A stretch of 61,247 bases of DNA from Candidatus Colenecus caballi (GTDB taxonomy: Bacteria; Bacteroidota; Bacteroidia; Bacteroidales; Bacteroidaceae), in the NCBI GenBank assembly GCA_018065615.1, contig JAGHSY010000039.1, forward strand, positions 1 through 61,247, read 5' to 3'. The notes under the pieces are model-generated. The model made no database searches. It was given only the letters and a program-made list of their open reading frames with translations, and was not told the origin of the DNA. Made by a program: the position numbers and the translations under genes. Below, one piece after another: positions 1 through 61,247 of this stretch. Position 1 is the first letter of the stretch; every line of letters starts with the position of its first letter.

Positions 1-1537
1 GAAGAAAACATTTTTCATTACAAGCCTGACACTGATTATGATGGCTTCTTGTTCAGACAACATGGCCTTGCAGGAGATGTCAAAGTCCGACACCTTCAGC
101 AGCTATATTGAATTTTCTGATGCCTTTGTAAACTCACAGACACGTACATCACTTGGCGTAGGCAAGACCTTCTCAATTGATGACAAGATTGGCGTATTCG
201 GTTTCCAGAAGGAAGACACCGCCAAGACCGAGACTCTTCTTTTCAACAACCAGATGGTCAAGTGCATTGACAGCATCAACGCAACATGGACCTACAGCCC
301 CAAAAAGTTCTGGGACAAGAATTCGACCTATGAATTCTACGCTTATTTCCCCTACTCGGCTGACTTCCAGTTCAACACAGCTACCAAGTACTTCTCACTG
401 GCTGACTTCACAGTTCAGAAGAACGTTGCCGACCAGATTGACCTGATGGTTTCAGAGCGCAACTACGCCAACGCCTTCAACACTGTAGAACTGACATTCC
501 ACCACATTCTGAGCAATGTCAACATTTATGCCAGCCTTTCTCCAAAAATGGACATGGAAGGCATAACCAGCATTGACATTCTGAATTTTGACATCAAGGG
601 TCTGAAGAGCACCGGTTCATACAAACAGACCGGATGGGAGGAAAACCACTATGCAACCGCATCATGGACGAACCTGTCAGGTGAATACAAATTCCCCGGC
701 ATAGGCTACGGCACAAGCACCATGCGCCTGACCACCAAGATGGAAAGCATTGCAACAGACCTTCTGCTCATGCCCCAGACCCTGTTCTACATTGACAACC
801 AGACTGAAGACCCTGTCATGGACGTACGCTTCAAGGTCAGTTATGCTGACAGCACAAGCGCAATCATAACCAAGTCTATCCGCCTGTCTTCAATAAGCGG
901 TGTCAACAAGAGAACAATGGCTACCACTCCTATCTACGAATGGCTGCCCAACAACAAGTACAACTACCTGCTGACCGTCAACCCCACATCAACAACCCGC
1001 ATCTGGACTGCTGACCACGATGGTTCAAACGGTGGCGGTGATAAGGAGCCCAGCGGCGCAATCTATGATCCCGACCAGCCCAACCAGATCATAATCTGGA
1101 CTGACACTGACGGTGACGGCAAGATTGATGACGGTGAGACCGAAATCGTTCCTCTGGTATGGGAAGACATTGACGGTGACGGTCTGCTTGAAGCAGGTGT
1201 TGACGAAGACGGTGACGGTCACATTGACAACGTTGATGGTGACAACACTACCACCACAACCGGCAGCGACCTGCACAATGACCCGACCGATGCCAACAAC
1301 ACAACCGGTCAGGATGGTATCCTTGTCTATGTTGATACTGACGGTGACAACATTCCTGATGACTGGCGCCAGCTTGAAAAGGATCCCGAGACCGGTGAAA
1401 TCGGTCCTGAAAAGGAACTTGAAGAAGCTACAATCGAATTCACCGCTCTGGTCAGCGACTGGGAGGAGGAATACGATGTAAACTACGAATTTACAAACAA
1501 CCGCGAGCTCAACGACTGGACTCCGCTTGTTCCCTGA
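1..1537 (+). CDS. Fimbrillin-family lipoprotein with Asp-rich calcium-binding-like tail (first two bases outside window)
   Basis: The reading frame is open from base 2 and starts Lys-Lys-Thr-Phe-Phe, so the ATG must end at base 1, with its first two bases outside the window. The signal peptide ends in a lipobox (LMMASC), so a lipidated surface or periplasmic protein is expected. Residues of about 30-330 carry the fimbrillin/Mfa-like pattern, including the family's 'FHHILSNVNI' strand. About residues 355-455 hold several DxDGDG loops (DTDGDGKIDDGE, DIDGDG, DEDGDG, DTDGDN), which resemble EF-hand or thrombospondin-3 calcium loops and are unusual in fimbrillins. It is the first visible gene of an operon with two more fimbrillins and two giant proteins. 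A role as fimbrial subunit or anchor is inferred. Confidence 0.85.
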   Translation, partial: KKTFFITSLTLIMMASCSDNMALQEMSKSDTFSSYIEFSDAFVNSQTRTSLGVGKTFSIDDKIGVFGFQKEDTAKTETLLFNNQMVKCIDSINATWTYSPKKFWDKNSTYEFYAYFPYSADFQFNTATKYFSLADFTVQKNVADQIDLMVSERNYANAFNTVELTFHHILSNVNIYASLSPKMDMEGITSIDILNFDIKGLKSTGSYKQTGWEENHYATASWTNLSGEYKFPGIGYGTSTMRLTTKMESIATDLLLMPQTLFYIDNQTEDPVMDVRFKVSYADSTSAIITKSIRLSSISGVNKRTMATTPIYEWLPNNKYNYLLTVNPTSTTRIWTADHDGSNGGGDKEPSGAIYDPDQPNQIIIWTDTDGDGKIDDGETEIVPLVWEDIDGDGLLEAGVDEDGDGHIDNVDGDNTTTTTGSDLHNDPTDANNTTGQDGILVYVDTDGDNIPDDWRQLEKDPETGEIGPEKELEEATIEFTALVSDWEEEYDVNYEFTNNRELNDWTPLVP

Positions 1538-1550
1538 TAAACACACAAAA

Positions 1551-1581
1551 AAGCCGGTGGGGGTTGGTTCTCCCTCCGGTT
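1551..1581 (+). other. Intergenic hairpin after the first fimbrillin gene
   Basis: In the 58-base gap between the first two fimbrillin genes, AAGCCGGTGGG can pair with CCCTCCGGTT (one bulge, one mismatch, about nine pairs). No T-run follows, so it is not a standard terminator. It could attenuate or stabilise the upstream mRNA so that the first subunit is made in excess; this is inference. Confidence 0.35.
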
Positions 1582-1595
1582 ACAAAGATAAGGAA

Positions 1596-2654
1596 ATGGA
1601 AATGGACAAGATTATTAAGACACTGATGGCCGCGGCCGTGCTGGCACTGATGTCAGCATGCGTCAGACATGAGACCGAGGACCCTGATCTGGGCCCTACT
1701 GACAACATTTCCATGTTCCCTCAAATGGAAGACGTGTCGCGTTCCGTCATCAATTCCACCAAGGAACTTGAGAGCCATCAGATTGGTGTATTCGGATATA
1801 AGAGCGCATCAGGCGGGCATCAGCTTATATTTGACAACAAGACCCTTTACTATGATGCCGTATGGAAATATTCCGGCACCAGATATTGGGATAAAAGGGC
1901 AGGCTACTGGTTTGCCGCCTACGTCCCGTTCATGGGAACTTCCGGTTCAGGCACATACGTAAGCGAATCACAGACGGGCGGAGCCACATCGGACCACACG
2001 CTGACAATACACAACATTCCCAAATGGCAGACGGCAGACCAGGACGCCAAGGACATTATGACAGCACTGAGCAGCAACAGCGCAGCCTGGTATCTGGAGA
2101 ACAATGCCGGTGTGGTTGACCTCAAGTTCAGACATATCCTGTCACAGCTGGTAATAAAGGCATACTCAGTAAGTGAAGGCTCAGAATTCAAGGTGACAGG
2201 CATAAGCATTGGCGCCAACCAGAACGGCAGGCGCGTCCCCGACACAGGATCATACGACTACCAGTTGAACTACACAAGCGGCAGTGCCAGTTATAGTGTG
2301 CAGGCCAATTCCTATGGTGTGGAAATCCTGACAGACGGGGCCAAAGTACCTTATCTTAATGATACGGATAAAAAGGCCGCACAGTCACTCATTGTTTCAC
2401 ACAAGCTGGTAGCACCGTTCATATCCGATGCAACCGGCACAGAGAAAATACCAATCACCGTATCATACACCCAGGACGGCTATGAGCAGAATCCCGTAAC
2501 CATAAGTCTTGGCATATCACAGATGGAGCAGAGCAAGACCTACCTTCTGTATATCGAATTCAAGGACAGCGGCAACAAGATATCGGCATTGGACATACAG
2601 ACAATTGCATGGACCGATGTAATTGTTGACGACAGTAATTTCCACAACTGGTAA
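1596..2654 (+). CDS. Fimbrillin-family lipoprotein
   Basis: The start chosen is ATG 1596 (the next ATG, 1602, is nearly equivalent). The frame is open further upstream, but only from 1596 does the protein begin directly with a signal peptide and lipobox (ALMSAC). The mature part has fimbrillin family features: an early 'IGVFGYKSA' strand, 'WDKRAGYWFAAYVPF', and the diagnostic 'VDLKFRHILSQLVIKAY' segment. It shares this plan with the preceding and following genes, so the operon holds three paralogous fimbrillins. Expected to be exported by the Sec/lipoprotein route and assembled at the cell surface. It ends three bases before the next gene, so the two are co-transcribed. Confidence 0.85.
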   Translation: MEMDKIIKTLMAAAVLALMSACVRHETEDPDLGPTDNISMFPQMEDVSRSVINSTKELESHQIGVFGYKSASGGHQLIFDNKTLYYDAVWKYSGTRYWDKRAGYWFAAYVPFMGTSGSGTYVSESQTGGATSDHTLTIHNIPKWQTADQDAKDIMTALSSNSAAWYLENNAGVVDLKFRHILSQLVIKAYSVSEGSEFKVTGISIGANQNGRRVPDTGSYDYQLNYTSGSASYSVQANSYGVEILTDGAKVPYLNDTDKKAAQSLIVSHKLVAPFISDATGTEKIPITVSYTQDGYEQNPVTISLGISQMEQSKTYLLYIEFKDSGNKISALDIQTIAWTDVIVDDSNFHNW

Positions 2655-2657
2655 GAA

Positions 2658-3665
2658 ATGAAGATGAGACTGAAATATTCAATAATTGCTCTGGCTGCCG
2701 CCATGACACTGGCCTGCTGTACAGAAGAAAACGGCGGGTCTGATCTTGTCCGTCTGGCTCCGTCAGGCATTTCAGGCAGCAGCATTGTCGTGACCAGAGC
2801 CGCTGAGTACACGAACTTCAATCCTACAGACGGATTCACCATGGGGGTTTTCTGGAAAAGCAGTTCAGCAGAATCAACACCCTGCAGAGCGCAGGGACAG
2901 TTCACCTTTAAAGACAGCATCTGGAGTTCAGACGTCAGGCTGAAGAAGACCGAATACGATATCTTTGTCTATTCGCCAAAGAATGACAGCGCCACGTTCT
3001 ATCCGGACTCAAACAAACTGGTACTGCCGGCAATGACAGTCAGTGCCCACGATGTTCTTGTTGCGGACGGACTGAACGGCAAGGGGAAGGGCGTTTCTGT
3101 AGGCAATTACAGCTACACCCTTTCAGCAGACAAAAAAGATTTTGACGCAGACCAGATTCCGACAGACTCCATTGACCTTAAGATGTCACATCTGTTTTCA
3201 AAACTCACGGTCAAGATTGCAGTCTGCGCCGAATATGACTCCCTGCGCACAATCCATATAAATAAGGTGGAACTTGGTTCAGACAAGAGCGCCAAGGCAA
3301 CTGTCACGTTCACAGACCACGGAGCCGTCGTTGGGTGGTCTGACTGGAAGACCCTTTCAAAAATGGACTGGGCCGTAGCCCCATCGGACTCAGGACTTTA
3401 CCTGAACACTGACTATCAGACCTACGGAAGCGCCTACATGCTGCCCGAGGTTCTGTCAGGCAAGCAGAACCTGTCACTGCGCGTCACCTATGACGTCTAT
3501 GACAAGGCCGAAAAGAAAATACGTTCTTCAAACGAAACTGAGAACCGGCTGACAATTGAAGACGTAACACTTGAAAGCGGTAAGAACTACATAAAGAAGA
3601 TTCTCATTGAACCTTCTTATCTGGGCCGCCTGTCCGACAATGACGAACCGACACTGAAATTCTAA
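2658..3665 (+). CDS. Fimbrillin-family lipoprotein
   Basis: A 335-residue protein with a short signal peptide and lipobox ending LACC (tandem cysteines). The fold pattern matches fimbrillins: 'FTMGVFWKSS', 'YDIFVYSPKND' and the 'IDLKMSHLFSKLTVKIAV' segment corresponding to the family's FxHxLS strand. It lies between a second fimbrillin (three-base gap) and the first giant repeat protein (six-base gap). It is the shortest of the three paralogues and could be a minor tip or anchor subunit, but the sequence does not decide this. Confidence 0.83.
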   Translation: MKMRLKYSIIALAAAMTLACCTEENGGSDLVRLAPSGISGSSIVVTRAAEYTNFNPTDGFTMGVFWKSSSAESTPCRAQGQFTFKDSIWSSDVRLKKTEYDIFVYSPKNDSATFYPDSNKLVLPAMTVSAHDVLVADGLNGKGKGVSVGNYSYTLSADKKDFDADQIPTDSIDLKMSHLFSKLTVKIAVCAEYDSLRTIHINKVELGSDKSAKATVTFTDHGAVVGWSDWKTLSKMDWAVAPSDSGLYLNTDYQTYGSAYMLPEVLSGKQNLSLRVTYDVYDKAEKKIRSSNETENRLTIEDVTLESGKNYIKKILIEPSYLGRLSDNDEPTLKF

Positions 3666-3671
3666 GAAAAA

Positions 3672-6600
3672 ATGTTCACAACCCGATACATAATAAGCAA
3701 AGCAGCCCACACACTCCGTCACGCGGGGCTTGCACTTGCCGTCCTTATGTCTTTGCCTGCACAGGCCATTGACATTAAGGGAAATGTTTATGGTGGCGGA
3801 AAGGAAGGCCAGGTGGGCACCCCGCAGGACAGCGCCCATGCGGTTGTGGACATTCTAAGCACAACGGTCAATGACGTGTTCGGCGGCGGACTGGACGGAG
3901 CAGTCTATGGCACAACCACAGTGAACCTGAATGACGGTACAGCAAAAAGCGTGTTTGGAGGCGGTTCCAATGCGCTTGTTGACGGTATCTGTACAGTCAA
4001 TTTCAACAGCGGATTCGTTCTGGACAACATATACGGCGGCGGACGTCTGGGACGCACTGTAAGGACCAGTGTCAACATGACCGGCGGATATGTAGGCTAC
4101 ACTGATTCCGGCACAAAAAAGCTTGGCAACCAGAACGGCAACATTTACGGCGGCGGTTACGGTGAAAGCGCTGTGGCACTGAACACTTCTGTCAAAGTTG
4201 ACGGCGGTACGGTAGGCAACAGCCTGTACGGCGGCGGTGAAATTGCCGCTGTAGGTGAAGCCAAAATCATTGCCAACGGACGCCAACGCTCCTTGAGCAC
4301 AAATTCCGATGACATTGCCGCACGTAAGGCAGGCAGCACAAGCGTCATTCTGAATGCAGGACTTGTTGAAGGCTATGTGTTCGGAGGCGGTCGCGGATTC
4401 AGCTTTGATGAGGACAGCATAATGCAGCTTGGTCAGACGCTCCATGCAGACGGTTTCGTATTCGGAAAGACAAGCGTAGGAATATACGGCGGAACAGTTG
4501 GAACAGCCGCAACGCTGAAAAGCGGTGAAGGCGGCAGCGTGTTCGGCGGCGGCAACATGGGTTATGTGTTCTCACTGGACGGAACAAAGGCCGATGACGG
4601 GTTCTACTATGACAGTCAGGACAGGATGACAGAAGACTGCAAGGTCATTATTGAAAGCAGGGACGGAAGCAAAGTCAGCATTCTCAATGCGGTATATGCC
4701 GGCGGAAATGTGGCCCAGGGTTCAGACCTTGTCTATGCCAACACATATACCGTCTTTGGAAATGTGACCGCGACCATAAAGGACGCCACGGCAAGTGAGA
4801 ACATCACCATCGGACGTGACAGCGTGGGCGGTCTTTACGGTGACGGCAACCTGACTCTGGTTGACGGCTACCGCGAACTGAATGTGACCAACTACGGCAA
4901 CACCGTTTCATCGGGCCGCATTCTGAACACCATTCAGAGAGCTGAATACTGCGGTCTGAACAACAGCCGGCTCATACTCAAGGGCGCACGTGACCGCGTG
5001 ACTGACGCCGCAGACTTCACGGACTACACATTCAACCGCGTAGGTGAACTTTCACTTAACAACGGCAGCTACGCCGGCATTTACAACGTGGTCAACCTGC
5101 TGGGCGGAATAACATCGGACGTTGATTTTTATGACGGCATTCGTACCGCCGGGTCCGATGCGGCCGACGGCTCCACATACCAGGCATGGAAGGAAGAACG
5201 CGCAACTGCTGACAACCGCAATGATGCCACAAGCACCAACGGGATAGGCATGGCCAGCGGTGTCTGGCTTGAGATTCTCAAAGCCAAAAACGGTGAAGAC
5301 AAGACCTGGGGCCCTGTTACCGGTGTCATCCAGCTTGATCTCATTGACGTTGCCACAGGTGACGGCGGCGGTTTTGTCTATGCAAAGAACATTCACGGAA
5401 CACGCACGTCAAACCAGCCGGCAGAACTGCTTGCCAAGGCCAATGACGGTCTTGTCAGCAACCGTCTGTTCACGTATGACACAGATGACAACGATTATGA
5501 GACATCGGGCAACTTTGTCAACGTAATGAATACCCGGTTCATTGTCGATGACTGCTATCCTGACAAGACATCACACACATCACCCGCACACATGTGGTAC
5601 GTGAAGGGCGCAAAATACGAATACAACCAGCTGATTTCCGCATACACCGGCGCTTCGCAGGCTTTCTCGGACCAGCTGAGCGTTCCATTCGCAAACATGG
5701 GCGGACAGATGGAACTTGTATCAGTTGAAAGCACGCTTGCCGATGAGGATGGCACCAACCTTATGGACCATGCCCACGGATTCCTGCTGACCCTTGACTG
5801 GAACAACCCGACAGCATGGAAGAAAAATGAAAGTCCCGCACCGTCATTCCTGTTCACAGGTTCGACAAGCGTGTTCGGACAGATTGACTACACTGTGGGC
5901 GACCTTATTGATGAACGTACCAGAACCGCTTACAACAATCTGGTAACACAGGCCGGTTCAAGCATGCCCGGCGGTCAGGCAGAATTTGAACGTTCATACG
6001 TTGCAAAGGAAGACACATACGCCAAGGTTGCAGAAGACACATACAAGTGGATTACGGTTGGAAGTGTCCTTTCCCAGACCGAATACAACCTCAATGACGC
6101 TGCCACAAAGGCTCTGTTCGAACCTGGAATGCGATGCATAGGCTCCCTGTTCATTGACGAGAACACACAGTACCTTTACAATGAAGTGATTCCGGAATCG
6201 GCCGTCAACAGCCTCTCTGAAGATGATCAGGATTATTTCAGCAAATCATACGTATGCACCGCAGCCGGCAAGTATGAAGGTCATCTGTATGAAAAGAACA
6301 AGAGCTACAACGCACTTGACTGGAACATCCTTTCAGACACCGAACGCAGCTACTTCACATTCAACAAGGATGCCCATGACCTGCTCACTAAAGACAACGC
6401 ATCAGTCTATACGACTGCCGCTACAACGGCTCTGACACCTTCACCCGTGGAGACAGCAACCGTTTACGTTGCCCGCGGAACAGACATAACCAAACTTGAG
6501 ACTGACCGTATTGTCACAGTCACATACAAGTACACCAAGGCAGGTGAACCCGATGAGACACATGTCATAAACATCCGCGTACATTTTGAGAGCGGTGCTC

Positions 6601-9251
6601 CTGTTGTCGGTGACCTGGTCGATCCCAGAATTGTTCTGCCCGGCACTCCGGTAGGCATTGCTCCTCCATACATCATTCCTGGCGCTTACGAAATTCTTGG
6701 CGGCGGCTGGGAGATCTACACCAATGAGGCCGATGCCCTGCACCACTCCAACGGTACGGACTATTCACGCACCCCGCTGTACTGGTATCAGGACGGCTCC
6801 TGGATTGCATACTATGTGAAGAGCTACGTAGGCCGTACCTATTCGGCACCAGTAGAACTCAAGGTGGCCAACTACCACCGCATGGAGAAGGTATTCACAG
6901 ATCCCAACCATCTGTATGTTGACAAGATCTATGACGAAAAGCGCAACAAGCTCATGAAGCGTCCGTCAAAGATTTATATTGACGACCGCGACTGCAAGGA
7001 TGCTGCCATGAATGAACTTGACTATTTCCACCAGTTCTTTGACAGTCTGATGGTTGCAGGCAACGAAGGCGTAGGACTCAATGCCGATGTAAGGGACGGC
7101 AACTACATGGAATTCATTCTGCAGAGTGACGTCACTCCCGCCAAATATGCCGACTGGACACCTGTTGGAAAGGAAGGCAACTGCTTTGAAAGTGATTTCC
7201 ACGGTGACGGATATACCGTTTACGGCCTGAACAATTCACTGTTCGGCAAGCTTTGCGGCAATGTCTGGAACCTGGGCGTGACCGGCACGTTCACCGGCAG
7301 CGGTGTGGCACAGGACGGCGGCAGCGCAACCAACTGCTGGGTCTATACTACCGGAACCACCGCAGCGAATGCCCGGGCTATAGGTACGGCCACTGTGGTA
7401 AACAGCTACTATTACGATGGCCAGTACAATGACGCAAAGGCTATTGCTATGCCTGCCCGCAAGTTCATTGACGGCACCGTTGCTTACAGCCTGAACAGTT
7501 TTGCAGGTCAGGATTATGACGCTGACGGATATGTTGAAAAGCGCTACGCTGACGGAGACTTCATCTATGCCGGCGGCACCACCCCGCGCACGGACGATTT
7601 CCGTTATGACACAGTAAGCTGCTCATACCTGCCTGTCGCTGACGACTACCTGTTCTTCGGCCAGAAACTGACATATGACCTGATTGACGGATATGCCCAC
7701 CATGCACAGCCCGAACACCTTATTAAAACAGGCTACGTTGACAATGTCACACGCAATGACGTGGAATACCGCCGCACATTCCTTATTGATGGGACAGCCA
7801 ACGGCAACCGCGTGTTCCGTGCTCCGGCATACGACCTGACAACGGGCAGCACCCTGAGCCGCGGCGTTCACTACAACCGTGACGCGGCCTTCTCGGCCTT
7901 CTATGAATGGAACGGTGTGAACTATGACATTGACTCACGTCTTACAGCCATTGACTTTACCGGTCACAACGACAATGCCGGCTGGCTTGACTTTGACGGT
8001 TTGAACAGCTTCACGCAGAACGGAATCACAAAGAACCTGCTGGTCTATGCCGGAACGTCTGAAAAGGCCGTTCTCAGCGCAGCCCTGCCCGAACCCGCAT
8101 TTGCCACAGGCACATACAACACCGTTGCTGTGGCATCGGACTCCAATATCAAGGGCCATCTTGTAACGCTGTCCGGCGGCAGCTACACAGCCACAAGCCA
8201 CAAGCTGGTCGACAAGCAGAACTTCCAGTGTCCAATTGCCTTCACATACGCTGACGGCAGCTGGATGTGGTACCAGCGCACACCTGAACGCTACGCCATG
8301 GGTACTGACAAGGAAGGATTCGAATCCATTGTACTGCCCTTCACCGCAGACCTTGTAACCACTCAGGACAAGGGTGAGATAACCCATTTCTACGGTGACG
8401 ATTTCTACGGACACGAATACTGGCTGCGCTCATTCAAGGGCATTGACACGGAAAATGAACAGGCCGTATTTGAGCGTCCGGCCCAGGGCACGGAAACCAA
8501 CAGCGTGGACAACACATTCCTGTATGACTACTATTACTCTCAGAGTAACGATGCCAACAATGACAAGTACTTTGACTTCTACAGTGACAGCCGCGACTAT
8601 ACAGGCTACACATATCTGACGGAGAACGTGCCTTACGCAATTGCATTCCCGGGCAGCAAGTACTACGAGTTCGACATGTCGGGCAAGTTCGCCGCCAAGT
8701 ACACAAAGAACCAGCCCGAGGTTCTTGACGCACAGGTTGTGACATTCGTCTCAAAGGACAACCAGACAATTGGTGTGACCGCTCCATATCAGATGGTAAC
8801 CACAGCTACCGGCTACACATATTACGGCTCATTTGCCGATACTATCCTTGCGAACGTTGCAGGCACCACGTACCAGATTGACGGATCCGGTCACGGATTC
8901 ATGACCGAATCCGATGAAACACTGCTGGCAGTTCCGTTCCGTGCCTTCCTTGCATCGGCATCACAGACTGCCCAGACCAGAGGCTACCTGCCGTTCAGCG
9001 CTGATGCACCCTACAGCGATGCCTACGATGATGATGAGCCCCAGAAAGAATATAATGGTCTTATTCACATCTGGAGCACCCGCGGCGTGCTGCACATTGA
9101 ATCAATGACTGATAAAGATACCTTTGTAACTGTATATTCCGCCAGCGGACAACTGATTGACAATTTCAATCTTGCTCCAGGCCAGCACAAGCGTGTGCCG
9201 GTCAACACTGAAGGAATCTACATTGTTAACCATCACAAGATTGTCTTATGA
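3672..9251 (+). CDS. Giant secreted protein with GGG-turn repeats and T9SS-type C-terminal sorting domain
   Basis: 1859 residues. The N-terminus has an export signal (hydrophobic LALAVLMSLP, then AQA). Residues of about 38-360 contain about nine turns of the motif [VIL]-[YF]-G-G-G (VYGGGKEG, VFGGGLDG, IYGGGRLG, LYGGGEIA and others), often 25-45 residues apart with short beta-like stretches between. This suggests a beta-solenoid adhesin, but no named family is recognised. The centre is long and mixed, with aromatic and Asp/Asn-rich sequence. The last about 65 residues (WSTRGVLHIES ... VTVYSASGQLI ... GIYIV) look like a Por/T9SS type A sorting domain, which would direct outer-membrane passage and surface anchoring. 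Its stop overlaps the next gene's ATG by four bases. Function inferred: surface adhesin linked to the fimbrillins. Confidence 0.75.
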   Translation: MFTTRYIISKAAHTLRHAGLALAVLMSLPAQAIDIKGNVYGGGKEGQVGTPQDSAHAVVDILSTTVNDVFGGGLDGAVYGTTTVNLNDGTAKSVFGGGSNALVDGICTVNFNSGFVLDNIYGGGRLGRTVRTSVNMTGGYVGYTDSGTKKLGNQNGNIYGGGYGESAVALNTSVKVDGGTVGNSLYGGGEIAAVGEAKIIANGRQRSLSTNSDDIAARKAGSTSVILNAGLVEGYVFGGGRGFSFDEDSIMQLGQTLHADGFVFGKTSVGIYGGTVGTAATLKSGEGGSVFGGGNMGYVFSLDGTKADDGFYYDSQDRMTEDCKVIIESRDGSKVSILNAVYAGGNVAQGSDLVYANTYTVFGNVTATIKDATASENITIGRDSVGGLYGDGNLTLVDGYRELNVTNYGNTVSSGRILNTIQRAEYCGLNNSRLILKGARDRVTDAADFTDYTFNRVGELSLNNGSYAGIYNVVNLLGGITSDVDFYDGIRTAGSDAADGSTYQAWKEERATADNRNDATSTNGIGMASGVWLEILKAKNGEDKTWGPVTGVIQLDLIDVATGDGGGFVYAKNIHGTRTSNQPAELLAKANDGLVSNRLFTYDTDDNDYETSGNFVNVMNTRFIVDDCYPDKTSHTSPAHMWYVKGAKYEYNQLISAYTGASQAFSDQLSVPFANMGGQMELVSVESTLADEDGTNLMDHAHGFLLTLDWNNPTAWKKNESPAPSFLFTGSTSVFGQIDYTVGDLIDERTRTAYNNLVTQAGSSMPGGQAEFERSYVAKEDTYAKVAEDTYKWITVGSVLSQTEYNLNDAATKALFEPGMRCIGSLFIDENTQYLYNEVIPESAVNSLSEDDQDYFSKSYVCTAAGKYEGHLYEKNKSYNALDWNILSDTERSYFTFNKDAHDLLTKDNASVYTTAATTALTPSPVETATVYVARGTDITKLETDRIVTVTYKYTKAGEPDETHVINIRVHFESGAPVVGDLVDPRIVLPGTPVGIAPPYIIPGAYEILGGGWEIYTNEADALHHSNGTDYSRTPLYWYQDGSWIAYYVKSYVGRTYSAPVELKVANYHRMEKVFTDPNHLYVDKIYDEKRNKLMKRPSKIYIDDRDCKDAAMNELDYFHQFFDSLMVAGNEGVGLNADVRDGNYMEFILQSDVTPAKYADWTPVGKEGNCFESDFHGDGYTVYGLNNSLFGKLCGNVWNLGVTGTFTGSGVAQDGGSATNCWVYTTGTTAANARAIGTATVVNSYYYDGQYNDAKAIAMPARKFIDGTVAYSLNSFAGQDYDADGYVEKRYADGDFIYAGGTTPRTDDFRYDTVSCSYLPVADDYLFFGQKLTYDLIDGYAHHAQPEHLIKTGYVDNVTRNDVEYRRTFLIDGTANGNRVFRAPAYDLTTGSTLSRGVHYNRDAAFSAFYEWNGVNYDIDSRLTAIDFTGHNDNAGWLDFDGLNSFTQNGITKNLLVYAGTSEKAVLSAALPEPAFATGTYNTVAVASDSNIKGHLVTLSGGSYTATSHKLVDKQNFQCPIAFTYADGSWMWYQRTPERYAMGTDKEGFESIVLPFTADLVTTQDKGEITHFYGDDFYGHEYWLRSFKGIDTENEQAVFERPAQGTETNSVDNTFLYDYYYSQSNDANNDKYFDFYSDSRDYTGYTYLTENVPYAIAFPGSKYYEFDMSGKFAAKYTKNQPEVLDAQVVTFVSKDNQTIGVTAPYQMVTTATGYTYYGSFADTILANVAGTTYQIDGSGHGFMTESDETLLAVPFRAFLASASQTAQTRGYLPFSADAPYSDAYDDDEPQKEYNGLIHIWSTRGVLHIESMTDKDTFVTVYSASGQLIDNFNLAPGQHKRVPVNTEGIYIVNHHKIVL

Positions 9252-12200
9252 GAAATTTCAGAATATACCTTTGTCTGCTCCTGCTGGCTCTGACCGGCAG
9301 TTTGACGGCATCAGCCCAACGCACATACATCCGTCTCAGATGCACGGCGGCCAATGACGCATGTCTTATAATAAAATCCGATGCCACCATAGGCATACTG
9401 GCCAGCGGATCACTTTCAGCAGACTGCAACACCCACTGCAACTGGGCCGATGTGCCGTCAGGTAACGGACATCTGATATACCAGATCATCAACGGCAAGG
9501 AAATTTATCTGAAGGGCACGCCCCAGGGAATGACACTTACGGCTGAATCAAGTGAGGCTACTGTGTTCTATTACAATTCCACTTACAACCCGGTATTCTT
9601 TTACAGCAACAACCAGCGGTATTTCCCAAAGTACACCGACCACCTGTATGTGACAAACAATAATGATGAATGGGTCAATCCAATCACAATCGTACCTATT
9701 GAAAATGAAGGTGTCAGAATCGACAAAGACAATTTTGAAGGTGTCACCATTGAAAATTTCCCGCTCACACAGACCCAGGAGAAACAGTATGTGATTCTGA
9801 AGAATGACGGCTCGGACTATATTGCGCATAACGGAACAAACGTTTCGGTAATGACATCATTCAGCCCGGAAGTCTGCATCTGGACATCGACAGCCAACCT
9901 GACGAATGGAGCGACAATAGGCAGCACTGAGCGTCAGGCCCTGTCATTCAAGGTTTCAGGTACCACCTACACGCTATCAGGCCAGGGAGGCAGCATAAAC
10001 ACATCGGACTATAAAATCTGGGCTGTTACCGAGACCAGGAAGAATGCCGGAAGTGACAGGATTACCCTGACTGTCAGTCTGCCATCGGGCAACAGCAACA
10101 TGTATGCCGGTGAATCCAAGGAACTCAGCGTCAACGCAAGCGGATCCGTAACACCTGCTGCAACCGACTATGAGTTTGCCAATGCGCACCATTACTATAC
10201 GGACGGAGGCACATATCTTGGAAACAGCCAGACCATAACATATGACAGCCCGCTCATTGGGGCAAGCTGGAGCAAGAGCGGTGATACCGGCAGCAACACG
10301 TCGCTGAGCGGGACATCAAAGACCGGAGCAACGCTGAACTACAATACCGACTGCAGTGAACAGAGGAATATCAACGTCCGCATAACTGCAAGTTCTCCAG
10401 TATTTGCCAATGATATATACGCCGAATACAGGATTACTCTCATGAGCCTTGCATCAATAGGTTCGGGCAATTATGTATTCTATGCATCGGACCGTTATCT
10501 GAAAAATGACAACGGAACGATTGTCTCTGCCACCACGTTTGATCCGGCCACATGCATCTGGACTGCAAGCGGTTCAAACGGCAGTCTGACATTCAGCAAT
10601 TCAGGAAAATATCTCATTTCAGACAACGGTGACATATCACTTGGCAATACGGCCGACACATGGACATTAAGGAGCGCCCAAGGCGGCATACCGACTATGG
10701 ACGGCTATTACCTGCGCCTTGCCGGCACTACCTGGGCTCTTTCTTCCGATGCAGGTTCCTCATGTGCATATATTGTTACGACAACCACAAATAACACCCC
10801 CCAGATGACAGAGCCTGTAATCAGCGGCAACACAGACATAGGGGGAACAGGAACTTTCAATTACACGCATTCAAACGCTTCGTACATACCGCCATATACC
10901 GATTATGAATTTGGCGGCACACACCACTACTTCTGTACCCAGACAGGACTGGCAGACAGTCAGAGTGCACCGCAGTCCGTTCCATTCACATACACATGGT
11001 CTCTGTCTGCCAACGCATCGGGACACATGTCCGTAAACGGCAGCGGAACAGTCAGCTACACTACGGCATTTGAAGAAAACACCCAGGTTACACTGACACT
11101 GACAGCCACATCGGTCCCAAAGACATTCACCGCCACAAAGACCATACGGATACAGACATCACTGGGTGACATGTACTGCTACATTCGCAACGAATCACAT
11201 CAGTACGGACAAAACAATCCGAATGCGGGAGACTATTATCTTACAACATCAAACAACACCTACAACAACAGTTACAATTATATCTGTCAGAAGACCGATC
11301 CCGGTGACAACGAAATTTGGCTGCTTAGAAAATATGACGACAGTTATTTCCAGATAATACATGCAACTGACCAGCGGTATGTGATAACCAAAGCCAATGT
11401 TAATGATTATTTCCAGGCCTTCTATCTGTCCGAATCGGCACTGCAGGAAAACAATGACATTAACAACAGCCTTTTCATAATAGGCAAATGCGACAATGGT
11501 AACTGGTACATACAGCCAAAGAGCGCTGAGAACCAGAACCTGAGCTGGAACGCACGCAGCTGGGGTACGGAAGACATGTCTATGTATGCCTACCAGGGTA
11601 CTGATGATGCCGGTTCGCGCTGGATTCTGGAACAGCAGGAATACACTCCTGTCAAGGAAGGTGTCTGGCACATTCAGAATGCGGTGGACAACGGCAGTTA
11701 CATTGTTACCGACAACACAAGGGCTTATCTGGCCGACGGCAGTGCAGACAACATGCCAAGCACTTCATACTGGACTCTTAAGCGCAACGGCAATGTGTAC
11801 TATCAGCTTGTCAGCCAGGACGGAAGGTATCTGACCGTAGGCAACATGACCGCCAACTCGACAACAGACGGCAGCAATTCCACCGTCCTTACAAGTACAC
11901 CTGGCAATATTGACCAGACTCTGTTCCGAATCGGATCTACAGGAGACGGCAATTACTGCATTGTCCCCAAACTGGCAGGCCGCAACATGTCTCTGACTTC
12001 ATATAGCGACAAGACCAGGACCATTGGCTGGCGATACTGGGGCGGCGACTACGGACGTGCAAAATGGAAATTCATTGAGCCCAAAGGTGCCGGTGCAGGC
12101 AAATACGTCATTGAAAACAATGGTAAATACCTTGCCAACGTAAACGGAACCGTAACTGCCGTCAGCGACTTCAACCCCGCCACATGTATCTGGACGGCAA

Positions 12201-15200
12201 CCGGCAGTGGCGGCAACCTGAGTTTTGCAAACGACGGCAAGTACCTGCAGGACAACAGCGGTACGGTAACACTGTCTTCAACCGCATTTACATGGAATGT
12301 CAACAAGTCCGTATCGGGCTCCATCAAATCAGGCAGCAGTTTCCTGCATGTTTCAGGAGACAACTGGGTGGTTGACGGAACGACGGCAGAATCGGCCTTC
12401 ATCATCACAGCCTCGAATACTGAAAGCATCGGTTCCGAGCCTGCCATTACGACCGGTCCTTCCACAATCAGCGCCACCGGAAGTTTCCAGTACGGATACA
12501 CACCGGCAACCTACATCAACGCCCACAGCTACACATGGAACGGCACGGAACACTTTGTCAGCCCTGACGGACTGACTTGGTACGGCACCGTAAGGCCGCA
12601 GTCCGAAACGTTCACCTACACATGGAGCGTTTCCGGCAATGCACAGGGATACATGACAGTCACAGACGCCGGTCTGCTTAAATATGAGAACGAATTCGAG
12701 TCACCGGCAACGGTAACACTGACCTTGACGGCCCAATCGGCTTCAAAGAAATACACTGCCACCAAGCAGATAAGCATAAGTGTGGCAGGATACTGCGCAC
12801 CTGCCGGCAAATATGTGATTTACAGCGGTGAACATTTCCTGCGCAACAACTACGGCATTCAGGCAACGACCGATTTTTCACCGGGCAGCTGCATCTGGAC
12901 TGCCACAGCCACAGAACAGAACGGGCGCAACTGCCTGTATTTTGAAAACAACGGTACCCGTCTGAACATAAACGGCAACCAGTACTGGATTGTAAATGAT
13001 GACAGTGAAGGATACCTGCAGGCTCTTGGCAGTGAAAACGTTTTCCTTGCATACAATCCGCAGAACAACTCCTGGAGCACAGGCAACACCCCGGACGGAT
13101 GTGCGTATGCAGTCACCGGCCCTACGTACCATGACAATCTGAATACAAATCCGGCAATTGACACGGAAGAAACGGAATTCAGCGAACTGCGCTCATACAA
13201 GTTCTTCATTTCGACTCCGGCCCAAATCATTGAAGCCTATGACGAATATGTGCTCAAGGACGGTCCGCACCTTTATGTCAGGAACAATGTGTTCATAGGA
13301 ATAAACAAGCCCGAAACCGAGCTTTTCCTTTACACTTGGTCTATAGATGACGCGACAGGACATACGACAGTGGACCAGAACGGTAACCTGACATACAACC
13401 AGTCATTTGCAAGCAACACCCAGGTTAAAGTCACGCTTACCGCAAAGAGAAGCAAGGACAACTCGACCAGGAGTGCATCAAAGGAAGTGACCATGAAGGT
13501 TGCAGAATCAAGTTACATCAACGCCAAGTATGAGGACCTGTACTGCTACATAATCAATCATGGAGAAGATCCGAACAGCACTACCAAATATTATCTGTAT
13601 CCGTCATCGGACGGCTACCATCTCAGAACACACAATTCCAATGATGGAAATGCCGTATGGATTCTGCGCAAGTTCAACGATGAGTCCTATCAGCTTATCC
13701 ATGCCGCTACAGGAAAGTATGTGATTGCAAACTCAACATCACAGGGAGCCCAGGCTGTCCATCTGGAAGCAAATGCAAACAATCTGACATACAGTCTCTT
13801 TGAATTGGGTGAAATTGTAATGGATCAGTACGGTTACTACATCAGACCCAAATCATCGGTTGTCAATGAGGAATTCGGACTGAGTTTCAATCCCTTCAAC
13901 GGTAACGGAAATGACATAGGACTGTATCCTGTGAAAGACGGTAACCACAACAAGATTGGCGGTTCCATGTGGTTCATTCAGGAAGCCAAAGTGGCCACGC
14001 CCATCATTATGGCCGAAGACGGAAAGATTTCAATAACCACCACCACTGCCGGAGCTGAAATCCATTATACCACAGACGGTTCAACGCCCACCAAGTCATC
14101 ACCCCTGTACACCGGACCGTTTGAATTCCAGGACGGCAACACAATCAAGGCCATAGGCATTTCCAATGACTATCTTGATTCCGAGATTGCCACCCAGAAG
14201 ATTCACATGATTTCATCACTGTCTGAGATACCCGATGACGGTGCAGACGGCTATTACGTACTGACAACAGACATTGAAGCACCTGCCGGCTACACGACCA
14301 AGACGAACTTTACCGGCGTGTTTGACGGCGGCTACCACACCATTTCAGGACTTGACGCACCTTTGTTCTACAATACCGTTGACGCCATTGTCAAGAATGT
14401 CAGACTTGACAACGTCAACATTACCGGAACAGGCAATCTGGGTGCAATAACATGTCTGGCCAAGGGCAGGACGGTAATAATCAACTGCGGCGTACTTGCA
14501 TCACAGTCATCGGTCATAAAGGGCGGATCAAACGTGGGCAGTATAGCAGGACAGATAGAAAACAAGTCACGTGTAGTCAACTGCTACAGCTTTGCATCGG
14601 TCCAGGGTACCACTGCCGGCGGCATTGTAGGCAGCAATTCCGGTACGGCATCGGTCATCGATGACATTCGTACAATGGTAATGAACTGCATATTCTACGG
14701 TGACATTGACGGCACTCACATTTCACCGGTTTATGGAGGTACGGCCATCGAGAACCGAAACAACATAAACACCTACACATTCTACCAGGCGTTCGATAAT
14801 GAGGGCAATATAAAATTCAGCGCTACCGATGTGGACAACTCAATGCCTGTAACTGACAACAGTTATCTTGACCGCTTTGAGTTCTACCGCAACATGCTGA
14901 ACTCACACCGTGAGCTGGCCGCTTTCTATGCCTTTGATGACCATACCCGTCTGGATCAGATAGGAAAATGGATTCTTGAACCCGCTGTTGCCCCCTATCC
15001 CATTGTCTCCACATGGAAGACTCATACAAGAAAGACCCTTGACCGTGTAATCCCCAATACGACAAACGCTATGCAGGGCCGCCAGTTGGGTACAATACCT
15101 GTCACATTCATCATTCAGGGACAGAACAAGACCATTACCAGAACGTATGATCTTCCTATAACCGATATGGATACAGCCCGATGGGATTTCACTGCAAACA

Positions 15201-17377
15201 AGATTGTACTGCCGTTTGCAAATGAAATATACCCCGAAGATCCTACCTGGAGACCACGTGTACCCGACAGCCAGGACGAATACAAGTCCATGATAATTAC
15301 AGGTTGGGAATGCACATCAATAAGCGGCGGAACCGTCGGATCAAAACAGACTGACTATGACGGTGACGGCACAGGACGTGACTATAACTTTGCTGACCCT
15401 GATTGCACGGCAAAGGACATCTTTGACATATCGGGAGCAAATTCACGTGATGCGAACGGTTCCCGTGACGCCAGCTTCAACCCGTTCGTCTATGCCCAGG
15501 GCGGCAATTTCGTTGTCCCGACCGATGCTACGGCCATGACATTCACAGCCCACTGGGCCACATGCGTATATCTGTCCGATGCAGGTGAGGACGTTGCCTA
15601 CAACCCCGAATTCACCGAATCGACACAGATAGGAAGCTATTCATGGGAAAACCGCACTGAAACAATTATCAGTTCAAGTTTCCGTGACGTGTCATACCGC
15701 GACGGCTGGACAGTCACAACCACCCCTGCTACCGACGGCTATCCCGACGGTCAGGGTGAACGCTGGGACAACATAAGTGACTTCCTTGAGTTCTACCGCT
15801 ATGACGGACAGCACAGTTTTTCCATAATACAGGAGGTAAAGGACATGGAACCAGGCACATATATGCTGCGTTTCTACGGATTCTCACGTCATGGAGACTA
15901 CGCGTACAACAATCAGGCAAAGTCCTATAACAACATGTACGGTACTCACTCATACATCTATGCAAAGCAGAACGGAGTGGAACTGGGCAAGGACACGCTG
16001 AAATCAGTCTATGACCATACCGCCCAGGAAGTGAACGCCGTAATGGAAGGCTTTGACGCATTCAATGCAAACGCACAGAACAACTTGGACGGTTACGTGC
16101 ACTCAATCAGTGCCGCAAAGATAGCATTCAATCATGGTTACTACATGAATGAAATGATATTCGAGGTCACAACCAAGGGCAATGTGGAGATTGGCATATA
16201 TTCGGACTTGATGCCCCAGAACTCATGGGCCACATTCCGTGACATGAGGCTCTACAAGCTGATTGATGACAAATTCACAGACTCGTTCTATCAGGAAAAG
16301 AAGGTTGTGCACAACATAACCGATGCCCTGTCAAAGATGTCTGAGAATGAGATTCCCAACAACCAGGCAATTGTTCTGGTAGGCAACTATCACCTCAACG
16401 ACCGCATCATAGGCAACTCCTTTGCCCAGGGTACCGGTGCCCTTAGCCTGAACAAGGCCCTGACGTTCATGTCAACCGATGACAACTTTGACCAGGAGCC
16501 CGACTACTGCATGTACATGTACACGTCCAATCCTACAGGTATAAGCCGTACGGATACTCCTCCATTGCGCTTTGACTTCCTGACATGCCCGGGCATAGGA
16601 ATGGCCGCGCGTGTCAGCGGATCATCGGCCGTACCGGGCATAGGAATATGGCATACGCGCGGGTGGTATGAAACGACCGAGACATATCTTGGAATACATT
16701 CCGAGGCCGAAATCAACCCGTCATACAAGCAAGACAGGTGGATGTCACCATGGATAATAAACGGCGGCATTTATGACCGCATAATATGCAACTTTGACGG
16801 TGAACGCAACCTGAACACCAACAACAACGCATACATACGTCTGGGCGGCAGTGCCCTGATACGCCAGTTCCATCCGGGCAATCATGATGACAAGAATTAC
16901 ACCACTTATCTTGTTCCGGTCAATGTTAGCGGCGGTGAAATAGAGCAGTGCTACATGACCGGACGTGAGGGCAGCACATCGGCCCCCAGGACCAGCGGAA
17001 ATGTACGGTTCTGGAGCAACGGCGGATACATTCATGAGTTCCTTGGAGCATACATGGCACCAGTGAACGGCAACGTCACAGCCAAAATAGACCACGCCAT
17101 TTTTGACAACTTCTACGGAGGCGGCATGAATGCCAACCAGCCTGTCAAGGGCAACATTGACGTTGAAATAAACAACAGTCTGGTCAAATACTATGTGGGC
17201 GGCCCCAAGGTCGGTGACATGGAACAGAATACCAACGTTACCACCAGCGCAAAGGTACCACGTTCGGCAGTTACTTTGGCGGCGGCTACGGCGGCACATC
17301 AACGGCACGACGCACCGTTTACAACGAAACCGTGGGCGTTGAGGTCAGTATTTCCGATGACCTTCCCTACCCTGTAG
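9248..17377 (+). CDS. Giant mosaic surface protein, N-terminal 2.7 kaa of a frameshifted gene
   Basis: Begins with a signal peptide (LCLLLLALTGSLTASAQ). Visible modules in order: four related lectin-like repeats with a 'FxPxxCIWT' core (about residues 180, 408, 953 and 1189); Ricin-B-like stretches between them; a chitobiase C-terminal-type domain ('IHYTTDGSTPT', about residues 1582-1655); a GLUG-like region ('FDGGYHTISGL', about 1690-1800); a carbohydrate-binding-like region (about 2118-2338); and the GGG-turn repeats starting near residue 2620 ('FYGGGMNA'). After Lys at 17252 the frame turns into unrelated sequence and stops at 17377, while the GGG repeats continue in the -1 frame. The intact protein would be about 2976 residues. 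Starts inside the stop of the first giant gene. Probably a glycan-binding surface adhesin. Confidence 0.72.
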   Translation: MRNFRIYLCLLLLALTGSLTASAQRTYIRLRCTAANDACLIIKSDATIGILASGSLSADCNTHCNWADVPSGNGHLIYQIINGKEIYLKGTPQGMTLTAESSEATVFYYNSTYNPVFFYSNNQRYFPKYTDHLYVTNNNDEWVNPITIVPIENEGVRIDKDNFEGVTIENFPLTQTQEKQYVILKNDGSDYIAHNGTNVSVMTSFSPEVCIWTSTANLTNGATIGSTERQALSFKVSGTTYTLSGQGGSINTSDYKIWAVTETRKNAGSDRITLTVSLPSGNSNMYAGESKELSVNASGSVTPAATDYEFANAHHYYTDGGTYLGNSQTITYDSPLIGASWSKSGDTGSNTSLSGTSKTGATLNYNTDCSEQRNINVRITASSPVFANDIYAEYRITLMSLASIGSGNYVFYASDRYLKNDNGTIVSATTFDPATCIWTASGSNGSLTFSNSGKYLISDNGDISLGNTADTWTLRSAQGGIPTMDGYYLRLAGTTWALSSDAGSSCAYIVTTTTNNTPQMTEPVISGNTDIGGTGTFNYTHSNASYIPPYTDYEFGGTHHYFCTQTGLADSQSAPQSVPFTYTWSLSANASGHMSVNGSGTVSYTTAFEENTQVTLTLTATSVPKTFTATKTIRIQTSLGDMYCYIRNESHQYGQNNPNAGDYYLTTSNNTYNNSYNYICQKTDPGDNEIWLLRKYDDSYFQIIHATDQRYVITKANVNDYFQAFYLSESALQENNDINNSLFIIGKCDNGNWYIQPKSAENQNLSWNARSWGTEDMSMYAYQGTDDAGSRWILEQQEYTPVKEGVWHIQNAVDNGSYIVTDNTRAYLADGSADNMPSTSYWTLKRNGNVYYQLVSQDGRYLTVGNMTANSTTDGSNSTVLTSTPGNIDQTLFRIGSTGDGNYCIVPKLAGRNMSLTSYSDKTRTIGWRYWGGDYGRAKWKFIEPKGAGAGKYVIENNGKYLANVNGTVTAVSDFNPATCIWTATGSGGNLSFANDGKYLQDNSGTVTLSSTAFTWNVNKSVSGSIKSGSSFLHVSGDNWVVDGTTAESAFIITASNTESIGSEPAITTGPSTISATGSFQYGYTPATYINAHSYTWNGTEHFVSPDGLTWYGTVRPQSETFTYTWSVSGNAQGYMTVTDAGLLKYENEFESPATVTLTLTAQSASKKYTATKQISISVAGYCAPAGKYVIYSGEHFLRNNYGIQATTDFSPGSCIWTATATEQNGRNCLYFENNGTRLNINGNQYWIVNDDSEGYLQALGSENVFLAYNPQNNSWSTGNTPDGCAYAVTGPTYHDNLNTNPAIDTEETEFSELRSYKFFISTPAQIIEAYDEYVLKDGPHLYVRNNVFIGINKPETELFLYTWSIDDATGHTTVDQNGNLTYNQSFASNTQVKVTLTAKRSKDNSTRSASKEVTMKVAESSYINAKYEDLYCYIINHGEDPNSTTKYYLYPSSDGYHLRTHNSNDGNAVWILRKFNDESYQLIHAATGKYVIANSTSQGAQAVHLEANANNLTYSLFELGEIVMDQYGYYIRPKSSVVNEEFGLSFNPFNGNGNDIGLYPVKDGNHNKIGGSMWFIQEAKVATPIIMAEDGKISITTTTAGAEIHYTTDGSTPTKSSPLYTGPFEFQDGNTIKAIGISNDYLDSEIATQKIHMISSLSEIPDDGADGYYVLTTDIEAPAGYTTKTNFTGVFDGGYHTISGLDAPLFYNTVDAIVKNVRLDNVNITGTGNLGAITCLAKGRTVIINCGVLASQSSVIKGGSNVGSIAGQIENKSRVVNCYSFASVQGTTAGGIVGSNSGTASVIDDIRTMVMNCIFYGDIDGTHISPVYGGTAIENRNNINTYTFYQAFDNEGNIKFSATDVDNSMPVTDNSYLDRFEFYRNMLNSHRELAAFYAFDDHTRLDQIGKWILEPAVAPYPIVSTWKTHTRKTLDRVIPNTTNAMQGRQLGTIPVTFIIQGQNKTITRTYDLPITDMDTARWDFTANKIVLPFANEIYPEDPTWRPRVPDSQDEYKSMIITGWECTSISGGTVGSKQTDYDGDGTGRDYNFADPDCTAKDIFDISGANSRDANGSRDASFNPFVYAQGGNFVVPTDATAMTFTAHWATCVYLSDAGEDVAYNPEFTESTQIGSYSWENRTETIISSSFRDVSYRDGWTVTTTPATDGYPDGQGERWDNISDFLEFYRYDGQHSFSIIQEVKDMEPGTYMLRFYGFSRHGDYAYNNQAKSYNNMYGTHSYIYAKQNGVELGKDTLKSVYDHTAQEVNAVMEGFDAFNANAQNNLDGYVHSISAAKIAFNHGYYMNEMIFEVTTKGNVEIGIYSDLMPQNSWATFRDMRLYKLIDDKFTDSFYQEKKVVHNITDALSKMSENEIPNNQAIVLVGNYHLNDRIIGNSFAQGTGALSLNKALTFMSTDDNFDQEPDYCMYMYTSNPTGISRTDTPPLRFDFLTCPGIGMAARVSGSSAVPGIGIWHTRGWYETTETYLGIHSEAEINPSYKQDRWMSPWIINGGIYDRIICNFDGERNLNTNNNAYIRLGGSALIRQFHPGNHDDKNYTTYLVPVNVSGGEIEQCYMTGREGSTSAPRTSGNVRFWSNGGYIHEFLGAYMAPVNGNVTAKIDHAIFDNFYGGGMNANQPVKGNIDVEINNSLVKYYVGGPKVGDMEQNTNVTTSAKVPRSAVTLAAATAAHQRHDAPFTTKPWALRSVFPMTFPTL

Positions 17378-18180
17378 GCTTTGCATCCTATTCAGGGCGC
17401 CGTCTCAAGTACGAGCAGGGGTACGGCATAGCCACAGGCTACGGATTCGAATACTTCTTTGAGGCCGGTGGCCAGGGCAACCTGATCAGCCGTTTCTTCG
17501 TTGACTATTCGTCACTGTCACTTGCAACCGTAAGAAACGTTTCAAACACACTTGAAGAATGCAGTATTCTCAATGACTTCTACGGCGGCGGACGACAGGG
17601 CTATGTTAACGGCAACGTAACATCAACCTTATCGGACTGCACAGTAAACGGAAGTGCATTTGCCGGCGGTTATACCGGACGTTACAAGGAAACGCCCGTG
17701 GCAACAGCCACCAAACCCGAATACTCCACATATCTGTTCCACATGGGCGTGTTCACCCCATTCGGAAAGACAGAGAACGAGACCTACCATTGGGAACAGG
17801 TCCCCACCCTGGACAGTTATTCCAACGCCAATACCAAGGCCCTGTTCACCACTACAGACATGTCACTCATGGGCAAGGTCAACGGCACCACATCACTTAC
17901 CGTTGAAGGAAAGACCATGATAGAAGGCAGTGTGTTCGGAGGCGGAAATCAGGCCGATGTCAACGGCTCCACCAATGTGGTCATAGTCAGTGATGACACT
18001 GAAATTGCCGGTACCGTGTTCGGCGGCGGCAACGAGTCAAATGTGACTAAGGACACCGGACAGGCATCGGGCAACACCCGTGTTACCATTACCGGAGGCA
18101 GCATTGCCGGTGACGTGTTCGGAGGCGGCAACAAGGGCAACGTTGAAGGAAATCCGCATGTAACTGTCGGGCAGGAATAA
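17332..18180 (+). CDS. C-terminal part of the frameshifted giant GGG-repeat protein
   Basis: This reading frame continues the preceding giant protein: from 17251 it reads Lys-Gly-Thr-Thr-Phe-Gly-Ser-Tyr-Phe-Gly-Gly-Gly, the expected repeat. The first ATG in this frame is 17332, but it is unlikely to be a true start because it lies inside the repeat domain. It carries more [FY]-G-G-G turns ('DFYGGGRQG', 'SVFGGGNQA', 'TVFGGGNES', 'DVFGGGNKG'). It ends abruptly at '...VTVGQE' with no sorting domain, unlike the first giant protein, and a terminator follows directly. If the frameshift is real, this segment is either silent or made only by -1 slippage. Confidence 0.7.
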   Translation: MGVEVSISDDLPYPVGFASYSGRRLKYEQGYGIATGYGFEYFFEAGGQGNLISRFFVDYSSLSLATVRNVSNTLEECSILNDFYGGGRQGYVNGNVTSTLSDCTVNGSAFAGGYTGRYKETPVATATKPEYSTYLFHMGVFTPFGKTENETYHWEQVPTLDSYSNANTKALFTTTDMSLMGKVNGTTSLTVEGKTMIEGSVFGGGNQADVNGSTNVVIVSDDTEIAGTVFGGGNESNVTKDTGQASGNTRVTITGGSIAGDVFGGGNKGNVEGNPHVTVGQE

Positions 18181-18204
18181 ACAAAGGGGGGCGTCCCCCT
18201 TTGT
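18181..18204 (+). terminator. Strong hairpin terminator of the surface operon
   Basis: ACAAAGGGGG and CCCCCTTTGT form a perfect 10-bp stem around a GCGT loop, directly after the stop at 18180 and followed by a T-rich stretch. It closes the fimbrillin/giant-protein operon. Confidence 0.85.
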
Positions 18205-18230
18205 GCATTTTATCCAATTCATTACATTTG
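18200..18230 (+). promoter_or_regulatory. Bacteroidota-type promoter for the Omp85 / G3E GTPase genes
   Basis: TTTG at 18200-18203, 19 bases, then TACATTTG at 18223-18230: a full match to the Bacteroidota -33/-7 pattern. The ATG is at 18249, so the leader is short. The -33 element overlaps the foot of the upstream terminator. Confidence 0.7.
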
Positions 18231-18248
18231 CAGCAAACTGACAAAACA

Positions 18249-19538
18249 ATGAAAAGGATAACTGCTATTCTGGCTACAGCATTGCTGTGCCTGCCATTCC
18301 AGGCCAAGGAAAAGGACGAGATAATCAAAACCGGTTGGAACCTTGGACCGCTCCCCGTTGTGGGGTTCGATTCCGATTTGGGTTTCCAGTACGGCCTGTG
18401 CTGTGACTTCTTCAATTACGGTGACGGCACGAACTACCCCCAATACAATTTCAAGATCAATGTCGAGGCATCGACCTATACCAAAGGTTCAAGTGTCCTG
18501 CGCAGCTACGGTGACTTCAAGACACTGATACCGAACGGCAAGCTGTTCTATGACGTAACCTATTTCAACGCGCCCAAGTTCGGGTTCTACGGTTTCAACG
18601 GCCTTGCCGCACCTTATGACAAGGACAAGAAGTTAAACGGTAATGCCGATGCAAAATCAGGCTTCAACTTCATGTCACGCAACCAGTTCCGTGCCATTGT
18701 CAGCATTCAGAAACAGATTGCCGGACCGTTGAACTGGGCGGCCGGACTTGCCTTCTACCACACGACATTGGCAGGACTCGGGCTTGAAGAATATGAAGGT
18801 CAGACCACTCTGTATGATTTATATAAGTTGCCGGATGTGGGCCTTATCCGTGAAAATGAGAAGGACGGCGGCAATGTGACTCAGCTAAGAGCCGGACTGA
18901 CCTATGACACGCGTGACCATGACAGCGACCCGTCAAAAGGAATGAACATTGAGGCCACCCTTGTTTACAGTCCTGACATTATTGACGGGAACGGATATGA
19001 CAATCTTGGATTCACCTTCATGGGCAGCCACTTTGTCCCTGTCATCTCAGACAAACTGACTTTTGCATACCGTCTGCTGGTACAGGCCAAGCTGTGGGGT
19101 GAAATACCGTATTACTTCACGAACAATGTCAACACAATGTTCTTCAGGAAAATGTACACTGAAGCCATTGGCGGAAACGCATCGGTACGCGGACTCAACC
19201 GCAACGGCGTTCTGGGTGACGGCTTTGCCATGCTGAACATGGAACTGCGCTGGCATGCCGTAGATTTCCAGCTTATCAACCAGAACTGGTCCATCGTTCT
19301 CAATCCGTTCTATGATCTGGGCCGTACCATCCAGCCATACCGTTATGAGCAGCAGAAAGCGTCTCCAATTACCGGCATCTGGTCCGGACAGGCCGATGAC
19401 ATGCATTACACAGCCGGACTCGGGGTCAAGATCATCATGAACCACAACATGGTGCTTTCCATTGAAGGAGCCAAGGCTCTGCTGAAGAATGACGGTTCGG
19501 GTCTGTGGACCAACGTTGGATTCAACTACCTGTTCTAA
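18249..19538 (+). CDS. POTRA-less Omp85-type outer-membrane barrel protein
   Basis: The start is ATG 18249, just downstream of the promoter and at the head of a signal peptide (ITAILATALLCLPFQA). The frame open further upstream would cross the promoter. The 429-residue product is almost all amphipathic beta-strands and contains 'IGGNASVRGLNRNG', matching the VRG[FY] motif of the Omp85/BamA/TamA barrel. No POTRA repeats fit in front of it, so it belongs with short barrel-only Omp85 proteins known in Bacteroidota. Expected in the outer membrane; cargo unknown. A paralogue follows six bases later and a G3E GTPase after that. Confidence 0.75.
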   Translation: MKRITAILATALLCLPFQAKEKDEIIKTGWNLGPLPVVGFDSDLGFQYGLCCDFFNYGDGTNYPQYNFKINVEASTYTKGSSVLRSYGDFKTLIPNGKLFYDVTYFNAPKFGFYGFNGLAAPYDKDKKLNGNADAKSGFNFMSRNQFRAIVSIQKQIAGPLNWAAGLAFYHTTLAGLGLEEYEGQTTLYDLYKLPDVGLIRENEKDGGNVTQLRAGLTYDTRDHDSDPSKGMNIEATLVYSPDIIDGNGYDNLGFTFMGSHFVPVISDKLTFAYRLLVQAKLWGEIPYYFTNNVNTMFFRKMYTEAIGGNASVRGLNRNGVLGDGFAMLNMELRWHAVDFQLINQNWSIVLNPFYDLGRTIQPYRYEQQKASPITGIWSGQADDMHYTAGLGVKIIMNHNMVLSIEGAKALLKNDGSGLWTNVGFNYLF

Positions 19539-19543
19539 AACAG

Positions 19544-20791
19544 ATGAAACCTGTCCGTTTCAGCCTGCTCCTGCTGTTGACGCTGTGCGCCCAGCCTTCC
19601 AGAGCTGACCGGGACGGATGGTCCTTCAATCCTCTGCCCATAGCCGGATACGATTCCGATTTCGGTCTGATGTTTGGCGGATATGTTGACCTGAACTGTT
19701 TTGGAGGTCTCTATCCGTCGTACAGACACCGTTTCTGTGCTGAAGTGCTGGTCTATTCCAGACACGCCAGTGCATATACGCTTGAATATGATTCGCAGTA
19801 CCTTATTCCCGGAATCAGGACTCAGGCCAAGGTGTATTTCGATGACAACCCCCTTTACCAGTTCTACGGTTTCAACGGCTCAGTACTTGACTATGACAGG
19901 AATCTGAACCTGAACCGCGACAGGGGCATTGCATACTACAGTTACGACCGTCAATACCTGAATCTGCAGGTCGAACTGTCAGGCAACATCAGCGGCCATC
20001 TGAGCTGGACTGCAAGACCTTCATTCTGGCAATACCGGATACGTGAACTTAACTGGAACGGTTATGATCCGGACAATACGCTGTTCCGCCAGTACCGTCA
20101 GGCCGGACTCATTGAAGACGGTGAGGCCGATGGCGGAAACGTTCTTGAGCTCAAGGCCGGACTTAAATATGACACAAGGGACATTGAAGCCGCTCCGTCA
20201 AGAGGCATTTATGCCGATGTGAACATTGATGCTGCACCGGACATATTCGGTACAGGATATGACTACCTGAAAATTGCAGCCAGACTACGCCATTATGTCA
20301 GTCTGGGTACAGAAAGGGTCGTGCTTGCCTACAGTCTGGCATATCAGAGCACCCTGGCAGGCAATCCGGCATTCTATTCCCAACCATACATTCTGCATTC
20401 CAAACCGACCGAGGGCCTGGGCGGTGCCACCACACTTCGCGGCGTGCTGTTCAACCGCCTGACAGGCAATGACTATCTTTGGAGCAATGTGGAACTGCGC
20501 ACACGAATATTTGATTTCCATTTTCTGGGACGCCGCGTATTCGCGGTTGCGACCCCTTTCCTTGATGCCGGAATGGTCACTTCACCGTTCCGACCTGACA
20601 GGCAGGCGGCATTCACCGGACTGTCCGCATCGGACTTGAATGAGAAGGCACGCAGGCTGCACGCCAGTTATGGAATTGGCGCACAGCTTGTAATAGACTA
20701 CAATTTCATACCTACCATCATGTTTGGCATACCTTTTGACAGGAATGATGGAGACTATGGTTTGTACATGACTATAGATTATACATTCTGA
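19544..20791 (+). CDS. POTRA-less Omp85-type barrel protein, second copy
   Basis: Start taken at ATG 19544 because a signal peptide (RFSLLLLLTLCAQPSRA) begins there; an earlier in-frame ATG lies inside the previous gene. Paralogue of the preceding barrel: both have 'W(S/N)xxPLPI/VAGxDSDxG' at the start, 'QFYGFNGS' in the middle, and an Omp85 L6-like 'GLGGATTLRGVLFNR' (LRG here instead of VRG). It ends in an aromatic strand (IDYTF), as barrel proteins do. One base separates it from the G3E GTPase gene, so the three genes form one transcript. The function of the pair is unknown. Confidence 0.72.
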   Translation: MKPVRFSLLLLLTLCAQPSRADRDGWSFNPLPIAGYDSDFGLMFGGYVDLNCFGGLYPSYRHRFCAEVLVYSRHASAYTLEYDSQYLIPGIRTQAKVYFDDNPLYQFYGFNGSVLDYDRNLNLNRDRGIAYYSYDRQYLNLQVELSGNISGHLSWTARPSFWQYRIRELNWNGYDPDNTLFRQYRQAGLIEDGEADGGNVLELKAGLKYDTRDIEAAPSRGIYADVNIDAAPDIFGTGYDYLKIAARLRHYVSLGTERVVLAYSLAYQSTLAGNPAFYSQPYILHSKPTEGLGGATTLRGVLFNRLTGNDYLWSNVELRTRIFDFHFLGRRVFAVATPFLDAGMVTSPFRPDRQAAFTGLSASDLNEKARRLHASYGIGAQLVIDYNFIPTIMFGIPFDRNDGDYGLYMTIDYTF

Positions 20792-20792
20792 T

Positions 20793-21998
20793 ATGACTAA
20801 CAAAACTCCGGTCCTGCTGCTGACCGGTTATCTTGGCAGCGGAAAGACAACTCTTGTAAACAGAATCCTGACAAACAGCCGCGGAATAAAGTTCGCGGTC
20901 ATTGTCAATGACATAGGTGAAGTCAACATTGACGCCAGCCTGATACAGAAGGGAGGCGTTGTGGGCATGAATGACGACAGTCTGGTGGCATTGCAGAACG
21001 GCTGCATATGCTGCACCCTGAAGATGGACCTGGTTGAACAGCTGCACCAGATCATTGCCCAGAAACGCTTTGACTACATTGTCATTGAAGCCAGCGGAAT
21101 ATGTGAGCCCGCCCCCATTGCACAGACCATATGCTCCATTCCCCACATGGAGGAAAAATACACCAAAGACGGCATACCACAGCTTGACTGCATTGTAACT
21201 GTGGTCGATGCCCTGCGGCTCAGGGACGAATTCGGCTGCGGCGATGACCTTATGAAGAAGGAAATCGATGATGAGGACCTGGAGAATCTGGTCATCCAGC
21301 AGATTGAATTCTGTAACATGATTCTGCTCAACAAGGCCAGTGAGGTAAGTGCCGACGAACTGGAGCGCATACGCAGGATTGTACGCGCCCTGCAGCCACG
21401 CGCCCGCATTCTTGAGTGCGACTACGGCAACGTGGAACTTGAGAACATTCTGAACACCGGAATGTTCGATTTCGAGAAGGTGGCCACCAGCGCCACCTGG
21501 ATACGCGAGGTCGAGAAGCATCATGACGAACATGACGATGATGACGACGACGATGATGATCATGATGAACATGAGCACCACCATCATCACCATGACCACG
21601 ATCATGATCATGAAGGAGGTGAGGTTGAGGAATACGGAATCGGAACATACGTCTATTACGCCCGCAAGCCGTTTGACCTGAACCGCTTTGACTGGTTCGT
21701 GGCAAAGCGCTGGCCCAAGACCGTAATACGCACCAAGGGAATATGCTACTTTGACCAGGAGTTTGACAACTGCTACCTGTTCGAACAGGCCGGCCGGCAG
21801 ATGAAACTGAACAATGCCGGCCAGTGGTACGCCACCATGCCCGAAGACCAGCTGACCCGCATGCTCCGTCAGGACCCCGTCCTTGCTGCGGACTGGGATG
21901 AAGTATATGGCGACCGCATGCAGAAACTTGTCTTCATCGGACAGCACCTGGACAAGAAGTACATCAAGACTGAGCTTGACAAGTGCCTGACTGACTGA
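20793..21998 (+). CDS. G3E-family (COG0523/CobW-like) GTPase with His/Asp-rich metal loop, likely zinc chaperone
   Basis: 401 residues. Walker A is GYLGSGKTT (12-20), and the family's metal motif CICC is at 71-74 inside 'NGCICCT'. The guanine-specificity loop is probably 'LLNKASE'. Around residues 242-276 lies a long run of Asp and His (HHDEHDDD ... HHHHHHDHDHDH), a probable metal-binding loop. The C-terminal CobW_C domain starts near 'GIGTYVYYARKPFDLNRFDWF'. Members insert metal into target proteins using GTP; those near Zur genes serve zinc. Here a CDF exporter and a Fur/Zur-type regulator are adjacent, supporting zinc. Cobalt or nickel handling cannot be excluded. Confidence 0.85.
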   Translation: MTNKTPVLLLTGYLGSGKTTLVNRILTNSRGIKFAVIVNDIGEVNIDASLIQKGGVVGMNDDSLVALQNGCICCTLKMDLVEQLHQIIAQKRFDYIVIEASGICEPAPIAQTICSIPHMEEKYTKDGIPQLDCIVTVVDALRLRDEFGCGDDLMKKEIDDEDLENLVIQQIEFCNMILLNKASEVSADELERIRRIVRALQPRARILECDYGNVELENILNTGMFDFEKVATSATWIREVEKHHDEHDDDDDDDDDHDEHEHHHHHHDHDHDHEGGEVEEYGIGTYVYYARKPFDLNRFDWFVAKRWPKTVIRTKGICYFDQEFDNCYLFEQAGRQMKLNNAGQWYATMPEDQLTRMLRQDPVLAADWDEVYGDRMQKLVFIGQHLDKKYIKTELDKCLTD

Positions 21999-22000
21999 TG

Positions 22001-22894
22001 TCAGCAGCAGTGCCGGGCCGGACATTCCTCGGTCTCGGCCTGGATGGTGACATGACCTATGCCAAGGTGACCAAGTTCATGCTCAATTTCACGGATTATC
22101 AGCGGCGCGCTGTTCATGTCGTTAACAAGGATATGCACAGTCAGCGCCGTTTCTGTTGTGCTGATAGGCCAGATATGCAGATGATGGAAGCCCAGCACAC
22201 CCGTTGCGGTACTTAGGCAATTCTCCACCTTTTCCGTATCAATGCTCTCAGGCACGCCGTCAATACTCATGAGCACGCTCTCATGCAGCAGTTCCCAGGT
22301 GCTCCACAGAATGACAACGGCAATCACGAGGCTGATAATAGGGTCAATCACGTTCCAGCCCGTGAATCTTATTACCAGGCCCGATGCAAGCACGCCCACT
22401 GACACCAGCGTGTCGGCCAGCATGTGCAGGAACGCACCACGTGTATTGATATCGTGTTCCTGATGATGCATGAGCAGCAGGGCAGTAAGTCCGTTCACGA
22501 CAATACCTGCACCGGCTGTCCAGGCAACCGCACCGCCGTCCACGGGAACAGGGTTCATGAACCTGTGAATGCTTTCAACGATAATTGCCCCTACCGCCAC
22601 CAGCAGAATGACCGCATTCAGCAGAGATATCAGCACGGAACTCTTTCGCAATCCGTAAGTGAAACGCGGACGGCTGTGGCTTGCAGACAGTTTGAATGCA
22701 AACATTGCCAGCAAAAGTGAGAATACGTCACTAAGGTTATGCCCGGCATCGGACAGCAGTCCTACCGAATCCTTCCAGATACCGACCCCGGCCTCAATGA
22801 ATACGAAAGCCAGATTGAGTACAAGTGACAGCGTGTAGATTCCGTTCAGGGAACTGATTTCATGATGATGTTCGTGATGGTGTGCCATATCCAT
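22001..22894 (-). CDS. CDF-family cation (zinc) efflux transporter
   Basis: Start at 22894 gives MDMAHHHEHHHE..., a His-rich cytosolic N-terminus typical of ZitB/CzcD-like exporters; a longer frame would run through the operator. Six membrane segments follow, with the CDF metal site motifs 'DSVGLLSDAGHNLSDV' in TM2 and 'LHMLADTLVSVGVL' (HxxxD) in TM5. A small cytosolic C-terminal ferredoxin-like domain ends the protein. It exports Zn2+ (possibly Cd2+/Co2+) by proton antiport at the inner membrane. It is convergent with the G3E gene (two-base gap) and divergent from the Fur/Zur gene, sharing the palindromic operator. Confidence 0.88.
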   Translation of the reverse strand: MDMAHHHEHHHEISSLNGIYTLSLVLNLAFVFIEAGVGIWKDSVGLLSDAGHNLSDVFSLLLAMFAFKLSASHSRPRFTYGLRKSSVLISLLNAVILLVAVGAIIVESIHRFMNPVPVDGGAVAWTAGAGIVVNGLTALLLMHHQEHDINTRGAFLHMLADTLVSVGVLASGLVIRFTGWNVIDPIISLVIAVVILWSTWELLHESVLMSIDGVPESIDTEKVENCLSTATGVLGFHHLHIWPISTTETALTVHILVNDMNSAPLIIREIEHELGHLGIGHVTIQAETEECPARHCC

Positions 22895-22927
22895 TTTCAA
22901 TTTCTGCTGCAAAAGTATGGTATAGCT

Positions 22928-22946
22928 ATTGCAACCCGGTTGCAAT
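22928..22946. promoter_or_regulatory. Palindromic operator between CDF exporter and Fur/Zur gene
   Basis: ATTGCAAC-CCG-GTTGCAAT is a perfect 8-bp inverted repeat with a 3-base centre, in the 70-base gap between the two divergent genes. It overlaps the likely -33 region of the regulator's promoter (TATCTTCG at 22953-22960, four bases before the ATG). Probably the binding site of the Fur-family protein encoded next to it. Confidence 0.7.
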
Positions 22947-22964
22947 TCTTCCTATCTTCGCGGT

Positions 22965-23384
22965 ATGAATCAAACTCTTGAGGAAATGTTGGAAGCGAAG
23001 GGTGTCAAGCCCACCGCCAACCGTCTTGTCATTCTGCGCGCACTGCAGGAAAGCGGGCGTCCGCTGACAATGGCAGAACTTGAAGACCGCATTGACTCCA
23101 TTGACAAATCCGGCATTTTCCGCACCCTGGCCCTGTTCCAGCAACACCACATGCTGCATGCCATTGATGACGGCTGTAACGGAGTCCGATACGAACTGTG
23201 TCATGCCACCGGCGCCATGGACGATGACCGTCACGTCCATTTCCACTGCGAGAGCTGTCACAGGACTTTCTGTCTGGAAAACATTCCAGTTCCGCAAGTG
23301 ATACTGCCTGATGGCTACAATGCAGAATCAGTCAACTATATGGTCAAGGGCATATGCCCCGAATGCATGAAACATGGGAAATAA
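22965..23384 (+). CDS. Fur-family transcriptional regulator, probably zinc-sensing (Zur-like)
   Basis: ATG 22965 is the start consistent with the promoter; the longer open frame begins inside the operator. The 139-residue product has the usual Fur plan: N-terminal winged helix ('KPTANRLVILRALQESGRPLTMAELEDRI'), the hinge, and a dimerisation domain with HVHFHC and two CxxC pairs (CESC and CPEC) that form the structural zinc site. Specificity is assigned to zinc from context: CDF exporter divergent, G3E GTPase beyond it. Its last 11 bases overlap the start of the QueH fusion gene, so both are translated from one mRNA. Autoregulation by the adjacent palindrome is likely. Confidence 0.83.
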   Translation: MNQTLEEMLEAKGVKPTANRLVILRALQESGRPLTMAELEDRIDSIDKSGIFRTLALFQQHHMLHAIDDGCNGVRYELCHATGAMDDDRHVHFHCESCHRTFCLENIPVPQVILPDGYNAESVNYMVKGICPECMKHGK

Positions 23385-24447
23385 GATTCTTCTGCATACC
23401 TGCTGCGCTCCATGTTCGGGTGCCATTATCGAGTACATGCTGAAAAACGGCATGGAGCCAACCATATACTACTGCAATCCCAACATCTACCCCTTTGAGG
23501 AATATCTGGTACGCAAGAACGAATGCACCCGCTATGCACAGAGCCTTGGCCTGCAGATTGTCGATGCTGATTGGAACCACGAGTCATGGCGCACCTGCGT
23601 AAAAGGTATGGAGAATGAACCTGAACGTGGAGTCCGATGCCTGGAGTGCTTCAGGATGCGGCTGCTCAGTGCGGCAAGATATGCTCATGAGAACGGATTC
23701 ACCGTGTTCACATCGACCTTGGATTCAAGCCGATGGAAACGCCATGACCAGATTGTGGAAGCCGGACAGTGGGCGGCCGCGCAGTTCCCCGGACTCAAGT
23801 TCGATGACCGCAACTGGCGTCAGGGAGGGCTGCAGGAACGCCGAGGACAGATAGTCAAGGAGCAGAACTTCTACAACCAGCGCTACTGCGGCTGTGAATT
23901 CAGCATGCAGATTCTCAAAGATGATAAAAAAATGACCCGCCAGCGCATCAGGATGCTGATCGCCGCCATGACTGCGGAACGCAAGCTTGAGCAGTCTGAC
24001 GCCATCTGGAAACGCTTTGAGGAAACGGAACTGTTCAAAAACGCCACCGGTATCCTGATTTACTGGTCCATGCCCGATGAAGTCCAGACACCTGCATTCA
24101 TAGACCGATGGGCCGGCAAGAAGAATTTCTACCTGCCGTCAATTCAGGACGATGACCTTGTGGTAAAGCGCTACACCGGTCAGAGCGGCCTTGTTGACGG
24201 CGCACAGTTCGGCATCCCCGAACCGGACGGGCCCAGAGTCACGGACCTGAGTCACATCGGCCTGGTCATTGTCCCGGGGCGGGCCTTTGACCGTGAAGGA
24301 CACCGTCTTGGACGCGGCCGCGGATTCTATGACCGCCTTCTGCCACAGCTTGCTCACGCCGTCAAGGCCGGTGTGTGCTTTGACTGCCAGATTCTGCCGG
24401 CTGTCCCTGTTGAAGACAATGACATTAAAATGGACGTGATTATATGA
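23374..24447 (+). CDS. queH: Epoxyqueuosine reductase QueH fused to a 5-formyltetrahydrofolate cyclo-ligase-like domain
   Basis: Residues 1 to about 205 match QueH (DUF208), which reduces epoxyqueuosine to queuosine in tRNA: 'HTCCAPCS' near the N-terminus, 'GVRCLECFRMRL' and 'YCGCEFS', giving the family's paired cysteines for its iron-sulfur/metal centre. From about residue 210 the protein reads as 5-formyl-THF cyclo-ligase: 'VIVPGRAFDREGHRLGRGRGFYDRLL' and 'VCFDCQILPAVPVEDNDIKMDVII'. The cyclo-ligase N-terminal nucleotide-binding part appears present ('RQRIRMLIAAMTAERKLEQSDAI'). Overlaps the Fur/Zur gene by 11 bases and the next gene by four. Two activities in one chain are inferred. Confidence 0.82.
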   Translation: MGNKILLHTCCAPCSGAIIEYMLKNGMEPTIYYCNPNIYPFEEYLVRKNECTRYAQSLGLQIVDADWNHESWRTCVKGMENEPERGVRCLECFRMRLLSAARYAHENGFTVFTSTLDSSRWKRHDQIVEAGQWAAAQFPGLKFDDRNWRQGGLQERRGQIVKEQNFYNQRYCGCEFSMQILKDDKKMTRQRIRMLIAAMTAERKLEQSDAIWKRFEETELFKNATGILIYWSMPDEVQTPAFIDRWAGKKNFYLPSIQDDDLVVKRYTGQSGLVDGAQFGIPEPDGPRVTDLSHIGLVIVPGRAFDREGHRLGRGRGFYDRLLPQLAHAVKAGVCFDCQILPAVPVEDNDIKMDVII

Positions 24448-25232
24448 TTCTGTGGTATTCAGGATGCGGCAACAGCCGGTTCGTGGCTGACAGCCTGGCG
24501 GCAAGGCTTGGTGAGAAGACGGTGTTCATACCACAGGCCGACAGCCTGTCATTTGCAGAAGGTGAAATTCTGGGAATCGTTTTTCCCGTCTATGCATGGT
24601 CTGTACCCAATCTGGTATCGGACTTTCTGCGAAAAGTCAGCATGAGCGGACGTCCGGCATACGTATTCGCAGCCTGCACCTGCGGCGACAACACCGGCTA
24701 CACAGCACGCGTCCTCAGGAAAGTGCTCAAAAGGCGCGGGCTTGAACTGGACGCCTTCTTCACTTTCCAGATGCCCAACACTTACGTCAACCTGCCCGGC
24801 TTCAAGCTGGACCCGCCGGAACTGGCAAAGAGCAAGACTGAAGGGACAGTCAGCAAGTTCGATGAGACCGTACATTTCATTGGCAGCCGTGCAAAAGGTG
24901 ATTTCTACCGTCTTTTGGGAGGTTCCCCGTTTTTCAAGACCTACATTCTCAAGCCGCTGTTCTACGCATTCCTCATTACCGACCGCAAGTTCCACGCAGG
25001 CGAAGACTGCACCGGCTGCGGCCTGTGTGCAAAGATGTGCCCCCTGAAGAACATCACAATGGAAAACGGCCGCCCCCGCTGGATGGGCAACTGCACCAAC
25101 TGTGACAGCTGCTACCACCGTTGCCCAAAGAACGCCATAAGCTTTGGCAAAGCTGCCGGCAAAGGCACCGGGCAGTACTATTTCAAGCAGCATACATTTA
25201 GTATCAGTGGAAATGCCGTGGGGCAGGCATAA
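24444..25232 (+). CDS. EFR1-type flavodoxin/ferredoxin fusion protein
   Basis: 262 residues starting ATG inside the upstream stop (ATGA overlap). The N-terminal flavodoxin-like fold has an FMN phosphate-binding-like 'YSGCGNSRFVADSLA' and 'GIVFPVYAWSVPNLVSDFL'. Near residue 190 come two 4Fe-4S motifs: 'CTGCGLCAKMCP' and 'CTNCDSCYHRCP'. This matches the EFR1 family of electron carriers of anaerobes. It may supply electrons for QueH, which needs a reductant; the gene overlap makes that plausible but is not proof. Confidence 0.82.
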   Translation: MILWYSGCGNSRFVADSLAARLGEKTVFIPQADSLSFAEGEILGIVFPVYAWSVPNLVSDFLRKVSMSGRPAYVFAACTCGDNTGYTARVLRKVLKRRGLELDAFFTFQMPNTYVNLPGFKLDPPELAKSKTEGTVSKFDETVHFIGSRAKGDFYRLLGGSPFFKTYILKPLFYAFLITDRKFHAGEDCTGCGLCAKMCPLKNITMENGRPRWMGNCTNCDSCYHRCPKNAISFGKAAGKGTGQYYFKQHTFSISGNAVGQA

Positions 25233-25481
25233 ATTGAAGCGGGCGGAACAGGAAAGCCATGGGATAAGACAAGCGGAATGCAATTCAGCTGTTATTACGC
25301 CAAACCGTGACACACGCACTGCGGTCAGAAGGCTTCTGGTGGCGGACTATGAGTCTGATAGCCCTGTATAAGGCACACCAGACTCAGACAGCGCCTTTCT
25401 GAGCATTACGAGCCATTTCATTGAGTCACTGTTTGGCGGAATTCAAAACCGGATTACCCCACTCCGCCGAGCCCGTATTTA
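25233..25481. other. Intergenic stretch, no gene recognised
   Basis: No convincing reading frame. It contains one 8-bp inverted repeat, TGAGTCTG (25350-25357) with CAGACTCA (25379-25386), separated by 21 bases and without a T-run. It could be a weak end signal of the Zur-QueH-EFR1 transcript. Confidence 0.4.
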
Positions 25482-25508
25482 ACTTATAATTTTATTGTTA
25501 TTATAAGT
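25482..25508. promoter_or_regulatory. Inverted-repeat operator of the XRE/PIN toxin-antitoxin operon
   Basis: ACTTATAAT (25482-25490) and ATTATAAGT (25500-25508) are perfect 9-bp arms around nine bases. They bracket the -33 element of the promoter, as expected for antitoxin autorepression. Confidence 0.72.
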
Positions 25509-25524
25509 AAAATTGCTATCTTTG
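25494..25524 (+). promoter_or_regulatory. Promoter of the XRE/PIN operon
   Basis: ATTG (25494-25497), 19 bases, then TATCTTTG (25517-25524). The antitoxin ATG follows seven bases later, so the transcript should have almost no leader. Confidence 0.68.
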
Positions 25525-25531
25525 TCGCATC

Positions 25532-26035
25532 ATGATTGAAACGGCAGAAGACAGACGTAAGAATATTGCCAGACAAATACGCCAGGCAATGAATGAGGCA
25601 GGAATCAACAATGTCCAGCTTGCAGAAAGAATGGGCAAGACTCCCTCACATGTCACCAAATGGCTAAGCGGGAAACACAATTTCACATCGGACACTCTGG
25701 CGGAACTCTCAATTGTTCTTGGTGTAAACATTACTGGGGTGGAAAAAGAATATATTCTTGATGACAATAGCATACATTCTGTCAACGAACCTCAAAACTC
25801 AATATATATTCCATCCCAATTGAGAAATGCATCATTGAATAAGGCACGCAGTCTTGGCAAATCAATAGATGAATACATATCTGATCTGATATCCAAAGAC
25901 CTTGCCATTAATGTAGAACTTCCCAAAGTCAGTCTGTCCGGCCATATCAGCAAAAAAGTGAAGAAATATTCAGGCATTCTTGGAAGTACCCCAATTCAAG
26001 GTGACGAAAAATTTGACCGGATATGGAACAGATAA
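25532..26035 (+). CDS. Antitoxin with N-terminal XRE HTH and apparent ribbon-helix-helix segment
   Basis: 167 residues. Residues 10-70 form a classic XRE helix-turn-helix ('NVQLAERMGKTPSHVTKWLSGKHN'-type core, split here by position 27-50). Residues 91-124 ('IYIPSQLRNASLNKARSLGK', then 'SIDEYISDLISKDL') read like a ribbon-helix-helix fold of the CopG/DUF6364 kind: a strand, then two helices with the GKS turn. The last about 25 residues ('YSGILGSTPIQGDEKFDRIW') resemble the toxin-binding tail of RHH antitoxins. The toxin gene overlaps its end by 13 bases. It probably neutralises the PIN RNase and represses the operon through the 25482-25508 repeat. The two-fold assignment is by eye. Confidence 0.78.
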   Translation: MIETAEDRRKNIARQIRQAMNEAGINNVQLAERMGKTPSHVTKWLSGKHNFTSDTLAELSIVLGVNITGVEKEYILDDNSIHSVNEPQNSIYIPSQLRNASLNKARSLGKSIDEYISDLISKDLAINVELPKVSLSGHISKKVKKYSGILGSTPIQGDEKFDRIWNR

Positions 26036-26436
26036 AGGTGTTTCTGGACACAAACATCGTTCTGGATTATTTCACCGGAAGAATGGGTGACTGTCTGGCT
26101 GAAAAGATTGTACAGATTGGACAGACAGCCCAATACCGCATGTGCATATCGGTCCTGACCGGCATCAACGTACTGTATATTTCAAGAAAACTGAAGGGAC
26201 ACCTGACAATGAGTTCCATCTCTGAACAGTTTGAACTCCTGTCAGTCACAGACAATCAATGGAATTTTGCGTCTGATATTCGGCTACCTGATCCGGAAGA
26301 TGCCCTGCAGTTTTCCTGTGCCAGGGAAAACGGTTGCAGAGTACTTGTTACCAGAGATTCACACCTTCTTGACTGTAACATTGCAGGTCCGCGAATCATG
26401 TCACCATCAGAATTCATAGATAACGTAACAATATAA
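26023..26436 (+). CDS. PIN-domain toxin (VapC-like ribonuclease)
   Basis: 137 residues with the PIN_3-type acidic centre: Asp9 in 'FLDTNIVLDYFTGR', the 'DPEDALQFSCAREN' motif, and 'VLVTRDSHLL' near the end. These residues hold Mg2+/Mn2+ for RNA cleavage. The second acidic position usual in VapC is 'LTGINVLYI' here, as in PIN_3 members that lack Glu there. The start ATG lies inside the antitoxin gene (13-base overlap), the normal order for type II toxin-antitoxin pairs. It lies directly left of the inverted repeat at 26453. Confidence 0.83.
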   Translation: MEQIKVFLDTNIVLDYFTGRMGDCLAEKIVQIGQTAQYRMCISVLTGINVLYISRKLKGHLTMSSISEQFELLSVTDNQWNFASDIRLPDPEDALQFSCARENGCRVLVTRDSHLLDCNIAGPRIMSPSEFIDNVTI

Positions 26437-26452
26437 GATTTTCAAACAATTA

Positions 26453-26473
26453 AGAATCTGTTTTGAAATGTTC
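26453..26473 (+). repeat. Left copy of a 21-bp exact inverted repeat (IS-end-like)
   Basis: Reads AGAATCTG ... GAAATGTTC. The exact reverse complement is at 29124-29144, and similarity continues inward for about 60 more bases in both copies. Confidence 0.75.
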
Positions 26474-26530
26474 GATTAAAAATTTTATGAAAGATTTTCG
26501 AGATGAAAATCCGGTTATTTGAAGGAGGAG

Positions 26531-26556
26531 ACGGATCACCCGAAAAACAGTGGGGG
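26531..26556 (+). repeat. 26-base dispersed repeat, copy 1
   Basis: Contains TCACCCGAAAA and a CAGT-G4/5 end. It matches 57712-57737 at 23 of 26 positions. Confidence 0.6.
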
Positions 26557-26837
26557 ATAAAAAGCGAGTATATACGGGACACTACGGACGGGCAAACTGC
26601 CCTACAATACGTTCTATCGCGGATTCCAGAAACGTAGTGTCCGCGGTTACGCAGGTTCGTTCTGTATTTTCTTTCATACTTGGTATCTGCAGGCTACTTC
26701 TGTCCACCTGGCTATTGCGGGTGAGCCCAGAACCACGCCACACAATGTGGCTTCTGCCAACAATCCCATTGTCATCATATTCTTCCTGTTTTTACAAATA
26801 GGAGAATTTTGACGGATTGTTGCCAAATGTCAGTCTC

Positions 26838-26858
26838 CAAAGGATGCCGGATCCTTTG
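26838..26858 (-). terminator. Hairpin downstream of the LRR lipoprotein gene
   Basis: CAAAGGAT and ATCCTTTG form a perfect 8-bp stem with a 5-base loop, a few bases beyond the minus-strand stop at 26866. No long T-run follows, so it is an end signal of moderate strength. Confidence 0.55.
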
Positions 26859-26865
26859 TGAGTGC

Positions 26866-28440
26866 TTAATACTTGAAAGAATTGGCTATCATTTTCAGGC
26901 AATCGCTTTCAATTGAGAAAACTTCTGATGCTGTTTCCGCCTGCTCTATTTTTACCTTATAGCCGGCCAGAGATTCCAGGCTGGATTCATCCAGTGCTGA
27001 AACATCAATACTGTAAATTTCCTCTATTGCTATTTTCCTGATGTCATCCAATCCGTCTGATAATGGATCAACAAGAACCATGTCGTGATAGAATGCCCAT
27101 GGATGTTCGTGTTCCCATTCATCCTTATTCTCTATTTCCGATGGAACGTCTAGCAGATAATCTTCAGTGGGGACTATTACTCTCTTGAACGTCTCAAGTA
27201 TTTCAGGTTCAAAATAAGTTTCAAAATCACTCCAGCCAATAAAGAAAAAAGCTTCAGAACCTAAAACCGGTGGCTGGGGAGATGTGAAAACAATATGGAC
27301 TCCCAAATCGCAGCATTCCATGAATACCGAAGAACTGACCTCCTTTATACCTTTTCCTATTTTCGCCAGAACCAGGCTGTGACAACTGCCGAATGCTGCG
27401 AGTCCAATATATTCGACACTATCCGGAATTGTTACCGATGTCAAGCTGGCACAACCTTCAAATGCCTCCATTCCGATACTTTTCACTCCATTGCCGATTG
27501 TTGCCGAAGTCAAGGATGTACATCCTTTAAATGCCTCATCTTCAATGACACTCACATCGTCAGGAATAATGACCGATGTAAGCTCTGTGATGCCCCTGAA
27601 AGCTCCTGCCCCAATTTTAGTCACAGGACTGCCAAATGAAATATAGTTCATTTTCCTTGCTTCGTCATATCCGGATGATTTCTTTCTAGCTCCGAAGGTA
27701 GAGATGTCGGAATCGAAATGACTAATAAACAGTTCATTAAGTCCGTCATCGGATAAGGTGTACCAAATCCTGTCGACCGGAAAATCTTCCGATAGGTTTC
27801 TGACAGCCCGGACAGTCAAACCTTTATCCCTTGCCGCTACGTTATATTCTTTGACGTCATCGTAAAAAGTAAGAATGTATGCCCCGGTTTCGTCATGCTC
27901 AAAGGCTGTACTGGACCAATAATACCCGCATTCATTGATGCCTTCCGGCTCTATTTCACTGTTTCTGGTGCAGCCGGCGGCAGGCAGGAAAATAGAATTG
28001 CCATTAGGACCCGTTACCTTATAGCCGGATGTTCCTTTCAATGATGTCAATTTCCATGTACAGGAATTCACAAGTTCAGAGATCTGATCTCTTGATGGTA
28101 TGCTCCATCCCTCACCAAGTGTCTTGAAGGCAACGTCATATTCAGTTCCGGCTATGTCTTTCCCAAGGTGCTTTTCAAAATGCTTATAGTTGGATTCGTT
28201 ATAGCTTGCTTTCGGCTCACACTCACCCCAGGCATAATAATTACCAGCCTGCTCCGGGCTTGTGGCACCCACATTCATATTGCACCACCCGGTACCGGAT
28301 GGCAGACCAAGGTCAATTGCTTCCAGCTGAGTCATATTTGTTTTGCGTTCTGAATCTTGAGCATTATCGTCATTCGAACAGGCTGTGAAACTTGTCCCAA
28401 AGGCTAATAGAATCATTAATGAATCAGGAATTCTTTTCAT
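26866..28440 (-). CDS. Lipoprotein with FISUMP domain and BspA-type leucine-rich repeats
   Basis: 524 residues. Signal peptide and lipobox (SFTACS). Residues of about 40-215 form a Fibrobacter-succinogenes-major-paralogue (FISUMP) domain: 'AIDLGLPSGTGWCNMNVGA', 'GWSIPSRDQISELV', 'GYYWSSTAF' and the closing 'GLTVRAVRN'. Residues of about 270-390 are BspA-like LRR_5 repeats ('IGAGAFRGITELTSVIIPDD', 'IEDEAFKGCTSLTSATIGNG', 'IGMEAFEGCASLTSVTIPDS'). Such proteins are surface-exposed and bind host or glycan ligands. It lies alone between the two IS-end-like inverted repeats, beside an IS3 remnant, so it may be accessory cargo. Confidence 0.85.
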   Translation of the reverse strand: MKRIPDSLMILLAFGTSFTACSNDDNAQDSERKTNMTQLEAIDLGLPSGTGWCNMNVGATSPEQAGNYYAWGECEPKASYNESNYKHFEKHLGKDIAGTEYDVAFKTLGEGWSIPSRDQISELVNSCTWKLTSLKGTSGYKVTGPNGNSIFLPAAGCTRNSEIEPEGINECGYYWSSTAFEHDETGAYILTFYDDVKEYNVAARDKGLTVRAVRNLSEDFPVDRIWYTLSDDGLNELFISHFDSDISTFGARKKSSGYDEARKMNYISFGSPVTKIGAGAFRGITELTSVIIPDDVSVIEDEAFKGCTSLTSATIGNGVKSIGMEAFEGCASLTSVTIPDSVEYIGLAAFGSCHSLVLAKIGKGIKEVSSSVFMECCDLGVHIVFTSPQPPVLGSEAFFFIGWSDFETYFEPEILETFKRVIVPTEDYLLDVPSEIENKDEWEHEHPWAFYHDMVLVDPLSDGLDDIRKIAIEEIYSIDVSALDESSLESLAGYKVKIEQAETASEVFSIESDCLKMIANSFKY

Positions 28441-28531
28441 ATAAATTCAATTGACAGAAAATTATTGATTTGAAATATTTATTTGAGTATTATAACAATC
28501 TCGTTTTCAAGCAGTTACCTATTATCAGCAA

Positions 28532-28885
28532 TTAGGTCAACTCTTTAAGGTTGTTTTTCCGGAAATGATGGTTGCAGTCATCAACAAAAGTCTTTATGCC
28601 ATGATACAGTTCTGAGCCCGTATCCTCCAGCTGGATGCAATTGTACCAATATTTTATTGTTTTCCAAAACCTTTCTATCCAAATGTTCTTGGACAAGCCA
28701 AGCGTCACCCTTCGGGATGCCGACCGATCTTTTGCTCTTCCTCTGCCATCCATGCAAACCTTCATTTCCGGATAAGAAGCACAAACTGCGGTCAATGATA
28801 GCTGTCAGATACATAAATCCCTTTTTCATCGGAATTTGTCCGATGACCCGACTGTCTATAGTGTTTGCCAGGATTTGGGTGCAGC
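28532..28885 (-). pseudogene. IS3-family transposase (OrfB) remnant
   Basis: Minus-strand frames contain 'IPMKKGFMYLTAIID' and, after a frame change, 'MKVCMDGRGRAKD' and 'NIWIERFWKTIKYWYNCIQL', which are pieces of the rve-type integrase core of IS3/IS150 transposases. A large internal deletion joins the first and second blocks. A 13-codon insertion separates GRAKD from NIWIERF, which are normally contiguous. The catalytic Asp/Glu region between them is lost. No intact OrfA is nearby. Confidence 0.8.
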
Positions 28886-28982
28886 AAATCACGGCTACAA
28901 GGCTACTGTGTGCACCCAAGGCCGTTTTAAGGCCCATGGGTGCAAGGAGAGTACACTGTAGGCCCGTTTTCATGCACCCAAA
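28874..28982. repeat. Four alternating copies of TGCACCCA forming nested hairpins
   Basis: TGGGTGCA (28876-28883), TGCACCCA (28911-28918), TGGGTGCA (28937-28944), TGCACCCA (28973-28980). The outer pair extends to a perfect 10-bp inverted repeat (TTTGGGTGCA at 28874, TGCACCCAAA at 28973). The inner pair adds a GGCC/GGCC step around GTTTTA. Nothing coding is seen between here and 29232. Confidence 0.7.
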
Positions 28983-29123
28983 GTATGGCGGAATACAATG
29001 TGCAGCACTAACCCTCCATTTTCCAGCGACAGCAAGTGTGAAGGGGACTATGTCAATGGAGGTCCATTGTGACTGAAAAGAAACGGATTTTTCAGCCGGA
29101 AAGAATTTATAAAAGATTAATTG

Positions 29124-29144
29124 GAACATTTCAAAACAGATTCT
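29124..29144 (-). repeat. Right copy of the 21-bp exact inverted repeat
   Basis: Exact reverse complement of 26453-26473. Inward similarity continues to about 29060. Confidence 0.75.
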
Positions 29145-29231
29145 AAGAAATAATGGCTCTTCAAATTTGTTCAAGCAACACGCAGATGAAAAAACGAGTG
29201 TTGCTGTTTTCTACTATTCGCAACTAAAGCA

Positions 29232-30356
29232 TCAACGAATTATTGGACGTATCAGCATGCCGGAATAACGAGCCACACTGCCAATGCCATACGAACCATT
29301 GGTAAACTCCACGCATTTTGCATTGGTACAATCCTTTTCATCCAGAGTTGATGTCCAATAAAAGCCATACTCGTAATCCCCAATTTTCAATTCTGTATCT
29401 TTGAAACCTGACGAAGGAAGGAAAATGGAATTCCCATTAATCTTGCTCCTAAGTCGGATTCCAGGTATCCCGTTCAGAACGCCATACCTGATTTCCGAAT
29501 TGCTGAAGAGTTCCAGCCATTCCTGTTCTGTCGGAGTGCACCAGTCACCCTTGTAACAAATATAGGCAAAATCATCGGCCTTTTCCAGGACTGAGCGTTT
29601 GTCTGCATCATTGTATTTGGACATTGATATTCCACCCCTCAAATTGTAGCAATAATTGGGCCAATTATAGGAATGGTGTGTGGTATTGTCACCCCACCCC
29701 ACGTACAATCCGTTTCCTTCAGGCCTGAATGCACCGACATTATGTGTTGCCCATCTAATGCCGGAACCCATATCAACAAAATCAAGGTCCTTCACTGCAG
29801 AGCCTGAAGAGATAGAGTCCGATGTAAGCATCAGCGGTTCAGAACATGTACATTCCACATTCTTGATATATATGTTATTGGAATTGTCGGAACAGGACAT
29901 ATCAAAAACCAAAGCCTGAACAGATTCATCGGTCACCACAAGATTATAATAGACTGTATCCCAATCTGTCCCTATGAACAAGCCGTTGGAAGTATCGAAC
30001 TTTACACACATACCGGGAAGAGCATGATGTTCAACGCAGAAAAAAGTCTCCACATCGGCCTTGACTACCATTGAAAGCACCACCTTACTATACAATTTCA
30101 AGTTCCTGGTGAATTCAGCACGGAACTGTGTGTCATAGACATTCGAAGGATTGTCCTTCGTGGTGATGAGAAAATAGCCATCGGACTTGTCTTTTGCCAA
30201 TGCCTGTTCGTGCCAGTCATCATCCTGACAATTAAAATCGCCATGGACCAATATTTTCAAAAGCTCATTCTCTGAATTCTCCTGACAGAAAGCCGATGAC
30301 AAAGGACAGGCTGAGAGAACAACGAAAAAAAATGAAATTCTTGCAATCAGACGCAT
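29232..30356 (-). CDS. Secreted FISUMP-domain protein
   Basis: 374 residues with a signal peptide (ISFFFVVLSACPLSSAFC). A classic lipobox is less clear than in the neighbours. Residues of about 30-180 resemble a carbohydrate-binding jelly-roll ('HGDFNCQDDDWHEQAL', 'SKVVLSMVVKADVET'), a weak assignment. Residues of about 195-374 are a FISUMP domain: 'DFVDMGSGIRWATHNVGAF', 'GDWCTPTEQEWLELF', 'GNSIFLPSSGF', 'GFYWTSTL', ending 'MLIRPIIR'. It is related in that domain to the LRR lipoprotein upstream in the window and on the same strand. It has its own promoter, so it is probably a single-gene unit. Confidence 0.8.
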   Translation of the reverse strand: MRLIARISFFFVVLSACPLSSAFCQENSENELLKILVHGDFNCQDDDWHEQALAKDKSDGYFLITTKDNPSNVYDTQFRAEFTRNLKLYSKVVLSMVVKADVETFFCVEHHALPGMCVKFDTSNGLFIGTDWDTVYYNLVVTDESVQALVFDMSCSDNSNNIYIKNVECTCSEPLMLTSDSISSGSAVKDLDFVDMGSGIRWATHNVGAFRPEGNGLYVGWGDNTTHHSYNWPNYCYNLRGGISMSKYNDADKRSVLEKADDFAYICYKGDWCTPTEQEWLELFSNSEIRYGVLNGIPGIRLRSKINGNSIFLPSSGFKDTELKIGDYEYGFYWTSTLDEKDCTNAKCVEFTNGSYGIGSVARYSGMLIRPIIR

Positions 30357-30381
30357 ACCGCATATCTTTATGTTCGTTATG

Positions 30382-30411
30382 CAAAAATATTATTTTTTGT
30401 TCGCCGGCAAA
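30382..30411 (-). promoter_or_regulatory. Promoter of the FISUMP protein gene
   Basis: On the minus strand TTTG (30411-30408), 18 bases, then TATTTTTG (30389-30382), with the ATG at 30356. Confidence 0.6.
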
Positions 30412-30556
30412 ACCCTGTGTTGATATTTAATCTGAATTATTCATAAAGGAAGCAAAGTATTACATATATTTATTGGGCTATCAATGGATTAAATGTTGCA
30501 TTTGTGATGTTCGCGGGGTCTTGCCAATTGAATACTATCCGCTATTATTTCCGGCC

Positions 30557-30602
30557 CACAATTCAGACGTTTCGTGGACCGGGATATATTGATTGTTTCT
30601 GC
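30557..30602 (+). repeat. Dispersed intergenic repeat, copy 1
   Basis: CACAATTCAG, then a similar block with GTGGACCGGGAT and ATTGA. It aligns with 45701-45745 over about 45 bases with scattered mismatches. Confidence 0.55.
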
Positions 30603-30644
30603 ACTCTCTCTGATTTTAGAGTGAGCCGTAAAGTGCTGTAAATT

Positions 30645-30822
30645 CAATGCACAAAACGGCTGAAAAGTGCATCCAACTGGCAAGTCCGGAGAACGTTACC
30701 CCTCTCAGATAGCCCCGGGGGCGCTTTGGCTGTGAGGCGCTGGAATCTCAATGCACAAAATGGCTGAATAATGCATCCAACAGACAAGTCAGGACACGGG
30801 TACCCCGCTCACAGGGCGCTAG
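30645..30822. repeat. Two hairpin repeats, 104-base period
   Basis: Copy 1 starts at 30645 and copy 2 at 30749; both read CAATGCACAAAA(C/T)GGCTGA, then a TGCATCCAAC and CAAGTC block. In copy 1, ATGCAC and GTGCAT are arms of a hairpin; in copy 2 the right arm has become ATGCAT. Intergenic; may be a non-coding element. Confidence 0.6.
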
Positions 30823-30865
30823 GAAGCACACCACGTATGAGCGGCCGGAATAGGAAACAATAAAT

Positions 30866-30890
30866 AAAGAGTGACGGAACGCCACTCTTT
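30866..30890 (-). terminator. Terminator of the ABC importer operon
   Basis: AAAGAGTG and CACTCTTT form a perfect 8-bp stem directly after the minus-strand stop of the ATPase gene. Confidence 0.75.
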
Positions 30891-30892
30891 TT

Positions 30893-31972
30893 TTATTTCC
30901 TGATTTTAAGTCTTATGCAGTTTCCTGTCTCCTGTATGTCCAGACAGCTGCCCTGAATGACCTTGCAGGACAGGTTGTCCTGAGAGACCGATGACAGGGC
31001 CGGTAAGTTGCCGGCCCGGCTAACGAATTCCATGAACAGGTCATAGTTCTTTTCACTGTAATCGACCTTGATGTCAACGGGACCGTCAAGCGGCAGCACA
31101 CCGGTCAGCATCTCCTCAAGAACCAGCTCAAGACGCATGGCAACCTGTTCGTCCAGAGAATATTTCTGGCAGAACTGCTCAATGTCAGCGTTCATGCGGT
31201 ACAGGTCAAAGTCGCGGCTCTTGGCGGTCAGTTCAAGAGTGCGTATCCTGTTGATGAATGCCTGAGTGATGGGTTTCTGCGGATTGCCGAAAATCTGGTC
31301 CGGTGTTCCGTCCTCATAGATTATTCCGTCATACATGAAGAATATGCGGCTGCTCACGTTACGCGCAAACTTCATCTCATGCGTTACAATGGCCATGGTC
31401 ATGCCCTGCTTGGCCAGACGCCTGATTACAGAAAGCACTTCACTGACCATTGTCGGGTCCAAGGCCGATGTAGGCTCATCGAACAGTATGATTTCCGGCT
31501 TCATGGACAGACAGCGGGCAATGGCCACACGCTGACGCTGACCGCCCGACAGGTCTGACGGCATGGCATCGGCCTTTTCAGCCATTCCCACCATGCGGAG
31601 CAGGTCCATTGCCTGAGCCCGTGCATCGGACTTTGACATTCCCAGCAGCTTGACCGGGCCGCACATGACGTTTTCAAGTATGGTCAGATGTGGGAACAGG
31701 TTGAAACTCTGGAAAACCATTCCCATTTTGCGGCGTAGCAGCGGCAGATTGGCGTCAGGCGCAAGAATGTCCTGACCGTCAATGATTATCTGGCCGCCCG
31801 ACGGCTCTTCAAGACGGTTCATGCAGCGCAACAGCGTGCTTTTTCCCGTTCCTGAAGGTCCGATAATAGAAATGACCTCACCCTTCCGGATAGTGCAGTT
31901 AACGTCACGCAGCACCTTGAGCACGGTGCCGTTGTTGTTGTATTCCTTTGCAAGATGTCTTATCTCTATCAT
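30893..31972 (-). CDS. Polar amino acid ABC transporter ATPase with C-terminal HATPase-like extension
   Basis: Residues 1 to about 245 are a GlnQ/HisP-type ATPase: Walker A 'GPSGTGKST', signature 'LSGGQRQRVAIARC', Walker B 'EIILFDEPTSALD', and H-loop 'VTHEM'. The usual protein ends there, but this one has about 110 extra residues. The extension includes 'LDEQVAMRLELVLEEMLTGVL', which resembles the N-box of GHKL/anti-sigma HATPase domains. It might sense nucleotide or regulate uptake; this is inference. The gene follows the fused binding-protein/permease gene by seven bases, making a complete importer from two genes. Confidence 0.84.
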   Translation of the reverse strand: MIEIRHLAKEYNNNGTVLKVLRDVNCTIRKGEVISIIGPSGTGKSTLLRCMNRLEEPSGGQIIIDGQDILAPDANLPLLRRKMGMVFQSFNLFPHLTILENVMCGPVKLLGMSKSDARAQAMDLLRMVGMAEKADAMPSDLSGGQRQRVAIARCLSMKPEIILFDEPTSALDPTMVSEVLSVIRRLAKQGMTMAIVTHEMKFARNVSSRIFFMYDGIIYEDGTPDQIFGNPQKPITQAFINRIRTLELTAKSRDFDLYRMNADIEQFCQKYSLDEQVAMRLELVLEEMLTGVLPLDGPVDIKVDYSEKNYDLFMEFVSRAGNLPALSSVSQDNLSCKVIQGSCLDIQETGNCIRLKIRK

Positions 31973-31979
31973 GGCCGTC

Positions 31980-33446
31980 TCATTTTTCCTTTCTGTTCAA
32001 GGCGTCAAGCCCAAGTCCGATGAGCCATGCCAGAATGAAGTAGATTATTGTCACAACAAGAAGGGGGAAGAACGCGTCAAACGTCCTGGAACGTATCATG
32101 TCACTGACGCGTGTCAAGTCCTGAATGGCAATGTAGCCCACAATTGAAGTGTTCTTGAGCAGTGATATGGCCTCACCCTTGAATACCGGAATTACAGTTC
32201 TGATTGCCTGTGGAGCCACAAAGTTCAGGAATGTGCCGGCACGGGTGAATCCCAAGGCCAGGCCTGCTTCGGTCTGTCCCGGATCGACGCCCTGAATTCC
32301 TGTACGGAACATTTCACTTGTATATGCTCCAAAGTTCATTGCAAACGCTATGATTGCCACCCATGTGGACGTAATGCGGCTCGATGAGAACACCACGTAG
32401 AACATTATCATCAGGAACACCAGCATTGGAATGTCACGCAGAATCTCAACATACACCTTTGCAATGCCTGACAGCAGTCTGCGCCTGCTCAGCCGCATCC
32501 AGCATATAAGGCAGCCAAGAACCGTACCAAGCAGTATTGAGAATATTGTAATGATCAGGGTTTCATACAGACCGTCAACTATCAGTTTCCATCGGTCTTC
32601 TACAATAAGATTGTTTTTGAAACTGTCCATTACCACCGATACAAGACCCTTAGACTGTTTCCTGTCCGCGCCACTTAAAGGGCCGACCACCAAGGTTCCG
32701 CATGACATATACGGGTCTGAAAACAGTACCTGTTTTGCACGTTCCTCTGTAATGAATATGAAACACAGGCCGGCATCAACCCTGCCTGTCATAATGGAAG
32801 GAAGCATGGTGTTGAATTCAAAACAGACAAACTCCGGCTTCATGCCCATATAGTGGGCAAAACGCACCATCATTTCAATTTCAAATCCCTGCCATTCACC
32901 GTCCTTGATGAACTCAAACGGATAACTGTTGATTATTCCTATCTTAAGGACAGGTGTATTGGAACTGACAGAATAATGTGGAATTTGGGCAGTGTCTATC
33001 TTCTGCGTAAGCCAGCGGTCCTTCATGTATTCAAATGTGCCGTCCGCCTTGATTCCGGCCAGGAATTCATTGAACTTGCCGCACAGTTCCGTATTATCCT
33101 TCCTGAAACAGACACCGGCATCACCCGATATTATATCATCTGCAAAGCAAAACTGGCAGTCGTGCTGCGCAAGATCAACTCCGATGTATGAAACGCTGTC
33201 GGTAATGGAATAGTCCGCCTGGCCCTGTTTGACAGCCATCATTATTTCCGGAATGCCGTTCAAACCCACTCTGATTGAATTGGGAAGAATCTCGTCAAAC
33301 CTTAAATCATATATCGATCCTGTCAGATAAGCCACGCGCTTTCCAGCCAGATCATCCAGACTTGTCGGCAGCTGCTGGGGTTCCTGGTCCGATGAGCACG
33401 CGGTCAGCGCCAGCAGAAATGCGAATAATAAAAGTCCCTTTCTCAT
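31980..33446 (-). CDS. Fused solute-binding lipoprotein and permease of a polar amino acid ABC importer
   Basis: Start at 33446 fits the promoter (33461-33454); the longer frame would start upstream of it and of a terminator. The 488-residue product begins with a lipobox (LLALTACS). Two stretches resemble SBP_bac_3 sequence (about residues 15-135 and 145-240; 'VLKIGIINSYPFEFI' starts the second). From about residue 270 come the permease membrane helices, with the EAA loop 'GVDPGQTEAGLALGFTRAG'. Binding protein and channel are therefore on one chain, tethered at the membrane. The substrate is probably a polar amino acid such as glutamine; not shown by sequence. Confidence 0.84.
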   Translation of the reverse strand: MRKGLLLFAFLLALTACSSDQEPQQLPTSLDDLAGKRVAYLTGSIYDLRFDEILPNSIRVGLNGIPEIMMAVKQGQADYSITDSVSYIGVDLAQHDCQFCFADDIISGDAGVCFRKDNTELCGKFNEFLAGIKADGTFEYMKDRWLTQKIDTAQIPHYSVSSNTPVLKIGIINSYPFEFIKDGEWQGFEIEMMVRFAHYMGMKPEFVCFEFNTMLPSIMTGRVDAGLCFIFITEERAKQVLFSDPYMSCGTLVVGPLSGADRKQSKGLVSVVMDSFKNNLIVEDRWKLIVDGLYETLIITIFSILLGTVLGCLICWMRLSRRRLLSGIAKVYVEILRDIPMLVFLMIMFYVVFSSSRITSTWVAIIAFAMNFGAYTSEMFRTGIQGVDPGQTEAGLALGFTRAGTFLNFVAPQAIRTVIPVFKGEAISLLKNTSIVGYIAIQDLTRVSDMIRSRTFDAFFPLLVVTIIYFILAWLIGLGLDALNRKEK

Positions 33447-33453
33447 AATACTG

Positions 33454-33461
33454 CAAACATA
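33454..33461 (-). promoter_or_regulatory. -7 element for the ABC importer operon
   Basis: The minus strand reads TATGTTTG; the ATG at 33446 lies seven bases further on. No clean -33 TTTG is seen at 19 bases. Confidence 0.45.
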
Positions 33462-33463
33462 CA

Positions 33464-33501
33464 AAAAAGCGGTCGGGCAAAAAACAGTCCGACCGCTTTT
33501 T
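33464..33501 (-). terminator. Terminator of the GH3 gene
   Basis: AAAAAGCGGTCGG (33464-33476) and CCGACCGCTTTTT (33489-33501) form a perfect 13-bp stem around a 12-base loop. A T-run is present on both strands, so it may work both ways. Confidence 0.85.
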
Positions 33502-33515
33502 AATGGAATCAGCAA

Positions 33516-36164
33516 TTACAGAACCTCAAAGTCAAGTGACTGCAGATCCTTGTCGGCCGATGAAGAGCCGTACAGGAGCTGGTACTTGCCTGCAAAGGTT
33601 GAAACTTCATCAATCTTCTCATCGTAGTACTGGAAGTTGTCTCCGGTAAGTTCGATGACTGCATTTGCGGTTTCACCGGCCTTGAGGGCTACGCGCTTGA
33701 AACCCTGCAGGCCCTTGATGGGAGCTGCCGGATTGTCAAGGCTCTTGACATATACCTGAACAATTTCAGTACCGTCAACCTTACCGGTATTGGTGACCGG
33801 AACAGTGATGGTAACACTGCCGTTCTTCTTCATGCTGGTCTTTGACAGAGTAGCCTGACCGTACTTGTAAGTGGTGTAGCTCAGACCGAAGCCGAAGGGG
33901 AACATGGGCTCACCCTTGAAGTAACGGTATGTGCGGCCTTCCATTGAATAGTCTGTGAATTCAGGAAGCTGGTCTGTTGATTTGTAGAAAGTTACAGGAA
34001 GCTTGGCTGTCGGGTTGTAGTCACCGTTCAGGATTTCAGCAAGAGCCTGGGCACCGCCCTGACCGGGATACCATGCCTGGATAAGGGCATCGAAATCATT
34101 CTCAATGCTGCCGAATCCCATGCATGAACCAGCGCAGTCAACAAAGATGACGGGCTTGCCTGTGGTGTGCATAGCCTTTACAAGACGCTGCTGGACTGCA
34201 GGAATTTCAATGTCGGGCTTGTCGCCGCCTTCACCTTCCATTGAAGGGGTGATACCGCCGATGATTATGATGGCGTCAACGTTTTCTTCAACCATCTTTG
34301 CAGCAAGGTCTGTGAATTCAGCCACCTTCTGCTGGCAGAACTGTGCGTTAAGTCTTGCAAACTGACCGGTTGCGTGAGTGTATTCAACCTTTATGTCATA
34401 GGTCTGACCCTTCTTGACGTCAAATGACTTGAGCTGCTGCATTCCGCCGCCAAAACCACCAAAACCGCCAAAACCGCCAAAGCCGCCAAAACCTCCGCGA
34501 CCACCCTGGCCGCCCTTCTGCTCTTCAACAACCTTGCCGTTGACAATCAGCTTGAAGCCGTTGTCTGCGCTGATGCTGTATTCCATCTTGCCTGTGAATC
34601 CGGCCACGTACTTGCCGCTCAGACGGACTGAGAAGTTCTCCTTTTCAACACCGTCAGCAAAGTTGTAGGCACCGAATGTTGAGAAATTGACTTCCTGATA
34701 GTCTCCGGTAACTGCAGGTTTGCCGCTGAATGATGTGTTGTTCCAGAATTCGGCCTTGATGCCCTTGCCGCCGTTGAATTCCGGCATATACTGGGTTGTC
34801 ATGTATTCGTTGCGGATCTCGCATGCACGGTCATAGACAATTTCCGTGTTGGGGAAATACTTTCTGATGCCGTCCAGGAGTGAACGTGAATGCTCGTCTG
34901 TAGGACTGCCGCCGTATTCGCCGTTCATCATGCTCTTGTCATTGGCATTCGGGCCAAGGACAGCAAGTTTCTTTATGTTCTTGTCAAGGGGCAGAACGTT
35001 GTTGTTGCGCAGAAGAACCATCGACTGGCGTGCTGCTTCAACTGCAAGCTGGTCATTCTTCTCACTGCTTATGACATCTTCACCATAGTCTGCCCACGGC
35101 AGCATGTCAGCGGGATCAAACATGCCAAGTTCAAAACGGCCGGTCAGCACGCGGCGCAGAGCCACGTCAATATCGGCCTCATTGATCTTACCGTCTTCAA
35201 GACCCTTGGTCAGGCTCATGAATGCCTTGCCGCACTCAAGGTCTGTACCTGAAAGGACTGCATCGACTGAAGCTTCCTCGGCATTGGCGTGTGTACCATG
35301 CTGGTTCTTGTTGTAGAAGTTGTTGATGGCGTCGCAGTCTGTAAGGACAATTGCCTCATAGCCCCACTTTTCACGCAGAATGTTGATGAGCAGACGGTCA
35401 CTTGCACAGCAGGGAACGCCCTCATAACGGTTGTAGGCGCACATGACTTCACGTACGTCACCTTCCTGAACCAGTGCTTTGAATGCAGGCATATAGGTTT
35501 CCCAAAGGTCGCGCATTGAAACGACTGCATCATAGCGGTGACGCTGTGATTCGGGACCTGAGTGGACAGCATAGTGCTTTGCGCAGGCATGGGTCTTGTA
35601 GTATTTCTTGTCATTTCCCTGCATACCCTTTACGTTGGCAACGCCAAGAATGCTCATGTGGTAGGGATCCTCACCGTAAGCCTCCTGACCGCGGCCCCAG
35701 CGGGGATCACGGAATATGTTCACGTTCGGGCACCAGAATGTAAGTTCGGGATTGCCGGGAACGTAGTTGGCACCCATCTGGACATTGAAGATGTCATGGT
35801 CGGAACGGTTCCAGTTGGCACGGGCTTCATCGGACACGGCCGAAAACACATTGTAAACAAGTTCCTCATTGAATGACGCACCCATTCCGATGGGCTGCGG
35901 GAAAACAGTGTAACCGCCCTGGCGTACGCCGTGGCAGGCTTCTGACCACCAGTTGTAGGAAGGTATGCCAAGACGGTCCACAGAAATGGACTTGTTCATG
36001 ATAAGACCGACCTTCTCTTCCGGAGTAAGAAGTGACATGAGGTTGTCAACACGCTTTGATGTCTTGAGTTTCGGATTCTGGAAAGGATACTCATACTTTC
36101 CACCGCATGATGCCAGGACAAGGGCAGCTGCGGCAACAGCAAGGATGCTGGAAATTCTCTTCAT
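33516..36164 (-). CDS. Glycoside hydrolase family 3 lipoprotein with PA14 insertion and Gly-rich linker
   Basis: 882 residues, lipobox VLASC. The GH3 N-terminal barrel includes 'GIPSYNWWSEACHGV', the 'FRDPRWGRGQEAYGEDP' block, and the nucleophile Asp276 in 'VLTDCDAIN'. The second domain has 'SMEGEGGDKPDIEIP', where the GH3 acid/base Glu is expected. Between them, about residues 460-620, lies a PA14-type insertion ('IKAEFWNNTSFSG ... FKLIVNGKVVEEQ') carrying a GGFGGFGGF run. A fibronectin-type-III-like domain ends the protein. Similarity points to beta-xylosidase/beta-glucosidase activity on plant glycans. A GH10 xylanase elsewhere in the window fits xylan use. Confidence 0.87.
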   Translation of the reverse strand: MKRISSILAVAAAALVLASCGGKYEYPFQNPKLKTSKRVDNLMSLLTPEEKVGLIMNKSISVDRLGIPSYNWWSEACHGVRQGGYTVFPQPIGMGASFNEELVYNVFSAVSDEARANWNRSDHDIFNVQMGANYVPGNPELTFWCPNVNIFRDPRWGRGQEAYGEDPYHMSILGVANVKGMQGNDKKYYKTHACAKHYAVHSGPESQRHRYDAVVSMRDLWETYMPAFKALVQEGDVREVMCAYNRYEGVPCCASDRLLINILREKWGYEAIVLTDCDAINNFYNKNQHGTHANAEEASVDAVLSGTDLECGKAFMSLTKGLEDGKINEADIDVALRRVLTGRFELGMFDPADMLPWADYGEDVISSEKNDQLAVEAARQSMVLLRNNNVLPLDKNIKKLAVLGPNANDKSMMNGEYGGSPTDEHSRSLLDGIRKYFPNTEIVYDRACEIRNEYMTTQYMPEFNGGKGIKAEFWNNTSFSGKPAVTGDYQEVNFSTFGAYNFADGVEKENFSVRLSGKYVAGFTGKMEYSISADNGFKLIVNGKVVEEQKGGQGGRGGFGGFGGFGGFGGFGGGMQQLKSFDVKKGQTYDIKVEYTHATGQFARLNAQFCQQKVAEFTDLAAKMVEENVDAIIIIGGITPSMEGEGGDKPDIEIPAVQQRLVKAMHTTGKPVIFVDCAGSCMGFGSIENDFDALIQAWYPGQGGAQALAEILNGDYNPTAKLPVTFYKSTDQLPEFTDYSMEGRTYRYFKGEPMFPFGFGLSYTTYKYGQATLSKTSMKKNGSVTITVPVTNTGKVDGTEIVQVYVKSLDNPAAPIKGLQGFKRVALKAGETANAVIELTGDNFQYYDEKIDEVSTFAGKYQLLYGSSSADKDLQSLDFEVL
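34440..34500 (-). repeat. In-frame 9-bp tandem repeats coding Gly-Gly-Phe
   Basis: About five copies of a unit close to CCGCCAAAA (plus-strand view), coding GGF repeats in the PA14 insert of the GH3 enzyme. Slippage would change length by three residues without a frameshift. Confidence 0.65.
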
Positions 36165-36227
36165 ATAATTTGAATGTTAGTTGAATAGTTGATGCTTTTT
36201 TGAAAACTGCTGCAAGTTACTAAAAAA

Positions 36228-37973
36228 TCATTCAGCAACAACCGTTTTGAATATGGAACCTGCAGAATCATCGCAATACTCCACATCGGCCCTTATCTCC
36301 GTTCTGCCGTGCGGCAATGTCAGAGTCGGTTCAGAATATGCCTGTCCGTTGACGTACCAGGCAACTGACCTGACCGGTGTGCGCCCGCTGCCCAGTTTCA
36401 GTGTGACCTCATCGGACGCATGGCAGTCATCGGCAATCAGGATAAGGGGATCCGGTGATATGCCACAGCATACAGACTGCTCCAAAGCACGGAAATAAGT
36501 GTCGTATTCAACCGGTATCCATTCACCGCAGGCACCGGTTATGAACAGTTTGAAACAGTCAGTCATTCCCGGCTGCACCCGCACTCTGTCCGTAAACGTC
36601 AGCCTGACAATTTCATTCGGAGCAAGCATGACAAGTGTCGGGTATCCTATCTGCTGGATGGTGTCACCGTTCATATCCATGAGACACACCTTGGCGTATA
36701 AGGAACAGTTGAAGTCCGATACGTTGGCTAGCGCACCGGTGGTAATCGTTACTGTTCCGTCCTTTTGAAGTGATGAGTGTGAACCTATGTAAAGCCCCCG
36801 GCTGTCAGACATTGTAACAGGCCGGAAATCTGCAGGGCGGTCAGCGGTGCCGCCGGCTGTTATTCCAATAACCGCGCTCTGATATTTGTCAAACGACATT
36901 TTCAGACCGGAAACAGACATGTCAAGTGCAAAAAAACCGTCATACATGCCGCTCCACCCCCAATTGACATGCAGCATTGAGCCGTCAGTGTCATATCCGT
37001 CACACACAAACATATGACCTTCTGAGCCGGCCTGACCGGAGTACAGTACAACGCGTCCGGCATCTATTTCATTCTTCATAATCGAGAACCATTCCGCCGG
37101 CTGGTATGATGAACGGTCAACATACTGCACTGACTGATAGGAAAAGTGCGTGCGCATAGCTTCCGTCACATCGAAAGTCCATGCTCCAGAACCGCTAAAA
37201 GTGTAGTCCATTTCCACACTCATGCCGCAGTCCAGCATAATAGTGGCCACCTGACTTCTGGCATAATCCGATGATTTTGAATCATATGACAAGGGCATGC
37301 TGTCCCAGTCATAGTGATGGTCATCAATTGAATATGCGGGAATGAACATATTGTGTGAATCGGTTCTGTAGCCGCCCACCGTTCCGGTTCCGTATTCCGG
37401 CCATTTGTTGTAACGCATGACAATTGCCATGGCGGTTGCGACACATCCGGTATTTGCATGTCTGTTTGAATTGACAGGAATCGGACACAGATCATTGTAC
37501 GGCGACCCCTGGTCCCAATGTGCAGTTTCCAGGACAACAGGATCTGACAGCACAGATCTGCCCGCCTGCAGAGACGACCATCCGGCCGATACTTCTGCCG
37601 GCGCTTCAAGTCCTTCAGTTCTGACACAGTCAATAATGCCGGCAACACCGTCCATCCAGTAACGGACGTTGTCAGGCATGTCATCGGAATTGAATGAACC
37701 GTCTGTCGAATAGGCCAGCACCGGCACTACGCGGTCATCGGCCGCAATTATCACCCAACCGCCATCAGGATTGTTGAAGACATAATATGCAGGCTGTGAA
37801 GCCAATCCGTCACGTCCGGAAGCACGCTGTGCAGAACGTTCACAGGAAAGGGATGATGCGGGAACTTTGAGGAAATGTCCGGCCACTGCCGAAGCCTTTT
37901 CCATGCTTACATCGGCTGCCAGTGCATGCATTGACAGCAATGACAACAGTAAGGTGAATGCTGTTCTTTTCAT
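36228..37973 (-). CDS. C10-family (streptopain-like) cysteine peptidase
   Basis: 581 residues with signal peptide (LLLSLLSMHALAA). An N-terminal prodomain ('YYVFNNPDGGWVIIAADDR') precedes the catalytic domain. The active centre is clear: Gln155 in 'HWDQGSPYN', Cys177 in 'NTGCVATAMAI', His320 in 'SEGHMFVCDGYD', and 'HVNWGWSG' with the orienting Asn/Trp. About 230 residues after the catalytic core are beta-rich domains of unknown role. The gene starts four bases inside the end of a fimbrillin-like lipoprotein gene, so it is translationally coupled to it. It may process that protein or host proteins. Confidence 0.87.
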   Translation of the reverse strand: MKRTAFTLLLSLLSMHALAADVSMEKASAVAGHFLKVPASSLSCERSAQRASGRDGLASQPAYYVFNNPDGGWVIIAADDRVVPVLAYSTDGSFNSDDMPDNVRYWMDGVAGIIDCVRTEGLEAPAEVSAGWSSLQAGRSVLSDPVVLETAHWDQGSPYNDLCPIPVNSNRHANTGCVATAMAIVMRYNKWPEYGTGTVGGYRTDSHNMFIPAYSIDDHHYDWDSMPLSYDSKSSDYARSQVATIMLDCGMSVEMDYTFSGSGAWTFDVTEAMRTHFSYQSVQYVDRSSYQPAEWFSIMKNEIDAGRVVLYSGQAGSEGHMFVCDGYDTDGSMLHVNWGWSGMYDGFFALDMSVSGLKMSFDKYQSAVIGITAGGTADRPADFRPVTMSDSRGLYIGSHSSLQKDGTVTITTGALANVSDFNCSLYAKVCLMDMNGDTIQQIGYPTLVMLAPNEIVRLTFTDRVRVQPGMTDCFKLFITGACGEWIPVEYDTYFRALEQSVCCGISPDPLILIADDCHASDEVTLKLGSGRTPVRSVAWYVNGQAYSEPTLTLPHGRTEIRADVEYCDDSAGSIFKTVVAE

Positions 37974-39760
37974 AATGTCATTACCAATCCGTTCTGTCCG
38001 GCCCTGTCTCTGAGCCAGGCCTTGTCATCTTCAACCCTTACGCACTCCATGGTGACTGTAGTGCCGTGATCTGATGCCATGTCCCATTCATGGACAGCCA
38101 CCGTGTACTCATGTCCGACTCTTATGGCTTCATTCTGGGCATAGACATAAAAGAATACATATCTGCCACCTGAAAAGTCCGATATCTGGAGCGAACGGTC
38201 CTTTGCCTGACTTCTTGTCGAAATCTGACAGGTTTCAGGATAGTCCCAAACAAGCATGGCTGTATCTGTCAGGCTGTAGAGGCCCGGTCTTACGGTACGC
38301 GTGAACACATCGGATTCATAATCCTTTTTCAGGCTGTCCAGCTGTTTTACATCAAATATGCGGACCGCCGTTTTTCCACCTACAGTTACGGGAAAACCTA
38401 TTATGTTGCCGTATGAACCCGCTGAAGGAGAGATGCCGCCACTGACCACCACAGGCAGTTCCACACCGTTCTGGGAAAAGACAGCCATACCGTTTTCAAA
38501 AGGTTCAACTACCTTGACGTTTTCAAAAAGGGTCCGGCGGTATTCCATATTTCCGACACCGTTCCGTGCCAAAGCCGCAAAGTCACCTGCCGAACAAGGC
38601 AGATTCCTTTCAACATTCCGTGTGGCATTGTCCAGGTTGAGTTCAACAATCCTATAATCACCGGCGGTCTTTTCCATGCGGCCGTCTATAAGCCCGACGT
38701 AAGATTCGCCCACCCGGACTCTTCTGTCATAATCAAGCCAGGCATAAATGGCACGTGTGGAATCCTCAAGAACAAATCCCATGGCATTGGTGGAATTGGC
38801 ATCAACAGCTGTGACATACACTTTGCTGATATTTGCGGAGAAATAACCATTATCAGTCGAATCGGTATTGACCTGAGCCAGTGTATTGAGATTATAAGTC
38901 TGATTCATTTTTGGGAAAGACGGGAAAATGTTGTTACTCCAGTCCATGACAGACACACCGTCCAACGGGAGTATATTGTATGGTCCCATGTCTTCAGTCA
39001 GTGTTATCAAACCCGGTGACACGACCTTGCCCGGATAATACTGGAAGTACGATGAAAACGTCATGGCAATGATTTTTCCCGATTCAAACTGTACATACAC
39101 AGTTGGAGTACCTTCCTGAGGCAGATACTGGAAACAGAATACGTCATCGCCCCACGGTGACCTGAAAGGAATGACCACTGCGTTCTTGGAAGCAGCCTTA
39201 AGGGTGCCTGTAACCTTGTTAAACACACCATGTGTCATGAACCCGGATACAAAACAGGAATCCACCCTGTCACCGGTACGGTTGTCAAACATAAGCATCA
39301 TGGCTGTCATGGCATGTTCCATTCTGACAACGACATTTGACTGACCGGGTCTTCCTGACGTCTGGCCCAGCAGGAAATTGGCATGAAGGAAATTCTCCTC
39401 TGTACTCTGATCCAGCGGTACATCCATTTCGGACTCACCAAAGCCATCATAGTCAGGATTATAGGGTGCATAAACCAGCAGGCGTGAAGGATTGACCTGA
39501 TTGAACCCCCAATTTAAAGATACATTATTATTGAACAACGTCTGATAATTTCCCATGACCCGGAAAGGGGCATTGTCTGTTCCGACCGGGGAATCGGCAA
39601 ACAGTCCGAACTCCATATTCTCAGGAAAATCATTTATTCCACGAACGCCCATTACCTTGAATTTCAGAGGTTCACCTGTTTCCGGTTCCTTTTTGCAACC
39701 ATTCTGAAACACAAGCGCCAGTACCGGAATTATCCAAGCAAATAAATGTCTGTACTTCAT
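37970..39760 (-). CDS. Fimbrillin-like lipoprotein with C-terminal OB-like domain
   Basis: 596 residues; signal peptide with lipobox (ALVFQNGC). The N-terminal half fits fimbrillins: 'NMEFGLFADSPVG', 'LLVYAPYNPDY', and 'VVVRMEHAMTAMMLMFDN' in place of the FxHxLS strand. From about residue 300 another domain resembles DUF5689-type OB folds ('AIYAWLDYDRRVRVGESYVGLIDGRM', 'GNIIGFPVTVGGKTAVRIFDVK'). Its last four bases overlap the start of the C10 peptidase gene. Promoter TATATTTG lies seven bases before the ATG. It could be the substrate, inhibitor or anchor of the peptidase; not decided by sequence. Confidence 0.78.
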   Translation of the reverse strand: MKYRHLFAWIIPVLALVFQNGCKKEPETGEPLKFKVMGVRGINDFPENMEFGLFADSPVGTDNAPFRVMGNYQTLFNNNVSLNWGFNQVNPSRLLVYAPYNPDYDGFGESEMDVPLDQSTEENFLHANFLLGQTSGRPGQSNVVVRMEHAMTAMMLMFDNRTGDRVDSCFVSGFMTHGVFNKVTGTLKAASKNAVVIPFRSPWGDDVFCFQYLPQEGTPTVYVQFESGKIIAMTFSSYFQYYPGKVVSPGLITLTEDMGPYNILPLDGVSVMDWSNNIFPSFPKMNQTYNLNTLAQVNTDSTDNGYFSANISKVYVTAVDANSTNAMGFVLEDSTRAIYAWLDYDRRVRVGESYVGLIDGRMEKTAGDYRIVELNLDNATRNVERNLPCSAGDFAALARNGVGNMEYRRTLFENVKVVEPFENGMAVFSQNGVELPVVVSGGISPSAGSYGNIIGFPVTVGGKTAVRIFDVKQLDSLKKDYESDVFTRTVRPGLYSLTDTAMLVWDYPETCQISTRSQAKDRSLQISDFSGGRYVFFYVYAQNEAIRVGHEYTVAVHEWDMASDHGTTVTMECVRVEDDKAWLRDRAGQNGLVMTL

Positions 39761-39767
39761 ATTGGTA

Positions 39768-39775
39768 CAAATATA
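39768..39775 (-). promoter_or_regulatory. -7 element of the fimbrillin-like/C10 operon
   Basis: The minus strand reads TATATTTG; the ATG at 39760 is seven bases downstream, so the leader is very short. Confidence 0.5.
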
Positions 39776-39880
39776 TATGAATTAATGTTAACCCCTGACA
39801 TTATGCTGTAACAAATCGGACATGTTTCCGTCTCATGACTGCACACCGTCACAAAAAAAGTTAATGTCTGGAATGACCCA

Positions 39881-39910
39881 TTGCCGTGTCAAAAATATAA
39901 TATACTTTTG
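39881..39910 (+). promoter_or_regulatory. Promoter of the MacAB-TolC-like operon
   Basis: TTG (39881-39883), 19 bases, TACTTTTG (39903-39910). The first ATG is at 39954. Confidence 0.65.
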
Positions 39911-39953
39911 CGGTGTACTAATAAACTAAGACACCAAACAAATCCGGAAGGAT

Positions 39954-40676
39954 ATGCTGATAGAACTTAAAGACTTAAACAAGACCTATGACAACGGACA
40001 GCCGCTTCATGTTCTGAAAGGCATTGACCTGAACATTGACAAAGGTGAGTTCGTTTCAATCATGGGTGCATCGGGCTCAGGGAAATCCACATTATTGAAT
40101 ATATTGGGCATTCTTGACAACTACGATGACGGAGAATACCGTCTGGCCGGCAAGCTCATAAAGAATCTGACAGAACGTCAGGCTGCCGAATACCGCAACC
40201 GCATGATAGGTTTCATATTCCAGTCATTCAACCTGATCTCATTCAAGAACGCAGTAGAGAACGTTGAGCTTCCGCTGTTCTACCAGGGTGTGGGACGCAA
40301 GCAGCGTCATGCCATGGCTATGGAATATCTGGAACGGCTTGGTCTCAAGGACTGGGCCCACCACTACCCAAATGAGATGTCAGGCGGACAGAAACAGCGT
40401 GTCGCCATAGCACGTGCCCTTATCACCCACCCGGAAATCATTCTGGCCGATGAGCCCACCGGCGCACTGGACTCAAAGACATCGGTTGAGGTCATGGACC
40501 TGCTGGGACAGCTGAACCGTGAAGAGGGCGTGACAATAATTGTCGTCACCCATGAAAGTGGCGTGGCCAACTGCACGAACAAAATTGTCCATATCAAAGA
40601 CGGAGTCATAGGACAGATAGAGGACAACCTGATGCACAACTCATCGGCATTCGGTACAAATACAATCATGAAGTGA
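39954..40676 (+). CDS. MacB/LolD-type ABC transporter ATPase
   Basis: 240 residues: Walker A 'GASGSGKST', signature 'MSGGQKQRVAIARAL', Walker B 'EIILADEPTGALDS', H-loop 'VTHE'. The 'IGFIFQSFNLI' Q-loop is typical of the MacB/LolD group. The gene overlaps the next one by four bases. It supplies ATP energy to the two FtsX-type permeases encoded next, which with the adaptor and TolC genes form a tripartite exporter. Confidence 0.88.
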   Translation: MLIELKDLNKTYDNGQPLHVLKGIDLNIDKGEFVSIMGASGSGKSTLLNILGILDNYDDGEYRLAGKLIKNLTERQAAEYRNRMIGFIFQSFNLISFKNAVENVELPLFYQGVGRKQRHAMAMEYLERLGLKDWAHHYPNEMSGGQKQRVAIARALITHPEIILADEPTGALDSKTSVEVMDLLGQLNREEGVTIIVVTHESGVANCTNKIVHIKDGVIGQIEDNLMHNSSAFGTNTIMK

Positions 40677-41944
40677 TGCACGACCTGTTTGTTGAAATAT
40701 GGGAAAGCGTGAGACGCAACAAGCTGCGCACCAGTCTGACCGGCTTTTCTGTTGCTTGGGGCATTTTCATGATAATTGTCCTGCTCGGTGCCGGCAACGG
40801 TCTCATGAACTCTTTCAACCAGGACAGTGAAGGATATGCCACCAATACAATGGAAATATACGGCGGCAGAACTTCAAAGCCGTATGACGGACTGAAGGAA
40901 GGACGTAGCATACAGCTCAAACAGGCCGATCTTGATCTGGTGTCGAAACGTTTTCCGGACATTGTCGATCAGATTTCGACCAGCATTTCCCGAAGCGGCT
41001 TTACAATGACATACGGCAAGAAATACTACAACAGCGTAAGCATAAGCGGAACTTTCCCCGGACACGCCCGGATGAACCGCATGGAAATGTATGCCGGAAG
41101 GTTCATCAATTCCAATGACATAGCGGAAAAGCGCAAAGTCATTGTACTGACTCATCTGGCCGCAAAGAATCTGTTAGAAGGCTCAACGGACTACGCTTCA
41201 CTGATTGGCAAGCGCGTCAAAGTAGGCAATCTGTCATTCAGGATAATCGGTGTCAGACATGCTCCTGAAAACATGAATGACCGTGACCTGTTCATTCCGT
41301 TCACAACGTCCCGGACAATATTCGGAATGGATGACACTCTGGACCAGATTTCCTTCACGTTCCTTGGACTTGACAGCGAAGAGGCCAATGAAGAATTTGA
41401 AAAACGTCTGAAAAATGCGCTTGGCGGCCTTCATCATGTAGCTCCCGATGACGAAGGCGCATTCTGGATAAACAATTACTTCACCCAGAACCTGCAGATG
41501 CAGAAAGGTACAAATGCACTGCGCAAAGGCCTGTGGATTGTAGGACTTTTCACCCTGCTTGGAGGCATTGTAGGCGTGAGCAACATCATGCTCATCACAG
41601 TTAAGGAACGCACGCATGAATTCGGAATACGCAAGGCTCTTGGCGCAAAGCCATGGAACATTACAGTCCTGATCATAGCGGAAAGCGTTGCCATTACGGC
41701 ATTCTTCGGATACATTGGCATGCTGCTGGGACTTGGTGCCTGTGAAATTCTGGACCAGACAGTGGGTCAGGAAAGCGTTGACGTGTTCGGACAGAGCATA
41801 AAGCTGCTGGTCAATCCCAAAGTGGGCATTGACGTAGCCGTTGAAGCTACCGTTCTGCTTATTGTTGCCGGCACTCTTGCCGGTCTGGTTCCGGCCCGCA
41901 AAGCGGCTAAAGTACGACCCATTGAAGCATTGAGAGCAGACTGA
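40673..41944 (+). CDS. MacB-type ABC permease (FtsX domain), first of two
   Basis: 423 residues. An N-terminal membrane helix ('LTGFSVAWGIFMIIVLLG') is followed by a large periplasmic MacB_PCD domain. Three C-terminal membrane helices carry the FtsX signature ('GGIVGVSNIMLITVKERTHEFGIRKALGA'). Only a separate ATPase is used; the ATPase is not fused as in E. coli MacB. The downstream permease begins one base after this stop. The pair probably forms a heterodimer. Confidence 0.87.
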   Translation: MMHDLFVEIWESVRRNKLRTSLTGFSVAWGIFMIIVLLGAGNGLMNSFNQDSEGYATNTMEIYGGRTSKPYDGLKEGRSIQLKQADLDLVSKRFPDIVDQISTSISRSGFTMTYGKKYYNSVSISGTFPGHARMNRMEMYAGRFINSNDIAEKRKVIVLTHLAAKNLLEGSTDYASLIGKRVKVGNLSFRIIGVRHAPENMNDRDLFIPFTTSRTIFGMDDTLDQISFTFLGLDSEEANEEFEKRLKNALGGLHHVAPDDEGAFWINNYFTQNLQMQKGTNALRKGLWIVGLFTLLGGIVGVSNIMLITVKERTHEFGIRKALGAKPWNITVLIIAESVAITAFFGYIGMLLGLGACEILDQTVGQESVDVFGQSIKLLVNPKVGIDVAVEATVLLIVAGTLAGLVPARKAAKVRPIEALRAD

Positions 41945-41945
41945 T

Positions 41946-43184
41946 ATGAAATTCGATATAGATTCACTGCGCGAAATTGGCGATTCGCTTGTACGCAACA
42001 AGCGCCGCACCCTGCTTACCGGATTCGGAGTGTTCTGGGGGCTGTTCATGCTGCTGTTCATGATTGGCGGCGGCCAGGGACTGAAAGGCGTGCTTTCCAA
42101 AATATTTGACGGCTTTGCCACCAACACCGTCATCATTTTCTCCGAAACCACATCAAAGCCGTACAAAGGACTGCCGGAGGGCAGATACTGGGATATGGAC
42201 CGCACTGATGTGGAACGTCTGGAAAGGATGGTACCGGAACTTGAGACCGTAAGCCCTTCAATATGCCGCTGGGGCGATGCCATAGAATACGGCAACAACA
42301 CATTCAATTCATCGGCCTCAATAAAAGGCGTCATGCCCAACTACATGAAAATCGAGGCCCCCAGGCTGAAATACGGCCGGTACATAAATCAGGTTGACAT
42401 AGACCTGGAACGCAAGGTCTGCGTCATAGGCAAGCGCATTTACCAGTCCCTGTTCCCTGACGGAGGTGACCCGTGCGGCAAATTCATAAAGGTCGGGTCC
42501 GTTTACATGCAGGTAGTCGGCGTTGACTTCAACAACGGGCAGGTAAGCATTAACGGCAGCGCTGACCGCAGTGTCATAATCCCGTTCTCTGTGGCTGCAA
42601 AGCTGTACAACCGCGGCAACACCGTTGACATGATATGCGTTACAGGCCGCAGCGGAATAAAGATGAGCGGTCTGGAAAAGCACATACGTTCAATCATGGC
42701 CCGTCAGCACATGTTCGATGAGACCGATGAATCAGCCATGATGTACCTCAACACGGAACAGATATTCCAGATTGTTGACAACCTGTTCCGCGGTCTGAAC
42801 TTCCTTGTCTGGCTGGTCGGCCTGGGCACCCTGCTTGCCGGCTGCATAGGCGTAAGCAACATCATGATGGTGACAGTCAAGGAACGCACCACAGAAATAG
42901 GCATAAGGCGCGCAATAGGTGCCATGCCGGGCGAGATTCTGTCACAGATCATATCAGAAAGCATAGCCCTGACCCTGGCGGCCGGAAGCGGCGGAATAGT
43001 GTTCTCAGTCCTGCTTCTGCAGATATTTGAAAAAGCCGTAAACGACGGTACGGTCTTCCAGATAAGTTTCAGCACCGCAGTTCTGGCAGCCGCCATGCTG
43101 GCTGTTCTGGGTGCTCTGGCCGGTCTGGCTCCAGCCCTGAGAGCCATGGCCATAAAACCTGTCGATGCAATGCGTGACGAATAA
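41946..43184 (+). CDS. MacB-type ABC permease (FtsX domain), second of two
   Basis: 412 residues and clearly a paralogue of the preceding gene: 'LTGFGVFWGLFMLLFMIGGG' at the first helix, a periplasmic domain, then 'AGCIGVSNIMMVTVKERTTEIGIRRAIGAM' at the FtsX core. Follows the first permease by one base and precedes the adaptor by 18 bases. The cargo (peptide, macrolide or lipoprotein) is unknown. Confidence 0.87.
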   Translation: MKFDIDSLREIGDSLVRNKRRTLLTGFGVFWGLFMLLFMIGGGQGLKGVLSKIFDGFATNTVIIFSETTSKPYKGLPEGRYWDMDRTDVERLERMVPELETVSPSICRWGDAIEYGNNTFNSSASIKGVMPNYMKIEAPRLKYGRYINQVDIDLERKVCVIGKRIYQSLFPDGGDPCGKFIKVGSVYMQVVGVDFNNGQVSINGSADRSVIIPFSVAAKLYNRGNTVDMICVTGRSGIKMSGLEKHIRSIMARQHMFDETDESAMMYLNTEQIFQIVDNLFRGLNFLVWLVGLGTLLAGCIGVSNIMMVTVKERTTEIGIRRAIGAMPGEILSQIISESIALTLAAGSGGIVFSVLLLQIFEKAVNDGTVFQISFSTAVLAAAMLAVLGALAGLAPALRAMAIKPVDAMRDE

Positions 43185-43202
43185 TAACAAAAACAAGACT
43201 AT

Positions 43203-44312
43203 ATGAAAAGAGTATTCAAGTACATCATTGTAATCCTGATTGCAGCAGTGCTCATCGGAACATTCGTGTTCCTTTTCAGGAAATCCAAGCCCCAGGAAGT
43301 CAGGTATCAGGAACTGACAGCCGCACGTACGGACATTGCCCGCACCACCGTAATCACCGGCAAGATTGTGCCGCGCAATGAGGTCAACATCAAGCCCCAG
43401 ATAAACGGCATCATAGCCGAGATTTTCAAGGAGGCCGGCCAGACAGTCCAGAAGGATGAGGTCATTGCACGTCTGACTGTAATTCCCGACATGAATTCCC
43501 TGTCAGCCGCACAGAGCCGCGTACGTCTGTCTGACATCAACCTGAAACAGGTACAGGCCAACTATGACCGTGAAAAGTCCCTGTATGAAAGGAATCTGGT
43601 CAGCACCGAGGAGTTTGAAAAGGCCGAGCAGTCCCTGTCACAGGCCAAGGAAGAGCGCGCAGCCGCACAGGAGGCGCTTGAAGTGATCCGTGACGGCGTG
43701 TCATCAAGCAACGCCACATCAAGCTCGACACTTATCCGTTCGACAATATCGGGCCTTATTCTTGACATTCCGGTCAAAGTCGGAAACTCTGTAATCCAGG
43801 CCAACACCCTGAATGACGGCACGACAGTGGCCACAGTGGCCAACATGAACGACCTGATATTCGAAGGACAGATTGATGAGACCGAGGTCGGTTCGCTGTA
43901 TGAAAGCATGCCCCTTAAGATTTCAATAGGTGCCCTGCGCGACTTCAGCTGTGAAGCGCAGCTGGAATACATATCCCCAAAGGCCATTGAGAGCAACGGT
44001 TCCAACCAGTTCAAGGTCAAGGCCGCAGTCAGATCTGACGGTTCACAGACCATACGCTCGGGCTACAGTGCGAATGCTGAGATTGAACTTGAAAAGCTTG
44101 ACAGCGTACTGTCTGTTCCTGAAAGCGCGCTTGAATTTGTCAAGGACGAAATTTATGTCCAGGTAAGACAGGAGGACGGGACATACAAGCCTGTAATGAT
44201 TGAAACGGGCATCAGTGACGGGATAAACATACAGGTTCTGTCCGGACTGGAAGAGGGCGACATTGTACGCGGTCCCAAAATTATTGAAGACGGATCTGAA
44301 ACGCAGGAATAA
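43203..44312 (+). CDS. MacA/HlyD-type periplasmic adaptor of the ABC exporter
   Basis: 369 residues. One N-terminal membrane anchor ('YIIVILIAAVLIGTFVFLF'), then a lipoyl/barrel-sandwich half ('KIVPRNEVNIKPQINGIIAEIFKEAGQTV'), an alpha-helical hairpin with alternating Glu/Lys and Gln, the other barrel half, and a beta-barrel domain. It connects the permease pair to the TolC protein encoded one base downstream of its stop. Confidence 0.87.
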   Translation: MKRVFKYIIVILIAAVLIGTFVFLFRKSKPQEVRYQELTAARTDIARTTVITGKIVPRNEVNIKPQINGIIAEIFKEAGQTVQKDEVIARLTVIPDMNSLSAAQSRVRLSDINLKQVQANYDREKSLYERNLVSTEEFEKAEQSLSQAKEERAAAQEALEVIRDGVSSSNATSSSTLIRSTISGLILDIPVKVGNSVIQANTLNDGTTVATVANMNDLIFEGQIDETEVGSLYESMPLKISIGALRDFSCEAQLEYISPKAIESNGSNQFKVKAAVRSDGSQTIRSGYSANAEIELEKLDSVLSVPESALEFVKDEIYVQVRQEDGTYKPVMIETGISDGINIQVLSGLEEGDIVRGPKIIEDGSETQE

Positions 44313-44313
44313 C

Positions 44314-45639
44314 ATGATAATCACTACAGCAATTGCAGTTCTGGCATTGGCAATGCTCTTCTCAATGCCTCTTCATGCCCAGGAAGCATGGACTCTTGAA
44401 AGATGCATTGACTATGCACTTGAGAACAACATACAGGTCCGTCAGGGCAGCATCCAGACCGGCCAGCGTGAAATAGAATACACCAATGCAAGGAACAGCC
44501 GCCTGCCGGGCGTTTCTGCCGGTGCATCGGAGAACATGTCATTCGGACGCGGTCTTACCGCCAACAACACCTATGACAACACCAACACGACCAGCACGTC
44601 ATTCAACATTGGCGCTGACATGACCCTGTTTGCCGGAGGACGTCTGTCCGGTAACGTAAAGATGGCCGAACTGAGCCTTGAGACCGCTAAGAACGACCTT
44701 GAAAGAATAAAGGACGATGTCCGTGTCAGTGTGGCCCAGGCGTTTATCCAGATAGTGTATGACAGAAGCATACTTGAAGTTGCAAAGAACCAGGCAGGCA
44801 TAGACTCCATGCAGGTGGAACGCCTGCTTGCACTTGAAGAGACCGGACGCGCCAGTTCCGCCGAGGTATCTTCACAGAAGGCCACGCTGGCCCAGAGCCG
44901 TCTGTCTGTCACCCAGGCGGAAAACAACCTGCAGCTGGCAATACTGACGCTGACGCAGCTGCTGGAACTTCCTACACCAGAAGGGTTCGATGTTGTGGCT
45001 CCGTCAACTGAAGATCTTGATTTCAGCCCACTGGAATCACCGGAAAGCATTTATGAACAGGCCATAGGAATAAAGCCGTCCATACGGTCCGAGCAGCTCA
45101 AACTGCAGCAGGCCGAAAAGAACATAGACATAGCAAAAGGTTCGCTGTACCCCACCCTGTCACTGAGCGGAGGCGCAGGCACGAACTACTACACCACTTC
45201 AAAGTTCTCATCAGACCCGTTCGGAACACAGCTCAAGAACAATTTCAGCCAGTACATCGGACTCAATCTGAGCATTCCGGTATATTCACGCGGCCAGAAC
45301 CGCAACAGCATACGTTCCGCCCGTCTCAGCTATGACAACCAGCAGATGCAGCTTGATGCGGCCAAGAAGGCACTGTACAAGGAAATACAGCAGGCATATT
45401 TCAACGCCGTGGCATCGGAGAACAGATATGAAAGCAGCCAGGCCGTCGAGACCAGCGCCATGGAGTCATTTGAACTGGTCAGGGCCAAGTATGAAGGCGG
45501 CAAGGCCAGCATAACTGAATTCAACGAATCCAAGAACCGTCTGGTCACCGCCCAGGCCGATGTCCTCAAGTACCGTTATGAGTACCTGTTCAACACCGCC
45601 CTGCTGAACTTCTACAGGAATTCATCATTTGAATTTTAA
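44314..45639 (+). CDS. TolC-family outer-membrane efflux protein
   Basis: The start is ATG 44314, the one that gives a signal peptide (ITTAIAVLALAMLFSMPLHA); the earlier frame overlaps the adaptor gene. The 441-residue protein has the two repeated outer-membrane efflux halves with long helices ('AWTLERCIDYALENNIQVRQ', 'SIYEQAIGIKPSIRSEQLKL'). It is the exit duct for the MacAB-like exporter and closes the operon. Confidence 0.87.
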   Translation: MIITTAIAVLALAMLFSMPLHAQEAWTLERCIDYALENNIQVRQGSIQTGQREIEYTNARNSRLPGVSAGASENMSFGRGLTANNTYDNTNTTSTSFNIGADMTLFAGGRLSGNVKMAELSLETAKNDLERIKDDVRVSVAQAFIQIVYDRSILEVAKNQAGIDSMQVERLLALEETGRASSAEVSSQKATLAQSRLSVTQAENNLQLAILTLTQLLELPTPEGFDVVAPSTEDLDFSPLESPESIYEQAIGIKPSIRSEQLKLQQAEKNIDIAKGSLYPTLSLSGGAGTNYYTTSKFSSDPFGTQLKNNFSQYIGLNLSIPVYSRGQNRNSIRSARLSYDNQQMQLDAAKKALYKEIQQAYFNAVASENRYESSQAVETSAMESFELVRAKYEGGKASITEFNESKNRLVTAQADVLKYRYEYLFNTALLNFYRNSSFEF

Positions 45640-45662
45640 ATACTGATAAGTTGTTAGTTGGG

Positions 45663-45688
45663 AACGGGGCTACGGACAGTGCCCCGTT
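45663..45688 (+). terminator. Terminator of the MacAB-TolC-like operon
   Basis: AACGGGGC (45663-45670) and GCCCCGTT (45681-45688) form an 8-bp stem with a 10-base loop, followed by TCTGTTTTC. Confidence 0.75.
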
Positions 45689-45700
45689 TCTGTTTTCTTT

Positions 45701-45745
45701 CACAATTCAGGCTTTTAGTGGACTGGGATGAATTGAATCGTTCCG
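45701..45745 (+). repeat. Dispersed intergenic repeat, copy 2
   Basis: Aligns with 30557-30602 (CACAATTCAG, GTGGACTGGGAT, ATTGAATCGTT). Confidence 0.55.
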
Positions 45746-45752
45746 CCATTCC

Positions 45753-45855
45753 TTGGTACCACAATTCCGACTTGTAGGCCTTGCGGTGGTACCAACCCCG
45801 CAAAATCAGCCCCCTTGGTACCACTATCTGGGCTATAGCGAGTAAATATGGTACC
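45753..45855. repeat. Array of GGTACC-centred sites in alternating orientation
   Basis: TTGGTACCAC at 45753-45762, its exact reverse complement GTGGTACCAA at 45786-45795, TTGGTACCAC again at 45815-45824, and a weaker ATGGTACCGA at 45848. Spacing is about 29-33 bases. Between the TolC terminator and the small HTH gene no other gene is seen. Confidence 0.6.
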
Positions 45856-45999
45856 GAACTTTGGCAATGGCAAATGATTGCTTACGCACCAGCTTAACCG
45901 TACACAACAAAAATAAAGCGGCTCAGCGGAAATACTGCGAGGACGCACTTGCATGAATTCCGCGTTCTGACATATTCTGAATGCAAGTGTGTCCGTCAA

Positions 46000-46233
46000 A
46001 TGGGCAAGAGGTATACGCAGTTGCAGAAAAACGACATTCAAAGCCTGCTGCAGATTTACGAAGGCATTTTCACCAAATCCGGGCTGGAAAAACTTACAGG
46101 AATCCATCAGAAGCAGTTGTGGCATTACGCTATGGGACAGAGCAAACCAAGAGCCGCACAGCGCATGAAAATTGAGAATGCACTTCACAGGTTGGGCAAT
46201 GAACTGATTTCATTGTCATTCCAAAACATATGA
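46000..46233 (+). CDS. Small HTH protein, possibly a HicB-antitoxin remnant
   Basis: Start ATG 46000 gives 77 residues; the longer frame starts at TTG 45949. The sequence 'SGLEKLTGIHQKQLWHYAMGQ' followed by 'KPRAAQRMKIENALHRLG' is an XRE-like helix-turn-helix and resembles the C-terminal DNA-binding part of HicB antitoxins. No HicB-type N-terminal domain and no HicA gene are beside it, so it may be a truncated copy or a solo regulator. The GGTACC array upstream is a candidate binding region. Confidence 0.55.
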   Translation: MGKRYTQLQKNDIQSLLQIYEGIFTKSGLEKLTGIHQKQLWHYAMGQSKPRAAQRMKIENALHRLGNELISLSFQNI

Positions 46234-46242
46234 GTACATTTG
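46212..46242 (+). promoter_or_regulatory. Promoter of the M20 peptidase gene
   Basis: ATTG (46212-46215), 19 bases, TACATTTG (46235-46242). The ATG at 46247 is four bases further, so the mRNA may be leaderless. Confidence 0.62.
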
Positions 46243-46246
46243 GCAT

Positions 46247-47593
46247 ATGAAACAGTACATACAGGACAACAAGGAACGCTTCTTCCAGGAGCTGTTCTCC
46301 ATTCTGAGAATCCCTTCAATCAGTGCAAAACCTGAACACAGGCCTGACATGCGGCGGTGTGCCCAAAGGCTGGTGGAGCTCCTGCTGGAGGCCGGAGCCG
46401 ACAGCGCACAGGTTATGGAGACCGATGGCAATCCGGTCGTATTCGGACAGAAGACCATAAATCCGGACTGCAGGACCATACTTGTTTACGGCCACTATGA
46501 CGTACAGCCGGCCGAGCCTCTGGAAAAGTGGAACACCGACCCGTTCGAACCGGTAATCCATGATGACGCCATCTGGTGCCGCGGGGCCAACGATGACAAG
46601 GGACAGCTGTTCATGCACATCAAGGCCTTTGAATTTCTGGTACGCACAGGACAGCTCAGACATAATGTCAAGTTCATCTTTGAAGGTGAGGAGGAGACCG
46701 GAAGCGCATCGCTGCCAGCATTCATCAAAGCCAACAGGGAACTTCTCAAAGCTGACATCTGTCTTGTATCGGACACGACCATGATATCGGACAAAGTGCC
46801 GTCAATCAACTGCGGAATGCGCGGTCTGTCATACCTGGAAATCAAGGTTACCGGCCCCAACAAGGACCTGCATTCAGGCCATTACGGCGGTGCTGTTGCC
46901 AATCCCATCAACGTGCTCTGTGAAATGATAGCATCACTCATGGATAATGACAACCGGGTTACGGTACCGGGCTTCTATGACAGTGTCGTTGAACTGTCAC
47001 AGGCTGACCGTGACATGCTGGCGCGTGCGCCGTTTGACATGGATGAGTACATGAAGTTCCTGGATATAGATCAGGTCAAGGGAGAGAAGGGCTACACCAC
47101 CCTTGAGCGCACCGGCATACGTCCGTCACTTGACGTGTGCGGCATCTGGGGCGGCTACACAGGCCAGGGCGCCAAGACTGTCCTGCCAAGCACTGCCTGC
47201 GCCAAGATATCGGCCCGACTGGTCCCCAACCAGAAGAGCGCAGAAATCACAAAGCTCATATCGGACCACCTGAAACGCATTGCACCGCCCTGCGTCAAGG
47301 TTGAGATAACCCCGTATGAAAGCGGTGACGGATTCCTGATTCCCATCAATTCCGATGCATACAAGGCTGCCTCCAGAGCCATGATGGAAGTCTATGGCAT
47401 AGAGCCTGTCCCCAGCCGCGGCGGCGGCAGCATTCCCATTCTTGCCGAATTCCAGAAGGAACTGGGCATGGACCCGCTGCTCATGGGTTTCGGACTTGAA
47501 CGCGACACCATTCACAGCCCCAATGAGAGCTATCTGTTAAGACAGTTCTTTGCCGGTATGGAAAGCATTGCGCTGTTCTACCGCTATTACTGA
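46247..47593 (+). CDS. M20-family metallopeptidase (dipeptidase-like)
   Basis: 448 residues without a signal peptide, so cytosolic. Metal-binding motifs of M20: 'VYGHYDVQPAEP' (His, Asp), 'GANDDKGQLF' (Asp), 'FEGEEETGS' (catalytic Glu and metal Glu), and the dimerisation domain with 'LHSGHYGGAVANP'. This matches dipeptidases of the CNDP/PepV kind. It converges with the next gene with a seven-base overlap. Confidence 0.87.
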   Translation: MKQYIQDNKERFFQELFSILRIPSISAKPEHRPDMRRCAQRLVELLLEAGADSAQVMETDGNPVVFGQKTINPDCRTILVYGHYDVQPAEPLEKWNTDPFEPVIHDDAIWCRGANDDKGQLFMHIKAFEFLVRTGQLRHNVKFIFEGEEETGSASLPAFIKANRELLKADICLVSDTTMISDKVPSINCGMRGLSYLEIKVTGPNKDLHSGHYGGAVANPINVLCEMIASLMDNDNRVTVPGFYDSVVELSQADRDMLARAPFDMDEYMKFLDIDQVKGEKGYTTLERTGIRPSLDVCGIWGGYTGQGAKTVLPSTACAKISARLVPNQKSAEITKLISDHLKRIAPPCVKVEITPYESGDGFLIPINSDAYKAASRAMMEVYGIEPVPSRGGGSIPILAEFQKELGMDPLLMGFGLERDTIHSPNESYLLRQFFAGMESIALFYRYY

Positions 47594-48246
47594 ATGGAAT
47601 AAAGAATCTCTGTGGTCTCCAGTTTCCCGTCACGGTCATAAGTGTCGTGGCGCACATAGCCCACATCCTTGCAGTACCAGCTGTCATTCATGACCAGGCG
47701 GTTATGTCCGGGCCCTGATTCGTCCTTCATTTCACGCACCACCAGACAGTCAAATGTGCCGGCCGGAACACTGACTGTCTCCCGTCTCAGCACCTGGCGC
47801 GAATATATCCGGACAGTGTATTTCAACGGCCCCACCTTTGCCCATGACTCAACACAGGCCAGAGTGTCACCAGGCTCAATGTCAGCCGGCAGGACCGACG
47901 GGTCTCCCCAGCCTTCCGCATCAATGTGCGTGCGGGCTGAAATGTATGACGCCAGCGCATTTCCCATGTCAAGAGACACATTGCCGTCAGCATCGACATC
48001 GGTCTTCTCTACTACAGAATACATGAGCTTTCCGTTTGCCTTCAGAAAGTCCGATGTGGTCGTTACCGTGCCGTCTGCAGCCACACCGGTTACAGTCATG
48101 ACATGACGCCAGCGCAGTTTGCCGCTGTCAGCATATTTCCTGACATATTCCAGCCTGGCACCTTTCCTGCTGCAGAAATAGCCCTGGGCCTGCAGTGAAC
48201 CGCAGAGCAGGAAAAACGTGAAAATGAGTGCAAGTCTTTTTAACAT
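47587..48246 (-). CDS. Small exported protein, TapB/DUF3108-like
   Basis: Start ATG 48246 heads a signal peptide (LALIFTFFLLCGSLQAQG) and lies six bases after TACTTTTG (minus strand, 48260-48253). The longer frame would pass into the divergent promoter region. The 219-residue product has 'VPAGTFDCLVV', seen in periplasmic DUF3108/TapB-like proteins, and otherwise beta-rich sequence. It is divergent from the Ala-rich protein gene and overlaps the M20 gene end by seven bases. Function unknown. Confidence 0.7.
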   Translation of the reverse strand: MLKRLALIFTFFLLCGSLQAQGYFCSRKGARLEYVRKYADSGKLRWRHVMTVTGVAADGTVTTTSDFLKANGKLMYSVVEKTDVDADGNVSLDMGNALASYISARTHIDAEGWGDPSVLPADIEPGDTLACVESWAKVGPLKYTVRIYSRQVLRRETVSVPAGTFDCLVVREMKDESGPGHNRLVMNDSWYCKDVGYVRHDTYDRDGKLETTEILYSIQ

Positions 48247-48252
48247 TGAGTA

Positions 48253-48299
48253 CAAAAGTAAACTATTTATTCCGGAATGAAGGAATTTAAGTATATTTG
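48253..48299. promoter_or_regulatory. Divergent promoter region
   Basis: Minus-strand TACTTTTG (48260-48253) serves the TapB-like gene; plus-strand TATATTTG (48292-48299) serves the Ala-rich gene at 48322. The -33 boxes are weak. Confidence 0.55.
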
Positions 48300-48321
48300 C
48301 AGACCAACAAACCAATCAGTT

Positions 48322-49062
48322 ATGAAAAAATCTCTCATCCTTTTAGCATTGGCTGCCATTTGCGCAGCACCCGCAAACGCCCAGATTCTTGACAGACTTG
48401 CAAACAAAGCTCTGAATGCAGCGGAACGCGGCGTCTCCAAAGCAGTTGAAAAGAAGACCGAACAGGCCGCCCAGAAAGCCACAGAAAAAATACTTGGCGG
48501 AGCGGAAAAGGCCATTGACAAGCAGACAGACAAGGCTGCAGCAGCTGTCGAACAGGCAACCATCAATGCCACTCAGGCATACACCGATGCTGTAGTTGAA
48601 TCAGCAAACGCAATGAACGCATCGGCCGCAGAACTGAATGCAGCAACAGATGAACTGCGTCAGGCTAACGCCGCAGCAGGAGCATCGGCCGCAGCAGGAG
48701 CCAATCTCATGAGTTCATACATGACCCTGATGGGCGCAGGCACCCCCACTTATGAGGACAAGGGTGATGAAGTTGCCATGACATGGAAATACATCAACTT
48801 TGACCTTGCATGGACAGCAAAGTTCAAGGGTGACAAGTGCAGCAGTTCTATCATGTCATACACATTTGCAAGCCCAGAACTGGCAACCCAGTACTACCGC
48901 GAACAGATTGACGGCATGGACAAGAAGGAAGCCAAGAACTGGAGCGTGGACGGCAAGACCGTCAGTGAAGACAACACTGATGAATACGCCGACAAGGACA
49001 AGATTGCCGTCAAGGCAGCCATCCAGCAGCTTGTTCTGTCAATGGGCGGAAAACTTGAATAA
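48322..49062 (+). CDS. Secreted Ala-rich coiled-coil protein
   Basis: Start ATG 48322 gives a signal peptide (SLILLALAAICAAPANA). Residues of about 25-150 are rich in Ala, Lys, Glu and Gln with heptad character ('AVEKKTEQAAQKATEKILGG', then 'AVEQATINATQAYTDAVVE'), a likely coiled coil in the periplasm. The last about 90 residues are mixed and may form a small domain. No family is recognised. It has its own promoter and terminator. Confidence 0.68.
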   Translation: MKKSLILLALAAICAAPANAQILDRLANKALNAAERGVSKAVEKKTEQAAQKATEKILGGAEKAIDKQTDKAAAAVEQATINATQAYTDAVVESANAMNASAAELNAATDELRQANAAAGASAAAGANLMSSYMTLMGAGTPTYEDKGDEVAMTWKYINFDLAWTAKFKGDKCSSSIMSYTFASPELATQYYREQIDGMDKKEAKNWSVDGKTVSEDNTDEYADKDKIAVKAAIQQLVLSMGGKLE

Positions 49063-49080
49063 TTTGACAATTAACGGTGA

Positions 49081-49107
49081 AAGGCGACCGTCCGGCCGCC
49101 TTTTTTT
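49081..49107 (+). terminator. Terminator of the Ala-rich protein gene
   Basis: AAGGCG and CGCCTT pair around CCG/CGG steps, followed by seven T residues. Confidence 0.78.
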
Positions 49108-49135
49108 ATACCTTTAGGCAACAAATCGTTCCAAT

Positions 49136-51013
49136 ATGAAAAAATCTTTACTTATCCTCCTGTCTCTTGCATTTCCATGGGGGCTGTGTGCCCAGCAGAT
49201 ATATACCGTCAAATCACCGGACAGGAAGATTGCATTCGATCTGAAGCTGGACGGTACGCTCCAATATTCGGTCACAATTGACGGAAAGGCCGTCATTGAC
49301 TGGTCCCGTCTGGGCTACACAAGCGAAAATGCAGAATATGAGCCTGTCACGGCTCTGGCACCACGGTCCGGGAAGGCCATACGCAGCTCGGAGGAATGGC
49401 ATCCAATATGGGGAAAGCGTTCAGTCGTGAAGGCCAGATACAACTGGCAGGCATTCCATGTGGCAGGACCTTCAACTGACAACCTTGAAGTGCGCGTCTT
49501 CAATGACGGCGTGGCATTCCGCCTGTCAGCAATGAAGGACGGAATCTATGAGAATACCAGTTTCAACTTTGCAGGTGACTACACCGCATGGTACTACAAC
49601 GGCGAGCGTCACAACATCGGACCGGAACTTCTGTCCGAAGCCGCCGGAGAACGCCTTCCGCTGGCCACGATAAAGGTGTCCGATGACCTGTACCTGGCTC
49701 TGCATGAGGCCGATCTGCCTTATGACGGGTGGCCCATGAGACTCATGGCCGAAAAAGGGACAACCACTTTGAAGATTGCACCGGAAAAGATATCGGGATT
49801 CAAGGACGAATTCGTTGGAGCATTGCGCGTGCTCATGGTCGGAAAGACTCCCGGAGAACTGGTTGATTCACACCTGCTGGAACTGCTGAACCCTGAGGCC
49901 GATGGTGACTTCAGTTGGGTTACTCCCGGCGTTGACCTGTGGGACTGGCGCATTGACGGCGCCGTTTGGGACGGCTACCACTACGGCATGAACTATGACT
50001 CATGGGTGCGCATGGTGGACTTTGCCGCCCAGAACGGGTTCCGCAACCTGGTTCTGGACGCCAACTGGTACGGTCCCGAATTCGAGAAGGATTCCGACCC
50101 GACCAAGGGCGACAAGGCACGAGACGTGCAGCGCATAATAAAGTACGGAAAGGAAAAGGGCGTCGGACTGTGGCTCTACCTGAATGACGTAGCCGGCACC
50201 AACTACCCCATTGAAGAGACTCTTGCCCAGTACGAGCAGTGGGGTGCGGCTGGTGTCAAGTACGGCTTCATGAACGGCAACCCGCAGGAAAAGAACCGCA
50301 AGACACAGGACATAACCCGTCTTTGTGCAAAGCACCATCTTATGGTCGATTACCACGACTACCCCGTGCATCCGTTCGGACAGATGCGCACATGGCCAAA
50401 CGCCGTGACCCGCGAATACTGCAAGGCACAGCTTGACGGACGCCAGATATTCCAGCCCAAGACATTCGTGACATCGGCCTTTGTCAATATGGTGGCCGGT
50501 CCGGTTGACATGAACAACGGATTCATGGAACTGCATCAGGGACGCACCACGCGCAAGGACAACAACCAGGAGGTCCCGACCACAGTGACCGGTGAGATTG
50601 CCCGCACCCTGATCACATGGTCCGGCGCTACAGTCATTCCTGACATTCCGGAATACTACCGCCGCTACCCGCGCCTGCTGGAGTTCCTTGCCGCCGAAAA
50701 GCAGCCGTGGCAGGAAAGCAGGACCCTGCAGGGCGAAATTGGAGAATACATAGTCATGGCACGCCGGAACGCTGACGGAGACTGGCTGGTGGGCGCCGCC
50801 ACGAATGAGGAGTCCCGCACGCTAAGCATCGGACTGGATTTCCTTGGCAGGGGGAAATACACAGCTGTTATCAATACCGATGCATCCGACACAGATTTCC
50901 GCACCAACCGCGAGACTTTTGAGAACACAGAAATGACTGTGACCCGCAAGTCCACCGTCCAGCTCAGACTTGCTCCCGGAGGCGGTGCCTGCGTTCTTAT
51001 CAGGAAGCAATAG
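49136..51013 (+). CDS. Glycoside hydrolase family 97 enzyme
   Basis: 625 residues, signal peptide ending LCAQQ. GH97 plan: N-terminal beta-super-sandwich ('YTVKSPDRKIAFDLKL'), catalytic barrel ('WDWRIDGAVWDGYHYGMNYDSW', 'GFRNLVLDANWYG'), C-terminal beta domain. Many retaining GH97 enzymes have a K[VI]DF motif; here the matching place reads 'GVKYGFMNGN' with Gly for Asp. The following motif is 'VDYHDYPVHPFGQMRTWPN', and later 'FMELHQGR'. It is therefore placed in GH97, but substrate (alpha-glucoside or alpha-galactoside) and mechanism are left open. Exported, probably periplasmic. Confidence 0.85.
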   Translation: MKKSLLILLSLAFPWGLCAQQIYTVKSPDRKIAFDLKLDGTLQYSVTIDGKAVIDWSRLGYTSENAEYEPVTALAPRSGKAIRSSEEWHPIWGKRSVVKARYNWQAFHVAGPSTDNLEVRVFNDGVAFRLSAMKDGIYENTSFNFAGDYTAWYYNGERHNIGPELLSEAAGERLPLATIKVSDDLYLALHEADLPYDGWPMRLMAEKGTTTLKIAPEKISGFKDEFVGALRVLMVGKTPGELVDSHLLELLNPEADGDFSWVTPGVDLWDWRIDGAVWDGYHYGMNYDSWVRMVDFAAQNGFRNLVLDANWYGPEFEKDSDPTKGDKARDVQRIIKYGKEKGVGLWLYLNDVAGTNYPIEETLAQYEQWGAAGVKYGFMNGNPQEKNRKTQDITRLCAKHHLMVDYHDYPVHPFGQMRTWPNAVTREYCKAQLDGRQIFQPKTFVTSAFVNMVAGPVDMNNGFMELHQGRTTRKDNNQEVPTTVTGEIARTLITWSGATVIPDIPEYYRRYPRLLEFLAAEKQPWQESRTLQGEIGEYIVMARRNADGDWLVGAATNEESRTLSIGLDFLGRGKYTAVINTDASDTDFRTNRETFENTEMTVTRKSTVQLRLAPGGGACVLIRKQ

Positions 51014-51037
51014 CGGCTTTCTTTTTAAAAAAAGGTT

Positions 51038-51070
51038 AATGCACAACAGGGACAGTCCCTATTGTGCATT
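51038..51070 (+). terminator. Terminator of the GH97 gene
   Basis: AATGCACAA and TTGTGCATT form a perfect 9-bp stem, extended by AGGG/CCCT, followed by TTTTT. Confidence 0.85.
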
Positions 51071-51076
51071 TTTTAT

Positions 51077-51084
51077 TAAATTTG
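51077..51084 (+). promoter_or_regulatory. -7 element of the RND efflux operon
   Basis: TAAATTTG, 22 bases before the ATG at 51107; the terminator of the previous gene ends just upstream. Confidence 0.5.
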
Positions 51085-51106
51085 CAGAAATACTTCCAAC
51101 TGAATC

Positions 51107-52180
51107 ATGAACAAGACAACCAAATGGATACTGATAGCAGTCATCATCATCGGACTTGCTGTTTTGGGAATTTACCGTTTCAAACCTAAATCGAATTCTG
51201 ACATACCTTCAGCACCTGTTGCCGGTGCTCCAGCCGGACGTGGCGCCAGTACGCTGCTTGTCCGTCATGTAATAATGCAGCCCACAGAACTTGTTGACGG
51301 AATCAACATAAGCGGCAGCCTTATCCCCAATGAGGAAGTCAACCTTTCATTCGAGACATCGGGCAAGATAACAGGCATTTTCTTTGAAGAAGGTTCTTCC
51401 GTAAGAAAAGGTCAGGTTCTTGCCAAAATCAATGACGCTCCGCTGCAGGCCCAACTCAAGAAGCTTGAGGCCCAGTACCAGTCAACAAAGGACCGTCTGG
51501 ACCGCCAGAAGGCCCTGTATGAGAAGGAGGCCGTCAGTAAGGAAGCCTTCCAGGACGCGGAGGCCAACTACAACAAGCTTCAGGCCGATATTGAAGAAGT
51601 CAGGGCCAAGCTTGACCAGACAGAACTCAAGGCCCCGTTTGACGGAATCATCGGACTGCGTCAGGTCAGCGTAGGCGCATATGCGTCACCAAGCACAAAC
51701 GTGGCCACCCTGACCAATGTCCAGAAACTGAAGGTTGAATTTGCCATTCCAGAACGTTATGCAGGCGTACTTCAGAACGGAGCCAAGCTGACATTCACCG
51801 TTGAAGGCATTGATGAGACTTTTGAGGCCAAGGTCTATGCCACCAATTCTAAGGTCGATCAGGGCACACGCACATATCAGGTCCGCGCCATTTATGACAA
51901 CTCGAAAGGCAGGCTGGTTCCCGGCCGCTATGTCAGCGTAAGCCTTGACACCCGCGTCTTCCACAACACTCTGGCCGTACCCAGTGAAGCCATCATATCG
52001 GAAATGGGAATTGACAAGGTCTTCCTGTACAAAAGCGGCAGGGCCATTCCCCAGGAAATCACCAAAGGTCTGCGCACAGACGCGCAGGTGCAGGTCCTGA
52101 GCGGTCTGAACGTTGGCGACACCGTAATTACCAGCGGCACCATGCAGCTGCGTACCGGCATGAAGGTTGAACTGAAATAA
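51107..52180 (+). CDS. RND efflux periplasmic adaptor (MexA/AcrA type)
   Basis: 357 residues. An N-terminal membrane anchor ('WILIAVIIIGLAVLGIY') is followed by the lipoyl half 'GSLIPNEEVNLSFETSGKI', a helical hairpin ('QLKKLEAQYQSTKDRLDRQK'), and the second lipoyl half with 'LKAPFDGIIGLRQVSVGAY'. Adaptor for the RND pump encoded nine bases downstream. Confidence 0.88.
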   Translation: MNKTTKWILIAVIIIGLAVLGIYRFKPKSNSDIPSAPVAGAPAGRGASTLLVRHVIMQPTELVDGINISGSLIPNEEVNLSFETSGKITGIFFEEGSSVRKGQVLAKINDAPLQAQLKKLEAQYQSTKDRLDRQKALYEKEAVSKEAFQDAEANYNKLQADIEEVRAKLDQTELKAPFDGIIGLRQVSVGAYASPSTNVATLTNVQKLKVEFAIPERYAGVLQNGAKLTFTVEGIDETFEAKVYATNSKVDQGTRTYQVRAIYDNSKGRLVPGRYVSVSLDTRVFHNTLAVPSEAIISEMGIDKVFLYKSGRAIPQEITKGLRTDAQVQVLSGLNVGDTVITSGTMQLRTGMKVELK

Positions 52181-52189
52181 GCCCCGGAC

Positions 52190-55100
52190 ATGAACATTTC
52201 AGAAACCAGCATACGCCGCCCGGTGCTGTCCACAGTGATGGTGCTCATCATCATACTGTTCGGCATTGTGGGCTATTCAAGCCTTGGTGTTCGTGAATAT
52301 CCGTCAGTTGACAACCCCATCATTTCCGTATCGGCCTCATACCCCGGCGCCAACGCCGAAGTCATAGAGAACCAGATCACCGAGCCCCTGGAACAGCAGA
52401 TCAACGGTATTCCGGGCATACGTTCGCTGTCATCGGTCAGCCAGTACGGCAGCAGCCGCATAACCGTAGAATTCGAACTGTCAGTCGACCTTGAAACCGC
52501 AGCCAATGACGTGCGTGACAAGGTATCCCGCGCCCAGCGCATGCTGCCGCGCGACTGTGACCCTCCAACGGTTTCAAAGGCCGATGCCGATGCAATGCCA
52601 ATCCTGATGGTGGCGCTGAACAGTGACAAGCGCTCACTTCTTGAACTCAGTGAAATTGCCGACCTTGTAGTCAAGGAACAGCTGCAGACCATTCAGGACG
52701 TAAGTTCAGTTGGTATCTGGGGCGAAAAGCGCTACTGCATGCGCCTGTGGCTTGACCCGGTCAAGATGTCCGGATACGGAATCACTCCCATGGATATCAA
52801 GAACGCACTGGACAAGGAGAACGTGGAACTTCCTTCCGGTACCATTGAGGGCAACACCACCGAACTTGAAATACGCACGCTTGGCCAGATGCACACAACC
52901 GAGGAATTCAACAATCTGGTCATAAAGAACGATGGCACACGTGTCATACGTTTCAGTGACGTAGGACAGGCCGAACTCAGTCCGCGTGACATAAAGAGCT
53001 ACATGAAGATGAACGGCATTCCCATGGTCGGTGTTGCTGTGACGCCGCAGCCGGGTGCCAACCACATCAACATTGCCAACGCCGTCTATGAGCGCATGAA
53101 GACCATGGAGAAAGACCTTCCTGAAGACGTGCACTACGAATACGGCTTTGACAACACCAAGTACATACGCGCCAGTATCAATGAGGTGAAGAGCACCCTG
53201 TTCGAGGCCTTTGCACTGGTCATACTCATCATTTTCCTGTTCCTTCGCGACTGGCGTGTCACACTTATCCCCTGTCTTGTAATCCCAGTATCAATCATAG
53301 GTTCATTCTTCGTAATGTACCTTATGGGATTCAGCATAAACGTGCTGTCCATGCTTGCCGTGGTTCTGTCCGTAGGACTTGTGGTCGATGACGCCATAGT
53401 CATGACGGAAAACATCTACAACCGCATAGAAAAGGGCATGACCCCGTTCCAGGCCGGCATTGAAGGCTCGAAGGAAATCCTGTTCGCGGTAATATCGACC
53501 TCCATAACGCTGCTCTGCGTATTCATACCTATCGTGTTCATGGAGGGCCAGACAGGACGTCTGTTCCGTGAATTCGCATTCGTCATTGCCGGTGCCGTGG
53601 TCATATCGACCTTTGCCGCCCTTACCTTCACCCCCATGCTCTCCACCAAGATTCTTGTAAAGCGTGAAAAGCAGAGCTGGTTCTACAACTGGACCGAACC
53701 GTTCTTTGAAGGCATGAACCGCGGCTACAGCAAAAGCCTTGACTTCATTCTGCGCAACCGCTGGATTGCTCTGGTCCTTATGATAGCAGCCATTGGCGGA
53801 TGTGTCTGGATGTGGACCGCCACCCCAAGTGAAATGGCGCCCATGGAAGACCGCTCCCAGGTTACGGTACGCACGCAGGGCCCTGAAGGCGTGACATACG
53901 AATATATGCGTGACTACACCGAACGTATAAATGACATTGTCGACTCTATAATGCCCGATGCCAAATTCGTTACGGCACGTGTCCAGAGCGGCGGCGGCAA
54001 CATTCAGATTACGTTGAAGGACATTGCAGACCGCGACTACACCCAGATGGAAGTGTTTGACAAACTGTCAGCGGCCGTACGCAAGGAGAACGATGCCCGT
54101 TCATTCGTGCAGCAGCAGTCGTCATTCGGTGGCGGTCGCGGCGGCATGCCTGTACGTTACGTGCTGCAGGCCACCAACATTGAAAAGCTGCAGGACGTGC
54201 TCCCCACATTCCTGCAGAAAGTCAATGACAACCCCGCCTTCCAGATGGCCGATGCCGACCTGAAGTTCTCAAAGCCCGAGGTCAGAATTTCAATCAACCG
54301 TGAAAAGGCCAACCTGCTGGGTGTGAGCACCCGTGACATAGCCCAGACCCTGCAGTGGGGACTGAGCGGCCAGCGCATGGGCTACCTGTACATGAACGGA
54401 AAGCAGTATGACATAATAGGTGAAATAAACCGCCAGCAGCGCAACACCACCCAGAACCTGAAATCAATCTACATGCGCGCAGGCGGCGGTGACATGATCC
54501 AGATGGAGAATCTGGTTGACCTGAAGGAAGACATCGCCCCGCCAAAGCTGTACCGCTACAACCGCTTTGTATCGGCCCCCATACCAGCCGGTCTTGGCAA
54601 CGGATACATTCTTGGACAGGCTCTGGATGAAATGGACAAGATTGCCAAGGAAACCCTTGACGACACCTTCCGAACAGCTCTGACCGGTGAATCCAAGGAC
54701 TTCCGTGAAAGCTCCAACAGCCTGCTGTTCGCCTTCGGTCTGGCCCTGCTGCTCATCTACCTTATCCTTGCAGCCCAGTTTGAAAGTTTCAAAGATCCAG
54801 TCATTGTAATGCTTACCGTGCCACTGGCTGTCTGCGGTGCGCTTATATTCATACGAGCCGGAGGCCAGACCATGAACATATTCAGTGAGATAGGCATCAT
54901 CATGCTTGTAGGACTAGTGGCCAAGAACGGTATTCTCATTGTTGAATTTGCAAACCAGAAACAGGATGCCGGCATTGACAAGGCCACGGCAATACGTCAG
55001 GCCGCCGTCCAGCGCCTGCGCCCAATTCTCATGACCAGCATTTCAACCGTCCTGGGACTGCTGCCGCTCATGTTCGCACACGGCGAAGGAAGCGCCGGAC

Positions 55101-55219
55101 GCATTGCCATGGGTACAGCCGTAGTCGGCGGCATGCTCATCTCCACATTCTTTACAATGTACGTTGTACCGGCCATCTACACATACATTTCAACCGCACG
55201 CAAAAAGAAGGAAGAATGA
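52190..55219 (+). CDS. RND multidrug efflux pump (HAE1, AcrB/MexB type)
   Basis: 1009 residues with the usual 12 membrane helices and two large periplasmic loops. The proton-relay residues are present: Asp400 and Asp401 in 'LSVGLVVDDAIVMTENI' (TM4) and Lys912 in 'VGLVAKNGILIVEFANQ' (TM10). 'SETSIRRPVLSTVMVLIIIL' is the standard start of these pumps. It exports drugs or other hydrophobic compounds by proton antiport with the adaptor and TolC partner. Overlaps the TolC gene by four bases. Confidence 0.92.
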   Translation: MNISETSIRRPVLSTVMVLIIILFGIVGYSSLGVREYPSVDNPIISVSASYPGANAEVIENQITEPLEQQINGIPGIRSLSSVSQYGSSRITVEFELSVDLETAANDVRDKVSRAQRMLPRDCDPPTVSKADADAMPILMVALNSDKRSLLELSEIADLVVKEQLQTIQDVSSVGIWGEKRYCMRLWLDPVKMSGYGITPMDIKNALDKENVELPSGTIEGNTTELEIRTLGQMHTTEEFNNLVIKNDGTRVIRFSDVGQAELSPRDIKSYMKMNGIPMVGVAVTPQPGANHINIANAVYERMKTMEKDLPEDVHYEYGFDNTKYIRASINEVKSTLFEAFALVILIIFLFLRDWRVTLIPCLVIPVSIIGSFFVMYLMGFSINVLSMLAVVLSVGLVVDDAIVMTENIYNRIEKGMTPFQAGIEGSKEILFAVISTSITLLCVFIPIVFMEGQTGRLFREFAFVIAGAVVISTFAALTFTPMLSTKILVKREKQSWFYNWTEPFFEGMNRGYSKSLDFILRNRWIALVLMIAAIGGCVWMWTATPSEMAPMEDRSQVTVRTQGPEGVTYEYMRDYTERINDIVDSIMPDAKFVTARVQSGGGNIQITLKDIADRDYTQMEVFDKLSAAVRKENDARSFVQQQSSFGGGRGGMPVRYVLQATNIEKLQDVLPTFLQKVNDNPAFQMADADLKFSKPEVRISINREKANLLGVSTRDIAQTLQWGLSGQRMGYLYMNGKQYDIIGEINRQQRNTTQNLKSIYMRAGGGDMIQMENLVDLKEDIAPPKLYRYNRFVSAPIPAGLGNGYILGQALDEMDKIAKETLDDTFRTALTGESKDFRESSNSLLFAFGLALLLIYLILAAQFESFKDPVIVMLTVPLAVCGALIFIRAGGQTMNIFSEIGIIMLVGLVAKNGILIVEFANQKQDAGIDKATAIRQAAVQRLRPILMTSISTVLGLLPLMFAHGEGSAGRIAMGTAVVGGMLISTFFTMYVVPAIYTYISTARKKKEE

Positions 55220-56529
55220 AAAAGACCATATTGACCATAACCGCTGCAATGGCCGCGCTGTGTTCATCGGCCCAGACCATGACCCTGAAGGAATGTCTGC
55301 AGCAGGGCGTCAGTGACAGCTACCAGGTACAGCTTGTCAGAATTCAGGAAGAGAAGTCCGCCAACACTGATTCCTGGTCTTACGCCGGCGGCATGCCTAC
55401 CGTCAGCCTGTCAGGCAGCTATTCGGGTTCACTTTCAAGCACGGACTATACCATTAAGTCCGATGGTTCCACCCTTTCCAGCCGTGACGTTCTGGACCAC
55501 ACTCTGAACGCATCACTGCGCGCCGACTGGACCGTGTTTGACGGATTCAGCATCCAGTCCACACGTGACCGCATGGAGGAACTGCACAACCAGGGCACAA
55601 TCCAGACACGCGTCACCATTGAAGACTATGTTGCCAGTCTGGCATCGGAATACTACAATCTGGTCAAGCAGACCATTCACCTGAAGAATCTTGAATACGC
55701 CACAGCACTGTCAAAGGAACGCCTGCGCATTGTAAGTGAGCGTTATGACATGGGCGGCGACTCACGTCTGGACCTGCAGCAGGCACAGGTTTATTTCAAC
55801 CAGGACAGCGCCCAGAGCCTGAAACAGCATGAAGCGCTGGCTAGTGCCAACATACGCATCAACCGCCTCATGTCAAACAGGGACCTTCGTGCCGTGCATC
55901 AGGCTGCAGACACCGCAATAACACTGATTGAAGGGCTGGATTACGAATCCCTGCTGGAGGACATGATGCGGACAAACTCTTCGCTGCTCAAGGCTGAAAG
56001 CAACCTTACAATTGCCAAACTGGACCGTAAGACTGTTCAGGCACGGAACTACCCATACCTTAAAGTGAATGCCGCATACGGCTACACATATAACATTTAC
56101 GGAAACAGCACATATTCCGACCGCAACAACTGGGGCCCAAGTTTCGGTGCAACCATGGGAATCAATCTTGTAACAGGCAAGCAGCGCGTCCAGGAACGCA
56201 ACGCCATTCTGGATGAACTGAACGCCGATGTCACCATAGACCAGCTTGAACTTCAGCTGCGTGCCAACCTTGATGACTTCTGGCAGGCCTATCAGAACAA
56301 CCTGCTGCTTCTGGAACTGCAGGAGCAGAATCTGCTGACAGCGCAGGAAACCATGGACATTGCCCAGGAGCGTTACCTGCTGGGCAATCTTTCAGGACTG
56401 GAAATGCGTGAGGCACAGAAATCACTGCTTGATGCAGAAGAGAGCCTGCTGCAGGCACAATATGACACGAAAATTTGCGAAATATCGCTGTTGCAGATAA
56501 GCGGGCGCATTCTGCAATACATGGAATAA
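55216..56529 (+). CDS. TolC-family outer-membrane efflux protein of the RND system
   Basis: 437 residues, signal peptide (ILTITAAMAALCSSAQT), then two outer-membrane efflux repeats with long helices ('TLKECLQQGVSDSYQVQLVR', 'ALSKERLRIVSERYDMGGDS'). Starts inside the pump gene's stop (ATGA). Exit duct of the RND pump, separate from the TolC protein of the MacAB-like operon. Confidence 0.88.
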   Translation: MKKTILTITAAMAALCSSAQTMTLKECLQQGVSDSYQVQLVRIQEEKSANTDSWSYAGGMPTVSLSGSYSGSLSSTDYTIKSDGSTLSSRDVLDHTLNASLRADWTVFDGFSIQSTRDRMEELHNQGTIQTRVTIEDYVASLASEYYNLVKQTIHLKNLEYATALSKERLRIVSERYDMGGDSRLDLQQAQVYFNQDSAQSLKQHEALASANIRINRLMSNRDLRAVHQAADTAITLIEGLDYESLLEDMMRTNSSLLKAESNLTIAKLDRKTVQARNYPYLKVNAAYGYTYNIYGNSTYSDRNNWGPSFGATMGINLVTGKQRVQERNAILDELNADVTIDQLELQLRANLDDFWQAYQNNLLLLELQEQNLLTAQETMDIAQERYLLGNLSGLEMREAQKSLLDAEESLLQAQYDTKICEISLLQISGRILQYME

Positions 56530-56548
56530 GTCTCAATTACAACCAGAT

Positions 56549-57712
56549 ATGAAAACAGGAAAACTTCTAATTATCGGCTCAGCAGCCCTGCTGACAGCCT
56601 GCTCACCGGCTTATGAGGGCAATGACGCCTTTCAGGTCACACCGCTAAAAGACCTTCTGGCACCAATCAGGGTCGGTGCCGCCATAGACAACTGGACACT
56701 GCAGAACGAACAGAACATGGAACTGTTCAGCCGTCATTTCAACAGCGCCACATGTGAGAACAGCATGAAGCCAATTGAAACGGAACGCAACGAAGGAGAG
56801 TTCACTTTCGATACCCCTGACAAGGTCACGGATTTCGTCCTGGGCAACAAGGGTGCGGTCATGCGCGGCCACTGCCTGATCTGGCATTCACAATGCCCGT
56901 CCTGGCTGACAGAAGACTCGACACTGGTGTTCCAGCGCATGAAGGAGCACATCTTTGCCGTAATGAACCACTACAAAGGCAAAGTCTATTGTTGGGATGT
57001 TGTCAATGAAGCCATTGATGACGGCCCGGGGTTCCTGAGAAATTCCCAATGGACCCGCTGTGCCGGCCAGCACTTCATAGACTCGGCATTCGTATATGCA
57101 CATCAGGCCGATCCTGACGCATTGCTGTTTTACAATGACTACGGATTGAACAACCCGCAGAAGAGAGAGAAATGCTATCAGCTTGTCAAGGGCATGCTTG
57201 AACGCGGCATACCCATTCACGGCATCGGAATGCAGGGGCACTACAATGTTACAATGGATTACAGCACAGTTGACGAATCACTGACCCGTTTTGAAGAACT
57301 TGGAGTATTGATCCAGTTCACAGAACTTGACATAGCAGGCGGCGGTCCGGACCGCCGTTCCATGAGACGCCAGATGGGCCAGGACCGTCCCAACGGAACA
57401 CAGGGACAGCAGCAGGACCAGATGGCCGCATTCGGAGGCTATTCAGGTAACGGAGGTCTCCAGATGCCGGAACTGACAGATGAACAGAAAATGCATCAGG
57501 ATTCACTGGTAACAGAAGCATACAGAAAATTCTTCACTGTGGTCAAGAAGCACAGGAAAAGCATTCATACCATCACATTCTGGGGACTGTCAGACAACTA
57601 TTCATGGCTCAACTCACGCAGCCGTCAGAACGCTCCATTCCTGTTTGACGGTGAATACAAGGCCAAAAACGCATATTTTGCAGTCAGAGAATTGTGGAAT
57701 AACAGAAAATGA
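56549..57712 (+). CDS. Endo-1,4-beta-xylanase-like GH10 lipoprotein
   Basis: 387 residues, lipobox LLTAC. GH10 barrel: 'GHCLIWHSQCPSWL', acid/base Glu154 in 'WDVVNEAID', and nucleophile Glu259 in 'LIQFTELDI'. A Gln/Gly/Arg-rich stretch of about 45 residues ('GGGPDRRSMRRQMGQDRP...') interrupts the barrel after the nucleophile strand, so an extra surface loop is likely. The gene follows the RND operon by 19 bases and may be part of it. It probably cleaves xylan outside the cytoplasm, with the GH3 enzyme finishing the oligosaccharides. Confidence 0.87.
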   Translation: MKTGKLLIIGSAALLTACSPAYEGNDAFQVTPLKDLLAPIRVGAAIDNWTLQNEQNMELFSRHFNSATCENSMKPIETERNEGEFTFDTPDKVTDFVLGNKGAVMRGHCLIWHSQCPSWLTEDSTLVFQRMKEHIFAVMNHYKGKVYCWDVVNEAIDDGPGFLRNSQWTRCAGQHFIDSAFVYAHQADPDALLFYNDYGLNNPQKREKCYQLVKGMLERGIPIHGIGMQGHYNVTMDYSTVDESLTRFEELGVLIQFTELDIAGGGPDRRSMRRQMGQDRPNGTQGQQQDQMAAFGGYSGNGGLQMPELTDEQKMHQDSLVTEAYRKFFTVVKKHRKSIHTITFWGLSDNYSWLNSRSRQNAPFLFDGEYKAKNAYFAVRELWNNRK

Positions 57713-57737
57713 CGGCTCACCCGAAAACCAGTAGGGG
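57712..57737 (+). repeat. 26-base dispersed repeat, copy 2
   Basis: Starts at the last base of the xylanase stop codon and matches 26531-26556 at 23 of 26 bases. Confidence 0.6.
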
Positions 57738-57815
57738 TAATTTCGGCTCAGCGGGACTTTAGGAATGATGAAAAAATAAGTTGGCTAAATTTGTCCAGAA
57801 CAGTAAAATTTGATT

Positions 57816-58007
57816 ATGCCATAGGAGATACAACTGTTTGCCGGCAGGCAGATACGCACATATTGGGACGATAATCAGGAGAAATACTACTTCTGCATTA
57901 TCGATGCCGTTGAAGCCCTCATCGACAGCAAGAATCCGGCCGGATACTTCAAGAAGCTTCGCAAACGCGACCCCGAACTCGATGCGGGAAAGCCCCAATT
58001 AACTTGA
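57816..58007 (+). pseudogene. Bro-N-type antirepressor remnant
   Basis: The frame reads Met-Pro-stop-EIQLFAGRQIRTYWDDNQE, then 'YYFCIIDAVEALIDSKNP' and 'AGYFKKLRKRDPEL'. This is the N-terminal part of the Bro-N/phage-antirepressor family found in Bacteroidota. A TAG at codon three and loss of the remainder make it non-functional. -7-like TAAATTTG lies at 57786-57793. Confidence 0.68.
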
Positions 58008-58165
58008 CAATCACCTTGAATGGTGAAAGAACCTCATTTTCAACGCATAAGATGGTTTCTCCCGTCAATTGTGCAACTGGCAATGACGCAGAGCAGTTCA
58101 TTTCCCAGATGCAAAGAATGGACAATCTTAGTGCTGACAACCGATGGCCAATAACTATTTTGTAA
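57983..58165 (+). pseudogene. Tyrosine-recombinase N-terminal (arm-binding) remnant
   Basis: In a frame shifted from the Bro-N remnant the sequence reads 'GKAPINLTITLNGERTSFST' followed by 'HKMVSPVNCATGND', the pattern of the arm-type DNA-binding domain of Bacteroidota integrases. The SAM-like and catalytic domains are missing. It overlaps the Bro-N remnant, showing two mobile elements fused by decay. Confidence 0.6.
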
Positions 58166-58189
58166 AACCAATGGAAAAGACTAATTTTG
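58159..58189 (+). promoter_or_regulatory. Promoter of the barrel protein / S41-like gene pair
   Basis: TTTG (58159-58162), exactly 19 bases, TAATTTTG (58182-58189). ATG at 58231. Confidence 0.7.
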
Positions 58190-58230
58190 TGTAATTTATT
58201 GATAATCATCAGGCAATTGTCACGAAGCGT

Positions 58231-58911
58231 ATGATTTTAAAATTGAAACCTCTACTCATTTCCGTTGCCATCCTTACATCATCCGTTGCATCGGCACAGT
58301 GGCAGGTCGGTATAAAAGCAGGTTGCGGCATCACATCTGCAGACCGCTCTCAATCAGGGAGAGTTGACGAAACTTATTCATCGGGAACCGGATGGGCAGC
58401 CGGAGCTCTGGTTCAATACAGTTTCACGGACTGGCTTGCAATCCGTGCGGAAATAAACGCAATGGACCGCGTTCACAGAATGGACCGGAACATCCATTAT
58501 CTCGATCCCGTCCATACCGTTTATCACAACACGTACCTGCTTGTTCCTGTTCTGGCAGACTTTTCTTTCGGGGGCAAAAAACTGCGCGGACATATGTATG
58601 CCGGAGGTTTTGCCGGATACTGGTTAAGCGCCCGGCGTGAAGGTACGACATTCTGGATGACTGATTACCACGTCTATTTTTCTCCGTTCAACGAAAAAGC
58701 GACGTTTTCTGATGAACAGCAAAGATTTACGGCCGGCATTCAGGCCGGGGCCGGTCTGAGTTACAGGTTTTCGGAGCGTTGGGGAGTTCTTTTAGACGCG
58801 ATGTACTGCTATGACCTTGTCAGTTACCGGAAGAGTTCTCCTCATTTGATCGATTCACGTTATCTCGGTTCCCTCGTTTTCACTCTCGGCGTTACCTGCC
58901 TTTTATTCTGA
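58231..58911 (+). CDS. Small outer-membrane beta-barrel protein
   Basis: 226 residues; signal peptide (LLISVAILTSSVASAQ), then 'WQVGIKAGCGITSADRS' and alternating amphipathic strands ('WLAIRAEINAMD', 'WGVLLDAMYCYDLVSY'), ending 'LVFTLGVTCLLF'. This fits the porin-like barrel family common in Bacteroidota. It is followed by an S41-like lipoprotein gene 18 bases later. Function unknown. Confidence 0.8.
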   Translation: MILKLKPLLISVAILTSSVASAQWQVGIKAGCGITSADRSQSGRVDETYSSGTGWAAGALVQYSFTDWLAIRAEINAMDRVHRMDRNIHYLDPVHTVYHNTYLLVPVLADFSFGGKKLRGHMYAGGFAGYWLSARREGTTFWMTDYHVYFSPFNEKATFSDEQQRFTAGIQAGAGLSYRFSERWGVLLDAMYCYDLVSYRKSSPHLIDSRYLGSLVFTLGVTCLLF

Positions 58912-58929
58912 ACACTTTTGAATAACCGT

Positions 58930-60216
58930 ATGAAAAAGATACTTGCACTTGCCTCAATTCTGACCGTTCTTGCATCATCCTGCAGAAAGGAAGCGGTTCC
59001 GGAGGTCTATTACAACGAAGTGATGAAGCTCGCATACGACACATACGCGGGGCAGTTTGATTTCATCTGGAAAAACATCAGCACCGGATACGTATTCTGG
59101 GACATAGACACGACGAACTGGGACAGGGTTTATGATGAGTGTATGCCGCAATTGATGGCTCTTGACAATCAGGTGAACCAGGGGCAGTCAATCCAGGACA
59201 GCGTCCTTCTCGGGATATACCAGACAGCTATGGGGCAGATGACGGATCACCATATGAGCGTGGCAATCAAAAACCTCCATCCTGCTCCCGGCAATGTTGG
59301 CCACATTCAGGTCCGGCCCGGAATAATCGCTATGAACAAGCGTCCAGAATATATCGAGCCCCGTCTTCTTGCCCTTTTAAGATTACTTGATTTCCAGGAG
59401 AACATTGAAAGGGAATTCAGTGCTGACAAAGACATCAAGATAATTGAGCATCAGTTTATTACCGTAGAAACGCCCGAAAACGTGAACTATGGCTACAACC
59501 TCTTTCAACTTCCTGACGGCAGACTGGTTCCTTATCTTTGGCAGAGTGCCGCCACCCTCTCTCCCGTCTTTGAATATATGGGAGAAGACAATGAGGCAGG
59601 CCGCGCGGCCGCTGTCCTCGACCATTTCTTCAGTCTGATTTCCACCACCCCGAGAGAGAAACTGGCCGGAATCATTCTTGACAACAGGGTGAACGCCGGA
59701 GGATGGCAGGATGACCTTGACTATCTGATCGGAAGTTACATCAATGAAGAGGTCACTATGTTCCAAACAAGGTACAAGGAGGGGCCGGGACGGCTGGAAC
59801 ACTCCGTATGGACTGATTACAAGCAGAAACCCCTTGCCAAATACCATAGGGACATTACAAAGGAAAACATTCCATTCATAATACTCATTGACCTCGCTTC
59901 CATCAGTATGGGGGAAATCGAGCCCATCTGTGCCCGGGCTCTTCTCCCGACCGCTTACATTATCGGAGAAACCAGTTTCGGCGCCACCGGACCTCTTCAG
60001 TCCGAACTCGTGGATTTGAACTACGGCGGCTCATTCGGAAATTCAGATTTGTCCACAGGACACTATGTCTATACGTCTGATTTTGAATCACGTGTCGGCG
60101 GAACGAATTACGAAGGCAAAGGCATCGTTCCCGATTTGGAGGTTATCAGAAAGGATCACGGCGGCAGTTTCAAAGCAGCCATTGATGCAGCGTTGAAATA
60201 TGCCGGTGAGAGATAG
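58930..60216 (+). CDS. S41-like (C-terminal-processing/tricorn-type) peptidase lipoprotein
   Basis: Start ATG 58930; the 12-base longer frame begins at TTG. Lipobox LASSC. The 428-residue product has an S41 fold: 'HMSVAIKNLHPAPGNVGHIQ', 'LAGIILDNRVNAGGWQDDL', then 'FIILIDLASISMGEIEPICARALL' (20-residue core: nucleophile Ser region SISMGE) and 'IIGETSFGATGPLQSELVDL'. The Lys of the CtpA motif (FGKG) is Ala-Thr here, so a Ser-Lys dyad is not seen; a tricorn-like mechanism or loss of activity is possible. Probably outer-membrane or periplasmic. Confidence 0.78.
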   Translation: MKKILALASILTVLASSCRKEAVPEVYYNEVMKLAYDTYAGQFDFIWKNISTGYVFWDIDTTNWDRVYDECMPQLMALDNQVNQGQSIQDSVLLGIYQTAMGQMTDHHMSVAIKNLHPAPGNVGHIQVRPGIIAMNKRPEYIEPRLLALLRLLDFQENIEREFSADKDIKIIEHQFITVETPENVNYGYNLFQLPDGRLVPYLWQSAATLSPVFEYMGEDNEAGRAAAVLDHFFSLISTTPREKLAGIILDNRVNAGGWQDDLDYLIGSYINEEVTMFQTRYKEGPGRLEHSVWTDYKQKPLAKYHRDITKENIPFIILIDLASISMGEIEPICARALLPTAYIIGETSFGATGPLQSELVDLNYGGSFGNSDLSTGHYVYTSDFESRVGGTNYEGKGIVPDLEVIRKDHGGSFKAAIDAALKYAGER

Positions 60217-60631
60217 GTTATGAGAACGGGAAGTTAAGATTTAAGTTTCGCAAGTAATTCAGGTGGCCGAAGGAGAATAAAAACCCTGAGATAGCTCCTT
60301 GCTCCCTAGTTGCTCCCTAGTTGCTCAGAGGTAGATGATAGGTATCAACAAAGGACGGCAAAACTCAATACGACCCTTGTCCTTCCGGATGGCGAGTTTC
60401 GGAACCAAGATGTTTTTATCCGTCCACCGGTTACCGTTATGGCGATAATATTTCGTTTATTAGTTGAAGTTCTATGTTTCAAAAATCGAACCTGGAAAAG
60501 GATTCGCCTTCGAACGATTAATGCCATATTCAAACAGGAACTATAACATTCGAATACCCATGTACTCTGGCAAAGGATTTCACTGACCAGACGTTCACTG
60601 TCAAGTTCGACATGAAAGGCCATGGCTCGGA
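60217..60631. other. Intergenic region with 11-bp tandem repeat, no gene recognised
   Basis: GCTCCCTAGTT occurs twice in tandem at 60301-60322 and begins a third time. Short open frames match nothing recognisable. Confidence 0.45.
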
Positions 60632-60838
60632 CACTACTGGTCCGCAGACGATGTAAGGCATCTATACTTCAACGATGGCGATCGGCGCATGGACCGCTAC
60701 GGTCCGGGCTTTGGCATGCCCGTGCGCCCAGTCTCAAGTAAAAGATGCCGGAAATGTCAAAAACTTACAGATGCGGCAGAATATAATAGGGTTTATTTTG
60801 CCGTTGATGCATTTTTGTTATCTCTGCGGCAAAATTAA
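60632..60838 (+). pseudogene. C-terminal remnant of a FISUMP-type protein
   Basis: Reads 'HYWSADDVRHLYFNDGDRR' and then 'YGPGFGMPVRPVSSK', matching the 'YWSS ... VRPV' end of FISUMP domains seen in the two lipoproteins at 26866-30356. No start or N-terminal part is present. Confidence 0.55.
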
Positions 60839-60844
60839 ACCATC

Positions 60845-60943
60845 ATGAGTACTATCATTGGAAGAAAACTTTGCCGATTGATTATGACACGAATATTCGA
60901 CTTTTTCAGAAACTTGACTTTTTACATTCCAATATCCACATAA
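60845..60943 (+). pseudogene. Possible start fragment of an AAA-ATPase gene
   Basis: ATG 60845 opens with Met-Ser-Thr-Ile-Ile-Gly-Arg-Lys, the opening of many Bacteroidota DUF234-type AAA ATPases, but stops after 32 codons without a P-loop. Preceded by a promoter-like stretch. Weak call. Confidence 0.3.
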
Positions 60944-61000
60944 GTTTTACAGGCCAATTCCCGATGTTCTAGGGAAGGTTATAGAGGCTTTTCTGAAAAT

Positions 61001-61020
61001 CCTTCAAAAACTCTTGAAGG
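61001..61020. promoter_or_regulatory. Inverted-repeat operator of the relB/dinJ-like gene
   Basis: CCTTCAA (61001-61007) and TTGAAGG (61014-61020) are perfect 7-bp arms with a 6-base centre. The right arm contains the -33 element. Confidence 0.65.
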
Positions 61021-61043
61021 AGCGATTATTATTACTATCTTTG
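61014..61043 (+). promoter_or_regulatory. Promoter of the relB/dinJ-like gene
   Basis: TTG (61014-61016), 19 bases, TATCTTTG (61036-61043). Confidence 0.65.
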
Positions 61044-61099
61044 CAATCTAAATGAGTGCAAGATGCATTCATAATTTAATCAAATCAGCATTTGGAATT

Positions 61100-61247
61100 A
61101 TGGCACAGGCAACAATGACAGTCCGTACTGACTCTAAGGTAAAGAAAGAGTTTACCAATCTTTGTGAGCAGTTTGGCATGAGCGCTAACACCGCCATGAA
61201 TATTTTTATGCGTGCTGTGATGGAAAGCCGTAGCATTCCTTTCACTA
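61100..61247 (+). CDS. RelB/DinJ-family antitoxin, 3' end outside window
   Basis: Starts ATG 61100: 'MAQATMTVRTDSKVKKEFTN', then 'LCEQFGMSANTAMNIFMRAV'. This is the ribbon-helix-helix N-terminus of RelB/DinJ antitoxins: a strand with alternating residues, then two helices with the SANTA turn. The frame is open to the window edge, so the toxin (RelE/YafQ type) should lie just beyond. The operator at 61001-61020 fits autoregulation. Confidence 0.8.
   Translation, partial: MAQATMTVRTDSKVKKEFTNLCEQFGMSANTAMNIFMRAVMESRSIPFT

What the first reader, a model, noticed from the sequence alone, without database searches (positions are those of the whole stretch)
1..18180. Operon joining three fimbrillins with two giant GGG-turn repeat proteins
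Five genes with gaps of 58, 3, 6 and -4 bases and one terminator encode three fimbrillin paralogues and two proteins of 1859 and about 2976 residues. Both giants share [VIL]-[YF]-G-G-G turns, often 25-45 residues apart, which I cannot assign to a named family. One has a T9SS-like tail; the other has lectin-like, chitobiase-C and GLUG-like modules. The arrangement suggests a combined fimbria and solenoid-adhesin system, possibly undescribed.
Basis: partly seen in the sequence, partly recalled or inferred. Interest (0 to 1): 0.72.

Follow-up and report, generated by a model that had tools for sequence, protein, structure and literature searches.

The report
Fimbria cluster with giant secreted proteins
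Gut bacteria related to Prevotella carry a conserved gene cluster that joins surface-fibre subunits to very large secreted proteins with an unclassified glycine-rich repeat, probably making oversized sticky fibre tips; the layout resembles a known system of an oral bacterium, but the main giant protein matches no known domain apart from an export tail.

Summary
The gene layout is real: three Mfa_like_1 fimbrillins, then a 1859-aa protein (G1) and a second giant (G2), gaps 58, 3, 6 and -4 bases. G2 is broken by a frame slip near 17,250 into 2709- and 282-aa ORFs; a same-genus relative has it whole (3021 aa). [VIL][YF]GGG motifs far exceed chance in G1 but lie only near the end of G2. The window is not unique. 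Of 216 relatives of G1 in named genomes the best 80 were kept; in 74 of 77 with an uncut 5' end one fimbrillin class is the next gene upstream, and in the other 3 it precedes a split giant. Giants have a median near 4000 aa, so the window's is a short form. A T9SS sorting tail is recognised in 60 of 79 tails at E <= 0.01 (30 of 79 at about the curated cut-off); the window's own is below cut-off. The genome has a T9SS sortase. No solved fold matches G1. Best reading: a type V fimbria whose ancillary or tip adhesin is T9SS-exported, laid out like mfa1-mfa5 of Porphyromonas gingivalis, with a different-looking giant in the Mfa5 place. Docking on the fimbria, one transcript and a solenoid fold are not shown. 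New variant of a known kind.

The parts
2..1537 (+). fim1: fimbrillin (Mfa_like_1), lipobox ...MMASC, candidate Arg maturation site SQTR-TSLG, C-terminal DxDGDG acidic repeats; cut by the contig start (first ATG in frame at 38)
   Evidence: PF13149 E 1.3e-25; Arg column; 36-nt direct repeats, four copies within 1102-1368
1596..2654 (+). fim2: fimbrillin of my class F2, lipoprotein-like, candidate Arg site DVSR-SVIN
   Evidence: PF13149 E 2.6e-18; class F2 is second upstream of the giant in 64 of 72 loci that have a second upstream gene
2658..3665 (+). fim3: fimbrillin of my class F3, lipoprotein-like, candidate Arg site VVTR-AAEY
   Evidence: PF13149 E 1.2e-9; class F3 is the next gene upstream of the giant in 74 of 77 loci and precedes a split giant in the other 3
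3672..9251 (+). G1: secreted giant, short form (1859 aa); GGG repeats at residues 39-294, conserved 330-690, conserved 925-1859 ending in a degenerate T9SS type A tail
   Evidence: motif count, relatives, alignments A1-A4, TIGR04183 in the family's tails
9248..17377 (+). G2, first piece (2709 aa): ricin-lectin-like, chitobiase-C/Fn3_assoc and GLUG-like stretches; frame lost near 17250
17218..18180 (+). G2, second piece: frame open from 17218 (282-aa ORF from 17332) with GGG repeats and the conserved C-terminal GGG cap
   Evidence: aligns to residues 2719-3020 of the 3021-aa ORF of G003; cap alignment A5
18181..18204 (+). hairpin after the cluster, possible terminator; palindromic, followed by GCATTTTATC rather than a long T run

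Best explanation
A type V (Mfa/FimA-like) fimbria cluster of a Bacteroidales gut bacterium in which the ancillary or tip adhesin is a giant T9SS-exported protein instead of a vWA-type Mfa5. Proposed steps: fim1-3 are made as lipoproteins, moved to the outer surface and cut after a conserved Arg (inferred from the sequence signature and known type V biology). They assemble by strand exchange into the fibre (established for the family, inferred here). G1 crosses the inner membrane by its signal peptide and the outer membrane by T9SS through its C-terminal tail, and docks at the F2/F3 fimbrillin end as a long adhesive head (inferred from conserved adjacency and from Mfa5). G2 is a second large secreted adhesin with carbohydrate-binding-like modules; its route across the outer membrane is unknown. 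Shown here: gene order, families, tail signature in the family, sortase in the genome, conservation. Not shown: assembly, ligand, transcript.
For: PF13149 in all three small proteins. Arg or Lys at the expected position in 22 of 23 F1, 77 of 78 F2 and 86 of 88 F3 rows, the window row counted twice in each. Class F3 is the next gene upstream of the giant in 74 of 77 testable loci, median gap 32, at most 100 bases in 64 of 74; in the other 3 it precedes an ORF that aligns to the N-terminal part of full giants. Same order on a 3.55-Mb contig of a one-contig genome (G264) and in two records not marked as MAGs, Prevotella sp. tc2-28 and tf2-5 (L097, L135). T9SS type A tail in 60 of 79 tails at E <= 0.01 and in 30 of 79 at E <= 6e-5. 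T9SS sortase NF033707 at 1016 bits, cut-off 420, in the window's genome, and over the cut-off in 0 of 14 control genomes. A second copy of the plan in the same genome: contig 14 has five fimbrillins, a 3685-aa relative of G1, a 403-aa and a 2328-aa ORF. Precedent: Mfa5 is T9SS-exported, encoded after mfa1-4, an ancillary tip protein, N-terminally variable and sometimes in tandem (PMC7835359 and PMC8313007, passages).
Against: The window's own G1 tail is below the TIGR04183 cut-off, 19 of 79 tails do not match at E <= 0.01, and loose matches to that short model are unspecific: at E <= 0.1 it rang in 6 of 14 control genomes, over the cut-off in 1. No vWA or other Pfam domain in G1. Homology to Mfa5 itself was not tested. 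G2 and the downstream GGG proteins whose ends I saw end in a GGG cap or another tail, so their export is unexplained. G2 is broken in this genome. No assembly or expression data. 11 of 25 same-genus genomes had no G1 match, two of them rated 97% and 100% complete, so the cluster is accessory.
Confidence: 0.58

Rival explanations
1. The giants are free-standing T9SS surface or matrix adhesins (SprB- or S-layer-like in role) that are only co-transcribed with the fimbriae and are not part of the fibre.
For: T9SS tails would suffice for surface display; T9SS cargo up to several hundred kDa such as SprB is known (PMC10202324, passages); some downstream GGG proteins are very large (11862 aa).
Against: Co-regulation alone does not explain why one fimbrillin class keeps the place next to the giant (74 of 77 plus 3 split cases), while the genes after the giant vary in number and size.
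Confidence: 0.27
2. Two-partner (FhaB/FhaC-like) secretion: the Omp85-family barrels at 18249-20791 export G2.
For: Both genes follow G2 on the same strand and hit PF01103 above its cut-off; the first also hits ShlB weakly (E 0.0004, below cut-off).
Against: A hairpin separates them from G2. In G003, the one relative with an intact G2 counterpart that I read, the next genes on that strand are two ORFs of 156 and 425 aa that do not look like barrels. The best family match of the first barrel is the general Omp85_fam.
Confidence: 0.04
3. The giants are large proteases or toxins carried to targets by the fimbria.
For: PF05342 (M26 IgA1 protease N-terminal region) matches part of G2 below its cut-off (E 5e-6), and the A3 profile gives a weak PDB match to a putative IgA1 protease (3n6z, E 0.016).
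Against: No HExxH in G1 or in either piece of G2; no enzyme domain above cut-off in the Pfam and NCBIfam scans; the M26 match covers only the GLUG-like stretch of G2.
Confidence: 0.04

Closest known systems
mfa1-mfa5 fimbrial cluster of Porphyromonas gingivalis (type V fimbriae) with the T9SS-exported tip protein Mfa5
   Same: Fimbrillins followed by a large T9SS-tailed protein; Mfa5 is an ancillary tip protein; mfa5 varies in its N-terminal half and can be present twice in tandem (PMC7835359, PMC8313007, passages)
   Different: Mfa5 genes are 2946-6615 bp with vWA and Ig-like domains in some genotypes; here the giant is usually about 4000 aa, has GGG repeats and shows no such domain. Homology to Mfa5 was not tested.
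Type V pili of gut Bacteroides (anchor, stalk and tip pilins)
   Same: Mfa_like_1 lipoproteins with an Arg maturation site (the link is recalled); [quoted passage not shown]
   Different: There the binding domain is part of the tip pilin; here it would be a separate giant encoded next to a fimbrillin.
SprB and other giant T9SS adhesins of Flavobacteria
   Same: Very large T9SS-secreted surface adhesin (PMC10202324, passages)
   Different: SprB serves gliding motility; that it has no fimbrillin partners and unrelated repeats is recalled, not tested

Membership tests
Type V fimbrillins (Mfa_like_1) | PF13149 domain above curated cut-off | tested here: met
   91.3, 67.4 and 39.0 bits against 27; the family rang in 1 of 14 control genomes, a Bacteroides
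Type V fimbrillins (Mfa_like_1) | Lipoprotein signal and Arg/Lys maturation site before the first strand | tested here: met
   Seen by eye in all three window proteins; R or K in 22 of 23, 77 of 78 and 86 of 88 aligned rows, window row counted twice; crude lipobox pattern in 21 of 23, 69 of 78 and 76 of 88. That this Arg is the cleavage site is recalled
Type V fimbria gene cluster | Anchor subunit (Mfa2/FimB type) in the cluster | tested here: inconclusive
   Window is cut by the contig start. G011 has a 411-aa DUF5119 protein beside an AraC-type regulator upstream of its fimbrillins; that it is the anchor is inferred
Type V fimbria gene cluster | Assembly by protease-driven strand exchange | not testable with these tools
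   needs protein biochemistry
T9SS cargo (type A CTD) | TIGR04183 tail above curated cut-off | tested here: inconclusive
   Window tail 20.0 bits against 23, not met; family 60 of 79 tails at E <= 0.01 and 30 of 79 at E <= 6e-5, which I take as about 23 bits
T9SS cargo (type A CTD) | T9SS sortase in the same genome | tested here: met
   NF033707 1016 bits, cut-off 420; over cut-off in 0 of 14 control genomes
Mfa5 tip proteins | vWA and Ig-like N-terminal domains | tested here: not met
   No Pfam match in G1. Of 42 N-side rows one matched ECR1_N_2 weakly, of 39 C-side rows one matched the sorting tail, none a vWA or Ig domain. Mfa5 genotypes D and E lack the vWA domain too
Mfa5 tip proteins | Common C-terminal half shared by all Mfa5 genotypes | not tested
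   I had no full-length Mfa5 sequence at hand
Two-partner secretion exoprotein | Cognate TpsB partner next to the exoprotein | tested here: inconclusive
   Two Omp85 barrels follow, but beyond a hairpin, and they are not next to the G003 homologue; only one homologue was read for this
M26 IgA1 protease | HExxH zinc motif and peptidase domain | tested here: not met
   no HExxH; only a below-cut-off PF05342 match

The most novel reading that the evidence does not exclude
A widespread but undescribed class of fimbria in rumen and gut Bacteroidales in which a dedicated fimbrillin pair (F2, F3) carries a roughly 4000-residue GGG-repeat solenoid exported by T9SS, with further GGG proteins of up to 11862 residues from the same cluster forming a long fibrous adhesive coat; the GGG rung and its conserved C-terminal cap would be a new solenoid family with its own way of being anchored or exported.
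Probability: 0.3. Interest if true: 0.75.

Novelty: new variant of a known kind. Interest (0 to 1): 0.55.

Why it matters
[quoted passage not shown] A giant partner that keeps its place next to one fimbrillin class is a concrete candidate for a binding end, in lineages whose records come mostly from ruminant guts by their titles. G1 is also an unclassified protein: two alignments covering 1612 of its 1859 residues gave no Pfam match for the window protein. Two records that are not marked as MAGs, Prevotella sp. tc2-28 and tf2-5, carry the cluster, which would allow a direct test of whether T9SS cargo is built into type V fibres outside P. gingivalis.

Tried and rejected
GGG repeat as a known repeat: no Pfam model and no NCBIfam model apart from the tail in G1; among relatives only one sorting-tail match and one weak, probably chance match; no PDB relative by sequence for the N-side profile; no fold match at E <= 0.001 in PDB or viral models. 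Some of the ten sub-threshold PDB rows are beta-helix proteins as I recall their folds, but all had E above 1, so I give them no weight. Set aside: two-partner secretion by the Omp85 genes; M26 protease; mobile element or plasmid origin (no match among plasmid records; no relative confirmed in viral contigs). My F1 class proved loose: only 17 of 61 third-position genes were assigned to it.

The first scan of named genomes, with G1 alone, found no relative; the alignment query found 216. The family tally of 154 of 301 genomes is inflated by short matches to the tail or a GLUG-like part; counting only matches of 179 bits or more leaves 46 genomes in 9 of the 30 genera (counted by eye from the table). 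In L134 a stretch of 2319 bases without a picked ORF also lies between F3 and that ORF. I also corrected a too dark description of the first structure model and added the stricter tail count. I left the odds as they were.

Full report
What is in the window. The first 18.2 kb carry three fimbrillins (fim1 2-1537, fim2 1596-2654, fim3 2658-3665), a 1859-aa protein G1 (3672-9251) and a second giant G2 (9248 onward), all on the + strand with gaps of 58, 3, 6 and -4 bases. All three fimbrillins pass the PF13149 cut-off. The window is contig 93 of a 2.25-Mb, 125-contig genome, and its left edge cuts into fim1, so the real start of the cluster is missing. G1 has no Pfam match; G2 has ricin-lectin-like, chitobiase-C/Fn3_assoc and, below its cut-off, GLUG/M26_N-like stretches.

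Correction on G2. As given, G2 is 2709 aa and stops at 17377; the rest lies in another frame, open from 17218 and ending at 18180. The two pieces align end to end (residues 2551-2719 and 2719-3020) with a single 3021-aa ORF in the same-genus genome G003. So the gene is broken here by a frame slip near 17,250, or the assembly is wrong; I cannot tell which.

The motif. [VIL][YF]GGG occurs 8 times in G1, all within residues 39-294, against 0.035 on average in 1000 shuffles; 0 times in the 2709-aa ORF; 3 times in the 282-aa ORF. In 77 relatives of G1 whose ORF is uncut (three of them the second part of a split giant) the median is 11, range 4-19, against a shuffle mean of 0.088. The motif is real, but between the window's two giants it is shared only through the end of G2.

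The same cluster elsewhere. In the same genome, contig 14 holds five fimbrillins, a 3685-aa relative of G1, a 403-aa protein and a 2328-aa GGG protein. Of 41 genomes searched as relatives, 14 matched G1: 14 of 25 of the same genus (own included) and 0 of 16 from other families. An alignment query found 216 relatives in named genomes, of which the tool kept the best 80: records titled Prevotella, Prevotellaceae, Bacteroidaceae, Bacteroidales or Alloprevotella, many from ruminant guts by title, and two not marked as MAGs, Prevotella sp. tc2-28 and tf2-5. A first query with G1 alone had found none.

Gene order. I sorted upstream fimbrillins with profile models of my own, seeded from C-terminal patterns in the unnamed relatives and iterated on all ORFs of the 80 loci without regard to position; the class names F1-F3 are mine. 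Of 80 loci, 3 giants were cut at the 5' end. In 74 of the remaining 77 an F3 fimbrillin is the next gene upstream; the median gap is 32 bases, 64 of 74 are at most 100, the largest is 1114. In the other 3 (L102, L125, L134) an extra ORF lies between; it aligns to the N-terminal part of all 73 full giants tested, so the giant is split there, and F3 precedes it, in L134 across 2319 bases without a picked ORF. F2 is the second gene upstream in 64 of 72 loci that have one (3 of the 8 others are the split cases). F1 was recognised in only 17 of 61 third positions. Without the split cases, 74 uncut giants run from 2209 to 4835 aa, median 4007.5, so the window's G1 and its G003 counterpart (1904 aa) are short forms.

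Downstream. Among 69 loci with a + ORF after the giant, 56 have a downstream ORF with at least two GGG motifs. Of 13 complete downstream proteins with ten or more motifs, 12 match a strict pattern for one conserved C-terminal GGG cap, and the thirteenth shows it by eye; the window's G2 end aligns with it. In same-genus genomes the last gene can be huge: an 11862-aa ORF with 154 matches of a looser motif in G007.

Distribution. The profile of the C-terminal half of G1 matched 154 of 301 family genomes at E <= 0.001, but many are short matches to the tail or a GLUG-like part; 46 genomes in 9 of 30 genera have matches of 179 bits or more (counted from its table). In a phylum sample 12 of 296 matched, only the window's own genome with more than 30 bits. 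The GGG cap profile matched 5 of 295 order genomes and 1 of 296 phylum genomes at E <= 1e-6, the own genome counted in both. The samples thus show the system centred on one family, with a few cases in two others.

Secretion and maturation signatures. The last 110 residues match the T9SS type A tail in 60 of 79 proteins at E <= 0.01 and in 30 of 79 at E <= 6e-5, which is about the curated cut-off by my conversion; the window's own tail scores 20.0 bits against 23. As a control, the model at E <= 0.1 rang in 6 of 14 well-known genomes, over the cut-off in 1, so weak matches alone prove little. The genome encodes a T9SS sortase at 1016 bits and two other places with tails above cut-off. An Arg or Lys at the expected maturation position is kept in 22 of 23 F1, 77 of 78 F2 and 86 of 88 F3 rows, the window row counted twice. 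That this is the maturation site is recalled from P. gingivalis fimbrillins.

Structure. A model of G1 residues 28-700 had mean pLDDT 71: low over about residues 28-157, mostly 80-97 from about 158 to 330, beta-rich throughout, without PDB or viral match at E <= 0.001. A model of residues 921-1859 had mean pLDDT 80.8, ends in seven short strands, and also had no match at E <= 0.001. The solenoid reading is plausible but unproven.

Known parallels. Mfa5 of P. gingivalis is encoded after mfa1-4, goes to the outer membrane by T9SS, is an ancillary tip protein, differs strongly in its N-terminal half between genotypes (genes of 2946 to 6615 bp) and is sometimes present twice in tandem (PMC7835359 and PMC8313007, passages read). 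This is the closest plan. The giants here are larger, show no vWA domain, and were not compared with Mfa5. The listings of ten searches of the paper library showed no paper on fimbrillins joined to giant GGG proteins; I saw titles and starts of abstracts of the rows listed, and subscription journals and preprints are mostly outside that library, so this is weak evidence of novelty.

Mechanism and verdict. The most likely reading is a type V fimbria whose tip or ancillary adhesin is an oversized T9SS cargo, with G2 as a second surface adhesin. Gene order, families, tails in the family and the sortase are shown; docking onto the fibre, ligand, one transcript and the solenoid fold are inferred. 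The main rival is a free-standing giant adhesin merely co-expressed with fimbriae.

Noticed in passing
G007:C104:35259-70847 (read from L064, L065 and L066): One open frame of 11862 aa with 154 [VILA][YF][GA]GG matches at the end of a fimbrillin-giant cluster; G020 and G022 of the same genus have 6442- and 7949-aa forms.
   Followed up: partly
C-termini of the large GGG proteins in G002, G005, G007, G009, G020, G022: A related polar tail, in most of the kind ATE followed by Arg-containing motifs, often after a Pro/Gln-rich stretch and unlike the T9SS tail (by eye); may be another sorting or anchoring signal.
   Followed up: no
window 1102-1368: fim1 has four DxDGDG-type acidic repeats after its fimbrillin domain, like calcium-binding repeats.
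   Followed up: no
window 18249-20791: Two Omp85-superfamily barrels in tandem after the cluster.
   Followed up: partly
window 36228-37973: Peptidase C10 with a Spi-type inhibitor domain, next to a 596-aa protein (37970-39760) without Pfam match at E <= 1e-5.
   Followed up: no
G000:C3 (L048) and G000:C118 (L047): Fimbrillins at contig edges beside ORFs of 408 and 404 aa that look like the DUF5119 protein of G011, and on C3 ORFs that look like its regulator (by eye); possibly the missing upstream halves of the two clusters of this genome.
   Followed up: partly
G000:C14:17210-18421 and G011:C18:13688-14863: An ORF between the giant and the second GGG protein in these two genomes; the G011 one matches Lnb_N and 5TMH_Lnb, the two were used together as query.
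   Followed up: partly
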